Part shown: positions 1 through 64,000 of the stretch, one piece after another
Layout: every line of letters starts with the position of its first letter
Numbering within the stretch: position 1 is the stretch's first letter
From: Tragulus kanchil
Taxonomy: Eukaryota; Chordata; Mammalia; Artiodactyla; Tragulidae
Length of the DNA: 64,000 nucleotides
Assembly: GCA_022376925.1 (NCBI GenBank)
Contig: JAIOJX010000032.1
Location: 204,844,939-204,908,938, forward strand
Reading direction: 5' to 3'
Position numbers and translations under genes: made by a program
Notes under the pieces: generated by a model
The model's input: the letters and a program-made list of their open reading frames with translations, nothing else
Told to the model about the DNA's origin: nothing
The model's database searches: none

Positions 1-1271
1 TCAGGATTGTTCTCAAAGGGAAAGCTGGAAAAGTCATCTCCCAAGAGTCCCTCAAAAGCCACAAGTCCCAGACACACTAACAAAATAAGGGGACAGCCAG
101 GAGCCACCCTACCTCTCTGTTGTTGTTGTTGTTTTTTTAAGACCTCAGAAAAGATAATGCAGATATATGACGCTAAATGTAATGAGTACAAATTGCAACT
201 ACTCAGAAGCTATACCTTGATAAAGCTGAACTGCAGCAACAGGGAGATAAGACAAGAAACTGGACTAGAGGACATTTAGAAAAAAGGGTCTAACAGGTCA
301 ATGATTTCCAAATGCCGGTCTATCGACCAGTGTCCAGCTGGCTACAGATAATCACCTGTAAAGGGAATGGGCGTCTGTTTTTACATTTTTTCCCCTAGCT
401 TTACTGAGATGTAATTGACATATAACATTGTATACCTTGAAGGTGTGCAGCGTGTTCACTTATATATTTATATACTGCAAGATGATTACCACCATAGGAT
501 GGGTGTGTGCTTTAGAATTGCAGATTTCCAGTCACCACCCACCCCGAGAGCATTCTGGTTCAGGTTAGAGACAGACTCTCAGGACTGGTGCTTGTAACAA
601 GCTGCCCTGACAGTTCCGATGTTCAGTCAACTTTTCAAATTACTTGAGTCCTTGTGACGCATGTCTCGTTGCTTCCTTACATTCCCCACGGGCCCAGCCT
701 GGTTCCTTTCTTCCACGCTGGCTGACACTGACAGCTTGCTAACCCATCTCCTGCCTCTCTCTTACCTTTAAGCAGTTGAGAGCCAAACCAATGACTCTAG
801 AGAGCAGAAAAGGCATACAGTAAAGAGAAATAGGAGTTAGTGTCCAAAAAGAGCTTTCCTTCTTGGGAAAAGCCATCATGTAACCTCTCAAAATGGCACT
901 TTTCTCATCTTTGAAAATAGTGGTTAAAAAATGTGCTGACACAATCATTCATAGACAACCTGCTTCTGGGTCAGGGTTTCATATGTAGTAGAGCAGCTCC
1001 CTCGCTGCGATCTATTGAAAGTCAGCCCTCGACACAAGAGTTTGTAAAGAAAATGAAAAAAGAAAACAAAATTAACACAAACGAAAAGTAATTAAGCAAA
1101 AAAAAAAAGAAAGAAAGAAAAGTGCCCACATTACCATGATCAAACAAACCTATGGATCCAAGCATCTAGTGACATGTGATCTAAGTTTTAATCACATTAT
1201 CTCTGTGTTCAAAAACACCCAGGGGCTACTGGAGCCTACATGTCTTGTCTAGTCTGGCTGACTGGTCTCTC
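1..1271. other. Intergenic, no gene seen
   Basis: No conserved exon is recognised. A short L1-3'-UTR-like stretch lies at about 395-515 (gctttactgagatgtaattg). A tgttgttgtt run sits at 119-134 and an A/GAAA run at about 1100-1122. Confidence 0.6.
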
Positions 1272-1765
1272 TTCCTTTGGAAACTCTTTCTCTTTCTCTG
1301 TTCTGCGATATTATAGTCAGTCCCAAAGCCTCTACAATGAGCACGTGACCCAAGCTAAGCCAATAAGACTCTATCCTGGGAATCCGAATGCTGAGTGGGA
1401 ATTCAGGGATGAGAGGTTTGAAGTTGAGTCATGGATTCATCCTCTGGAGATCCCCTCTCGCTTGGTCAGTTCTTCCTTCAATTTTGTAAACTCCCTGCTG
1501 TCCTTCCAACAGATTGTCTTCTTTTATTTCATCTAACCTAGAATTGATTCCTGTCTTCTGAAACAAAGAGCCCTAGATGATACGGCACCTTATTGTCTAC
1601 AGAATGAAGTAGGCAAACCTCTCATCCTGTGTTACAAATACTCCACAATTGTGTTTGCCTCTTACTTAATGGCCCTTCCCTAACTAAACTTAAGTCCTTG
1701 TGCAACAATCCCCTGGGAGCTAGCTATTAGGCTGTTTGCATTTTATGGGCAAAAAGGAGGCCCAG

Positions 1766-2084
1766 GGCTTCCCCTGGTGGTCCAGTGGGTAAGGACACCA
1801 CCTTGCAGTGCAAGGGGCGCCGGTTCGATCCCTGGCCTGGGAAGATCCCACGTGCCGCGGAGCGGCTGGACTGATGTGTCCAATTACCGAGCCGGAGCTC
1901 TGGCGCGCATGCGCCCAGAGCTGGTGCTCTGCGACCACAGATGCCACCGCGATGGGAGGCCCACAGGAGCCAAAGAACAAAGACAGACGAAAATATAGAA
2001 AGACCAACAGAAGTGGCCCGCCCGCTCCCCTCCCTCCCCAACCCGACCCCGCCCAAAATAAACAAATAAATCTTTAAAAAAAAA
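1766..2084 (+). mobile_element. Long CHR-type tRNA-Glu SINE
   Basis: The SINE has a tRNA-like head with A box tggtccagtgg and B box ggttcgatccc. A CpG-rich body follows (cacgtgccgcggagcggctg), then a C-rich 3' part and a tail of aaataaa units with ctttaaaa. It is flanked by a perfect TSD, aaaaaggaggcccag, at 1751-1765 and 2085-2099, as expected of L1-machinery insertion. A second copy in duplication 1 is listed separately. Confidence 0.9.
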
Positions 2085-2869
2085 AAAAAGGAGGCCCAGT
2101 TCATTTCTGTCCTATGACAGATGGCTTGACGTATTTCAGTCAGATATAATTGAGAACTAGCTCTGACATTTAAAAGTAAGGAAAGGCATCCTGTGGCCCA
2201 AAGTAGAAATGTTTCCTAGAGACTAAGATTACAGAGAATTTGGGTATCAACCAAGTTCTGGGGATATTTTTTAAAGTATATACTAAAGGATATATCCTAT
2301 TTCTTTGGCTAGAAATTAGATTTGGAAGTTTAAGATAGAGGGCCTTTTTACTGGATGCTCAGAGAAGAGTTGGCTTTCCTTTGGAAACTCTTTCTCTTTC
2401 TCTGTTCTGCGATATTATAGTCAGTCCCAAAGCCTCTACAATGAGCACGTGACCCAAGCTAAGCCAATAAGACTCTATCCTGGGAATCCGAATGCTGAGT
2501 GGGAATTCAGGGATGAGAGGTTTGAAGTTGAGTCATGGATTCATCCTCTGGAGATCCCCTCTCGCTTGGTCAGTTCTTCCTTCAATTTTGTAAACTCCCT
2601 GCTGTCCTTCCAACAGATTGTCTTCTTTTATTTCATCTAACCTAGAATTGATTCCTGTCTTCTGAAACAAAGAGCCCTAGATGATACGGCACCTTATTGT
2701 CTACAGAATGAAGTAGGCAAACCTCTCATCCTGTGTTACAAATACTCCACAATTGTGTTTGCCTCTTACTTAATGGCCCTTCCCTAACTAAACTTAAGTC
2801 CTTGTGCAACAATCCCCTGGGAGCTAGCTATTAGGCTGTTTGCATTTTATGGGCAAAAAGGAGGCCCAG

Positions 2870-3186
2870 GGACTTCCCTAGTGGTCCAGTGGGTAGGACA
2901 CCACCTTGCAGTGCAAGGGGCGCCGGTTCGATCCCTGGCCTGGGAAGATCCCACGTGCCGCGGAGCGGCTGGACTGATGTGTCCAATTACCGAGCCGGAG
3001 CTCTGGCGCGCATGCGCCCAGAGCTGGTGCTCTGCGACCACAGATGCCACCGCGATGGGAGGCCCACAGGAGCCAAAGAACAAAGACAGACGAAAATAAA
3101 GAAAGACCAACAGAAGGGGCCCCGCCCGCTCCCTCCCTCCCCAACCCGACCCGCCCAAAATAAACAAATAAACCTTTAAAAAAAAA
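2870..3186 (+). mobile_element. Long CHR-type SINE, duplicate of the 1766 element
   Basis: It has the same TSD (2855-2869 and 3187-3201) and body as the element at 1766. The identical insertion site shows this is a copy of one insertion, not a second insertion. It differs by a few substitutions and by C, G and A run lengths. Confidence 0.9.
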
Positions 3187-3447
3187 AAAAAGGAGGCCCA
3201 GTTCATTTCTGTCCTATGACAGATGGCTTGACGTATTTCAGTCAGATATAATTGAGAACTAGCTCTGACATTTAAAAGTAAGGAAAGGCATCCTGTGGCC
3301 CAAAGTAGAAATGTTTCCTAGAGACTAAGATTACAGAGAATTTGGGTATCAACCAAGTTCTGGGGATATTTTTTAAAGTATATACTAAAGGATATATCCT
3401 ATTTCTTTGGCTAGAAATTAGATTTGGAAGTTTAAGATAGAGGGCCT

Positions 3448-4209
3448 GACTGATGCTCAATGAGGCCAGACGCTCCTGGATGTATATATTGTAATCTTCT
3501 GGGTTATGCATTTGGGGATTCAGAAAGGTTATTTGTACCCTCAGGACATCTTGATGACCTGGGAAATCTTATTCATAAGTGCTGAATTTTGAGAACTTAA
3601 ATGTAGAAGACTGTAATTTTTAAAAAAGAAAAGAAAGGAATATAAATTCTTAAGTGATCACAAATAAAATTAAGAAATGTTGATTTTTAATTGATCTGAA
3701 GGCAAGACTCTTAGTAAATTCTCTTTCCCTTCCTTATCTGTCCTGCTCCCTCTGATAATACTGTTAGCTCTAGTCACCAACTAGCGCTTGCTATCTGGGG
3801 CCCCGGTCACCAGACGTTTTATATTCCTCAATAGTGGAGAGAGGTAATAATTAAGGTAATTTCTTCTTCAAGAATGATGCAATGAACAAGGCAAGCTTGG
3901 AGTCGAACGAATGGAGGTTTATATCCTACTCTGGCACTTGTTAGCAGTTTAATTTCAAGCAAGTTATTTCCCCTCTAAGTTTCAGTTTATCTGTGGAATG
4001 GGGACACACTGCTCCTCACCTCCAAGATTCTGATTCTGTTGGCCCATGAGGGCTGTGGATCATGGGCATTTTATTGTGAGGATCAAATGTATCAAAAGTC
4101 TAGCCTAGTGCCCAGTTCTGAGTCTGTCTGCAATGTTCCTTTCCCTCTCCTACTGTGATCTCTTCCCTAGCAATATCTATTGATTTCCACCCCAGACCTC
4201 CTATCACAT
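3448..4209. other. Intergenic, unassigned
   Basis: AT-rich unique sequence with a weak MIR-like stretch around 3935-4115 (agcaagttatttcccctcta). No gene signal. Confidence 0.5.
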
Positions 4210-4221
4210 TATATACAGGTA

Positions 4222-4786
4222 CGTGCATGTATTTAGTTGCCATTCATGTGCCACTCTTCGTGGCCCCATGGACTGTAGTCCACAAGGCTCCCCTGTCCAT
4301 GGGGTTTTTTTTTTTTTTTTTTTTTTAAAGATTTATTTATTTATTTTGGGTGGGGGTCGGGTTGGAGAGGGAGGGGAGCGGGCAGGCCACTTCTATTGGT
4401 CTTTCATTTCTCTATTTGCATCCGTCTTTGTTCTTTGGCTCCTGTGGGCCTCCCATCGTGGTGGCCTCTGTTGTCGCAGAGCACGGGCTCTGGGCACATG
4501 CGCTCCAGAGCTCTGGCTAGGTAATTGGACACATCAGTCCAGCCGCTCCGCGGCACGTGAGATCTTCCCAGGCCAGGGATCGAACCGGCGCCCCTTGCAC
4601 TGCAAGGTGGTGTCCTTACCCACTGGACCACCAGGGGAAGCCCCTGTCCATGGGGTTTTACAGAAAAGAATACTGGAACAGGCTTGCCAGTTCCTCCTCC
4701 AGGGGATTTTCCTGACCCAGGGATTGAACCTGTGTCTCTGCATTGACAGGCGAATTCTTTACCACCGAGTCGCCTGGGAAGGCCCC
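4222..4786 (-). mobile_element. Bov-tA SINE interrupted by a younger SINE
   Basis: A minus-strand Bov-tA is split into 4222-4304 and 4641-4786 by the CHR-type SINE between them. The whole unit is flanked by a 12-bp TSD, tatatacaggta, at 4210-4221 and 4787-4798. Landmarks are ccatggactgtagtcc near the left end and gattgaacctgtgtctctgc near the right end. Confidence 0.88.
4305..4640 (-). mobile_element. Long CHR-type SINE nested in Bov-tA
   Basis: A minus-strand SINE begins with a T run and the G-rich complement of the C-rich tail, and ends gggaagcc. The target duplication cccctgtccatgggg (4290-4304 and 4641-4655) lies inside Bov-tA. The CHR-type family was therefore active after this Bov-tA inserted. 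Confidence 0.9.
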
Positions 4787-4798
4787 TATATACAGGTA

Positions 4799-5552
4799 TC
4801 TATACACTCAAATGTGTGATTTTAACATATATTCTATGTACATATGCATTCATTTGTTCAACCAATAGTTATTGAGAATCCATTTGTACCAGGCACTGTG
4901 ATTAAACCAGTTAGACAGGTTTCCTGCTCTCTTGGGACTTACTTTCTAGTAGGGGAGCGATGTGCTAGGGAGGTGCAGGTGTAGGGGAGGAATACCATGT
5001 GGGCTGCTCCTGAGGCCCAGGGGGAGCCAACCCAGAACCAGACCAGGGAAGCGCATGCCAAGAAGAAGGCAGAGCTGTTGAAATGGGAAAGGAATGGGAC
5101 CCAATTTGATGTTTATGAAGTATCACTCCAGCTGCTGTGTCTCGGTGTATGACACATGGCCAGGATGGAAGCCAGTCCACGTAACTACAACACGTCACCC
5201 CAGATACATAGACTCCCAGAGTCAGAAAGAAGCACAGAGGAGCTCTGGCCCAGAGACGCAGGAATGCCTGGGGCATCTCCCATTGAGGGAACTCTGGGCC
5301 TCATCTCTACCTGCCCTGCGCAGTCACCCGGGGCACTGCTAATAAAGTTCCGGGGATTCATAGCCTCCATCACAGGCAAAGAGAATCAGAATCTTATAGA
5401 TGGGGCCAGGTTACTGGGACTTTTGGGGGGTAAAACTCCCCAGAATATATTCAGAGTTGAGAATCACAGTGTCTGGATGAACTCTCCAGGGCCCAAGCTC
5501 TTGACACCTTTCCAATGGCTGGGCATCGCGTTGCTACAATGTTCTTTTTATA
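4799..5552. other. Intergenic, unassigned
   Basis: Unique G+C-moderate sequence. Open frames up to 140 codons overlap on both strands without recognisable domains. A MER5-like tract lies at 5375-5485. Confidence 0.5.
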
Positions 5553-7816
5553 GTGGACTAAAATCAGCCTCTGGCTAGCTTCCCTGCACACCCACTCTTG
5601 TGGGGAATCCCCACTTTCACCCCCATCACCACACCCACCATTACCCAAGGCAAATCTTGGCAAAGGGGAGCGAAAGAAATGCGGGAACCCTGGATAGGAG
5701 AGGAAGAGTTGCCAGGCTTCTGGGCACCCTTCCCACCCTCTGCAGGGTCCCATCTAACAGGTCCTTGCACCTGGAGGCACTGTGTGGGCTGCTCAGAGCC
5801 CAGACTTGTGGCAGCAGTGGCCAACACATCCGCAGGAGGTGACCGTCCCCTCCCACCACGTCCACACTGGTAAGAACTGGAAGGGGCTTTAGCATAAGTA
5901 GTTTAATTCTAACTTAACCATGGGTGGGCGGAGGAGGGAGCCAGACACTAAATATAGTCAGTCAGTCTCCTATTTCTGGGGTATTCCTAGAAGCTTGAGA
6001 AGGGGGAAGGGAATTTGATCAACCACCTTCTGGCAGGCTTTGTGCTCTATAATTTTCAATCCTCACAAAAGCTTCATGGAGCAGATGCTGTTCTTCTCGT
6101 GGAGAGTTACGAGACTGAGGTTCAAAGAGGTGAAGGAATTTTCTTGGCTAAGGTCACGTGACAGATCAGTGCCCAGGGCTCAGTGAAAATTGAGTCGCCC
6201 TCCCGTTTCGTTCACCAGCGTTCCATGCTCCCTGTTGTCCTTCTCTAGAATCTTCCTTCAGCAGAGAGATAAACAGCATCACCTTTTCCCCAGGCCACCG
6301 CATCTGAGACCAGGAGCCAGCTCCCCAGCTCCCGCTGCCCGCTGCCCATTACTCTGTGGCCCCGGCCCCCTGGGCACCTTCTACCAGTGCCTAGCTGATT
6401 CAGGCTCCTCTCTCTTCTTCCTCAATCATGTTTCCTACAAACGTAGGCCAGAGCACAAAAAAACTCTAAAGTGTTAAGAAAAAAAGCCAAGTGAGGAGGC
6501 TGAAAGGTTATCCATTTGGTTTGCCTGTTTTGACGGAAGGGCGTAGGGAGGGAACCTCTTTCACTCCTGTTGTGACATGTAGCAGATGCTTTACCTGTGT
6601 TGCAGTGATTTTGCATATTGATTCCTCAGCCGTGAGAAACTTTCCAACCACTCCAGGCCTCCTGTGATCTCTCCTTTAAAGGCTGTGGACTAAAATCAGC
6701 CTCTGGCTAGCTTCCTGCACACCCACTCTTGTGGGGAATCCCCACTTTCACCCCATCACCACACCCACCATTACCCAAGGCAAATCTTGGCAAAGGGAGC
6801 GAAGAAATGCGGGAACCCTGGATAGAGAGGAAGAGTTGCCAGGCTTCTGGGCACCCTTCCCACCCTCTGCAGGGTCCCATCTAACAGGTCCTTGCACCTG
6901 GAGGCACTGTGTGGGCTGCTCAGAGCCCAGACTTGTGGCAGCAGTGGCCAACACATCCGCAGGAGGTGACCGTCCCCTCCCACCACGTCCACACTGGTAA
7001 GAACGGGAAAGGGGGCTTTAGCATAAGTAGTTTAATTCTAACTTAACCATGGGTGGGCGGAGGAGGGAGCCAGACACTAAATATAGTCAGTCAGTCTCCT
7101 ATTTCTGGGGTATTCCTAGAAGCTTGAGAAGGGGGAAGGGAATTTGATCAACCACCTTCTGGCAGGCTTTGTGCTCTATAATTTTCAATCCTCACAAAAG
7201 CTTCATGGAGCAGATGCTGTTCTTCTCGTGGAGAGTTACGAGACTGAGGTTCAAAGAGGTGAAGGAATTTTCTTGGCTAAGGTCACGTGACAGATCAGTG
7301 CCCAGGGCTCAGTGAAAATTGAGTCGCCCTCCCGTTTCGTTCACCAGCGTTCCATGCTCCCTGTTGTCCTTCTCTAGAATCTTCCTTCAGCAGAGAGATA
7401 AACAGCATCACCTTTTCCCCAGGCCACCGCATCTGAGACCAGGAGCCAGCTCCCCAGCTCCCGCTGCCCGCTGCCCATTACTCTGTGGCCCCGGCCCCCT
7501 GGGCACCTTCTACCAGTGCCTAGCTGATTCAGGCTCCTCTCTCTTCTTCCTCAATCATGTTTCCTACAAACGTAGGCCAGAGCACAAAAAAACTCTAAAG
7601 TGTTAAGAAAAAAAGCCAAGTGAGGAGGCTGAAAGGTTATCCATTTGGTTTGCCTGTTTTGACGGAAGGGCGTAGGGAGGGAACCTCTTTCACTCCTGTT
7701 GTGACATGTAGCAGATGCTTTACCTGTGTTGCAGTGATTTTGCATATTGATTCCTCAGCCGTGAGAAACTTTCCAACCACTCCAGGCCTCCTGTGATCTC
7801 TCCTTTAAAGGCTGTG
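5553..7816. repeat. Direct duplication 2 (about 1.13 kb)
   Basis: Copy A is 5553-6687 and copy B is 6685-7816, offset 1132 falling to 1129. The copies abut with a shared gtg and no linker. Copy B lacks several single bases in C, G and A runs that copy A has. The content is non-coding and includes a MIR-like stretch. Its last 90 bp overlap the start of duplication 3, so that stretch occurs three times (about 6598, 7726 and 8837). Confidence 0.95.
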
Positions 7817-9934
7817 CCCACAGCCTTAGCACTTGCCTAAGAAACTGATTTATCCTGTAATGTTCTCTTACTGTTGTATATGGACATGTTATGACCAACC
7901 ACTGTCCCCACCCCATGTTAAACTTACGGGTTTTGCTCTATACTCCATCTGGGCTTCCTAACACTGAGTTACTAATGAGTTCTTGTTGACTAAATGATTG
8001 GCTGACCAGTATGACGGACCATTCAATTGAAACCTGAAAGGTCGAAACCACACCCAGACCTCAGAAGACCAGGGACTAGAGAAAGAAGCCAATCTTCATG
8101 ATGTCTTGCTTTCAATGCAAAACTCAGTCTCTGGAGGAAGCCATTCCTATAACCACGATCCTCTCCCACCTAAAGGAAACTTCCTCCAGCTCCTGGGAAA
8201 CCATTCCCCACTTCCCCTTGGAACTCAGGAGTTAACATAATTATCTCAGCGGCTCTGCTAGGCCCTTTATGAATCTTATCTTAGTTAATCCCCACAGTCA
8301 ACCATTTCACAGCTAAGAAAATTCACGATCAGAAAGGGCAAGTTGCTCTGATGTACAGCCAACCAGTAAAAAGCAGAAATGGGATCAGCACCCAGGTGCC
8401 CTGGGCCACAAAGCACCAGGTCCCCTGACGCTCTTGTTTGTGCTTCATCTCAACCAGATTCAAGGCTCCTCAAGGTGGAGACCAGGTTGGGGTTCCCCAC
8501 AAGCCTCCGCACAGGGCAGGGGCCTAGTGAGTGTTGGCTCAGTGAATTGCCAGGAAGTTTACCCTGATTATGCATTGTGTGAGAAAAAGTATTGGGGGAA
8601 AGAGGAAATGTTTGTGTAGTGATAAGGCCTGTGTGCTTGAGGGTGGCCCCACGTCCTGGGCCAGCCACAAGAAGTGGGAGTGTGGGCAGCAGAGTGGAGC
8701 CTGCTGAGAGGCCCCACCCTGGCAGCCGCCAAGGGGAGAACTGAGGGAGGCTGGAGACCTGGGATCCGGTGAAGGATGGAGCAGCATCCCGGAGGTTGAC
8801 TGGCTCTGCTTCCCTGAGCATGCTGGGTGAGGACAGGTGTTGCAGTGATTTTGCATATTGATTTCCTCAGCCGTGAGAAACTTTCCAACCACTCCAGGCC
8901 TCCTGTGATCTCTCCTTTAAAGGCTGTGCCCACAGCCTTAGCACTTGCCTAAGAAACTGATTTATCCTGTAATGTTCTCTTACTGTTGTATATGGACATG
9001 TTATGACCAACCACTGTCCCCACCCCATGTTAAACTTACGGGTTTTGCTCTATACTCCATCTGGGCTTCCTAACACTGAGTTACTAATGAGTTCTTGTTG
9101 ACTAAATGATTGGCTGACCAGTATGACGGACCATTCAATTGAAACCTGAAAGGTCGAAACCACACCCAGACCTCAGAAGACCAGGGACTAGAGAAAGAAG
9201 CCAATCTTCATGATGTCTTGCTTTCAATGCAAAACTCAGTCTCTGGAGGAAGCCATTCCTATAACCACGATCCTCTCCCACCTAAAGGAAACTTCCTCCA
9301 GCTCCTGGGAAACCATTCCCCACTTCCCCTTGGAACTCAGGAGTTAACATAATTATCTCAGCGGCTCTGCTAGGCCCTTTATGAATCTTATCTTAGTTAA
9401 TCCCCACAGTCAACCATTTCACAGCTAAGAAAATTCACGATCAGAAAGGGCAAGTTGCTCTGATGTACAGCCAACCAGTAAAAAGCAGAAATGGGATCAG
9501 CACCCAGGTGCCCTGGGCCACAAAGCACCAGGTCCCCTGACGCTCTTGTTTGTGCTTCATCTCAACCAGATTCAAGGCTCCTCAAGGTGGAGACCAGGTT
9601 GGGGTTCCCCACAAGCCTCCGCACAGGGCAGGGGCCTAGTGAGTGTTGGCTCAGTGAATTGCCAGGAAGTTTACCCTGATTATGCATTGTGTGAGAAAAA
9701 GTATTGGGGGAAAGAGGAAATGTTTGTGTAGTGATAAGGCCTGTGTGCTTGAGGGTGGCCCCACGTCCTGGGCCAGCCACAAGAAGTGGGAGTGTGGGCA
9801 GCAGAGTGGAGCCTGCTGAGAGGCCCCACCCTGGCAGCCGCCAAGGGGAGAACTGAGGGAGGCTGGAGACCTGGGATCCGGTGAAGGATGGAGCAGCATC
9901 CCGGAGGTTGACTGGCTCTGCTTCCCTGGCATGC
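7726..9934. repeat. Direct duplication 3 (about 1.1 kb)
   Basis: Copy A is 7726-8823 and copy B is 8837-9934, offset 1111. The junction carries a 13-nt linker (8825-8836 region) that replaces the true continuation. Each copy contains a MIR remnant (8235-8400 and 9346-9511). The copies are nearly identical. Confidence 0.95.
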
Positions 9935-11280
9935 AGGCTTCGACCATCGTAGGAGCTGCAGAGACAGGAAAGGAAGAGGGAGGAAGGTTCTTGGTGGACA
10001 CCAGGGCCACCTGGGGGCCGAGAGAGAGAAACCAGCCAGAGTGGCTCTGTGTGAGGCGAGGGACTTGGGTTTGGGAGACCCTGGGGGCAGAGGTAGGATT
10101 TGAAGGTGCTCCCCAGGAAAATGGAGGAGAACAATGGTTTGATTTAACACCTCTGAGAAGAGGGTATTTTCTTGGAGGGCCCCCAGGCCAAGGAAGCAAA
10201 GTCTGGAAAAGCATGGTTGGGAGAGATCAGAAAAGGTGGAGCTTGCTGTGGGGAAGCTGCGGGAGGGAAGCTGAGGAAGCCGGTTCAGAGAGATGGCCGG
10301 GCCTGATGAGAGCAAAGCGGGTGCCTGCAGCTGCGATCATGGAGATCATGGATGCAGAGCACAGAGGAGCAGAGGGAGCGGGGACCCAAGCTGACCCTGC
10401 ACATCTTGGCCGCATCATGCCCTGACTGAAGCACTCTGGGCAAGTTACTTAACCTGCTCTCCCTCAGTTTCCTTATCAGAGAAATGAGAGGTAATAATAC
10501 CATCTGCCTTATATCATTGTTGAGAGAGTCACATGAGCTAATGCATGGACTGAGCTTAGCACAGTGCCCAGAAAAGAAAAAGATTCAACAAAGGTGAGCA
10601 GTAATTGGTGACAATGGGGAATGTTTCTGGGAGCAAGGGATCTAGAAATACAGTGAAAAAATAAGCCGTGCCAGCCAGTTCTGTTTCATCACAACTTAAT
10701 TCACCGATTGCACACTACATGCCGGAAACTATTCTGAGTGTTGTCAGTGTTTGACTTCATTTAATCCTCACCATAGGCTTCAGAGGTAGACACTATAATT
10801 TTTCTCATTTACCTGAGGAAGCAGACAGAGAGGTTAGTTAACTCGCCTGAACTCACACAGTTCGTAGGTAACACAACTCAAGAATTCTGACTCCAGGACT
10901 ACACACTTACATCCTGCCTCTCATCAGCTTAAATACATGTAAGGCACCTAGAGACACAGCAGAGAACTGGTGGTGGAGTACACAGCATGACTTCCCAAAC
11001 CTCTGCTTTGCCAGAATCTCCCAGGGAGATGATCTAAAATGCACACACTGGGGAGCAATGCCCAGAAAGCCTGACTCTGGCAGCAGTGACGGGGAGGGTA
11101 GCGAGGTAAGGACAGAAATTTGATTTTTAATCAGCTCCACGGTGATTTTGATGCAGGTGGTCTAGAAGTAGGAGGGGAACACATAATAAAGGAATTACTA
11201 GATGGCCCAAAGGAAATAACACCTGGGTGGTGGGAAGAGGCAAGTTCTCCTTGATAAGGTGGCATTTGACCTGGGCTTTT
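9935..11280. other. Intergenic with MIR and MER5-like remnants
   Basis: MIR-type text lies at about 10430-10575 (gggcaagttacttaacctgc) and 10690-10895 (catttaatcctcaccatagg), followed by the MER5-like piece at 10985. The 164-codon open frame beginning at 9931 has no family resemblance I recognise. Confidence 0.55.
10985..11165 (+). mobile_element. MER5-like remnant
   Basis: The text ttgccagaatctcccaggga and tttaatcagctccacggtga resembles MER5A arms. It is degraded and supported only by pattern. Similar remnants lie at about 20990-21130 (copied at 22113-22253) and 5375-5485. Confidence 0.4.
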
Positions 11281-11332
11281 TTTTTTTTCAACTGAGGTAT
11301 AACGTACATATAACATTACAATAGTTTCAAGA

Positions 11333-11450
11333 TCACCTGGAGAAGGAAATGGCAACCCCCTCCAGTATTCTTGGGAAATCCCATGAATAGAGGAGTCTGG
11401 CAGGCTACAGTCCATGGGGTTGCAGAGTCAGATAAAACTAAGCAACAACA
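11333..11450 (+). mobile_element. Bov-tA fragment
   Basis: The text cctggagaaggaaatggcaa, then ccagtattcttgggaaatcc and gctacagtccatggggttgc, is the 3' part of Bov-tA. The tRNA-like head is missing. It inserted into the old L1 sequence. Confidence 0.8.
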
Positions 11451-11590
11451 ATAGTTGATTTACAATATTATGCTAGTTACAGGTGTACAGCAAAGTGATT
11501 CAGTTACACACACATATATATATATATGTATATATATATATAAATACGTATGTTCTTTTTCAGCTTCTTTTTCTTTGCAGATTATCATAA

Positions 11591-12406
11591 CTTTTTTTTA
11601 ACTTTTACTTTTTTTTTTTTAATTTATTTATCTTTTGGGGGGGTGAGGTGGGGAGGGAGGGGGATGGGTGGGCCACTTCTATTGGTCTTTCATTTCTCCG
11701 TTTTCATCCGTCTTTGTTCTTTGGCTCCTGCGGGCCTCCCATCGCGGTGGCCTCTGTCGTTGCAGAGCACCGGCTCCGGGCGCATGTGCCCCAGAGCTCC
11801 AGCTCAGTAATTGGACACATCAGTCCAGCTGCTCCGCGGCACGTGGGATCTTCCCAGGCCAGGGATTGAACCGGCGCCCCTTGCACTGCAAGGCGGTGTC
11901 CTTACCCACTGGACCACCAGGGGAAGCCCTTATTTTACTTTTAACTTTTAGAGTTTTGTTGTTTACAGATATGTATGTTCCCAGATTAGTCATATGTATA
12001 TCCCCCACATCCCACCCCTCCAGACCGTCACACAGCACACCTGCAAGATCCCCTTTTCTCACAGAGCAATGACTAAAGCTATTTTCTTCACATATGATAG
12101 TGCAGGCCTTCATGGTACTTCCTTTACGCCTCCCACTCACTGTTCCTTCCCCACAATGTCCATATGTCCACTGTCCATGTCTGTTTCTCCATTGCTTCAC
12201 TGCATGTGCCATCATCACCATCCTACTAGATTCCATATATATGTGTTAGTATATTGTACTTATCCTTCTCTTTTTGACTGACTTCACTTTTTATGATAGG
12301 TTCTAGATCCAGCCACCTCATTAGGGCTGATTCTTCTGCATTTCTTTTTATAGCTGTGTAGTATTCCATTGTATATATGTACCAGAGCTTTTGTATCCAT
12401 TTGTCG
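11591..12406 (-). mobile_element. 5'-truncated L1 with ORF2 C-terminus, nested SINE in its tail
   Basis: On the minus strand, 12406 down to 12226 encodes the end of L1 ORF2: KWIQKLWYIYTMEYYTAIKR, then WLDLEPIIKSEVSQKEKDKY and a stop after HIYGI. The 3' UTR runs to about 11930 and ends in the tail ctgtaaacaacaaaactcta-like text. The T-rich end continues at 11591-11608 across an inserted SINE. A TSD, agattatcataa, at 11579-11590 and 12407-12418 brackets the insertion. It is a dead, strongly truncated copy. Positions 12325-12406 recur at 13419-13500 through duplication 4. Confidence 0.8.
11609..11929 (-). mobile_element. Long CHR-type SINE inside the L1 tail
   Basis: A minus-strand SINE with T run, G-rich block, conserved body (tccagctgctccgcggcacg) and head ending ggggaagccc. 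It sits between the poly(T) end and the 3' UTR of the antisense L1 at 11591-12406. It is the youngest layer of this nest. Confidence 0.88.
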
Positions 12407-12429
12407 AGATTATCATAAAATTTTATAAG

Positions 12430-12556
12430 AATTTTACTTAAATAATTTTTGGCCACACCCTGAGGCATATGGGACTTAGCTCCCCTACTAGGGATCCAAC
12501 CCATATCCCCTGCATTGGAAGATGGCGTCTTAACCACTGGGCCACCAGGGGAGTCC
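12430..12556 (-). mobile_element. CHR-2-like SINE
   Basis: A minus-strand element from ttttggccacaccctgaggc to aaccactgggccaccagggg and gagtccc, the complement of the CHR-2 tRNA-like head. It is repeated at about 13524-13650 in copy B of duplication 4. Confidence 0.8.
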
Positions 12557-12640
12557 CTATCATTAGATTGAGTAGAGCTCCCTGTGCTATATAGTAAGCC
12601 CTTGTTGGTTATCTATTTTATACATGTTACTGTGTAAATA

Positions 12641-12846
12641 GAGCTTCCCAGGTGGCTCAGTGGTAAAGAATCCGCCTGTGAACGGAAGAGACATGGGTTT
12701 ATCCCTGGTTCAGGAAGATTCCCTGGAGGAGGAAACAGCAACCCATTCCAGTATGCTTGTCAGAGTTATTCCACAGATAGAGGACCTGGCGGGCTAGAGT
12801 CCATGGGGCCGCAAAGAATCAGACATGACTAAAGTGACTGAGCATG
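12641..12846 (+). mobile_element. Bov-tA SINE
   Basis: The head is gagcttcccaggtggctcag; the body has aaagaatccgcctg, ggttcaggaagattccctgg and gctagagtccatgggg; it ends in tcagacatgactaaagtgac. It is duplicated at about 13735-13937. Confidence 0.88.
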
Positions 12847-13050
12847 TCTTGGTGTGTATGTTAGTCCCAAACTCCTAATTTATCCCTCCCTTCAACATTA
12901 TATTAGCTTCAGGTGTGCAAGAATTGTGCAAATTATTGAATAATGATTCGATATTCGTATACATTCGTATACATTGCAAAATGATGACCTGGGCTTTAAG
13001 GATGAATCAGGATTTTGTATGCCCTTCTACCCTTCTCCACCTGGAGCCTA

Positions 13051-13421
13051 TATTGGATTGAACTGTGTCCCCCAAAAGATATGTCTAAGTCCTAATCCCT
13101 GGAACCTGTGAATGTGACTGGAATTGGAAAAACAGTCTCTGCTGATGTAATCAAGATAATGACCTCGAGATGAGATCATCCTGGATTATCTGGGTGGACC
13201 CTAAATCCAAAAGACACAGAAGAGAAGTCCATCTGAAGACAGAGGCAGGGTCTGGAGCTTTGCTGCCACAAGCCAAAGACTGCCTGAAACCACCAGGAAG
13301 TGGAGGAGGCAAGGAAAGAGATTTCATATGGAGCATGTCAGTGCTGACACCGTAATTTCAGCCTTTTGGCCTCCAAAACTGACAGAATACACTCTTGCTG
13401 TTGTAAGCCACCAAGTATGGC
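13051..13421 (+). mobile_element. MLT1-type (ERVL-MaLR) LTR, 3' end cut by duplication
   Basis: Ancient LTR text: gaactgtgtcccccaaaaga, then gtcctaatccctggaacctg, tcagccttttggcctccaaa and gttgtaagccaccaagtatgg. The copy stops at the duplication 4 junction, where the L1 fragment resumes. Non-coding; no viral gene is present. Confidence 0.7.
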
Positions 13422-14141
13422 TGATTCTTCTGCATTTCTTTTTATAGCTGTGTAGTATTCCATTGTATATATGTACCAGAGCTTTTGTATCCATTTGTCG
13501 AGATTATCATAAAATTTTATAAGAATTTTACTTAAATAATTTTTGGCCACACCCTGAGGCATATGGGACTTAGCTCCCCTACTAGGGATCCAACCCATAT
13601 CCCCTGCATTGGAAGATGGCGTCTTAACCACTGGGCCACCAGGGGAGTCCCTATCATTAGATTGAGTAGAGCTCCCTGTGCTATATAGTAAGCCCTTGTT
13701 GGTTATCTATTTTATACATGTTACTGTGTAAATAGAGCTTCCCAGGTGGCTCAGTGGTAAAGAATCCGCCTGTGAACGGAAGAGACATGGGTTTATCCCT
13801 GGTTCAGGAAGATTCCCTGGAGGAGGAAACAGCAACCCATTCCAGTATGCTTGTCAGAGTTATTCCACAGATAGAGGACCTGGCGGGCTAGAGTCCATGG
13901 GGCAAAGAATCAGACATGACTAAAGTGACTGAGCATGTCTTGGTGTGTATGTTAGTCCCAAACTCCTAATTTATCCCTCCCTTCAACATTATATTAGCTT
14001 CAGGTGTGCAAGAATTGTGCAAATTATTGAATAATGATTCGATATTCGTATACATTCGTATACATTGCAAAATGATGACCTGGGCTTTAAGGATGAATCA
14101 GGATTTTGTATGCCCTTCTACCCTTCTCCACCTGGAGCCTA

Positions 14142-14535
14142 TATTGGATTGAACTGTGTCCCCCAAAAGATATGTCTAAGTCCTAATCCCTGGAACCTGT
14201 GAATGTGACTGGAATTGGAAAAACAGTCTCTGCTGATGTAATCAAGATAATGACCTCGAGATGAGATCATCCTGGATTATCTGGGTGGACCCTAAATCCA
14301 AAAGACACAGAAGAGAAGTCCATCTGAAGACAGAGGCAGGGTCTGGAGCTTTGCTGCCACAAGCCAAAGACTGCCTGAAACCACCAGGAAGTGGAGGAGG
14401 CAAGGAAAGAGATTTCATATGGAGCATGTCAGTGCTGACACCGTAATTTCAGCCTTTTGGCCTCCAAAACTGACAGAATACACTCTTGCTGTTGTAAGCC
14501 ACCAAGTATGGCAGCCCTGGGAAACTAGTAACACA
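14142..14535 (+). mobile_element. MLT1-type (ERVL-MaLR) LTR, complete 3' end
   Basis: This is the copy B version of the LTR at 13051. It continues past the duplication into gcagccctgggaaactagta and acaca, the normal 3' end of this LTR class. The continuation shows that copy B's right flank is the true one. Confidence 0.7.
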
Positions 14536-16743
14536 GAGGCTTTCACCCTTGGCCACCCTTGGCCCTGGGGAGGTCTTTTCAATTTAGATGCTGGCCTTTT
14601 TTTTTTCTTAAAAAAATTTATAAAAAGTCAAAGAAAGGCTCTGTCCTCAGTCTCTGGCTTCACATTTTACAAAGAAGGAAGTCAGCACCTAGACGGTGTA
14701 ATTTCTAGCCCAAGGTCACCCAGTGAGTGGGCAGCAGGGCCACAACCAAGACCCCTGTCTAAAGGACACATCTCCTGTGGGAAGCCTGGTCCGTGGCTCT
14801 CACTAAGGATCTGCCATGAAGTCCTGGTTATTGTAACCCTGGATGTTGTTACTTTAATTTCACTCCAAAAGAGTGGATTCCCTCTGATGATTTTGCTTGA
14901 TGGTCTGTTTCCTTGCCCCTGACCCACATGTGGGTAGTGGTTTTGACCTCTGGCTTAGAGATGTTGATGGTTCCCTTCCCCACAGCTGGGTCTTCTGCTT
15001 TAGGGATGCAACTTGAGCTGTCTTCAGAAGCTGCTATCTGAAATGCAGAAGTTGGCCATCTGTAGAGCTGACAGTACTGGCTGTGGTCTGTGAACCACCA
15101 AATCTTGGAGAAGTACCTCTTGAGCAAGGTTATTAATACTTCCTTTGCCCACGTGCCACAATGATTTTCTGCAAGAAAGAAAAAAAAGCCTCCCTCATGT
15201 GCCTGCAAGAGAACTTCCTCTTCATCTGAAGTCCTGGCTTCCCATTTCCCCGCTTTGCTGACAATTGAGCTGCCATAACATGGCCGGCTCAGGAATGAAC
15301 CTTGCTCCCTAGCTTGGGACAAGGTTCCAGAGACTTCCCTTCCCAGAGCTCTAATTTCATGTCGTGTACCAGGAGAAAGGGCAGCAGTACTTGAGCAGGA
15401 GAAAAAAGGATGGAAATTGGACTCAAATACTTATTGAGAGCATGCTACTTGGAAGGCATAGAAGGGTCAGGTATTGAAATAGAAATGGCCAAGGGTTAGA
15501 TGGAGTATTAGTTCTCAACTCTGAATGCGTGTTGGATCACAGGGAAGTTTTAAAACATCTGAATACCCAGGTTACACCCATACCATTTACATCAGAATGT
15601 CTGGGGAAAGGGATTGTCATGGAGGAAGACAGGCATCACTGTTTATTAAAGATCTTCAGATGGTTCCAGTGTGCAACAAAATTACAGAACCACTGAAATA
15701 TGCTCTTCCCCTGGACAAGACCACAATATTCTGTTTCAGTGGCCTGCAATTGGCCCTAATTGCGGGGATGGGGGGGCGTCCTAGTCACTGCTACGCTTTA
15801 AAAAGTTGCCAGGTGATTTCAGTGTGCAGGGGTGATTCAAGGAAATAATGAAGGAAAGTCACATGGGCATTTTCCAGGTGTCTACCGCTGGTGGTCTTTT
15901 CCCATCTGTATGGTCCATATCATTCACAAGATAAAGCTTTTGTGGGAGGGAAATCACTTCTGGTGGATTTCAGAGACAGCTGGTGACGGTGGACACTCAA
16001 TGCTGACCAGTTAGTTAGTGATCTATCAAGGAGAATGCATTGGAGAGAAAACAAAACTTCCTCAGAATCAGGAGTGAAAGTCAAAAACAGTGTAGTCCTC
16101 TGCTTTAGGCCACCAAGCTTTAAGGTCTCAGGGCACTTTTGAAGTAATCCTGAGCACTATATGTGTGAAGGCTTCAGGCATGGCTGTTTCCAAGAGTTTG
16201 AGGGTAGATGCCACTTGGCTATTACTCCTCCTCTGGAGTGCCTCAACTCTGGGGCTGTTTAACAAAGCACCGAACAATTTCCCCATTTCTTTCTTTCTTT
16301 CTCAATACTTTTTTTTCTTCTCAGAAGCATAACTGGCTGCAGACATTAGGTAAACACGGGGCCCCTGGAGTTCCCATCTCACCTCCCTGAGCCTATGTCC
16401 TTCTCCCTGAGAGTCTCATCTTCACAACTCCTTTTTTTGTACCTTGGTACCTCCACTCCCAGTGGCCCAGTGGATTTCTTTTCATCTCATTCCTGCCTTG
16501 GGATTCTCCTACCTGGCCTCCAGAACTTCACCTCTCTGGGCTCTGGGACTGGTGTTCTCCATCAGCAAACAGTGCTGATGGGACAGAAGTCACACTTCCC
16601 TTCCACTCCTGTCCTTTTCAGCTTTGGTTTGCTCTTAAGGTATGTGAATAGTGGTAATGACTAAATGTGATGGTTCTGTTTTCTGAAACATCTTTGGGAA
16701 CATATTTTTTATCTTTGCTTGCATCACTTCTAAAGTTCTTCCT
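14536..16743. other. Intergenic, mostly unassigned
   Basis: A MIR-like tail sits at about 14650-14765 and the MER5-like remnant at 15508-15840. The rest is unique sequence without recognisable coding signal. Confidence 0.5.
15508..15840 (+). mobile_element. MER5-like hAT remnant, possibly interrupted
   Basis: The left arm (tagttctcaactctgaatgc ... aggttacacccataccattt ... tcagaatgtctgggg) and right arm (ctttaaaaagttgccaggtg, tttcagtgtgcaggggtg) resemble the two ends of a MER5A-type non-autonomous DNA transposon. About 130 unassigned bases lie between them. Assigned by recalled pattern. Confidence 0.5.
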
Positions 16744-16880
16744 GGGACTTCCCTGGTGGTCCAGTGGTTAAAATTCTATGCTTCCACTGCAGGGGACGTG
16801 GGTTCGATCTCAGGTCAGGGAACTAAGATCCCCCTATGCAGATCCCACATGCCAGGCAGCACAGCCAAAAATAAACTTAA
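16744..16880 (+). mobile_element. CHR-2-like SINE
   Basis: The head is gggacttccctggtggtcca with gtggttaaaattctatgctt; the B box is gggttcgatctcaggtcagg; the body has gggaactaagatcccc and ends in cacagccaaaaataaac. This is the older short CHR-2 form. Confidence 0.85.
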
Positions 16881-16921
16881 AATATTCCTGATAATCTTTT
16901 GTTAAGTCTAGACTTCTTAGT

Positions 16922-19196
16922 ATTCTCAACTCACATATATCACTAGAAAAACTTTGATCCTGGCAATAAGGACTCACAGGCTGTAACATAAAGGCTGGGT
17001 CCTTTATGATAGTTTACCCTAACAATGTTCTATAGATAACACTGATGAAGAGCATTAATTGAGATGGAGGATTAGCAGGGAGGCCATGCTTCTACTAGGG
17101 AGATAAAAATTCAGCATCATGGGAATTTGGAGAGGAAGATAAGTCTTTTTTTCTTTTTTCAAGCAAAGTGAACTGAGGGGAGATTTTAATTGATTCTACA
17201 AGTTTCACTTTAACTACTAACATCGTTAAGGATGTTCTGAAAGACTTACTTTACTTAAACCCCACAAAAGTTGCATTTTGAATATAAGTGATGGTAGAAA
17301 AGATAACCCAGCAGAATCTAAAACTTCTTAGTAGAACAGGGACTAAATAATATATATCATGTTCTATCAAATATAATGACAGTTCTGTCCAAAAACTGGT
17401 CTGCAGTTAGGAACTCTCATTTCTATTCTTAGCTCTAAAGCACTGACTCATATTGTGCTTGAAGCAAGTCACTGAACAACGCTGGACTTCAGCTTCTCCA
17501 TATAAAAATGGCAATTAAAATACTAGATAGAGGAACTAGTATTTATGGAGCAACTGCTCTATGTCAATGTGCTAAGCACTTTATGTTATGTTGTAGTATT
17601 CTGTTTATAAAATGTTTGTTGACCACCCAGTGTGCACAGGCTATTGTACCTGGCCTCGGGGATATATCAGGCACAAAGAAAAGACCTTTCTCTCTTAGAG
17701 TTTAAGTTGCAGTTGGGTTGGGTGATAACTAGCAAACAAACAAAAAAGAAAGAACAAGATACTCTCAAATAATGATAAGTGCTATATAGATAATCCTAAA
17801 AGAAATCAACCCTGAATATTCATTGGAAGGACTGATGCTGAAGCTGAAGCTCCAATCCTTTGGCCACCTGATGCGAAGAGACAACTCATTAGAAAAGATC
17901 CTGATGTTGGGGAAAATAGAAGGCGAAAGGAGAAGGGGACGACAGAGGATGAGATGATTGGATGGCATCACCGACTCAATGGACATGAGCTTGAGTGAGT
18001 TCTGAGAGATGGTGTCCCTCTAAGGACAGGGAGGGCCCCCATGAGCGATGCACAGAAATAAACTATAGATAATTTTACTGATTGATTCTCAACTCACATA
18101 TATCACTAGAAAAACTTTGATCCTGGCAATAAGGACTCACAGGCTGTAACATAAAGGCTGGGTCCTTTATGATAGTTTACCCTAACAATGTTCTATAGAT
18201 AACACTGATGAAGAGCATTAATTGAGATGGAGGATTAGCAGGGAGGCCATGCTTCTACTAGGGAGATAAAAATTCAGCATCATGGGAATTTGGAGAGGAA
18301 GATAAGTCTTTTTTTCTTTTTTCAAGCAAAGTGAACTGAGGGGAGATTTTAATTGATTCTACAAGTTTCACTTTAACTACTAACATCGTTAAGGATGTTC
18401 TGAAAGACTTACTTTACTTAAACCCCACAAAAGTTGCATTTTGAATATAAGTGATGGTAGAAAAGATAACCCAGCAGAATCTAAAACTTCTTAGTAGAAC
18501 AGGGACTAAATAATATATATCATGTTCTATCAAATATAATGACAGTTCTGTCCAAAAACTGGTCTGCAGTTAGGAACTCTCATTTCTATTCTTAGCTCTA
18601 AAGCACTGACTCATATTGTGCTTGAAGCAAGTCACTGAACAACGCTGGACTTCAGCTTCTCCATATAAAAATGGCAATTAAAATACTAGATAGAGGAACT
18701 AGTATTTATGGAGCAACTGCTCTATGTCAATGTGCTAAGCACTTTATGTTATGTTGTAGTATTCTGTTTATAAAATGTTTGTTGACCACCCAGTGTGCAC
18801 AGGCTATTGTACCTGGCCTCGGGGATATATCAGGCACAAAGAAAAGACCTTTCTCTCTTAGAGTTTAAGTTGCAGTTGGGTTGGGTGATAACTAGCAAAC
18901 AAACAAAAAAGAAAGAACAAGATACTCTCAAATAATGATAAGTGCTATATAGATAATCCTAAAAGAAATCAACCCTGAATATTCATTGGAAGGACTGATG
19001 CTGAAGCTGAAGCTCCAATCCTTTGGCCACCTGATGCGAAGAGACAACTCATTAGAAAAGATCCTGATGTTGGGGAAAATAGAAGGCGAAAGGAGAAGGG
19101 GACGACAGAGGATGAGATGATTGGATGGCATCACCGACTCAATGGACATGAGCTTGAGTGAGTTCTGAGAGATGGTGTCCCTCTAAGGACAGGGAG
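16922..19196. repeat. Direct duplication 5 (about 1.11 kb)
   Basis: Copy A is 16922-18033 and copy B is 18085-19196, offset 1163 throughout. Copy A's BovB LINE fragment is cut at 18033. The 51-nt linker 18034-18084 reads as a deletion-rich version of what should follow: atgagcgatg and cagaaataaa mirror atgactgagcgactg and cagataataaa after copy B. This is direct evidence of poor consensus at the block edge. Confidence 0.95.
17797..18033 (+). mobile_element. BovB (RTE) LINE 3' fragment, cut by duplication
   Basis: The 3' end of the BovB ORF is recognisable in one frame: LQSFGHLMRRDNSLEKILML, then RRRGRQRMR and [15 protein letters not shown], broken by stops. It stops at the duplication 5 junction before the final ccctggcgtgctgcaatcc block present in the second copy. 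It is not functional. Confidence 0.85.
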
Positions 19197-19262
19197 CCCT
19201 GGCGTGCTGCAATCCATGGGGTTGAAAAGAGTCAGACATGACTGAGCGACTGAACTGATACA
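18960..19262 (+). mobile_element. BovB (RTE) LINE 3' fragment, complete 3' end
   Basis: This is the same fragment as at 17797, continued through ggcgtgctgcaatccatggg and gacatgactgagcgactgaa, the normal BovB 3' end. BovB is common in ruminants and otherwise known mainly from squamates and other lineages reached by horizontal transfer. It is strongly 5' truncated. Confidence 0.87.
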
Positions 19263-19844
19263 GATAATAAAATCAGATCACATGATAGAAAGTAACCTGG
19301 GAACAGGTTGACTCGTGTAAGATGGGCTCTCTGGGAGGTGACATTGGAATTGGGACCTGAACAGCAGGAGCAGCCTGCTGAGTCCAGAGGCCATGGGACA
19401 AGATGTGGAGAGGAGAGTTCCAGGTAGGCATTCAGTGCAGAAGCCCTGATGCAGGTAGAAGCTTAAACCGGAAGGCCGGGTAACTGAAGGAGAGTAAATG
19501 GGTGGGTGGTAGGAGGAAGTGATCATGGAGTGAGGTGAGATTAGACAGATAGGCAGCAGTCTGATCGCAGCGGCTTTGAGGATATGGTAAAGTATTTGAG
19601 CTTTATTCTGATTGGTCTGATTTACATTTTTTTTAGGAAAATCACTTGAGGTATACTAAGGAGTATGACTAGAGTGGTGAAAGAATGAAGCAGAAACACC
19701 AGTAGGGAGGCTGTTGTCTTGGTCAGAGAAGAAAACTTTTCTGTAAAGGGTCAGACAGTAAACATGTTAGGTTTTGTGAGCCACATGAACTCTCTTCCAC
19801 ACATTCTGCTTTGCCCCTTCTCTCCCCCGACAGTCCTCCTTCTC

Positions 19845-20166
19845 TTTTTTTTTAAAGATTTATTTATTTATTTTGGGGGGGTGGGGTGGGGAGGGAGGGG
19901 AGCAGGCAGGCTACTTCTATTGGTCTTTCATTTGTCTATTTTCACCCATCTTTGTTCTTTGGCCCGTGTGGGCCTCCCATCGCGGTGGCCTATGTTGTCA
20001 CAGAGCACCGGCTCTGGGCACATGCGCCCCAGAGCTCCGACTCGGTAATTGGACACATCAGTCCAGCCTCTCCGCGGCACGTGGGATCTTCCCAGGCCAG
20101 GGCTCGAACTGGCGCCCCTTGCACTGCAAGGTGGCGTCCTTACCCACTGGACCACCAGGGAAGCCC
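19845..20166 (-). mobile_element. Long CHR-type SINE
   Basis: A minus-strand SINE: T run, aaagatttatttatttattt, a G-rich block, then tggacacatcagtccagcct and cttacccactggaccaccag up to gggaagccc. CpGs are largely kept. Confidence 0.88.
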
Positions 20167-20427
20167 CCTCTTTCATTTGTAACAGTCCTCGACAAACGTG
20201 GAAACCACTCTTAGCTCCTGGGTAGTATGAAAACAGGAGGTTGCCGCACAGATTTGGCCTGCCTAGCTGGGCAGTACTTGGCCCAACCTCTAGCTTAGAG
20301 AGAAGTTGAAACTGATTGGCATATATTTAGGACATAGAACTCCTGGGACTTGCTGATGAACTGGCTCCGTGTGGGGTGGGGATGAGAGAAAGAGGAAACA
20401 AGGATGGCCTCAGTGAAGAAGTAGACA

Positions 20428-22680
20428 GTGGTGTCATTCATTGAGATGGGGAAGAAGTAGATTTAGGATTGGAGGAGAGGGCAAATCAAGAGTTAAGTAT
20501 GAGTTGCCTATTAGTCGTCCGAGTGGAGATGTCAAGGCGTGAGCCTGATACACACTCTATAGAGTTTAGGGGAGAGAGTAGGGTTAGAGAGTCACACCTG
20601 GGAGTTACCGTCTATGGATGCCTTTATAGTCCTGGATGGGATGAAATCACCCACAGTACAGTGCAGAGGTTCCAGGACCAGCTCCCAGGGAACTCAGGAA
20701 CTTAGAAGATCCACAGGAAAGATCCTCAGAATCACTCTCTGGGTCAAAGAGTATGACACACGATAAACTCACTTCTGAAAGGCTCTTTTGTCTCTTCACA
20801 CAGAACCCATCTTGTTCTAGCTGTTTAAATGCACCCTGTGAGTGGGACTGCCCACACGAATGGGCAGGGAGACCAGAGCTAGGAATCCTGGACTACTTCT
20901 GCGCCGGAGCCAGGGAGCCTCAAGCCACCCTGGAGGATTAGGCTGCTTAAAGAAGGCATCAAGGGGCCATAAAGCTCTTCCAAGGTCTCCCTAAACCACA
21001 GAACTGCCTGGCAAGCTTATTACAAATGCAGATGTTTAATAAGAGCTCCTGATTCACTGTCTGGAGTGAGGTGTGTTTTAAACAAACTCTTTTCTCATAC
21101 AAATGAAAGTTTGTGAACTCTGTGGCCTAAGGACAGACTGGTGGAGCGTGTGTCCTGGGGACATCTCTTCATCTCCAGAGGCTGAGGTGGAGGCTGGGGG
21201 TGTTTCAGGAATCTTGGGTGAGGCTGGTTGAGGAAGTTTTAGGATGATGGGATGGCAGAGGACTGTTAGGTCAGGAAATAAACATTTTCTCTAGTGTGGG
21301 TCACTTTGCATTTGTTCTCCAGTTTGGAATGAGGCCTTTTCCCTCAAACAGATATGAAACAGCACCTTGTTTAACACAGATGCAGAATTTAAAAGTTCCA
21401 GTTGCCTGGAGTATCTACTCTGCTCTCCAGTTACACAACAGGAGGGGAAGTTTTTATTTTCCTGTAACCTTATATGGAAAGACAAACACATTCATCAATT
21501 TAAAAAAGTATGTATGTTGTTGGTGAAACTCAAGTGGTACCCTACACTTTGGATATAAAAAAACCAAAACGTGGTGTCATTCATTGAGGGGGGTATTAGG
21601 GAGGAGAGGGCAAATCAAGAGTTAAGTATGAGTTGCCTATTAGTCGTCCAGTGGAGATGTCAAGGCGTGAGCCTGATACACACTCTATAGAGTTTAGGGA
21701 GAGGGGTTAGAGAGTCACACCTGGGAGTTACCGTCTATGGATGCCTTTATAGTCCTGGATGGGATGAAATCACCCACAGTACAGTGCAGAGGTTCCAGGA
21801 CCAGCTCCCAGGGAACTCAGGAACTTAGAAGATCCACAGGAAAGATCCTCAGAATCACTCTCTGGGTCAAAGAGTATGACACACGATAAACTCACTTCTG
21901 AAAGGCTCTTTTGTCTCTTCACACAGAACCCATCTTGTTCTAGCTGTTTAAATGCACCCTGTGAGTGGGACTGCCCACACGAATGGGCAGGGAGACCAGA
22001 GCTAGGAATCCTGGACTACTTCTGCGCCGGAGCCAGGGAGCCTCAAGCCACCCTGGAGGATTAGGCTGCTTAAAGAAGGCATCAAGGGGCCATAAAGCTC
22101 TTCCAAGGTCTCCCTAAACCACAGAACTGCCTGGCAAGCTTATTACAAATGCAGATGTTTAATAAGAGCTCCTGATTCACTGTCTGGAGTGAGGTGTGTT
22201 TTAAACAAACTCTTTTCTCATACAAATGAAAGTTTGTGAACTCTGCGGCCTAAGGACAGACTGGTGGAGCGTGTGTCCTGGGGACATCTCTTCATCTCCA
22301 GAGGCTGAGGTGGAGGCTGGGGGTGTTTCAGGAATCTTGGGTGAGGCTGGTTGAGGAAGTTTTAGGATGATGGGATGGCAGAGGACTGTTAGGTCAGGAA
22401 ATAAACATTTTCTCTAGTGTGGGTCACTTTGCATTTGTTCTCCAGTTTGGAATGAGGCCTTTTCCCTCAAACAGATATGAAACAGCACCTTGTTTAACAC
22501 AGATGCAGAATTTAAAAGTTCCAGTTGCCTGGAGTATCTACTCTGCTCTCCAGTTACACAACAGGAGGGGAAGTTTTTATTTTCCTGTAACCTTATATGG
22601 AAAGACAAACACATTCATCAATTTAAAAAAGTATGTATGTTGTTGGTGAAACTCAAGTGGTACCCTACACTTTGGATATA
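20428..22680. repeat. Direct duplication 6 (about 1.12 kb)
   Basis: Copy A is 20428-21557 and copy B is 21571-22680. The offset drops from 1143 to 1123 within the first 60 bases because the start of copy B has lost about 20 bases compared with copy A, scattered over several sites. The rest is near-identical. Each copy holds a MER5-like remnant. A young SINE follows copy B at 22718. Confidence 0.95.
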
Positions 22681-22717
22681 TTATGAATTAAATAAATTTG
22701 TGGGAAAACACCTAAGA

Positions 22718-23059
22718 GGGCTTCCCCTAGTAGTCCAGTGGGTAAAGACACCGCCTTGCAGTGCAAGGGGCGCCGGTTCGAGCCCTGGTCTGGGAAGATC
22801 CCACGTGCCGCAGAGCGGCTGGACTGATGTGTCCAATTACCAAGCCAGAGCTCTGGAGTGCATGCGCCCAGAGCCGGTGCCCTGCAACAACAGACGCCAC
22901 CGCGATGGGAGGCCCACAGGAGCCAAAGAACAAAGACGGATGGACATAGAGAAATGAAAGACCAATAGAAGTGGCCCGCCTGCTCCCCTCCCTCCCCAAC
23001 CCGACCCCCGCCCAAATATAAATAAATAAATAAATCTTTAAAAAAAAAAAAAAGAAAAA
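22718..23059 (+). mobile_element. Long CHR-type SINE with perfect TSD
   Basis: A full-length plus-strand SINE with TSD gaaaacacctaaga at 22704-22717 and 23060-23073. The head starts gggcttcccctagtagtcc. The tail is C-rich, then aaataaataaataaatcttt and an A run. Confidence 0.92.
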
Positions 23060-23579
23060 GAAAACACCTAAGAAATGATGGAATAAATTTGCTGTTAGAC
23101 CTCTCGCTGAGGAATTAAGCTTGCATTCATTGAACCATTATTTATTGTGCCTTCTAAGTGCGAGGCACAATTTTAGATTCAGGAAATAAAGGAGTGAACA
23201 AAATAGACAAAAGGCCCTGCCCTTAACAAAACAGGATATCCTAATTAGGGAGACAGATTAATATTTCAGACAGATTATCATTATATTATTAACTTAATGA
23301 AAATGAGTCGAATGCATGCAGCATTAGACAGTGATGAGTACTAACGAGAAAAATATAAAGGAGGGCAGCGGTGTTGGGGGATAGGAAAGAGCTGAGATCC
23401 AGGACAAGTGAGACAGAAAAGGACTTGAGAGCTGTGATTGAGGAAAGTAACTCTATTTCTCTACGTCTCAATTTCTTCACCTGTAAAATATAAATAATAT
23501 TAATAGCATCTTCCTAAAGAAAGTTCAGGCCCTTACACTGATTTTAGTCACTTTTAAACTATGAGACTTTGGATTCAAA

Positions 23580-23779
23580 GGGATTCCCTGGTGGCTCAGA
23601 CGGTAAAGAACTCACCTGCAATGCAGGAGACCTGGGTTCAGTCCCTGGGTTGGGCTGATCCCCTGGAGAAGGGTACAGCTACCCACTCCAGTATTCTTGC
23701 CTGGAGAATCCCATGGGCAGAGAAGTCTGGAAGGCTACAGTCCATGGGGTCGCAAAGTCAGACATGACTGACTTTCACT
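23580..23779 (+). mobile_element. Bov-tA SINE
   Basis: Head gggattccctggtggctcag, then cacctgcaatgcaggagacc, ccagtattcttgcctggaga and gctacagtccatggggtcgc, ending in cagacatgactgac. A near-complete element. Confidence 0.9.
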
Positions 23780-24113
23780 TTTCGAGTATAAAAGTTCTTT
23801 GGTGTCTCAGAGCCTCAGTTTTCTCATCTGTAAAATGAACAGATTTGCCCAGCCTATGTCACACTGGTTTTTTTAATTGCCAAATGAGACAATTAATATT
23901 TGTGAAAATATTTTAAAGCATATGAGCTATTATTTAAACACAAGAAATCTGAAGTAAGCACACACACAGGTATTTTATGGTTTGCGAATATCTTGCTGAT
24001 GGCCAGCAGAACTTCAGGACTGAGAGGAAACAATGAATTAGATAATGACTTGGTACTGATTTTGTGCACTGGAAGGGAAAAGGTCAATGCAAATTATCAG
24101 GAAGTACTGATAG

Positions 24114-24302
24114 AGCCTCCCTGGTGACTCAGTTTCTAAAGACTTGCCTGTAATGCAGGAGACCTGGGTTTGATCCCTGTGTCAAGAACATCCCCTGGAG
24201 GAGGGCATGGCAACTCACTGCAGTATTCTTGCCCGGAGAATCCCAATGGACAGAGGAGCCTGGTGGGCTACAGTCCATGGGGTCACAAGTTAGACACGAC
24301 TT
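24114..24302 (+). mobile_element. Bov-tA SINE
   Basis: Head gagcctccctggtgactcag, then taatgcaggagacctgggtt, gcagtattcttgcccggaga and gctacagtccatggggtcac. It ends in tagacacgactt. Confidence 0.88.
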
Positions 24303-25268
24303 AAAAACTAATATACCACTGAGTAGATTATCTATCATATCGCTTAGAACAAGGATAAAATAATCAAACTAAGCTTCCTAAGTAGATACCTCATAAAACA
24401 ATCATTATATGACATTTCTCAAATTTTAAAATGCTTTACAGCTCCTTTATATTTGTTCTTGTTTTGTTTATGGAACTTCAGTTCCAGGAAAAGAACTAGG
24501 TAGGCTGAAGGAAGTTTTAAATACAGAAGAGCTATTTAATTTGCTAAGTGCAGACAGTCCATCTTCTGGGTATTTCTGTAGATGCTCTGTAAACATGAAT
24601 CAAAGTAGACAATTCTATAAAAAAAAAAGTAGATAATTCTAAACATAGGCTGTGGCGTACTCTTTTTCATCTTCCTATTTTCTTCAGCCTTGAATAGTTA
24701 TAGCATCCCCATAATGATTAAATCAACAGACATGTCAATATGCATGCATGGTATCGTCTGGCTCACAGCAGGTGGTCAATAAATATTTGTTAAACGAAAG
24801 CATGAAAGACTGTTATGTAAATTTTCTTACTATGACTAGTATGAAGATATTTTAAACTTTACAATACACCAATACTTGCCCTTCAGGTACATTTATCTGG
24901 CAACCCACATTAGATCCATCTCCCACACTGGGCTAAGACAGTGACGACTCCATTTCAATACTAATCCAAATTTAGCTTGAATGCTACCTAGCAGGGCAGA
25001 TACTCAATGTCTACTAAATAAGATGCATATTCACAAATCAGTTACTATAGTCCTAATAGCTCGCGCAGGAGCACAAGCTGAACATCTCCAGCTCACATTC
25101 ACCAAGTGACCTCTACCTCTTCTCTGAGGTTCTGGTCCTCACTCGCCTAATAGCCAAATTAGACTCATTCCTCAGCCCTTCGAAGTCTTCCTCTTTCGCG
25201 CTCTATGTTCCAAATGTCACCAAAGTGCCGAGACTGCACACACTCTGCCTCCGCCTCACGCCCAGCGT

Positions 25269-25389
25269 GTCTGGGAGGTCAGTGGGCGGGCCCAGCGATA
25301 GGCCTTGTGGCTGTTTTCTATTGGGGCTTGGTTGCTATGGCATCACCGACCTTAAAACTCGCGGGCTCTACTTCCGGAAGTTAAAAGGA
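25269..25389. promoter_or_regulatory. Duplicate of the upstream promoter-like module
   Basis: This is the copy A version of the module at 26385-26505, with the same GC box, inverted CCAAT, X-box-like and palindromic ETS sites in the same order, offset 1116 bp. If the duplication is an assembly artefact, this element does not exist separately in the genome. Confidence 0.5.
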
Positions 25390-26384
25390 AATTACTTCCT
25401 GAGTTGCCCATACTTGCTATGGCAGACTGAGCTGGCACTTAGTTAAATAAAAAATAAAAATGAAATTTTTTATGAAGAAGTTTAATAAAATCCTATCCAG
25501 CCACTTTACTTTGTGGGCATGGCGTAGTATCGTATCCCTTCTTTCCTTTAAAAGATTTACTAATGCATTTTTCATCTTTTGTTTATGGAACTTCAGTTCC
25601 AGGAAAAGAACTAGGTAGGCTGAAGGAAGTTTTAAATACAGAAGAGCTATTTAATTTGCTAAGTGCAGACAGTCCATCTTCTGGGTATTTCTGTAGATGC
25701 TCTGTAAACATGAATCAAAGTAGACAATTCTATAAAAAAAAAAGTAGATAATTCTAAACATAGGCTGTGGCGTACTCTTTTTCATCTTCCTATTTTCTTC
25801 AGCCTTGAATAGTTATAGCATCCCCATAATGATTAAATCAACAGACATGTCAATATGCATGCATGGTATCGTCTGGCTCACAGCAGGTGGTCAATAAATA
25901 TTTGTTAAACGAAAGCATGAAAGACTGTTATGTAAATTTTCTTACTATGACTAGTATGAAGATATTTTAAACTTTTACAATACACCAATACTTGCCCTTC
26001 AGGTACATTTATCTGGCAACCCACATTAGATCCATCTCCCACACTGGGCTAAGACAGTGACGACTCCATTTCAATACTAATCCAAATTTAGCTTGAATGC
26101 TACCTAGCAGGGCAGATACTCAATGTCTACTAAATAAGATGCATATTCACAAATCAGTTACTATAGTCCTAATAGCTCGCGCAGGAGCACAAGCTGAACA
26201 TCTCCAGCTCACATTCACCAAGTGACCTCTACCTCTTCTCTGAGGTTCTGGTCCTCACTCGCCTAATAGCCAAATTAGACTCATTCCTCAGCCCTTCGAA
26301 GTCTTCCTCTTTCGCGCTCTATGTTCCAAATGTCACCAAAGTGCCGAGACTGCACACACTCTGCCTCCGCCTCACGCCCAGCGT

Positions 26385-26505
26385 GTCTGGGAGGTCAGTG
26401 GGCGGGCCCAGCGATAGGCCTTGTGGCTGTTTTCTATTGGGGCTTGGTTGCTATGGCATCACCGACCTTAAAACTCGCGGGCTCTACTTCCGGAAGTTAA
26501 AAGGA
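26385..26505. promoter_or_regulatory. Upstream promoter-like module (GC box, inverted CCAAT, X-box-like, ETS)
   Basis: About 310-430 bp before the TMED10 ATG a GC-richer stretch holds gggcgggcc (GC box), ctattgg (inverted CCAAT), gttgctatggcatc (resembles an RFX X-box half) and acttccggaagt (a palindromic ETS site). This cluster is typical of housekeeping promoters. The same module is repeated at about 25269-25389 in copy A of duplication 7. The copy nearer the gene is the likely real neighbour. Motifs were identified by eye; binding is inference. Confidence 0.5.
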
Positions 26506-26708
26506 AATTACTTCCTGAGTTGCCCATACTTGCTATGGCAGACTGAGCTGGCACTTAGTTAAATAAAAAATAAAAATGAAATTTTTTATGAAGAAGTTTA
26601 ATAAAATCCTATCCAGCCACTTTACTTTGTGGGCATGGCGTAGTATCGTATCCCTTCTTTCCTTTAAAAAGATTTACTAATGCATTTTTTCATCTATTTG
26701 CCAATCTC

Positions 26709-26745
26709 CAAGATGGCGCCGGCGACTTCGGAAGGTCAGAGGTGA
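26709..26745 (+). promoter_or_regulatory. TISU/YY1-like element opening a 10-codon upstream ORF
   Basis: CAAGATGGCGCC at 26709-26720 matches the TISU consensus SAASATGGCGGC with one mismatch, and also the YY1 core AAGATGGCG. Its ATG (26713) has A at -3 and G at +4 and opens [10 protein letters not shown], stopping at TGA 26743-26745, 64 nt before the TMED10 start. The stop overlaps a perfect splice donor (AG|gtgagt, boundary at 26741/26742). It could be an upstream ORF in the leader, a YY1 site setting the transcription start, or an alternative first exon. Which one depends on the true transcription start, which is not visible here. Confidence 0.55.
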
Positions 26746-26809
26746 GTTCCGTGGGCCCTCCCGATTCCGGCGCGTTAGGGGCCCAGGGTGGCGAACAGTC
26801 TCCGGCACC

Positions 26810-27034
26810 ATGTCAGGCTTCTCAGGCCCACGAGCCCAGCGTGGCCCTTGCCCGTTAGCGTTGCTGCTTTTACTCCTGCTCGGCCCCAGTGCGGTCCTCG
26901 CCATCTCCTTCCACCTGCCCGTTAACTCCCGCAAGTGCCTCCGCGAGGAGATCCACAAGGACCTGCTGGTGACGGGCGCGTACGAGATCTCAGACCAGTC
27001 TGGGGGAGCCGGCGGCCTGCGCACCCATCTCAAG
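26810..27034 (+). CDS. TMED10: TMED10 coding exon 1 (start codon to splice donor)
   Basis: This exon encodes 75 codons beginning [12 protein letters not shown] and ending GGLRTHLK. Residues 13-31 are a leucine-rich signal peptide ([16 protein letters not shown]), with cleavage expected before ISFHLP. The mature N-terminus carries the p24-family GOLD start, including SRKCLREE with the first conserved cysteine. The start codon has A at -3 and fits the 75-codon exon 1 I know for mammalian TMED10. The donor is AAG|gtgcgg at 27035. Apart from a few signal-peptide and loop changes the protein is close to the human one. Reading through the donor gives a longer open frame to 27223, which is intron and not coding. 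This exon is single copy; duplication 7 stops 114 bp upstream. Confidence 0.96.
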
Positions 27035-28025
27035 GTGCGGTGCGGGGCGGGGCGGGGAGGGGAGACCGCAGGCGTCGGCGAGGTGGCCGAGGACCGGGGA
27101 GTCCGGCGGGCGTTGGGGGGTGGGGGGAAGGCCTGGGCTGGCGGTCGCAGGGCGGGACTGGGCACCCAAGCCCGGAACCCTTTGAAGGGCCCGCCAGGCC
27201 CTGGCGGATGTGGTGACAGCTGAGTGGCAACGACTTTAACCTTTGGGGCTTTGTCGTGGTCCTGTACCTGTTTTGGTCGTAGGTATCTTGAACTGTAACT
27301 AGGGTCTTCAAAGAAGTCTTTGAATGCTGATTATTTGTGGGGAACAGGAGCGTAAGACACATTGATACCTGCAAGAAAATAATGGCAGCACTGAAATTCA
27401 CCGTGAATAATAAAAAGCTGATATTTCTTGAGCATCAGCTCTGTCACGTCCTATGTTGCTGTACACATATTACCATTTCATTCGTACGCTATGTTAAGTA
27501 CTGTTAGGCTCGTTTTACACGTGAGGAAACTGGTGTCAGCTTAAATTGAGTCTTAGTTTGGGAGTTAAGTAGGATGGTAGAAAAAAGTGCTCCAGTCTTA
27601 GTCTCATCTTGTTTTTGTTTGTAATTCCTGTGATTGATTAAAGTTGGTTATTGATTGCAAAATGGACTCAGTCTCTAGTTCTTTCCTTTCTGGAACCCCA
27701 GAGTCTGGACTTGGTCAAGTTTTCTCTAAATTTCATTGATCCTCTTAGATGCTGACAACTACTATTGTGGTGCCGGTTTGGCCCTGTATTGATTTTGGAT
27801 GACCAGACCTGATGTTTGAAGCGTTAATATCTTTGGTATATGTCAATATTTGACTGTATTTTAGGTAGTTTTATTCATACACTATAGCACGGTTTTTGTC
27901 TTTGTTTTTACTAGAATGGGTCTTGAACCAGACCAGAAGAAACATTTTTACATTTTAATAGAGCTTTGGGTGTAATAAGACCATAGTTTATTTTCAAGGT
28001 ATCGGAACCCCTCAGTGGTAACAGA

Positions 28026-28238
28026 CGACTTTCCAGGTGGTTCAGTGGGTAAAGAATCCACCAGCAATGTAGGAGACATAGAAGACCAGGATTCTGACCC
28101 CTGGGTCAGGAAGATTCCCTGGAGAAGGGCATGGCTACTCACTCCAGTATTCTCACCTGGTGAATCCTATGGACAGAGGAGCCTGGCAGCAGCTACAGTC
28201 CACAGGGTCACAAAGAGGTGGACTGAGCGCACACAGTG
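28026..28238 (+). mobile_element. Bov-tA SINE, diverged, intron 1
   Basis: Head gactttccaggtggttcagt, then aaagaatccaccagcaatgt, ccctggagaagggcatggct and gctacagtccacagggtcac, ending gtggactgagcgcacac. It is more diverged than the other Bov-tA copies. Confidence 0.85.
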
Positions 28239-28959
28239 GATGTCAGCTGCGTTCATATTTTGGTTTCATTTGAAAGATATAAACTGTTTTCAGGACTGTT
28301 GCACCGTGACCCAGCCTTTTGTTATTCTCTTCAGGTACCAAACTTCTTTCTGACCAAGAAAGCCATCATGGCATAATTTTATAGGCTTGGATACAGGATT
28401 TTTGGGGTTCAGCTTCTGACCCTTTAAAGGCTGTAAGTACACAGAATCAAAGAATTTGAGCAGTGAGAGTTTATTCTCATCTCTAGTGTTACTCCTCAGA
28501 TTTGTATTTATGTTTTAAAACCTTCACTTTTCTTCATTGAGTGAAGTTTAAATTTTCCAACATACCTTTGTAGCACTCCTCATGGTCTGTTCTTGAAGTT
28601 TTATGTGGTTTGTCACTCTCTTTGCACTTTATGTCTGAGCCACCCTGAACAGTCGCTTAGACTCATTTTCATCGTATAGCATAATGACTTGTGTTTATGT
28701 CATGTCTTCCTTATTAGATTGTTAGTATCTTCAGCGCAGGAATTATTTTCATGTGCATATTTTTCAGAATGTCAAGCATAGTGCCTTGCTTCTAGTAAGC
28801 ACTTAGTACAGGAAGCATATAGTATAACAAGTTCTTACAGGAATTACATCCATGTCCAAGCCTGCTGAAGGGACCTCGGCAGCAGACATCTGTGCATCTC
28901 CTCTCTAGCATTTGACCCTCACACAGTTGCTCTCCCCATCTCTGCTCTGTTCTTTTGCT

Positions 28960-29109
28960 TTGTTGTTGTTTAGTTGCTAAGTCTTGTCCAGCTCTTTGCA
29001 ACCCCGTGGACTGCAGCACAGCAGGCTTCCCTTTCCTTCATCATCTCCCAGAGTTTGCTCAAACTCATGTCCATTGAGTCAGTGAGACCATCCAACCATC
29101 CCATCCCGG
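28960..29109 (-). mobile_element. Short BovB 3' end, intron 1
   Basis: Antisense BovB 3' end: ttgttgttgtttagttgcta, then ctttgcaaccccgtggactg and actcatgtccattgagtcag. It is flanked by an 18-bp TSD with one mismatch, ctgctctgttcttttgct (28942-28959) and ctgctctgttctcttgct (29110-29127). It is about 150 bp, extremely 5' truncated. Confidence 0.85.
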
Positions 29110-29365
29110 CTGCTCTGTTCTCTTGCTATTTGCCAGCTTACTTAGACTGCTCCTGAGGTCCTTATCCCAGATGCCGAGTAGGTAACATAAATGAATTGGG
29201 CCAGCTATAAGAAGAACAGCAGCAGTGATGATAAATAGGGCTAACGGAGTAGTGGAGACTCTCAGTTTGTAGTAGCCAGTATTTATCTCTTGATGTGGGC
29301 CTCTTGCCACATCTGATTTTTTCAGATGAAGTTAGAAATCCAGATTCTGTATATACCTATGGTTA

Positions 29366-29440
29366 ATTTATGTTGATGCATGACGGAAGTCAAACCAACA
29401 TTGTAAATCAATCAATTAAAAATAAATATATTTTTTTAAA
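29366..29440 (+). mobile_element. L1 3' tail fragment, intron 1
   Basis: The text ggttaatttatgttgatgca, then gtcaaaccaacattgtaaat and caattaaaaataaa, resembles the end of ruminant L1 (L1-BT type). A T/A run follows. Confidence 0.6.
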
Positions 29441-29530
29441 AAACAGATTTTTATGTGAAAGCTCCTGATTTTGAAATGTCATCAACTAATTCAAGTTGGT
29501 TTTGGCATTTGTTTTTTATAGAGAAGAGTA

Positions 29531-31686
29531 CAGCCTGTCCACCATGTACACATTACCCAGATTCAGATTGTTACACGTGTTTCGTCTTAACTGCTTCTCT
29601 CTTCTAATTTCATGCTGAATTGTTTTAAACTAAATCCTAAATATCATAGTGTTTCAGTCCTTCATACTTCGGGATGAATCTCTTAAAAAATATGAACTTA
29701 ATCACAATGTTATGTGGCTATAATCACACCTTGCAAAGTTAACAATAACTCCTTAATGCTATCTAATAATTGATTGATGTTTAGTCACGAAGTTGTATCC
29801 CACTCTTTTGTGACCCCATGGATTGTACTTTCTAGGCTCCTCTGTGTGGGATTTCCCAGGCAGGAATTCTGGAGTAGGTTGCCGTTCCCTCCTCCTAGGG
29901 GTCTTCCTGAGCCAGTCGCCTGCACTGGCAGGCAGATTCTTTACTACTGAGCCAGCTGCCCACTTCATATTCAAGTTTCTCCACTTGACTCAAAAACAGC
30001 TAATTAAATTAATTTGTTATATCTCTCAAGTCTCTTCAATCTACAGCAATTTCACTCTCCTTCCCACCCCCCTTTTTCTATGTGCTTGAAATTATATTGT
30101 TCAAATCAGTAGTCCTTTTTTCTTTTTTTTTTTTACAGTGGGTCCTCGTTGGTTGATCAGTAGTCCTTAAATCATGTCCTACATTATAGATTTGTCTCTG
30201 CTTCCTTAAAGCGTCATTGAACAAGTCTGGCTCACATATTCTTGTAAAAGGAATCAACTATAAAGACGTAGCTAGATTAAGGTTTACCTTTTTGGTGTGG
30301 TTTCTTCACGGGTGGTATTGTATATTTCATGTAGCATCATGGCATGGTATTTTAGAGACCGTAAGTCAGGTGTCATTTTTAAAAATTTAATATATTGTGC
30401 AGGCCCTGAACCTATTTGTGAGCTTGATCCCGCTCCTTAGCACAGTTTGCAACCTTTTCATATAGCCTCCATCCATTTAGTTTTGCTTTCTCTTAAATTT
30501 TGGTAACTCATGGCCCAGATTTTGCCTCAAGAATTCTCTCTATGCATCATTTCAGTTTCTGAGGTGCAGCTCCAGAGTACAAGGGTTGACTCCTCTTTGT
30601 AGCCAGGTTTTTGCTCAGCCTGTCCACCATGTACACATTACCCAGATTCAGATTGTTACACGTGTTTCGTCTTAACTGCTTCTCTCTTCTAATTTCATGC
30701 TGAATTGTTTTAAACTAAATCCTAAATATCATGGTGTTTCAGTCCTTCATACTTCGGGATGAATCTCTTAAAAAATATGAACTTAATCACAATGTTATGT
30801 GGCTATAATCACACCTTGCAAAGTTAACAATAACTCCTTAATGCTATCTAATAATTGATTGATGTTTAGTCACGAAGTTGTATCCCACTCTTTTGTGACC
30901 CCATGGATTGTACTTTCTAGGCTCCTCTGTGTGGGATTTCCCAGGCAGGAATTCTGGAGTAGGTTGCCGTTCCCTCCTCCTAGGGGTCTTCCTGAGCCAG
31001 TCGCCTGCACTGGCAGGCAGATTCTTTACTACTGAGCCAGCTGCCCACTTCATATTCAAGTTTCTCCACTTGACTCAAAAACAGCTAATTAAATTAATTT
31101 GTTATATCTCTCAAGTCTCTTCAATCTACAGCAATTTCACTCTCCTTCCCACCCCCCTTTTTCTATGTGCTTGAAATTATATTGTTCAAATCAGTAGTCC
31201 TTTTTTCTTTTTTTTTTTTACAGTGGGTCCTCGTTGGTTGATCAGTAGTCCTTAAATCATGTCCTACATTATAGATTTGTCTCTGCTTCCTTAAAGCGTC
31301 ATTGAACAAGTCTGGCTCACATATTCTTGTAAAAGGAATCAACTATAAAGACGTAGCTAGATTAAGGTTTACCTTTTTGGTGTGGTTTCTTCACGGGTGG
31401 TATTGTATATTTCATGTAGCATCATGGCATGGTATTTTAGAGACCGTAAGTCAGGTGTCATTTTTAAAAATTTAATATATTGTGCAGGCCCTGAACCTAT
31501 TTGTGAGCTTGATCCCGCTCCTTAGCACAGTTTGCAACCTTTTCATATAGCCTCCATCCATTTAGTTTTGCTTTCTCTTAAATTTTGGTAACTCATGGCC
31601 CAGATTTTGCCTCAAGAATTCTCTCTATGCATCATTTCAGTTTCTGAGGTGCAGCTCCAGAGTACAAGGGTTGACTCCTCTTTGTA
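29531..31686. repeat. Direct duplication 8 (about 1.07 kb), TMED10 intron 1
   Basis: Copy A is 29531-30601 and copy B is 30616-31686, offset 1085 throughout, with a 14-nt linker. Both contain a minus-strand Bov-tA. The last 106 bp of the unit (30496-30601) also begin duplication 9, so they occur a third time at 32669-32775. Confidence 0.95.
29771..29962 (-). mobile_element. Bov-tA SINE, minus strand
   Basis: The complement of Bov-tA: ttagtcacgaagttgtatcc, then gtgaccccatggattgtact, aggcaggaattctggagtag and ctttactactgagccagctg. It is copied at 30856-31047 in duplication 8. Confidence 0.87.
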
Positions 31687-33721
31687 TCCCAGGCCATGTT
31701 CTAGGTCTCTGAACATCCTGTTGATTATCTTCTTTTTGGTCATGTATCCACCCCTGGTTTAAATGGCCAGTGGTTTGGAGGATTGGATACTTTCTACAGA
31801 ACCTGGCCACCTGGGCTTGGCATTTAGTTACTGCTCTGGTTGAGGCGGTCTCTCATAAAAGGGTCTTTGTGAATGTAGTGTCTTGATAGACCTGTCTCAT
31901 TCATTATCCTGTCAAGGAGCGCCTTAATGTCCAGTGACTACATCAGGGTTAATTACATAGTACTCTGCATTGTAATCCTGTGTTTACCCATCTCCTCACG
32001 TGGACTTTAAGGTCCTTGAACAGAGCCTGTGTCTCAGTTGTCATTGAAATGCCTCTGCCTAATACAGTGCCTGGTACATAGAAGGGCTTAAGCCTAAGGA
32101 ATGAACAAATGAATTGGCACTGTCCAGATCTCATCTCTGATCTTTACCTCTTCCTTCCTCGTCAGTTGTCTCCTGCTACTCCTGACTGTAGCTGTTCTGA
32201 ATACTTGCAGTTCTTTGAACACAGCATTTGCTTAACCTGGACCAGTCTTTGCCTATACATTCCTCCAATGGGCTTCCGATGTAATCAAAAGTAGTGTAAT
32301 ACCTACTGTGTAGGCATTGTACGACTCAGTTAAATATCTCAGTCTTACTGAGCTTGGGCCTGAAGTCAGACAGATACGAGTTCAGATCCCATCAGCTTCT
32401 CCATTTAAAGGGGACATGGTCTTAAGGGAATTACTTAACCTTCTCTTTGAGTCTCTTGTAAGATGGGGATGATAGAGTTCATAGAATTATGAGAAGAGCT
32501 AATGGAGATGGACTCTTTATTGTGCAGGGCTTATTGCAATGGGCCCTAGTTATTAGTACTCTTGTTTTCTCTCTAGTAAATGAAAATTGAATTGCTTGTC
32601 TGACCTCATCTCACTGTGTCATTACAGTGACAAAAAAAAGGGTTTTTTCTTGAACATTTCCTGCTATGAAATTTTGGTAACTCATGGCCCAGATTTTGCC
32701 TCAAGAATTCTCTCTATGCATCATTTCAGTTTCTGAGGTGCAGCTCCAGAGTACAAGGGTTGACTCCTCTTTGTATCCCAGGCCATGTTCTAGGTCTCTG
32801 AACATCCTGTTGATTATCTTCTTTTTGGTCATGTATCCACCCCTGGTTTAAATGGCCAGTGGTTTGGAGGATTGGATACTTTCTACAGAACCTGGCCACC
32901 TGGGCTTGGCATTTAGTTACTGCTCTGGTTGAGGCGGTCTCTCATAAAAGGGTCTTTGTGAATGTAGTGTCTTGATAGACCTGTCTCATTCATTATCCTG
33001 TCAAGGAGCGCCTTAATGTCCAGTGACTACATCAGGGTTAATTACATAGTACTCTGCATTGTAATCCTGTGTTTACCCATCTCCTCACGTGGACTTTAAG
33101 GTCCTTGAACAGAGCCTGTGTCTCAGTTGTCATTGAAATGCCTCTGCCTAATACAGTGCCTGGTACATAGAAGGGCTTAAGCCTAAGGAATGAACAAATG
33201 AATTGGCACTGTCCAGATCTCATCTCTGATCTTTACCTCTTCCTTCCTCGTCAGTTGTCTCCTGCTACTCCTGACTGTAGCTGTTCTGAATACTTGCAGT
33301 TCTTTGAACACAGCATTTGCTTAACCTGGACCAGTCTTTGCCTATACATTCCTCCAATGGGCTTCCGATGTAATCAAAAGTAGTGTAATACCTACTGTGT
33401 AGGCATTGTACGACTCAGTTAAATATCTCAGTCTTACTGAGCTTGGGCCTGAAGTCAGACAGATACGAGTTCAGATCCCATCAGCTTCTCCATTTAAAGG
33501 GGACATGGTCTTAAGGGAATTACTTAACCTTCTCTTTGAGTCTCTTGTAAGATGGGGATGATAGAGTTCATAGAATTATGAGAAGAGCTAATGGAGATGG
33601 ACTCTTTATTGTGCAGGGCTTATTGCAATGGGCCCTAGTTATTAGTACTCTTGTTTTCTCTCTAGTAAATGAAAATTGAATTGCTTGTCTGACCTCATCT
33701 CACTGTGTCATTACAGTGACA
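31580..33721. repeat. Direct duplication 9 (1.05 kb), TMED10 intron 1
   Basis: Copy A is 31580-32632 and copy B is 32669-33721, offset 1089. The 36-nt linker 32633-32668 matches neither flank well. The last 274 bp of the unit are shared with duplication 10 and occur three times (32359-32632, 33448-33721 and from 34531). Confidence 0.95.
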
Positions 33722-35607
33722 GATAAAGAGTATTTTAATGAGAGTAAGTCTGAGTTTTTGTGATTTTCCCATTCATTCAATGAATATTTATTTAATACTT
33801 AGTACAAATGCCAGACATAGCTGGGGTTAAAGGAATGAATAGCAGACAAGGTCCTTGAGCTCTAATGAGAACAAAGACAAAATACAAGTTAAGATAAAAA
33901 TACATACTGGGCTTCCCTGGTGGTCTGGGTTAGGAATCTGCCTACTGACACAGGGGACATGGGTTTGATTGCTGGTCCGGGAAGATTGTACATGCCGCAG
34001 AGCAACTCAAGCCCCTGCACCACAACTGCTGAGCCTGCGTGCCTAGAGCCTGTGCTCTGCAACAAGAGAAGCTGCTGCAGTGAAAAACCTGTGCACTGCA
34101 ACAACGACCCAGCGCACACAAATAAATAATCTAAAAAAAAAAAAATCTACCTTTAAAAAAATACACACAAATATCAGGTAGTAATAAATGTTGTGGTGAA
34201 AATCAAGCAGTAGGTGGTAAGGAGTAACTAATGGAGTAAAAAGTATTTGAGTGGCCAGGCCAGGCCTTTCCAGAGAGATATGTGAATTGAAATGATGGGT
34301 GGACTCTGATGCAAGGATTTCTCCTTTAGGCCCATATTGGGGTATGCTTAGGGGTATGCTTTCTGCTGATATTTCCAATTGAGGATTTTCCTTCCCTACT
34401 CATCTCATAAAATGAGGCTAAACCAGACTAAATAGTTTCAGATTTAAAGACTGCTATACAGAACTTCAGCAGGAAGTACCAAGTCATGGTTCATAGTGAA
34501 TATAGAAGTTTCCTCATTACTTTGGTTGGTCCTGAAGTCAGACAGATACGAGTTCAGATCCCATCAGCTTCTCCTTTTAAAGGGACATGGTCTTAAGGGA
34601 ATTACTTAACCTTCTCTTTGAGTCTCTTGTAAGATGGGGATGATAGAGTTCATAGAATTATGAGAAGAGCTAATGGAGATGGACTCTTTATTGTGCAGGG
34701 CTTATTGCAATGGGCCCTAGTTATTAGTACTCTTGTTTTCTCTCTAGTAAATGAAAATTGAATTGCTTGTCTGACCTCATCTCACTGTGTCATTACAGTG
34801 ACAGATAAAGAGTATTTTAATGAGAGTAAGTCTGAGTTTTTGTGATTTTCCCATTCATTCAATGAATATTTATTTAATACTTAGTACAAATGCCAGACAT
34901 AGCTGGGGTTAAAGGAATGAATAGCAGACAAGGTCCTTGAGCTCTAATGAGAACAAAGACAAAATACAAGTTAAGATAAAATACATACTGGGCTTCCCTG
35001 GTGGTCTGGGTTAGGAATCTGCCTACTGACACAGGGGACATGGGTTTGATTGCTGGTCCGGGAAGATTGTACATGCCGCAGAGCAACTCAAGCCCCTGCA
35101 CCACAACTGCTGAGCCTGCGTGCCTAGAGCCTGTGCTCTGCAACAAGAGAAGCTGCTGCAGTGAAAAACCTGTGCACTGCAACAACGACCCAGCGCACAC
35201 AAATAAATAATCTAAAAAAAAAAAAATCTACCTTTAAAAAAATACACACAAATATCAGGTAGTAATAAATGTTGTGGTGAAAAATCAAGCAGTAGGTGGT
35301 AAGGAGTAACTAATGGAGTAAAAAGTATTTGAGTGGCCAGGCCAGGCCTTTCCAGAGAGATATGTGAATTGAAATGATGGGTGGACTCTGATGCAAGGAT
35401 TTCTCCTTTAGGCCCATATTGGGGTATGCTTAGGGGTATGCTTTCTGCTGATATTTCCAATTGAGGATTTTCCTTCCCTACTCATCTCATAAAATGAGGC
35501 TAAACCAGACTAAATAGTTTCAGATTTAAAGACTGCTATACAGAACTTCAGCAGGAAGTACCAAGTCATGGTTCATAGTGAATATAGAAGTTTCCTCATT
35601 ACTTTGG
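33448..35607. repeat. Direct duplication 10 (about 1.08 kb), TMED10 intron 1
   Basis: Copy A is 33448-34525 and copy B is 34531-35607, offset 1081-1083, with a 5-nt linker. Each carries an older CHR-1-like SINE with an A-rich tail. Duplications 8, 9 and 10 run on from one another and overlap at their ends. Confidence 0.95.
33908..34145 (+). mobile_element. CHR-1-like SINE
   Basis: Head tgggcttccctggtggtctg, then cactgacacaggggac-like text, gctggtccgggaagattgta, catgccgcagagcaactcaa and gcctgtgctctgcaacaaga, ending in aaataaataatctaaaaaa. This is an older CHR subfamily, distinct from the long CpG-rich one. It is copied at about 34989-35226. Confidence 0.85.
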
Positions 35608-36276
35608 GTCCATAATAAAAGCCTGTCCTAGGGACTCAGAATCTGAATTGAAAACCACATTTTTGTAGAGACTAAATGATACATACCATAATAATAGATT
35701 CTAGTACCATTTATTGTTTGGCATGAATGTTAATAGTGAAAAATGGAGGATAAATTCATTTTAGGGGATGAGATAAGTTACTGCCTAAGGGTGATTTATA
35801 CTTTGGAAATACATTACGGTAAAAGAGAAGGCAATTGTGAGGAAATGTCATAATCATCACCAGAAAAGAAAGAAAAGCCCAATGGTGATAATTTAGGTCA
35901 CTTAACTTTTTTAGCCTCTTCCAAATCATCTGATTGGTCTAACTTTTTTCTCATTGTCATTCTTCAGGAGTGCTGTTGTTATTAATAATTCATTTTGCCA
36001 AATGAGATTGTTTTTTATTTGGATGTTACACTCAGGTTTGGTCCCAGTGTTTCCCAACTAGTTTACAGACAGGAAAGCCAAACAAGATCATTTGGAAAGT
36101 TCCGCCTTGAGTCATAGGCCTATCACAGTTGAAGCCTGAAAATGATCAAGAAGCACCTTGGCAGTTGGGACACCCTTGGCCTGTAATTTTTTTCTTGCCT
36201 TCATAAAAGCTGTATGAAAGATTGTGTGTGTGTGCTGTAGCTTTAATAATTTTTTAAAAAATTTATTTATTTATTT

Positions 36277-36312
36277 TAAAGTTTTTACAGAGTTTTGTTG
36301 TTCACAGACATG
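36277..36312 (-). mobile_element. Tiny L1 3' tail fragment
   Basis: The text tttacagagttttgttgttc is the complement of the L1 tail seen at 51301 (tgtaaacaacaaaactctgt). Only a few dozen bases remain, joined to a T-rich stretch. Confidence 0.45.
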
Positions 36313-36427
36313 TATTTTAATAATTTTTATTTGGAGCAGTTACACTTAAGCTCATGATTACTGTTACCTATACTGAGGGCCAATCTTTTTCTCTTAGGAA
36401 AAGTATGTCTTTCTCCAATTCACATTT

Positions 36428-36474
36428 TTTTTTTTTTTCATCTTATATCATCAAAACCTTACAATAGCCCTAAC
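36428..36474 (-). mobile_element. Minute retroposed insert with TSD
   Basis: A 47-bp insert made of a T run and a short unique stretch (catcttatatcatcaaaacc) lies between perfect 13-bp repeats, ccaattcacattt, at 36415-36427 and 36475-36487. The poly(T) marks a minus-strand 3' end. The source RNA is not recognised. Confidence 0.55.
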
Positions 36475-37833
36475 CCAATTCACATTTGATGTGACAGTTG
36501 TCCAGTGCATTATATACAGGTCAATAAATAGATGGTTTAGTACAGAAGGCTGATTGGTGCATTAGAATTTAATAATATTAAAATTTAGTTTATTTTTATA
36601 TTATATATAAATTTCTAGGAATTAAAACCTGATTGTGTGTTTCCTTTTCCATAAAAGTTAATCAGTATCACTTCATTTAAATCTTTTGTTCAACAGTTAT
36701 CCACAGCCTTCTCTCTTTTCAAGTGGTCTAGAGATGGGAGCTGTTTAGAATTTGAAATTGCTATATCATATCTTTAGGATGATTTCTGAAGACCATGTCT
36801 AGTTTCTAGGAAAAGGAACTGATTTCTAAAGGTAATCTAGTGGGATGCAGTGACTTCTGGGCTGTTTCTCATGTGAGTCGCTGATTGGTGGTTGATCCAG
36901 AGCCATGGCCCCCATAGGCAATACGCAGTCTGGCAGCCTGGACAGTAGAGCCCTCTGTGAGATCAGCCAGCTGGCCACAGACCAGAACTGGGGCTCCCAA
37001 ACAAGCCTCCGACTTGAGGGAGGTTGATGTCATCTGCTTTATCCTGTGCCCCCAACCTCATTGTTCAGCATAACTTGTGGGAAATCAAGGGACTAGTTGT
37101 TAAGAAAGAACAAGGCTTTGTTTGTGCCTAAAAGGGTCACGCTGGAGGTTTTTACCGTAAATAACTTTGAAACAGTATGAAAAAAAACATTTGATCTGGC
37201 TTCACCCCTGCAGCAGTATTGTTAGGGCAGCAACTGGTCTTTCCTTCTCATTCCCCCTCCCTTCCTCCCTCTCCAGCTTTCTTTCCCCTTTCCCTACACC
37301 CCCACCCCACCCCTACTCAGTCTGACGTATTGCCTATGTTGAGTTCATGCGGTAAATGCTGATAGAATCAGGAAGAGAGTATCTATCCATTATCATACCA
37401 GTGCCTGGAAATTTTCCATGTATAACTTTCAGTACTTCACAAGCCTCCTTAAACATTACTTCTATGTTATGCTTGCCATTGCTGAATTGTGTTGGAAATG
37501 TGAAGGAATTTAGTGTTGCTGAATGCTGCTTAGGGCCTTTCTAAGTTTGACTTTGTTCAGGGTAAAATCTAGATGTCTTTTGATTTCAGGGATGTTGTTG
37601 GTAGACTTGGTACTTATTCTTGTTTAAAAGATCAGAGTAAATTTGCTTTGTGTCCATTAAATATAGCCTGTAGGCTATCAGAGTCATCCATATTCTTTGT
37701 AGACTGTGGAACTTGAGGTAGCCTCTTGAAAGTATTCCTGATGCTACTTTTCTAGTCTAAAACTACAGCATCTTCAATGATTTGGTATTCTTTCCCACTA
37801 GAGTAATAGAGCCCACATATTAAGATTAACTGT

Positions 37834-38084
37834 GGGACTTCCCTGGTGGTCCAGTGGGTAAAGAGTCTGCCTTGCAGTGCAAGGGGCACCGGTTCGATCC
37901 CTGGCCCCGGAAGATCCCACGTGCCGTGGAACGGCTGGACCGGTGTGTCCAATTATGAGCCAGTGCTCTGGAGCACAAGCGCCCAGAGCCAGTGCTCTGC
38001 AACAAGAGGCCCACACAGGCTAAAGAATTAAGATGGGTGAAAAAAAACCCCAAAAAACAATGAGAGCCCCCCTCCCCCAAAAAA
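37834..38084 (+). mobile_element. CHR-type SINE, older variant, intron 1
   Basis: Head gggacttccctggtggtcca, B box ggttcgatccctggccccgg, body gtgccgtggaacggctggac and caattatgagccagtgctct. The TSD is agattaactgtg / agattcactgtg (37822-37833 and 38085-38096). It lacks the G+C-rich block of the long form and has the shorter aagaggcccacacaggct version. Confidence 0.85.
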
Positions 38085-38358
38085 GATTCACTGTGAGCTC
38101 TTACCAAATGAAGCGACCCCTGGTTATTACATATGCACCCATAATCCTATCCTCTCCACCACTTCCACCCTGCCACACTTAATGTTGTTGGGTCCTTCAT
38201 GTAGTTTATTACTTACCAAGCAAAACACTTGCAGGAGTTGCTGACTTCATCTGGTATTACATTAAATACCTGCTTTTTAAGGTATTTTGTATCCCTTCAG
38301 TTTCTAAGTGTTTCTGCTGCCTCCTCGAGGTTTACCTCTCCATCTTTTCCTGTTTCCT

Positions 38359-40514
38359 AAATGCAATAAACATTTAGGCCCTTAGTCATCTCTGAGTTTA
38401 GTCATTGTAGACTATTGTATCCAGTTTACCATCCGTTAGCACTGTTAGATTGGACGTATGGTTAGCGACTTAAATGTTTATGAAGTTTTGAGTTATCACT
38501 GACAAACAGTTACCTTAACAGCAGTGATGCTAACAGTAACAAGGACCATAATTGTAACACTTACTGAGTGCTTGCCAGCTGCCAAACTCTGTTCCAGGCA
38601 CTTTACCTATATTAAATTTAATTTTCACAATAACCTCATGAAGTACATTCTCTTGTCCTTATTTTACATATGAGGCATAGAGACGTCAAGGAACATACCT
38701 AGGGCTTTACAGCTAGTAAGTGGCACACCTGTGATTTGAACACCAACTTAAAGTCTGACTCTAGAGCCTTCAGTCTAACTACTATGCTGTACTGTTTCTA
38801 AGAGGGAAAAAAGGGTAGGTGTTCCTGTTTTGGTTCATTGGGACTTGGCTGTTTCTTAATTCCTGAGTTAGTTGTTCTGGAGCTACAAAGTTGATGGCTA
38901 TCTTTAAAATAAAACATACATTGTGTACTCAGTGTTATACCACAGACTGATCATAAACCTGAGGAAGGCAGTGCAGGGTAAGAGCCTGTATGAAGGAAAT
39001 TACATTTTTCTCAGTTTCACTGACTACACTAAAGCTGTAAGCTGATTGACTTCTGTTGTGGGCTGAGTGGGATATGGAGCTAGACTGCTGGGTATGGAGC
39101 TGATTCAGTCAATGAAAGCAGTTTGTGACCTGTGCCAGTAGAAAGACTTGCTACCTTTCCCACAAATCACTTGTCATTTTACAAGAGTAGGTATAGACTT
39201 GTTGTCTGAATTAGACAGACAACAGGTTGTATTTAAGTACAGGTTGTATTTAAGTACAACCTGGTGGCAAAGACAGTAACAAATCCGCCTGCAAGGCAGG
39301 AGACCTGGGTTTGATCCCTGGGTCAGGAAGATCCCTGAAAAAGGGAATGGCAACCCACTCCAGTATTCTTGCCTGGAGAATTCCCATGGACACAGGAGCC
39401 TGGTGGGCTACAGTCCATGGGGTTACAAATAGTTGGAAATGCAATAAACATTTAGGCCCTTAGTCATCTTTGAGTTTAGTTATTGTAGACTATTGTATCC
39501 AGTTTACCATCCGTTAGCACTGTTAGATTGGACGTTGGTTAGCGACTTAAATGTTTATGAAGTTTTGAGTTATCACTGACAAACAGTTACCTTAACAGCA
39601 GTGATGCTAACAGTAACAAGGACCATAATTGTAACACTTACTGAGTGCTTGCCAGCTGCCAAACTCTGTTCCAGGCACTTTACCTATATTAAATTTAATT
39701 TTCACAATAACCTCATGAAGTACATTCTCTTGTCCTTATTTTACATATGAGGCATAGAGACGTCAAGGAACATACCTAGGGCTTTACAGCTAGTAAGTGG
39801 CACACCTGTGATTTGAACACCAACTTAAAGTCTGACTCTAGAGCCTTCAGTCTAACTACTATGCTGTACTGTTTCTAAGAGGGAAAAAAGGGTAGGTGTT
39901 CCTGTTTTGGTTCATTGGGACTTGGCTGTTTCTTAATTCCTGAGTTAGTTGTTCTGGAGCTACAAAGTTGATGGCTATCTTTAAAATAAAACATACATTG
40001 TGTACTCAGTGTTATACCACAGACTGATCATAAACCTGAGGAAGGCAGTGCAGGGTAAGAGCCTGTATGAAGGAAATTACATTTTTCTCAGTTTCACTGA
40101 CTACACTAAAGCTGTAAGCTGATTGACTTCTGTTGTGGGCTGAGTGGGATATGGAGCTAGACTGCTGGGTATGGAGCTGATTCAGTCAATGAAAGCAGTT
40201 TGTGACCTGTGCCAGTAGAAAGACTTGCTACCTTTCCCACAAATCACTTGTCATTTTACAAGAGTAGGTATAGACTTGTTGTCTGAATTAGACAGACAAC
40301 AGGTTGTATTTAAGTACAGGTTGTATTTAAGTACAACCTGGTGGCAAAGACAGTAACAAATCCGCCTGCAAGGCAGGAGACCTGGGTTTGATCCCTGGGT
40401 CAGGAAGATCCCTGAAAAAGGGAATGGCAACCCACTCCAGTATTCTTGCCTGGAGAATTCCCATGGACACAGGAGCCTGGTGGGCTACAGTCCATGGGGT
40501 TACAAATAGTTGGA
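38359..40514. repeat. Direct duplication 11 (about 1.08 kb), TMED10 intron 1
   Basis: Copy A is 38359-39437 and copy B is 39437-40514, offset 1077-1078, joined without a linker. The junction cuts a Bov-tA SINE in copy A: its 3' end gagacaactgagcg is present only after copy B. A MIR element is contained in both copies. Confidence 0.95.
38545..38790 (+). mobile_element. MIR element
   Basis: Classic MIR order: cttactgagtgcttgccagc, ccaggcactttacctatatt, tattttacatatgaggcata, gctagtaagtggcacacctg, gactctagagccttcagtct. It is copied at about 39622-39868 by duplication 11. Confidence 0.8.
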
Positions 40515-40540
40515 GACAACTGAGCGACTCACACACAACA
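40334..40540 (+). mobile_element. Bov-tA SINE, full copy
   Basis: From cctggtggcaaagacagtaa through gcaaggcaggagacctgggt and gctacagtccatggggttac to gagacaactgagcgactcac. The copy A version at 39257-39437 lacks the last 25 or so bases because duplication 11 ends inside it. Confidence 0.88.
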
Positions 40541-40562
40541 CTAACACAATGTAAAAATGTAT

Positions 40563-40610
40563 ATTACCTGTAAACAACAAACTCTGTAAAGGCAAAATTT
40601 TAAAAAATAT
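40563..40610 (+). mobile_element. L1 3' tail fragment
   Basis: The text cctgtaaacaacaaactctg and taaaggcaaaattttaaaaa matches the L1 tail at 51301. It is strongly 5' truncated. Confidence 0.55.
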
Positions 40611-40639
40611 ATGTATAAATTTAAGAGAAGTGTAACAGG

Positions 40640-40955
40640 GGGCTTCCCTGGTGGTCCAGTGGGTAAGCACACCGCCTTGCAGTGCAAAGGGCGCGGGTTC
40701 GATCCCTGACCTGGGAAGATCCCACGTGCCGCGGAGCGGCTGGACCGATGTGTCCATTTACCGAGCCGGAGCTCTGGGGCGCATGTGCCCAGAGCCGGCA
40801 CTCTACAACAGAGGCCACTGCGATGGGAGGCCCACACAAGCCAAAGAACAAAGATGGATGAAAATAGATAAATGTAAGACCAATAGAAGTGGCCTTCCCG
40901 TCCCCCTCCCTCCCTAACCTGCCCCGCCCCCCCTGAAATAACCTTAAAAAAAAAA
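40640..40955 (+). mobile_element. Long CHR-type SINE, intron 1
   Basis: A full-length plus-strand SINE with TSD agtgtaacagg / agtgtgacagg near 40629-40639 and 40957-40967. Body gtgccgcggagcggctggac; C-rich tail followed by gaaataaccttaaaaaaa. Confidence 0.88.
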
Positions 40956-41109
40956 AAGTGTGACAGGAATGTACAGTTCAAACAAAAAAAATATATGAAA
41001 ACGTTTGCTTGCTTGGCTTTGACTATAAATTTCTTGAGACTCTGGAGGTCTATGTGTATGTGTGTGTTTGTCTTCATTCTTCTGAATATTTCTCAAATAA
41101 GCCTCTTAG

Positions 41110-42070
41110 AACAGTTTTAGATCTCCAGAAAAACAGTGAAGATAATACAGTTCGCATGTACCCCACACCCAGTTTCCCCTCTTGTTGACATCTTGTGTTA
41201 GTATGGTACATTTGTCACAGGAATGAACAGGTATTTATACATCATTATTAACTGAAGTCTATGCTTTATTCAGATCTTCAGTTTTTACCTAATGTCATTT
41301 TTTCCTGTTCTGGAATCCTATCCTTGATATGTTACCTTTAGTCATTTTTTGAGCTCCTCTAGATTACGACAGTTTCTCAGATTTTGCTTGTTTTTACATC
41401 CACTTGAGTTTTGAGGAGTACTGGTCAAGTATTTTGTAAGATACCCCTTTGTTAGGGTTCATCTGATGTTTCCTCATGATGAAACAGGGATTATGGGTTT
41501 GGGGGAGGAAAACCACAAGAGGTAAAGTGTCATTTTCATCATAACTTATCAAGGGAACATATTGTCAACGTGAATTATCACTGTTATATTGATCTTGATC
41601 ATCTGGCAGAAGTCGTATTTGTCAGACTTCCTCACTCTGAAGTTTCTTCCCCTCCTCCTCTATGCTGTGCTCTTTGGAAGGAAGTCTGTGCAGCCCACAC
41701 TTGAGTGGGGAGTTATACTCACTCTCCTAGAGGGTGCTGTTTCTACATAAATTATTTGAGAGTGTTCTGCACAGGGATTTTTCTCTTCTCCCCTGCTCAA
41801 ATTATTTCCGCTTTGGCTGTTGGGCACCCTTTCATTTGGCTCCTGTGTCTCTTTGACATACTCCCATTGTTGTTTTTTGTCTTGTTTTGTGAGTGCTGCT
41901 TTCTGGCACTACAAGGTGCCTCAGGCTCCTCTTGTGTATTTCTTGCTCCAGTCCTGGGTTCAGCCATTTCTCCAAGAGGCCCTGTCCTTTTATTGGAGAA
42001 TGGTATTAGAACTCAGTGGATGGGTAGTATTATTTTTATGATATCTTTTCCTGACACTTTTTAATTTTTT
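41110..42070 (+). mobile_element. Old L1M-type 3'-UTR-like sequence, intron 1
   Basis: Scattered landmarks of old mammalian L1 3' UTR: agaacagttttagatctcca, agtatggtacatttgtcaca, tttctggcactacaaggtgc, cagccatttctccaagaggc and ttattggagaatggtattag. It is partly copied by duplication 12, up to about 43172. Assigned by recalled pattern; no ORF2 is recognisable. Confidence 0.55.
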
Positions 42071-43676
42071 TTTCAGACACACTTGTAGCAGTAAAAGCAG
42101 TCCCAGCCTTTAGAGTAAGGCTGAGAGTTCCCGGGGCAGCCAGAGGACCCCAGCAAGTGGCAGTGCTAAGGTGCTAAGGGGCAGAGGCCTAAGACTCAGG
42201 AGCATTCACACAGATCCTTCAGGTCCCAACATTTGCGTTAGTGCAGGCGGATGTGGTGGTGAATCTCTGAAAACATCCATCTCAATTGTGTTAGTATTTG
42301 CATCTTTAGCAACACCATGGTTGAACGTGGAGAGTCTACTAGTGGCCACAGTCCTTTCACAAGGACCTTCCTGATAAGTTGTTCTACTGGTTTAGTTCAA
42401 GGAGAATTATCTCTGAAGATAAATTTGTGAGTGTTCATCAGAAAACAAATGATGTGTAACCCAGCTTGTTTCTTTCTTTATCTTGGCTTCCAGAAAACTG
42501 AGATCCAGATTTATTGTGCAGCTACCATTTGCTTAGTTCAGGTTCTTGACAGTACTTGTTTCTTCTTCCTGGTAAGATCCCTTGTTAGGGTATTGATGCT
42601 TGATGAAACATTTCCACAAGAGGTAAAGTGTCATTTTCATCATAACTTATCAAGGGAACATATTGTCAACGTGAATTATCACTGTTATATTGATCTTGAT
42701 CATCTGGCAGAAGTCGTATTTGTCAGACTTCCTCACTCTGAAGTTTCTTCCCCTCCTCCTCTATGCTGTGCTCTTTGGAAGGAAGTCTGTGCAGCCCACA
42801 CTTGAGTGGGGAGTTATACTCACTCTCCTAGAGGGTGCTGTTTCTACATAAATTATTTGAGAGTGTTCTGCACAGGGATTTTTCTCTTCTCCCCTGCTCA
42901 AATTATTTCCGCTTTGGCTGTTGGGCACCCTTTCATTTGGCTCCTGTGTCTCTTTGACATATTCCCATTGTTGTTTTTTGTCTTGTTTTGTGAGTGCTGC
43001 TTTCTGGCACTACAAGGTGCCTCAGGCTCCTCTTGTGTATTTCTTGCTCCAGTCCTGGGTTCAGCCATTTCTCCAAGAGGCCCTGTCCTTTTATTGGAGA
43101 ATGGTATTAGAACTCAGTGGATGGGTAGTATTATTTTTATGATATCTTTTCCTGACACTTTTTAATTTTTTTTTTTCAGACACACTTGTAGCAGTAAAAG
43201 CAGTCCCAGCCTTTAGAGTAAGGCTGAGAGTTCCCGGGGCAGCCAGAGGACCCCAGCAAGTGGCAGTGCTAAGGTGCTAAGGGGCAGAGGCCTAAGACTC
43301 AGGAGCATTCACACAGATCCTTCAGGTCCCAACATTTGCGTTAGTGCAGGCGGATGTGGTGGTGAATCTCTGAAAACATCCATCTCAATTGTGTTAGTAT
43401 TTGCATCTTTAGCAACACCATGGTTGAACGTGGAGAGTCTACTAGTGGCCACAGTCCTTTCACAAGGACCTTCCTGATAAGTTGTTCTACTGGTTTAGTT
43501 CAAGGAGAATTATCTCTGAAGATAAATTTGTGAGTGTTCATCAGAAAACAAATGATGTGTAACCCAGCTTGTTTCTTTCTTTATCTTGGCTTCCAGAAAA
43601 CTGAGATCCAGATTTATTGTGCAGCTACCATTTGCTTAGTTCAGGTTCTTGACAGTACTTGTTTCTTCTTCCTGGT
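41437..43676. repeat. Direct duplication 12 (about 1.1 kb), TMED10 intron 1
   Basis: Copy A is 41437-42573 and copy B is 42572-43676. The first part of copy B is a shortened version of copy A: 84 bases between gtaagat and the ggtaaagtg landmark become about 40. After that the offset is a steady 1101-1103. The content is an old L1 3'-UTR-like stretch plus unassigned intron. Confidence 0.95.
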
Positions 43677-46554
43677 GAACTCTGCTCCTTAATTCTTAAT
43701 TACTTTATTTGCATAGTGTTTGGGCCTAAGCCACTTAAAGATCCTTTTGAAGTAGGTAGGGTATTTATTATCTTGAATGTATGGTAAAGGAAGAGGGGCA
43801 GGCTTCTGGAGCAGAACCTGCTCAAGAACCTGTTTTTTCTGGCCACTACCTAGAATGGTCCAAGAAAACCCAGTTCTGAATTAGTCTGTTTTTCCAGTGA
43901 ACCTATATTCTCACTTATTTGACAATGTGAGTATGCACATATTCTTGACATAAATTACTGTGCATATACAATTAACACTTTATTCCCTACTTTATAAGTT
44001 GTGAACTTTGGCTTGCTTTTCTTCAGAAGGTGTTATCTAGAAACAAATCTTTATTACTTCCCATTGTTTGATGTCATATGACAAGTTTTATGGCTTGATA
44101 TTACCTTTGTTTAATTAAGAACTTCACAGTAAATTTTTTTATCGTTAAGAGGGAATCCTTTTAGGGCTTACAGTTATAAGTAAAAGTGGCAGTTATTTAT
44201 CATGTTACCAAGGTGGTTCTCTGGTAGAATTTAAGAAGAGAAAATGAAATCTCTCAATTTTTGAGAAACCAGCCGATCTTTTAAAGTGATCTGTAATCAA
44301 AACATTTTAACTAAAGAAATGTAAAACCATCATTTCAGCCTATTAGACTTTGCTGGCTCTGACTAGTCACTGAGATTGGCCCAGTTTTCTATTCCCTTAT
44401 TTTAGCTACCTGCTGATTTATGTAATTATGATGGAGTTAGGGCATGTGATTTTTTTTTTTCCCATAAGATCAATGACTTTACTCCTAAATAGTTGCAAAG
44501 TTATGAACTATGTGATAAATCTACTGATTTTTAGAAAATTGCTAAGATCTGGTAGAATGCCCAGCCAGTAGTTTTGTAAGAGCCTAACATGTAGGTTAAG
44601 TTTCAGGTTACCTGCCTGGATTTCCAGAGATCTGGACTGATAGATACCCTTATATAGTTGGGTCAGCTGAAGGTCATAAGTGAAAGTGTAGTCGCTCAGT
44701 CGTGTCAGACTCTTTGCAGTCCAGTGGACTGTAGCCCAGAGGTTCCTCTGTCCATGGGATTTTCCAGGCAGGAATACTGGAGTGGGTAGCCATTCCCTTC
44801 TCCAAGGGATCTTCCCAACCCAGGGATCAAACCTGGGTCTCATGTTTTGCAGGCAAATTCTTTACTGTCTGAGCCACCAAGGAGTCCCTGTAGTTTTGTC
44901 CACTGAAGGTCATAGGGTGTATAGACATGTGGAGAGGCTGATGGAATTGTGATCATAATCACACACTGTTTCTAGTAGGCAAATTTCATGTTGATAAAAG
45001 GTTCAGACAGTGATGGGTGCTTGGCCTTCAGCCTCTTGTAAAGTATTTGTGTCTTTAATACATTTTCAGATGTCATAGACCCAACAGCACAAGGGATTCT
45101 GCCATGACTGTAGTTCTTCAGTACAAGCTAGAGGACCAGTTTAAACAATTTTTACCCTTTCTGAGTACCAGTTGGAAATACAGATTGTATTTCTGAAGAA
45201 CATGGCAGACTTCTTAGTTCATTTTGCAAAGTACTTGATGAAGGATTTTTGTTAGTGTCTTAGAGTATTCTGACCTGTATCTAGGCTTCTTTGTCATCTA
45301 AAGAGGCTCCTGTCCTTAAGTAATTTCTTAGAGGAACCCTATAGGAAAATACAAAGAAATCATAGGCTGTTCCTCTAAGAAATAACCTGATTGAGCATAC
45401 TTGGGCCTAGGTCTTGTAAGTCTGATTGAGTTGAGTTGTCCTTTGTTTGGCTTTTTCTTTGAGTTGATAATTCAGGAAAATTACCACATAAACAAGAAGG
45501 CTTTAGGAATTTTTAGGGCTAAGTATTCCCATGCAGATTGCTTATTGCTAGCTTCAAAGCCTCTACCTGTGGCCACCTTCTAATCCCTCTAAGGTGGAGA
45601 TGCGGATTGAGCATTGTGTGCCACTCAAGAGGACTCTCAGACACTTTGATTTAGCACCAAAGACTCCATCAGATTTTGTTCTGTGCCTTCCACTTCTTCT
45701 AGCCATTTCTGTTGTGGGGAGGCAACATGAGATGTAGAAAGAGCATAGATTTTAGACCCTGTCTTACCTGCGGAGTTTATTAACTCTGCTGATAATGGAC
45801 AAGTTACTAAGTTTCTCAGTTAAATGGAGATAGTAAGATTGGCCGCTCTGAGATTGTTGTGAGGATTAAAGACTATATAGGTAAAGTTTGTAACATTCCT
45901 TTAACCCCTTACCCTTCCAGATCACTCAGTTACAGAAACCTAGACCTAAATCACACAATACTTTGCTCCTGCATTCTGGCTGTGGTGTGTGGCCACTAGG
46001 AATCCATGGTCTCTGATCTCAGCTCTGACCTCAGTGCTGCCCAGAAGTACTCTGTCTGGGATTTTAGTCTGCTTTCTCCCTGTCCTGGGCAGAGGTCAGA
46101 TATTGGTGGGCCAAAGAGGGTTCTATAGACTTCTTTTGTTTGGCCTTGAGATAGTTTTTCAAATGTTGGGATTGCTTATGAGGATTTAAAAAGTAGATTT
46201 CAATGAAAAGTTAAAACGTTTAGGTTCTTTTGGAAAATTAGATCATCCGGAAAGCTGACATGCTATAATAGTAATTGGTTTCTGCTTTGAGATAGGCCTA
46301 TTTTTACCACATTGTAGATTTATACTGGCCCATTAAATTCAGTTTATGCTGCTTGCTTGATCCCTGTGGGCACTCATTTCTTGGTCTTGTTCTGTGGGCT
46401 CTCTGTTTTTAAAATCTCTCAAATCTAGCCTCTATGTCTCTCCATGCACAGAACCTTCATCATTTCTAACTTGGAGTACTGGATTAGTATCCTAACCCAT
46501 CTTCTTATCTCTAGTATTTTCCCTCTTGAGTCTGTCTTCACAATGTTAGCAGAT
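43677..46554 (+). other. TMED10: TMED10 intron 1, unduplicated stretch
   Basis: Intron with one Bov-tA (44679) and a MIR-like tract around 45760-45895 (gattgttgtgaggattaaag). No exon is seen. At 2.9 kb it is the longest stretch of this half free of duplications apart from 35608-38358. Confidence 0.75.
44679..44889 (-). mobile_element. Bov-tA SINE, minus strand, intron 1
   Basis: The complement of Bov-tA: gtcgctcagtcgtgtcagac, ccatgggattttccaggcag, cccagggatcaaacctgggt and ctgagccaccaaggagtccc. Flanks share ctgaaggtcata (44667-44678 and 44903-44914), part of an imperfect TSD. Confidence 0.9.
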
Positions 46555-48736
46555 TTATCTTTCTAAATTACAAGCTGAATCACATTACTCTCATTTCAAA
46601 AAAAAAGTGTAGAGAAATCTCACTACTCAAAAATAACTAGTGTTATTAAAGTGCTTTAAGTATACAGGTTTATATGGATGCTAATCAGTTTTTAGCTTTA
46701 AAATCTCACCTATAATTGAATCTCGATTTACAAACAGCATTGGAACATCCAGTTTAATATAAGGAATCCACTAATTTTGTGTTCCAGATTGCAAATAGCT
46801 TCCTGTATTAGGTAATAAAATGTGCCTTCTGCCAAGACAACCATGTGCTCTGGAAAAGAAACCTGAGACCCAGTTTGCACATTACTGTGTCAGACCCTGG
46901 TTTCGTATGCAGCCATTCACTTACCAATATATGCCACTTCATCTGTGCTTACAGGCTGTTCTCTAGCAGTGGAACTGTTTAAGTCTGGAAAACTTAGAAG
47001 ACAGGAGTCATTACTTGTGGAAACCAAGGATATCTTTTTATTTTTTACCCTTTGTCTTCCCCCACCTCCTGTAGCCACTGACGTAATTAACGTGAAATTT
47101 CTAGGAGTAGATCTCCGAGACTTTTCCTGTAGGCATGCCTTCTTTTTTGTCTTTGCTTGTATCAGGTGCCCCATTTCCACTTTCCCATTTCCACAACATA
47201 AAGGTTTGTGCTATACAACACATGTGTTCTCACATATCTTTCTCTTTTTGTAGTATATGCTTTTGGTAATTGTCCACTTGTATTTTTGTGACTTGTCCTT
47301 TTCTAGGAAGTGATACTGGTCTACAATCTATAAAGTGAACTTTTGCTAATAAACTCACTTTATATCAACTGTATCAACTATTCGAATGTTGGAAATTTAC
47401 TGTATTTGGGTTTTACCTTCTAATCTAATTCCTGTCTTTGGGAATGGTTGGACCATATCATCATAACAGGCTGTTTTTTATAGACAGTGTTTCCTTCCAT
47501 TTCTCCAGTTTCTGTAAGTTCTCTCCTCGAATATTATTTGCTACCTATTCTTACTTAACTTTTTACTTTTAGATCACTTCCAATTCTATACTCCAAGGAG
47601 GATGCAACCAAGGGAAAATTTGCCTTTACCACTGAAGTTTAGTCAGTTATCTTTCTAAATTACAAGCTGAATCACATTACTCTCATTTCAAAAAGTGTAG
47701 AGAAATCTCACTACTCAAAAATAACTAGTGTTATTAAAGTGCTTTAAGTATACAGGTTTATATGGATGCTAATCAGTTTTTAGCTTTAAAATCTCACCTA
47801 TAATTGAATCTCGATTTACAAACAGCATTGGAACATCCAGTTTAATATAAGGAATCCACTAATTTTGTGTTCCAGATTGCAAATAGCTTCCTGTATTAGG
47901 TAATAAAATGTGCCTTCTGCCAAGACAACCATGTGCTCTGGAAAAGAAACCTGAGACCCAGTTTGCACATTACTGTGTCAGACCCTGGTTTCGTATGCAG
48001 CCATTCACTTACCAATATATGCCACTTCATCTGTGCTTACAGGCTGTTCTCTAGCAGTGGAACTGTTTAAGTCTGGAAAACTTAGAAGACAGGAGTCATT
48101 ACTTGTGGAAACCAAGGATATCTTTTTATTTTTTACCCTTTGTCTTCCCCCACCTCCTGTAGCCACTGACGTAATTAACGTGAAATTTCTAGGAGTAGAT
48201 CTCCGAGACTTTTCCTGTAGGCATGCCTTCTTTTTTGTCTTTGCTTGTATCAGGTGCCCCATTTCCACTTTCCCATTTCCACAACATAAAGGTTTGTGCT
48301 ATACAACACATGTGTTCTCACATATCTTTCTCTTTTTGTAGTATATGCTTTTGGTAATTGTCCACTTGTATTTTTGTGACTTGTCCTTTTCTAGGAAGTG
48401 ATACTGGTCTACAATCTATAAAGTGAACTTTTGCTAATAAACTCACTTTATATCAACTGTATCAACTATTCGAATGTTGGAAATTTACTGTATTTGGGTT
48501 TTACCTTCTAATCTAATTCCTGTCTTTGGGAATGGTTGGACCATATCATCATAACAGGCTGTTTTTTATAGACAGTGTTTCCTTCCATTTCTCCAGTTTC
48601 TGTAAGTTCTCTCCTCGAATATTATTTGCTACCTATTCTTACTTAACTTTTTACTTTTAGATCACAGATTCTGCTGGCCATATTCTATACTCCAAGGAGG
48701 ATGCAACCAAGGGAAAATTTGCCTTTACCACTGAAG
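46555..48736. repeat. Direct duplication 13 (about 1.09 kb), intron 1 end and part of exon 2
   Basis: Copy A is 46555-47637 and copy B is 47647-48736. The offset starts at 1092 and falls to 1088 because an A-run is 9 long in copy A and 5 in copy B. It becomes 1099 where copy A has lost 11 bases inside exon 2. The linker ttagtcag resembles the bases just before copy A (ttagcag). Confidence 0.95.
47572..47637 (+). pseudogene. TMED10: Broken partial copy of TMED10 exon 2
   Basis: A copy of the acceptor tttttacttttag is followed by atcac, then a garbled stretch missing 11 bases compared with the intact exon (17 versus 28 nt up to attctat). Good identity follows until actgaag at 47637, where the match stops at the duplication 13 junction. 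There is no donor. Read in the original phase it gives [20 protein letters not shown] and then a stop. The damage sits right at the block edge, as at other junctions here, and looks like low-quality consensus, not evolutionary decay: the 1 kb of flanking intron is essentially identical between copies. Confidence 0.85.
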
Positions 48737-48772
48737 ATTATGACATGTTCGAAGTGTGTTTTGAGAGCAAGG
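48661..48772 (+). CDS. TMED10: TMED10 coding exon 2
   Basis: The exon is preceded by a pyrimidine-rich acceptor ending ttacttttag and followed by a perfect donor, AGG|gtaagt at 48773. It encodes [14 protein letters not shown], then [10 protein letters not shown] and [11 protein letters not shown], plus the first base of a glycine codon. This is the middle of the GOLD domain, and the cysteine in EVCFES is the disulfide partner of the exon 1 cysteine in this family. It begins in phase 0 and ends after one base of a codon, matching exon 3. Bases 48661-48736 fall inside copy B of duplication 13, so a damaged version of the same exon lies about 1.09 kb upstream. This copy is intact and is the functional one. 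Confidence 0.96.
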
Positions 48773-50703
48773 GTAAGTAAATCAGAGTGTTTTCTCTGAA
48801 TTAAGCGTCGTCTTCTAAGCACGTTAGCACATGAACTTTCTCTCCTGGTCTGGGCAAGAAGAGGAAGTGAAAGCTACATTTGCTGGGGTGCACACACATA
48901 TAAGCGAAAGCCCATGAATATGGACAGAGCTCTGCATGTGCAGGAGTAGGCATTTCTTATATGCTGTATTAGGTTTGAATAACACAGTGGAGTTTGGTAC
49001 AGATGCTAGAAAATAGTGCATTTATGTGCTAGTGACATGTTTTCTTGGGGATTAGGACTAGGGTTTGTCTGACAAATAGTAAAGCATCAGAAGCAGTTTT
49101 AATCTCCAGGGCACCTGCTATTTCCCAGTCCTGATACCATGCTATGGCTTCTTCTGTGCATCTCAAGACCACGAGCCCTTAGCAACTTTTAGGCTGATTG
49201 ATTACCTGATGACTTTTGTGCTCGGTGGTTGGACGTCATATGCCTTTATGCCTGTCATATTACTTGGCACTCTTTGGGGCTGCAGGAGCGAAAAAAAAAA
49301 AAAAGAAAGAAAAATCACTCAAACTGGCTTAAATACCATGTGACTCTGACTGGGACATCTACAGTATGGTGCTGACTTCAGGCACAACTCTGTCTTGGGT
49401 TTTAACAGTATCATTGGAGTTTTGCCTTGTTTTTAGTGCTTTCTCTTTATGCTTCCATTTGACTTTATTCTCAGGCTTTCTCTGTAGGGTAGTAAAAGGG
49501 CTTCCTGGCAATTTTTTGTTGTTGTTTTAACATTTTTGAGGGGGAGGGGGAGGGGGGGCGGGTTGGGGAGAGAGGGGGGTAGGCGGGCCACTTCTATTGA
49601 TCTTACATTTATCTATTTTTCATCCATCTTTGTTCTTTGACCCGTGTGGGCCTCCCATTGCAGTGGCCTCTGTTGTCACAAAGCACTGACTCTGGGTGCA
49701 TGTACTCCAGAGCTCCGGCTCGGTAATTGGACACATGGGTCCAGCCGCTCCGCGGCACATGGGATCTTTCCAGGCCAGGGATCGAACCGGCGCCCCCTGC
49801 ACTGCAAGGCGGTGTCCTTACCCACTGGACCATCAGGGAAGCCCCCTTCCTGGCAATTTTACATGTATACAGTATTCAAAAGAAGATCCTAGAGGAGGAA
49901 CACGCACCTTTGCCAACAGTACCAGCTGATTCCCAGGAAGAGCAAAAGAGTTATAAGTAAAACTGCTTTTTAACAGTTAACCAAAAATTGACCCCTTGAC
50001 CACAAATGCGTCAGTTTAGCCTGAAAGCTAAGGGAGTTCTCCCAAAGTAAATGGAATAATAGACTTAGAAAATTAAAAAACTGTAATAATGATTTCATGA
50101 CTGATACCCTTCTCTCTGACTCTACACAGCTAGTTCTAGGATGTCTAAACAGTATTGTGGGTATTTCCACATGGCTGTGCTATTCTTAACTCAAAACTGA
50201 GACATCTAAGACTGCATTCATGACCTTTACTTTCAGACTAGTTCCCTTTGCTCGCCACTGTGCTTCCAGTTACCTGGGCCCACGTTTTTGAAATTACATA
50301 CTTCTGTCTTTTCTAGTCTGTCACCAAGTTATGCTGATACTTCTTTCAAAATACCTCTTGTGTCTGCCACCACACGAATCTGAACTCTAACCTGTCACAT
50401 CGTGGATTATGTCAGTAGCCTTCTAACTGGTATCCCTGCTTTTCATATATCCAAATTCTGTCGCCAGATTTATCTCCTAAAACTCAACTTTCATCGTGTT
50501 GGTCCTTCTTCAGGAGCTTTCACTTCTTTGCAGTGGCCGTAGTGTTCCTGTTTGGTGGAGTGTAACCCAGAATCTGAAGTGTTCAAGCTGGAGCAGGTTT
50601 CAGGCACCATGGCTTTAATAGCCTTTATACTCTTGCTCCATCCAGTGTTATCTGCCTCTGCCCATCAGGCCCCAGCCATTCTGGTTCATTTTTCCCTCTA
50701 AAT
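48773..50703 (+). other. TMED10: TMED10 intron 2, first part
   Basis: Unique intron with the antisense SINE at 49516 and an A-run at 49289. No other coding signal. Confidence 0.75.
49516..49845 (-). mobile_element. Long CHR-type SINE, intron 2
   Basis: A minus-strand SINE with TSD cttcctggcaatttt at 49501-49515 and 49846-49860. It has a very G-rich left part (gagggggagggggagggggg) and the usual body and head. It is in antisense to TMED10, so the pre-mRNA carries the G-rich strand. Confidence 0.9.
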
Positions 50704-52947
50704 GTGTCACATTTATTCATTTGCTGGAATGCTCTCTTCCCAAATAAACATAAGTTTACCTTTAGTTCTTTTAGAATACTTCCCCTCAGCCATTCTTGTC
50801 TGCTTAATATCTCTGTTGACTCATCCATCACTGTTACAGGTGTTGGGGAGATAGCAGTGAATACAACGGAAGTTTCTGCTCTCGATGGAGCTTACATTTT
50901 CATTGGAGCAAACGGACAATAGACACATATAAGTCAGATGGTACTGAGGGATTGGGGGAAAAGCAAACACCTTGAGATACTGGGCATATCTGAGAAACAG
51001 TAAGGAGGTCAGTATGGCTTCCTCTGAATAGTGCATCACTTACTACTGGATTGTTTCAATATTTGAATATATTTGTATATCTCTCACACAGACAGCCTTA
51101 TGTTGTTTAAATGTCTTATGTGTGTATCTTACATTCCCAATTTGGAACTTCCTGAAGGCAGAGATTATCCTTTGTTTTAAATTTCTTCTATGCTGATGCT
51201 GTGCATGTAAATGCCTAGGAACTAGTTTTAAAATGTGTGACGGCCTGGAGGGGTGGGATGGGGGGATATACATGTGACTAATCTGGGATCATACATTATC
51301 TGTAAACAACAAAACTCTGTAAAAGTAAAAAGTAAAATAAAAATTTTAAAAATATGTGTGTGTATATACATGTATAAATGTGTGTATGCACACATGTATT
51401 ATAGTCAGTACTCAATTTCTAGTTTTATTTGTGTTTATTCATTTGTTTAGTCTGATATGAAAACTTGATACCTTGTGGTCCTTGGAGCACCTTTTGAAAA
51501 ATTGTGTATTTTCCAGGCAAAAGCAAAGAGGAATTACTAAAGGGTCTTTTACAGAGGAGACCCTTTAGGGCCATGATACCAGCTAAGGGTATAGGCTGGC
51601 TGTTGTGTGCAGGAATCTGTATGGTCTGGTCTCAGATGCTCTGTGGTTCTGCGGTTTCACTTGAGTGTGAATAATTCTGCTGAAGCTGTGCTGTGGCTGA
51701 CAGAGAGATGGTGGGAAGAGTCTGTTAGGAGAGAGTACCTTGATCATCTGGACCAGGTGGAGCTGGGAGCTGCTTGGATTCACTTTTAAATGAGGAAGGA
51801 CCAGGTTGGGAGACCTCTGGGTGTCACATTTGCTGGAATGCTCTCTTCCCAAATAAACATAAGTTTACCTTTAGTTCTTTTAGAATACTTCCCCTCAGCC
51901 ATTCTTGTCTGCTTAATATCTCTGTTGACTCATCCATCACTGTTACAGGTGTTGGGGAGATAGCAGTGAATACAACGGAAGTTTCTGCTCTCGATGGAGC
52001 TTACATTTTCATTGGAGCAAACGGACAATAGACACATATAAGTCAGATGGTACTGAGGGATTGGGGGAAAAGCAAACACCTTGAGATACTGGGCATATCT
52101 GAGAAACAGTAAGGAGGTCAGTATGGCTTCCTCTGAATAGTGCATCACTTACTACTGGATTGTTTCAATATTTGAATATATTTGTATATCTCTCACACAG
52201 ACAGCCTTATGTTGTTTAAATGTCTTATGTGTGTATCTTACATTCCCAATTTGGAACTTCCTGAAGGCAGAGATTATCCTTTGTTTTAAATTTCTTCTAT
52301 GCTGATGCTGTGCATGTAAATGCCTAGGAACTAGTTTTAAAATGTGTGACGGCCTGGAGGGGTGGGATGGGGGGATATACATGTGACTAATCTGGGATCA
52401 TACATTATCTGTAAACAACAAAACTCTGTAAAAGTAAAAAGTAAAATAAAAATTTTAAAAATATGTGTGTGTATATACATGTATAAATGTGTGTATGCAC
52501 ACATGTATTATAGTCAGTACTCAATTTCTAGTTTTATTTGTGTTTATTCATTTGTTTAGTCTGATATGAAAACTTGATACCTTGTGGTCCTTGGAGCACC
52601 TTTTGAAAAATTGTGTATTTTCCAGGCAAAAGCAAAGAGGAATTACTAAAGGGTCTTTTTACAGAGGAGACCCTTTAGGGCCATGATACCAGCTAAGGGT
52701 ATAGGCTGGCTGTTGTGTGCAGGAATCTGTATGGTCTGGTCTCAGATGCTCTGTGGTTCTGCGGTTTCACTTGAGTGTGAATAATTCTGCTGAAGCTGTG
52801 CTGTGGCTGACAGAGAGATGGTGGGAAGAGTCTGTTAGGAAGAGAGTACCTTGATCATCTGGACCAGGTGGAGCTGGGAGCTGCTTGGATTCACTTTTTA
52901 AATGAGGAAGGAGAAGCAAACATTTGGATTTGGGAGAAGAGACCTCC
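50704..52947. repeat. Direct duplication 14 (about 1.12 kb), TMED10 intron 2
   Basis: Copy A is 50704-51827 and copy B is 51821-52947, joined at a shared gtgtcac. The end of copy A is a compressed version of the end of copy B between ggaagga and gggtgtcac. The start of copy B lacks eight bases (attcattt). Otherwise the offset is 1109. Each copy carries an L1 3' end. Confidence 0.95.
51241..51350 (+). mobile_element. L1 3' end, intron 2
   Basis: The text ggcctggaggggtgggatgg, then catgtgactaatctgggatc, tgtaaacaacaaaactctgt and aaaataaaaattttaaaaa is a 5'-truncated L1 3' end. The same sequence in antisense ends the L1 at 11930-12020. Short flanking repeats (aaaatgtgtg / aaaatatgtgtg) suggest a TSD. 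It is copied at 52350-52459. Confidence 0.7.
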
Positions 52948-53060
52948 CTGGGTGTCACTTTTTCTTTGGCTGTCTTTTGTCTTGAAAATCTAGTTGGTTT
53001 AATGCTCACAGGTATCTGTGATTTGGCTCAGTTTCTTTTTTTTTTTTTATAGCCATCTTA

Positions 53061-53393
53061 TTTTTTTTTTTTTAAAGATTTATTTATTTATTTATTTTGG
53101 GCGGGGGTCGGGTTGGGGAGGGAGGGGAGCGGGTGGGCCACTTCTATTGGTCTTTCATTTCTCCATTTTCATCCGTCTTTGTTCTTTGGCTCCTGTGGGC
53201 CTCCCATCGCGGTGGCCTCTGTTGTCGCAGAGCGCCGGCTCTGGGCGCATGCTCTCCAGAGCTCCAGCTCGGTAATTGGACACATGGGTCCAGCCGCTCC
53301 GCAGCACGTGGGATCTTCCCAGACCAGGGCTTGAACCGGTGCCCCTTGCACTGCAGGGCGGTGTCCTTACCCACTGGACCACCAGGGGAAGCC
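53061..53393 (-). mobile_element. Long CHR-type SINE, intron 2
   Basis: A minus-strand SINE with T run, aaagatttatttatttattt, gggcgggggtcgggttgggg, body and head. Flanked by ctcagtttcttttttt on both sides (about 53028 and 53394), with a short extra tail segment atagccatctta at the left. Confidence 0.88.
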
Positions 53394-53399
53394 CTCAGT

Positions 53400-53622
53400 T
53401 TCTTTTTTTAAATGTATTTATTTATTTACTTACTTGACCTGGCTTTAGCTTTGGCACGCAGGATCTTCAGTCTTTGTTGCAGCAGGTGGGATTTTTAGTT
53501 GTGGCATGTGAATTCTTAGTTGTGGCATATGGAGTTTAATTCCCTGACCAGTGATCAAACCTGGGCCCCCTGCATTGGGAGCCCAGAGCCTTAGCCTCTG
53601 GACCACAAGGGAAATTCCCTGG
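53400..53622 (-). mobile_element. CHR-2-like SINE, intron 2
   Basis: The complement of CHR-2: cacgcaggatcttcagtctt, gttgtggcatatggagttta, ttccctgaccagtgatcaaa, cctgcattgggagcccagag and ctctggaccacaagggaaat. It directly follows the younger SINE. A further old CHR-like remnant may lie at 53735-53860. Confidence 0.8.
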
Positions 53623-55130
53623 CTTAGTTTCCCAGTCTTACCTATTCAGTCTTATTTTATTACTTTCAAATTGGTCTGGTCTAGCCAAAAGAACTTTACT
53701 GTCTTTTAAACATGCCTCACTCTTCCTTCCTCCCTTCCTCCCATCCTTGGAGCTGGGTCTTTGTTGCTGCTCACAGACTTTCTCTAGTTGCAGAAAGTTG
53801 GGGCTACTCTTTAGTTGTGGAGGTGGGTTCTTATCCATGGTACCACTAGGAAAGTCCTCCACTTCTTCCAATAGCTAAGTCTTTGCCCATATGTTCTCCT
53901 TTGCCTGGATATTTTCTTTGCCTTCAGGTGCTGCCTCGCAAGTGAGGCCTGTCCACAGCTAATCTCTTCCCTCTCCTGACCTTTGCTCCATAGCTGGGAT
54001 TATCTGAACCATTTCTAGTTTAGTTTTTTCTTTAAAGTTTTAGACTGCTTTGTATTTTCACTGTAGCTGTTATGCATATTTATGTCTTAGGTGCTCATCG
54101 AATTTTTTGAAGGCAGAGAGTGCAGTCAGCTAGCATAGTTCTAGCAGCTTGTGAATTCTCAATGAATTGTTTTTAATGTTTCAGAAAACCTACAGTGTTT
54201 CTCTGGGTACAGTGCATTCTCTGTGGCTTATGGTCTCAGGAACCACAGTGCTTAAGTGGCACTGTTTGCCATCACTCCTGATTTCATGCAGTTAGTTGTT
54301 CATTTTATAACCAATCAGGTGAATTCCAGGGGGTTGGGATTAAGCACTTTTCTGGGGCTCTGGAATCCTTTGCTTTTTCCTCCTTGATAAGATGAGAATT
54401 CTTTTTGATCAGATTACCTTTTCTAATGGGAGCATTGCTCTGTTGGAGCAAAACTCAGATGGAATTTTCTGTATGTAAGAAGCATCTCTGAGAATTATAG
54501 TCTTACTACTGAGTTTCTTCTTGGGCTCTTCTCAGAGCTTGGTGGGAATAGTCCTGTACCATTTTATTTACCTACTGAAATGGCCTTACATTGACCAAAA
54601 CTTTTAAAATAAGTAGAATAGTAGACAAATCCTATGTCCTTTTCAGTACTTATGTTTGTAAGTCAATTCAAACTTAGCATGTACCTAGTAATCTCAAAAT
54701 TTCACAGGTCAGCCTTTTCAGATGTGAAAATTTGCCTTTTCAGCCTGAGTGGGTGCCCACTACCTACTGATCTCTACGCCACTCCATTCTGTACTGTTGT
54801 GACTTACTTCCTAACCCAGTGAGCCTGTGTGTGTTTCTCCTGTACTGTTCCTCTGAACTTCAGCTGTGGGATAGCGTGTGTCCCGCTCCCTCAGAGATGT
54901 TTGCCGGCAGCTTGTTCTTGTCTCTTTCCGGCACCCCACACAGATAGAGGCTTTGTCTGGAATGCTTGTGATTTTAGCCAGAGCCAGGAATTTTCTGCAG
55001 CTGAGGAGGGGGAGGAGTTGTGGCTGTTTCCCTCTATTGAGAGGGTAGGGGTTAGGAGAGGGAGGGTGGGCGGGTGATTTCCCGGAATTTTAAATATTCT
55101 GCACAATGAATCCTTTGATTTCTTTCTCAG

Positions 55131-55204
55131 GAACAGGGCGGATACCCGACCAACTTGTGATCCTAGACATGAAGCATGGAGTGGAGGCAAAAAATTACGA
55201 AGAG
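55131..55204 (+). CDS. TMED10: TMED10 coding exon 3 (first of two identical copies)
   Basis: The exon follows a strong acceptor (tttctttctcag) and ends at the donor GAG|gtatgt. With the last base of exon 2 it encodes [18 protein letters not shown] followed by EAKNYEE, the end of the GOLD domain before the coiled coil. The exon is 74 nt and asymmetric (enters in phase 1, leaves in phase 0). An identical copy with the same splice sites lies at 56244-56317, inside duplication 15. Sequence alone cannot say which copy is the real position, and only one should be in a transcript model. Confidence 0.95.
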
Positions 55205-56243
55205 GTATGTCTGACAGCCGGTGGAGGCAGTAACTGGCCATTCTGTGAGGTTTCTGGGACCTAGTCCCAGGCCAACAGGCTGTGCTTTGCCCAGAAGGCT
55301 GTGGTTTTCTCAGCAGTCATGTGACAGCCAGCTTGGTGTAAAAAGTTGTGTGAACAGCCTTGAACAATAATTCTGGCCATGCTGTCAGCCAAATGACTGG
55401 ACCAACTGTCCCATTGAAATGTTTGTGTGATAAAACACTCAGGCACATGCCATAAGTGCTCTTGAGAAAACCCGATATGTATTTAGAATTTTAAGAAGCT
55501 AGAATTCATTAATATTAATGTTCAGATTACCTTTTCTAATGGGAGCATTGCTCTGTTGGAGCAAAACTCAGATGGAATTTTCTGTATGTAAGAAGCATCT
55601 CTGAGAATTATAGTCTTACTACTGAGTTTCTTCTTGGGCTCTTCTCAGAGCTTGGTGGGAATAGTCCTGTACCATTTTATTTACCTACTGAAATGGCCTT
55701 ACATTGACCAAAACTTTTAAAATAAGTAGAATAGTAGACAAATCCTATGTCCTTTTCAGTACTTATGTTTGTAAGTCAATTCAAACTTAGCATGTACCTA
55801 GTAATCTCAAAATTTCACAGGTCAGCCTTTTCAGATGTGAAAATTTGCCTTTTCAGCCTGAGTGGGTGCCCACTACCTACTGATCTCTACGCCACTCCAT
55901 TCTGTACTGTTGTGACTTACTTCCTAACCCAGTGAGCCTGTGTGTGTTTCTCCTGTACTGTTCCTCTGAACTTCAGCTGTGGGATAGCGTGTGTCCCGCT
56001 CCCTCAGAGATGTTTGCCGGCAGCTTGTTCTTGTCTCTTTCCGGCACCCCACACAGATAGAGGCTTTGTCTGGAATGCTTGTGATTTTAGCCAGAGCCAG
56101 GAATTTTCTGCAGCTGAGGAGGGGGAGGAGTTGTGGCTGTTTCCCTCTATTGAGAGGGTAGGGGGTAGGAGAGGGGGGGTGGGCGGGTGATTTCCCGGAA
56201 TTTTAAATATTCTGCACAATGAATCCTTTGATTTCTTTCTCAG

Positions 56244-56317
56244 GAACAGGGCGGATACCCGACCAACTTGTGATCCTAGACATGAAGCATGGAGTGGAGG
56301 CAAAAAATTACGAAGAG
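56244..56317 (+). pseudogene. TMED10: Second copy of TMED10 exon 3 (probably an assembly duplicate)
   Basis: All 74 bases and both splice sites are identical to 55131-55204, at an offset of 1113 bp. Splicing both copies in series would shift the frame: the second copy would read EQGGYPTNL and stop at a TGA after nine residues, because 74 is not a multiple of three. A real fixed tandem exon would therefore have to be spliced as mutually exclusive alternatives. The copy lies wholly inside one of 17 similar 1.1-kb duplications, so artefactual duplication is much more likely than a new exon. Confidence 0.85.
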
Positions 56318-56640
56318 GTATGTCTGACAGCCGGTGGAGGCAGTAACTGGCCATTCTGTGAGGTTTCTGGGACCTAGTCCCAGGCCAACAGGCTGTGCTT
56401 TGCCCAGAAGGCTGTGGTTTTCTCAGCAGTCATGTGACAGCCAGCTTGGTGTAAAAAGTTGTGTGAACAGCCTTGAACAATAATTCTGGCCATGCTGTCA
56501 GCCAAATGACTGGACCAACTGTCCCATTGAAATGTTTGTGTGATAAAACACTCAGGCACATGCCATAAGTGCTCTTGAGACAGAAACCAGATATGTATTT
56601 AGAATTTTAAGAAGCTAGAATTCATTAATATTAATGTTCA

Positions 56641-58649
56641 AGATAAATAAAAGTGATTTTTTTTCTTTTTTTTTTTTGTCCCCAAAGTGACAGCTACATG
56701 TATGTAGCTAGGGCATGGATTCAGTGCTATTTAGACTTCAACAGCTGTGCTGCCTTTGAGAAACACAATAATCAAAAGTAGCTTTTAGTTAAAATAACTT
56801 CTGATTTTTCCAAAAGAGAGTAAGATGGAAGAAAACACTGCAAGAGACGAGGAGTTTTGCTGACAGGAAGTATTGTAGAGCATAAAAATAGGCATTTGTT
56901 TGGGTGGTAGGGCACTAGAAGTGTGCATAGAATTAGGGGAAGGGGACCGAGCCCTTTTAATCTACTGTGAGAGACTCCGGGGGCAGCACAAAATGGTTTT
57001 TCAAATGCCGAGCACCTGTGAAAAACCACAAGCCCTATTTAAGACTGGAGGATTGATCTTTACAGAAAGATAAGAGTGTTTTTTACCAGATCAGTCTTTT
57101 TATGGCAGTACCTGAAGGCATGTAGAAGAGATGGAAGTATAAATGGCTTTTGAAGAATGTAAACTGAATAAGCAAAGGAAAGTTGTTTTAAGTGATTTAA
57201 AATTTTCTAGGAATGATGAAATAGGAGAAGTTACTCTATTTCTGGTCAGAATTTGGAAGGGAAATATCCTAAAATGGAAGAAGATTGGAAGCCAGTGGCT
57301 GGCTGTGCAATAGGAAGTTGTAGTACAGTAATTGCGGGTCTCTGGGTCTTTCCTCTTTCTCCCTAGTTCATAGGTTCAATTGAACAGAACTAGACTGAGT
57401 TATTTGTAGGCAAGTGATGCAGTTGTGAATGGAAGACAGTTCCTGGTAGAGACTTCGGTTTGCTTGTTTCCGTCTCTGGGCTAGTTTAACTAAAAGAAAT
57501 GAAGCCAAGAGCTTTTTTGTTTGATGAACTTAAGAGTAAATTGAAAAATTCTCTTAAACTTTTAAGACTTCAGAAGATTCCTAATTATATTTAGTAAGTT
57601 AAAGCACTGTTGTATGATATAAAACACTAAGAAAAATGTTTTATTTATGAGTTTGAAGAATAGGTCAAAGGATTTTCAGTTTTTGAGTACTACTGCTATA
57701 TTCTCAGATAAGATATTAGACATCGCTGCTGCTTCTCTCAAAGAGCTGGCGTTATTTTGAGTTTACATATTAATAATGTGGACATCACTATTTTATAGTG
57801 TTTTAGAACCCCTGTACCACCTGGAATTTCCATCCTCCTTGGACTTTGTTGACACTGGGAAAGAGCCTTTATCTTTCCTGACGTTTTACTTAACCTGAGA
57901 GGGGAATCCCTAGCAGAAAGGAAACCACGGTGCTTCCTTTGCCTGCTTCCTGCTTCCTGCTTCTGCAGTCTGGCACGTTGTAAGCCTTTCTTTACGCACA
58001 TGGTTACAACACAACTCAAAATTCTCTTTCTTAACCAAGAAACGCCTCCCCCTACTTTCTTGGGTGACCTACCTCCTCACTCCCCTACCCCTCAAAAAGT
58101 AGATCAAACAGACTGAGGAGGTCACGTGGCCAAAGACCAGTCCAGGGCTAGGCTCCCTTGAACCTTGCTTAGAAATAGCTATTAGTTCTCTCTGGGCTAA
58201 GGCCTATGACAGGAACATGGATAATAGAAGCACTTGTGTAATTACCTGAGAGCACTGAGCATACATAGAGGTTTTGAGGGGTTTAATTTCAGGCCCTTTA
58301 GGCAAGGAAGGGTTTATCTCCAGAGGACTGGGGCCCTTCAGCATCAATATTTTGATTCAGGAAGGTGGTAGATTTCTTGTAATGTTTTTGCACATTTGAC
58401 ATGCCTCTCCCTCACATTTGTGGGCTTTGTAATTCTGAAATCCCAGGTGGTCTGTACAGTTAGGTAGTAATCATTGTCTAAATAGCTGGACAGAGTACCA
58501 TGCTACCTACTAAACTGTTCTGGAGGATTAGTTAATGCATGTGAGTTGCTGTGTAAACACAGTACAAATGTAAGGCCACATTACTTGAAGGCAGAGTGGT
58601 TGCCATTTTGTAAGGAAACATAGTCTTGTAGTTTGAAACCTTTAGAGAA
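56641..58649 (+). other. TMED10: TMED10 intron 3, unduplicated stretch
   Basis: No recognisable repeat over about 2 kb apart from a T-run near 56660-56680 and a tcctgcttcctgcttc microrepeat at 57945-57962. Exon 4 (starting IAKVEK in other mammals) is not found here. Confidence 0.7.
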
Positions 58650-60816
58650 AGAATACATATTTTCCCAGAAATAAAACATTCTTAATTCCCTCCGATATAT
58701 TTTAAGGACTTCTCACCACTATCTTTTACCCCTAAGAGGGTGGTATTTTTATAGAGTCAGTCTGAATTGAACCATTTCTTTTTAGTTTGTGATCTTTGAA
58801 CTAGAACAGCTGTTCACAGGGACTTACTATCTAATCTTACAATTGTGGGAATGAAAGCAGTGTCCCATGAGGAGGGAACTGTCTTGAGATATCCTCTAAC
58901 TCTTGGGCTGTGTGTGTCCCTTTTTGCTTAGCCGTCAGTATTTTCAGCACAACTAAAATCATATGTTGCCTAAGGGTTCTATTAGTATTGTCATTTGCTA
59001 CCAACAGATACACCAAGAACTCAGCTGCCCTTGTTGGAGCAACAGATGAAGCCTTTCCAAAAGTTCTATTTCTGTGAGTGCCTTCACAAAGAAGGAATTC
59101 TAGTTCCACAAGCTAGATCCAAAATCCCTTTCTTGACCTAAGTGAAATAACATGGGTAAGGCACCTGACATAGAGGTGATCACTTCAGTAGATTTTAGCT
59201 CTCTTCTCCTACCCTGTCTAGAAGCTGCCAGGTGGCTGTGACAGAGTAAACAGGACCTTCCTAAATTTCATTCATTTAGTCCTAAGAATGACAGCCTTTT
59301 CTGGACTTATCTTGGCACACAGTTGACCTTTTGACCTTTGTTGAAGAAGTCTGTGATCCATGTGCCCCCATGCATACATAGACTTGGCTCTGGGTGTAAG
59401 TCTGTCTTCATTGTCTTGAATGTGTTAGACTAGGTGGTCTCCATGGTTATTGCTGTGCTTCTAAATGTTGCAGGGGGAGTGGACGTAGCAGATTCGTTTG
59501 CCTGAATCCTCATGAAGCTTCTGTCTTGAGTTTCTCAGTGTTCCTTCCACCAAGGGAACGAATTTTGCGATTCCCTGGAGGCTGACTCCATGTGTGTTTT
59601 AAGAAGCAGTCTTTCAGATTTAACACCTTTCCTTTCAGATTTAACACCTTTCCTTGGTATAAATACATAGAACTCTGAACTCTGTAGAGTTCAGATCATT
59701 AAAGGAATGGAAGATGTGGATATAGTTTAAGGGAGAATACATATTTTCCCAGAAATAAAACATTCTTAATTCCCTCCGATATATTTTAAGGACTTCTCAC
59801 CACTATCTTTTACCCCTAAGAGGGTGGTATTTTTATAGAGTCAGTCTGAATTGAACCATTTCTTTTTAGTTTGTGATCTTTGAACTAGAACAGCTGTTCA
59901 CAGGGACTTACTATCTAATCTTACAATTGTGGGAATGAAAGCAGTGTCCCATGAGGAGGGAACTGTCTTGAGATATCCTCTAACTCTTGGGCTGTGTGTG
60001 TCCCTTTTTGCTTAGCCGTCAGTATTTTCAGCACAACTAAAATCATATGTTGCCTAAGGGTTCTATTAGTATTGTCATTTGCTACCAACAGATACACCAA
60101 GAACTCAGCTGCCCTTGTTGGAGCAACAGATGAAGCCTTTCCAAAAGTTCTATTTCTGTGAGTGCCTTCACAAAGAAGGAATTCTAGTTCCACAAGCTAG
60201 ATCCAAAATCCCTTTCTTGACCTAAGTGAAATAACATGGGTAAGGCACCTGACATAGAGGTGATCACTTCAGTAGATTTTAGCTCTCTTCTCCTACCCTG
60301 TCTAGAAGCTGCCAGGTGGCTGTGACAGAGTAAACAGGACCTTCCTAAATTTCATTCATTTAGTCCTAAGAATGACAGCCTTTTCTGGACTTATCTTGGC
60401 ACACAGTTGACCTTTTGACCTTTGTTGAAGAAGTCTGTGATCCATGTGCCCCATGCATACATAGACTTGGCTCTGGGTGTAAGTCTGTCTTCATTGTCTT
60501 GAATGTGTTAGACTAGGTGGTCTCCATGGTTATTGCTGTGCTTCTAAATGTTGCAGGGGGAGTGGACGTAGCAGATTCGTTTGCCTGAATCCTCATGAAG
60601 CTTCTGTCTTGAGTTTCTCAGTGTTCCTTCCACCAAGGGAACGAATTTTGCGATTCCCTGGAGGCTGACTCCATGTGTGTTTTAAGAAGCAGTCTTTCAG
60701 ATTTAACACCTTTCCTTTCAGATTTAACACCTTTCCTTGGTATAAATACATAGAACTCTGAACTCTGTAGAGTTCAGATCATTAAAGGAATGGAAGATGT
60801 GGATATAGTTTAAGGG
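58650..60816. repeat. Direct duplication 16 (about 1.08 kb), TMED10 intron 3
   Basis: Copy A is 58650-59733 and copy B is 59734-60816, exactly abutting. The offset is 1084, then 1083 after one C is lost in a C-run (gtgcccccatg against gtgccccatg). Both contain a local tandem of two cagatttaacacctttcctt units (59615-59655 in copy A). The content is otherwise unassigned intron. Confidence 0.95.
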
Positions 60817-61659
60817 TAATTTTACAGTTATTTGGGAGGTGTTGCAGATGTGCAGGAAAAGGTTTTTTAAACAGTACCTACCACTACAGAGGAGAGTGAC
60901 AGATACAGTGGTAGAGAGAACTTTCTCCTAGGTAGTGGGCCTGGTGAAGAGGAATGCTGAGTAGCAGTAGGTGCTCTTAACATTCAAGAAGCGCTCCCTT
61001 CAGTGAACCAGCAGCACTGAATATCTACTGTGAGAAAGCTGATCCTTAAAGAAGGCATAGAGTGGCCGTAATGGGTCAGCTACTAGTATGGACCATGTAT
61101 CAGGCACGTGGGACTACACAAAGTGTATATCATTCTAATTCGGTTGTGTTCAAGATCCAAACTAGTGTGGGGAAAAAGAATAAAAACCAAAACAAAGTGG
61201 ATATGACAGTGTATGATAGAGTATTACTTGTGCGGCACAGTCTAAGTGTTGTGGGGCTTTAGAGACGAGGGCATCAGTGAACAGTAGTGGTTAAAGGTGG
61301 CTTCATGGTTAAAGCTGGAAGGATAGATGGGATTTGGAAAAACTTAATGTGTATGTTTTTGGAAGTTAGGGATTCATTTTTGCTTACATTTTACAGCAGA
61401 GTTTTGCAGTTTTGTTGCTAAATAAATGCTTTGGTAACCCTGGGTAGGGAGTCAACAGACCATAATACTGGTAGCTTTGGTCTTGCACTAAAAGGACTGA
61501 GCGACTTTGTGAAAGTCAACATTTCCTCATTTGTAAAATGAAGTCTCTTGCAGCTCTGGTATTTAATGGTTAAATGCAGCTTACAAGGGGAATGCTACCT
61601 CCTAGTGGAGAACCTATGAAATGGACTTTTGCTTTTATCAAACTGTTGGCAAAACACCT
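60817..61659 (+). other. TMED10: TMED10 intron 3, unassigned stretch
   Basis: Unique intron sequence. A short open frame at 61062-61262 has no recognisable content. Exon 4 is not seen. Confidence 0.65.
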
Positions 61660-61829
61660 GTCTTCCTTCCAATCATGGAAGAGAAAAGTAGACTCGAATA
61701 ATGGTCTGTCTTCATGAAACATGTATAATTTCACATTCTTTCAGACACTTTGAACATTAAATCAGATGTTTAGAAGAGCAGAACAGCAGTCAGTGGAGAT
61801 ATTAATAGAGGTTTTCTTGTTAGCTTTTT

Positions 61830-62451
61830 TTAAAATTTTTTTTTCTTTTCCCCATCATGCCTCTTTTATTTATATTTATTTTCATCCATCTTTTTTTTTT
61901 TTAAAGATTTACTTATTTATTTATTTTGGGCGGGGGTCGGGTTGGGGAGGGAGGGGAGCGGGCGGGCCACTTCCATTGGTCTTTCATTTCTCTGTTTTCA
62001 TCCGTCTTTGTTCTTTGGCCCGTGTGGGCCTCCCATCACGGTGGCGTCTGTCGTTGCAGAGTGCTGGCTCTGGGCGCATGCGCTCCAGAGCTCCGGCTCG
62101 GTGATTGGACACATGGGTCCAGCCGCTCCACGGCACGTGGGATCTTCCCAGGCCAGGGATCGAACCGGTGCCCCTTGCAGTGCAAGGTGGTGTCCTTACC
62201 CACTGGACCACCAGGGGAAGCCCACATCCATCTTTTTTTATTCTTTGGGATGTGTGGGCCTCCCATCGCAGTGGCCCCTCTCATAGCAGAGCACCGGCTC
62301 TGGGCGCATGTGCTCCAGAGCGCTGGCTTGCAACTGGACACACTGGTCCAGCCACTTTGTGGCATGTGGGATCTTCCCAGACCAGGAATCGAACCGGTGC
62401 CTCTTGCACTGCAAGGCGGACCCTTTAACTACTATACCACCAGGGAAGCCC
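61830..62451 (-). mobile_element. CHR-type SINE interrupted by a younger SINE, intron 3
   Basis: A minus-strand older SINE: its T/A-rich tail is at about 61830-61891 and its body at 62224-62451 (tctttgggatgtgtgggcct to aactactataccaccaggg). Flanking repeats tcttgttagcttttt and tcttgttcgcttttt (about 61815 and 62452) mark its target site. It is copied at 62992-63613. Confidence 0.82.
61892..62223 (-). mobile_element. Long CHR-type SINE nested in the older SINE's tail
   Basis: The target duplication catccatctttttt (61883 and 62225) lies in the tail of the older SINE. It has the G-rich block gggcgggggtcgggttgggg and a CpG-rich body. It is copied at 63054-63385, where one G of the block reads T. 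Confidence 0.88.
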
Positions 62452-62502
62452 TCTTGTTCGCTTTTTGTACTGACTTTCATTCCACTCAGAAGTCTGGAGA
62501 GA

Positions 62503-62790
62503 GGGCTTCCCTCGTGGTCCAGTGGGTAAAGAGTCCTCCTTGCAGTGCAGGGGGCACTGGTTCGATCCCTGACCTGGAAAGATTGCACATGCCGTGGACC
62601 AACTGGACTGGTGTGCCCAGTTATGAGCCAGTGCTCTGGAGCACCTGTGCCTAGAGCTGGTGCTCTGCAATAAGGGAGGCCACTGCAATGGGAGGCCGAC
62701 ACAAGCTGAAGAATAAAGATGGACAAAAAGAAATAAATAAAGCAATAAAAGAGGCCAAAATTAAAAATAATAATAATAACTTAAAAAAAA
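62503..62790 (+). mobile_element. CHR-type SINE in opposite orientation, intron 3
   Basis: A plus-strand SINE from gggcttccctcgtggtccag to a (taa)n and A-rich tail, with TSD agtctggagaga / agtctagagaga (62491-62502 and 62791-62802). It faces the minus-strand SINE ending at 62451 about 50 bp away, making a long imperfect inverted repeat. It is copied at 63665-63952. Confidence 0.87.
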
Positions 62791-64000
62791 AGTCTAGAGA
62801 GAATTTAGTGGGTATATGAAAGTCTTCCTTCCAATCATGGAAGAGAAAAGTAGACTCGAATAATGGTCTGTCTTCATGAAACATGTATAATTTCACATTC
62901 TTTCAGACACTTTGAACATTAAATCAGATGTTTAGAAGAGCAGAACAGCAGTCAGTGGAGATATTAATAGAGGTTTTCTTGTTAGCTTTTTTTAAAATTT
63001 TTTTTTCTTTTCCCCATCATGCCTCTTTTATTTATATTTATTTTCATCCATCTTTTTTTTTTTTAAAGATTTACTTATTTATTTATTTTGGGCGGGGGTC
63101 GGGTTGGGGTGGGAGGGGAGCGGGCGGGCCACTTCCATTGGTCTTTCATTTCTCTGTTTTCATCCGTCTTTGTTCTTTGGCCCGTGTGGGCCTCCCATCA
63201 CGGTGGCGTCTGTCGTTGCAGAGTGCTGGCTCTGGGCGCATGCGCTCCAGAGCTCCGGCTCGGTGATTGGACACATGGGTCCAGCCGCTCCACGGCACGT
63301 GGGATCTTCCCAGGCCAGGGATCGAACCGGTGCCCCTTGCAGTGCAAGGTGGTGTCCTTACCCACTGGACCACCAGGGGAAGCCCACATCCATCTTTTTT
63401 TATTCTTTGGGATGTGTGGGCCTCCCATCGCAGTGGCCCCTCTCATAGCAGAGCACCGGCTCTGGGCGCATGTGCTCCAGAGCGCTGGCTTGCAACTGGA
63501 CACACTGGTCCAGCCACTTTGTGGCATGTGGGATCTTCCCAGACCAGGAATCGAACCGGTGCCTCTTGCACTGCAAGGCGGACCCTTTAACTACTATACC
63601 ACCAGGGAAGCCCTCTTGTTCGCTTTTTGTACTGACTTTCATTCCACTCAGAAGTCTGGAGAGAGGGCTTCCCTCGTGGTCCAGTGGGTAAAGAGTCCTC
63701 CTTGCAGTGCAGGGGGCACTGGTTCGATCCCTGACCTGGAAAGATTGCACATGCCGTGGACCAACTGGACTGGTGTGCCCAGTTATGAGCCAGTGCTCTG
63801 GAGCACCTGTGCCTAGAGCTGGTGCTCTGCAATAAGGGAGGCCACTGCAATGGGAGGCCGACACAAGCTGAAGAATAAAGATGGACAAAAAGAAATAAAT
63901 AAAGCAATAAAAGAGGCCAAAATTAAAAATAATAATAATAACTTAAAAAAAAAGTCTAGAGAGAATTTAGTGTATTAAAGACAGGATTGAGTAGGGGTTT

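Follow-up and report, generated by a model that had tools for sequence, protein, structure and literature searches.

The 64,000-nucleotide stretch of Tragulus kanchil DNA analysed here (the window) carries coding exons of TMED10 and seventeen doubled stretches of about 1.1 kb. The TMED10 exons were located as follows:

26810..27034, + strand, coding part of TMED10 exon 1, one copy found, 3' limit putative (tblastn; PDB sequence match)
47573..47641, + strand, apparently false partial TMED10 exon 2, with 11 bp missing and the 3' end cut off (tblastn, copy alignment)
48661..48772, + strand, intact TMED10 exon 2 (tblastn; limits by splice signals)
55131..55204, + strand, first copy of TMED10 exon 3, 74 nt by splice signals (tblastn)
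56244..56317, + strand, second copy of TMED10 exon 3, identical to the first (tblastn)

Self-BLAST of the window (megablast, at least 85% identity) returned the same 17 direct pairs that the initial annotation had described. Their copies, for which no strand is given, lie at these positions:

1272..2345, pair 1 copy A, a block end
2376..3447, pair 1 copy B, the next block's start
5553..6687, pair 2 copy A
6685..7816, pair 2 copy B, with five single-base losses within its first 150 bp
7726..8823, pair 3 copy A, sharing 91 bp with pair 2 copy B
8837..9934, pair 3 copy B
12311..13421, pair 4 copy A
13406..14512, pair 4 copy B, its start over-extended by BLAST (best gapless cut after 13423-13425)
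16922..18033, pair 5 copy A, identical to copy B
18085..19196, pair 5 copy B
20471..21557, pair 6 copy A
21600..22680, pair 6 copy B, lacking six bases close to the start
24451..25581, pair 7 copy A
25567..26700, pair 7 copy B, whose end lies 110 bp upstream of the start codon of TMED10
29531..30607, pair 8 copy A
30616..31693, pair 8 copy B
31580..32648, pair 9 copy A, sharing 114 bp with pair 8 copy B
32669..33736, pair 9 copy B
33434..34525, pair 10 copy A, sharing 303 bp with pair 9 copy B
34517..35607, pair 10 copy B
38359..39437, pair 11 copy A
39437..40514, pair 11 copy B
41513..42573, pair 12 copy A
42614..43676, pair 12 copy B
46555..47641, pair 13 copy A, terminating within TMED10 exon 2
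47647..48740, pair 13 copy B, continuing into the remainder of intact exon 2
50718..51800, pair 14 copy A
51827..52912, pair 14 copy B
54406..55527, pair 15 copy A, containing TMED10 exon 3
55519..56644, pair 15 copy B, containing TMED10 exon 3 again
58650..59733, pair 16 copy A
59734..60816, pair 16 copy B
61660..62810, pair 17 copy A
62822..63972, pair 17 copy B

The offset from copy A to copy B ranges from 1078 to 1163 bp (1077 to 1163 bp had been reported), and the 17 offsets sum to 18,846 bp of redundant sequence, matching the earlier estimate of about 18.8 kb. A copies measure 1061 to 1151 bp (mean 1097, SD 26; n = 17), and the two copies of a pair are 98.5 to 100% identical by BLAST, with no difference over the 1112 bp of pair 5. 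By BLAST coordinates, successive A copies start 1.85 to 5.08 kb apart. The overlap between blocks is nearly constant (1061 to 1151 bp), whereas the 16 complete blocks vary from 1857 to 5041 bp. The units had been called mutually unrelated, and matches from unit to unit at 85% identity or more are indeed limited to SINE-like dispersed repeats of 143 to 380 bp and to overlaps of neighbouring units in 3 of 16 cases (91, 114 and 303 bp), where the overlapped bases are present in three copies. Removal of every A copy and spacer left 45,154 bp, and a plus-strand re-scan of this collapsed sequence found no direct repeats other than dispersed ones (143 to 380 bp, 82 to 92% identical). The window contains no N characters. 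A scan of it for RNA families gave no match at gathering score, and a tRNA scan gave two predictions, one of them within a dispersed repeat.

We also examined the consequences of the doubling for TMED10. The initial annotation had one exon hit by the duplications; an exon is hit, but the count rises to two coding exons, exon 2 partly (pair 13) and exon 3 whole (pair 15). In a solved TMED10 chain (21gl_D), the residues of exon 2 (45-82) and of exon 3 (82-107) each occur once, the two exons having the split-codon glycine at residue 82 in common. When one copy per pair is ignored, exons 2 and 3 are each intact once. If both copies of exon 3 were spliced in, the computed frame would reach a stop nine codons into the second. 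A pattern search of viral contigs with TMED10 exon 1 gave 89 matches, none of which was confirmed, and so supplied no single-copy locus from elsewhere for comparison.

The junctions between the copies were described initially as sharing no boundary motif. In more detail, 7 of 17 junctions lack a spacer and share 0 to 3 bp at the best gapless cut (a refinement that is unreliable for pairs 7 and 15, which have indels near the end), and the other 10 carry spacers of 5 to 51 bp. The spacers of at least 20 bp, with the number of controls reaching each one's own score, are:

2346..2375, no strand, 30-bp spacer of junction 1, matching its own downstream flank weakly and not significantly (176/3000 controls)
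18034..18084, no strand, 51-bp spacer of junction 5, a copy of upstream-of-A sequence with many deletions (0/3000)
21558..21599, no strand, 42-bp spacer of junction 6, upstream-of-A sequence lacking 14 bases of the aligned part (0/3000)
32649..32668, no strand, junction 9 spacer, 20 bp, match to its own flank not significant (1440/3000)
42574..42613, no strand, 40-bp spacer of junction 12, upstream-of-A sequence lacking 12 bases of the aligned part (0/3000)
51801..51826, no strand, 26-bp spacer of junction 14, downstream-of-B sequence lacking 12 bases of the aligned part (0/3000)

Four of these six spacers (junctions 5, 6, 12 and 14) score higher against their own outer flank than any of 3000 random flank pairs or any of the 16 flank pairs from other junctions; spacers 1 and 9 have no significant flank match. 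Summed over the best local alignments of the four, 56 flank bases are missing, 5 are inserted and none is mismatched, under a scoring that prefers gaps to mismatches. This control covers the 6 of 10 spacers that reach 20 bp, and its random flank pairs exclude the spacer's own flank. An earlier affine local alignment gave p = 0.03 for spacer 1 and matched spacers 5 and 12 to both flanks, but its random windows could include that flank, and we relied on the control that excludes it. A jump alignment of all 17 junctions with linear gaps, which is too harsh on deletions, beat all swapped-flank controls at junction 6 alone; there were 16 such controls for junction 17 and 15 for each other junction.

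The pairs do stand in the sequence as given, and they might be read as genuine tandem duplications, each of about 1.1 kb, that an unknown process produced every 2 to 5 kb with templated insertions at the junctions. Polymerase-theta end joining inserts sequence copied from nearby flanks into junctions, and could mimic the spacer result. However, the four spacers that match a flank copy it co-linearly and with many bases deleted, and the marks of biological tandem duplication (boundary repeats, microhomology, clean breakpoints) were not found: the 7 spacerless junctions share only 0 to 3 bp under the gapless model, and 4 of the 6 long spacers hold degraded flank sequence. A doubled exon 3 with its premature stop, alongside a broken exon 2, also speaks against real duplication, as does the tendency of indel losses to favour the block-end copy, described below. 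We know of no process that would generate seventeen such duplications, all of one size, within 45 kb. This reading is extremely improbable, and it is scarcely credible that a mammalian genome truly carries regular 1.1-kb tandem duplications from a replication- or repair-linked process of fixed length and independent of sequence.

Comparison of the copies revealed 72 differences in 18,684 aligned columns, comprising 41 indels (25 in homopolymers) and 31 substitutions. For indels within 200 bp of a unit end, the bases are missing from the block-end copy in 24 of 27 cases and from the opposite copy in 3. End-trimming, which removed the 25 of 72 differences lying within 20 bp of alignment ends, left 17 of 18 indels as losses in the block-end copy, with 9 of 10 unit ends in agreement. 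Differences are also denser at 20 to 100 bp from the ends (6.25 per kb) than in mid-unit (1.97 per kb). Untrimmed substitutions within 100 bp of the ends (13 left, 7 right) are uninformative on polarity.

A divergence of 0 to 1.5% between copies could also arise from heterotype false duplication, in which both parental haplotypes are left adjacent, and some of the 15 substitutions that survive end-trimming may be heterozygous sites. However, the differences are mainly indels, many in homopolymers, crowded towards the ends and polarised, rather than spread SNPs; haplotype bubbles would not be uniformly 1.1 kb long; and pair 5 is identical throughout. Heterozygous haplotypes were rejected on this pattern of copy differences, and we consider them a very unlikely source of the pairs.

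Judging from the assembled sequence, the 17 doubled stretches are very probably overlaps between consensus blocks of a noisy long-read assembly that were left unmerged, whatever the program responsible. The initial annotation had proposed as much for assembly blocks in general, and the proposal is supported by the degraded spacers derived from the flanks (4 of 6 long spacers), the polarised indels, the near-constant overlap between blocks of variable length, and the fact that TMED10 exons 2 and 3 are each intact once if one copy per pair is ignored. Unmerged overlaps predict these marks; plain biological duplication does not. As biology, the pattern most likely means nothing and is not a real feature. 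As observations on the other side, two of the six long spacers lack a significant flank match, the linear-gap alignment favoured the own flanks at junction 6 of 17 alone and pair 5 lacks any difference, which speak against an artefact, and 3 of 27 indels (1 of 18 after trimming) run opposite to the polarity.

In wtdbg-type assembly, nodes are common to neighbouring edges and edge length is variable. A fuzzy-Bruijn assembler of this kind (wtdbg/Redbean) would represent the contig as a path of edges and nodes, each node covering about 1024 raw-read bases. Each edge would receive its own consensus, end nodes included, so that adjacent consensuses would have one node in common. If the step that aligns and merges the shared node failed at the 17 junctions, the blocks would merely be concatenated; copy A would then be the node closing one block, copy B the same node opening the next, and the spacers would be poorly covered block ends that drop bases. 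The unit length (1097 ± 26 bp, near 1024 raw bases) and the block lengths (1857-5041 bp) are as expected for such a program. The mean of 1097 bp is 7% above 1024, which requires either that the raw reads fall about 7% short of the consensus in length or that node ends are fuzzy. Neighbouring wtdbg nodes would be expected to overlap by no more than about one bin of 256 bp; of the three overlaps between units here (91, 114 and 303 bp), the widest slightly exceeds one bin. We infer the artefact itself, its origin in node overlaps, the assembler, the nanopore reads and the failed merge as cause; a wtdbg-type program is the likely source, and the assembly was probably built from nanopore reads.

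An artefact of the same class could instead come from other software, through overlapping polishing chunks or contig ends concatenated untrimmed, and this possibility is already included in our confidence in unmerged overlaps. The marks at block ends fit any such error, and PMC8081667 describes false duplications for further assemblers, including a FALCON bug. However, chunks of fixed size predict constant blocks, and here blocks vary from 1857 to 5041 bp against overlaps of 1061 to 1151 bp; the overlaps at contig boundaries described there are about a read length and gapped after scaffolding, compared with 17 junctions in 64 kb and no N here. Overlap of fixed polishing chunks was ruled out as first choice because block lengths vary, and we regard other software as possible but doubtful.

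If the pairs are an artefact, the TMED10 locus is lengthened by about 42% and two of its coding exons are falsely doubled or broken. If the fault runs through the assembly, it would add about 42% to the sequence, annotation of TMED10 could show exon 3 twice and an extra broken exon 2, and scans for segmental duplication, exon gain and copy number would be flooded by false matches. A whole genome assembled in this way would be about 1.4 times too large, something that curators should notice, and this tells against the explanation by unmerged overlaps. The polarity and spacer tests use assembled sequence alone and could therefore help to flag the fault in other genomes without reads.

Finally, we compared the pairs with known assembly errors. 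One such error is homotype false duplication, which arises where pieces overlap at contig boundaries (PMC8081667). The "overlapping sequences" type described there by the Vertebrate Genomes Project is likewise tandem, with an overlap at a piece boundary left unremoved and no need for haplotype differences. In our window the locus also appears twice in tandem and near-identical (17 pairs, 98.5-100%), and consensus is worse at block ends (indels 24:3, or 17:1 trimmed; spacers degraded in 4 of 6). However, the homotype cases described there lie at contig boundaries, are about a read length and have a scaffold gap, whereas these are gap-free, 1.1 kb each and 17 in 64 kb. A gap between copies, a listed trait of same-scaffold pairs in PMC9516828, was not found in the window. 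We class the case as a relative of homotype false duplication and not as its scaffold type, with the gap taken as non-defining inside a contig. In false exon gain (Ko et al. 2022; PMC9516828), a coding exon is likewise doubled by false duplication; the main source there is divergent haplotypes, whereas TMED10 exon 3, and exon 2 in part, were doubled here through a likely unmerged overlap. None of the literature matches listed reported a contig along the whole of which wtdbg node overlaps had failed to merge. Node overlaps in wtdbg and wtdbg2 (Redbean) are normally merged at consensus. The graph points of wtdbg2/Redbean are 1024-bp read segments, each node holding 1024 raw bases (PMC7506008 and PMC7730629), compared with a mean unit of 1097 bp here.

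All 17 direct pairs described in the initial annotation were recovered when we compared the window with itself at ≥85% identity. The offsets from the upstream copy (A) to the downstream copy (B) range from 1078 to 1163 bp and sum to 18,846 bp, in agreement with the ~18.8 kb of redundancy claimed. Copy A measures 1061-1151 bp (mean 1097, SD 26; n=17), and A and B are 98.5-100% identical. Neighbouring units overlap at three places (91, 114 and 303 bp), so certain bases are present three times. The units had been called unrelated, which holds to the extent that none cross-match at ≥85% identity, except through dispersed SINE-like repeats. Removal of one copy per pair plus the spacer (the bases between A and B) leaves 45,154 bp, and a plus-strand re-scan of this remainder detected nothing beyond dispersed direct repeats (143-380 bp, 82-92% identical).

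A dispersed family of ~290-340 bp occurs in both orientations, ~86-93% identical in the listed pairs (threshold 85%), and reads like a tRNA-derived SINE of cetartiodactyls. The tRNA-Cys prediction is in line with the head of such a SINE, not with a tRNA gene. The tRNA-Gly prediction lies ~130-140 bp past another of these repeats.

Dispersed ~290-340-bp repeats (self-comparison) and tRNA predictions (ARAGORN)
1765-2089, repeat
4313-4643, repeat
11609-11930, repeat
19845-20166, repeat
22717-23054, repeat
40640-40929, repeat
49552-49844, repeat
53061-53395, repeat
61891-62223, repeat
49765-49841, minus strand, tRNA-Cys prediction within a repeat
53539-53613, minus strand, tRNA-Gly (ccc) prediction, gene or repeat

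The duplications also affect TMED10. A tblastn query with a human sequence of the protein matched residues 1 to 138 on the plus strand as three coding exons; no later exon was matched among the hits in the window. Solved TMED10 chains confirmed exon identity, with one match each for the residues of exons 2 and 3, which are adjacent in the protein. Exon 3 (74 nt, from splice signals) is present in two identical copies. Splicing that included both copies would place the start of the second at a codon border, with a stop after nine codons. The frame was set by reading exon 3 behind the last base of exon 2, for which the equal base preceding exon 3 stood in. Exon 2 is also partly repeated.

TMED10 exon 2
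47573-47641, second partial exon 2, 11 bp missing, stops mid-exon
48661-48772, intact exon 2

The pairs are almost certainly an artefact of some kind, and very probably represent unmerged overlaps between assembly blocks. The window can be read as a chain of blocks, each with a B copy at its head and the next A copy at its tail. The near-constant unit length noted initially is borne out, as the overlap barely varies while the 16 complete blocks range widely (1857-5041 bp, mean 3768). Fixed-size chunking predicts constant blocks and was rejected as first choice on this range; the geometry is what a graph of fixed-length nodes and variable edges would give.

Indels between copies are polarized with respect to block ends. 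The alignments span 18,684 columns and contain 72 differences (31 substitutions and 41 indels, 25 of the latter in homopolymers). Of the 27 indels lying no more than 200 bp from a unit end, 24 leave the block-end copy as the base-poor one (binomial p ~2e-5); the counts are 19 of 22 within 100 bp and 25 of 29 within 300 bp. Because BLAST over-extension could inflate this polarity, we discarded every difference that lay within 20 bp of an alignment end (25 in all), keeping 47 (15 substitutions, 32 indels). Indels then ran in the predicted direction in 12/13, 17/18 and 18/20 cases within 100, 200 and 300 bp; with one vote per unit end the counts were 9/10, 9/10 and 9/11 (p = 0.011, 0.011 and 0.033, respectively). 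In the zone 20-100 bp from unit ends the copies show 6.25 differences per kb, versus 1.97 per kb mid-unit.

Spacers of 5-51 bp separate A from B at 10 of the 17 junctions. Poor coverage at a block end would turn its tail into a degraded extension of the true sequence that follows B, and the next block would open with a degraded version of the sequence upstream of A. The six spacers of at least 20 bp were compared with their own flanks, using 3000 random flank pairs and the 16 other junctions as controls. Spacers 5, 6, 12 and 14 matched their own flank with scores reached by 0/3000 random pairs and at 0/16 other junctions. Spacers 1 and 9 had no significant own-flank match (scores reached by 176/3000 and 1440/3000 random pairs, and at 1/16 and 6/16 other junctions, respectively). 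In the best local alignments of the four matching spacers, under scoring that prefers gaps to mismatches, 18, 14, 12 and 12 flank bases are missing, 5, 0, 0 and 0 are inserted, and none are mismatched. This would resemble sparse consensus from deletion-prone reads and is not like a clean breakpoint. A cruder alignment model gave a clear result over the junctions at junction 6 only. The copies of pair 5 (16922-18033 and 18085-19196) are identical across 1112 bp, despite a deletion-rich spacer that is the longest of the 17; consensus quality therefore seems uneven along the contig.

A wtdbg-type assembler is the likely, though less secure, origin of such overlaps. Assemblies of this type use a 256-bp bin, neighbouring edges share nodes, and the consensus has a merge step. 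The favoured reading is a long-read assembly built from nodes and edges, where every edge consensus would include the node at each of its ends and nodes common to neighbouring edges were probably left unmerged. The wtdbg2/Redbean unit is a 1024-bp read segment, according to two papers (PMC7506008, PMC7730629). To yield units of 1097 bp, raw reads would have to fall ~7% short of the consensus in length (1024/1097 = 0.933), or node ends would have to be fuzzy. Such a net loss of bases presumably points to nanopore as a more likely source than older PacBio reads. In one evaluation, Redbean assemblies were significantly oversized with simulated mediocre-quality reads, significantly smaller than these with low-quality reads, and not significantly different in size from references with real reads (PMC7730629); these results neither prove nor exclude a duplication fault.

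No published report of this merge failure was found among the matches listed, and one may still exist in print. The Vertebrate Genomes Project coined the term 'homotype' for false duplications that include contig-boundary overlaps (PMC8081667); false exon gains are catalogued by Ko et al. (PMC9516828). The pairs in the window belong to that kind, but they are denser, shorter and gap-free.
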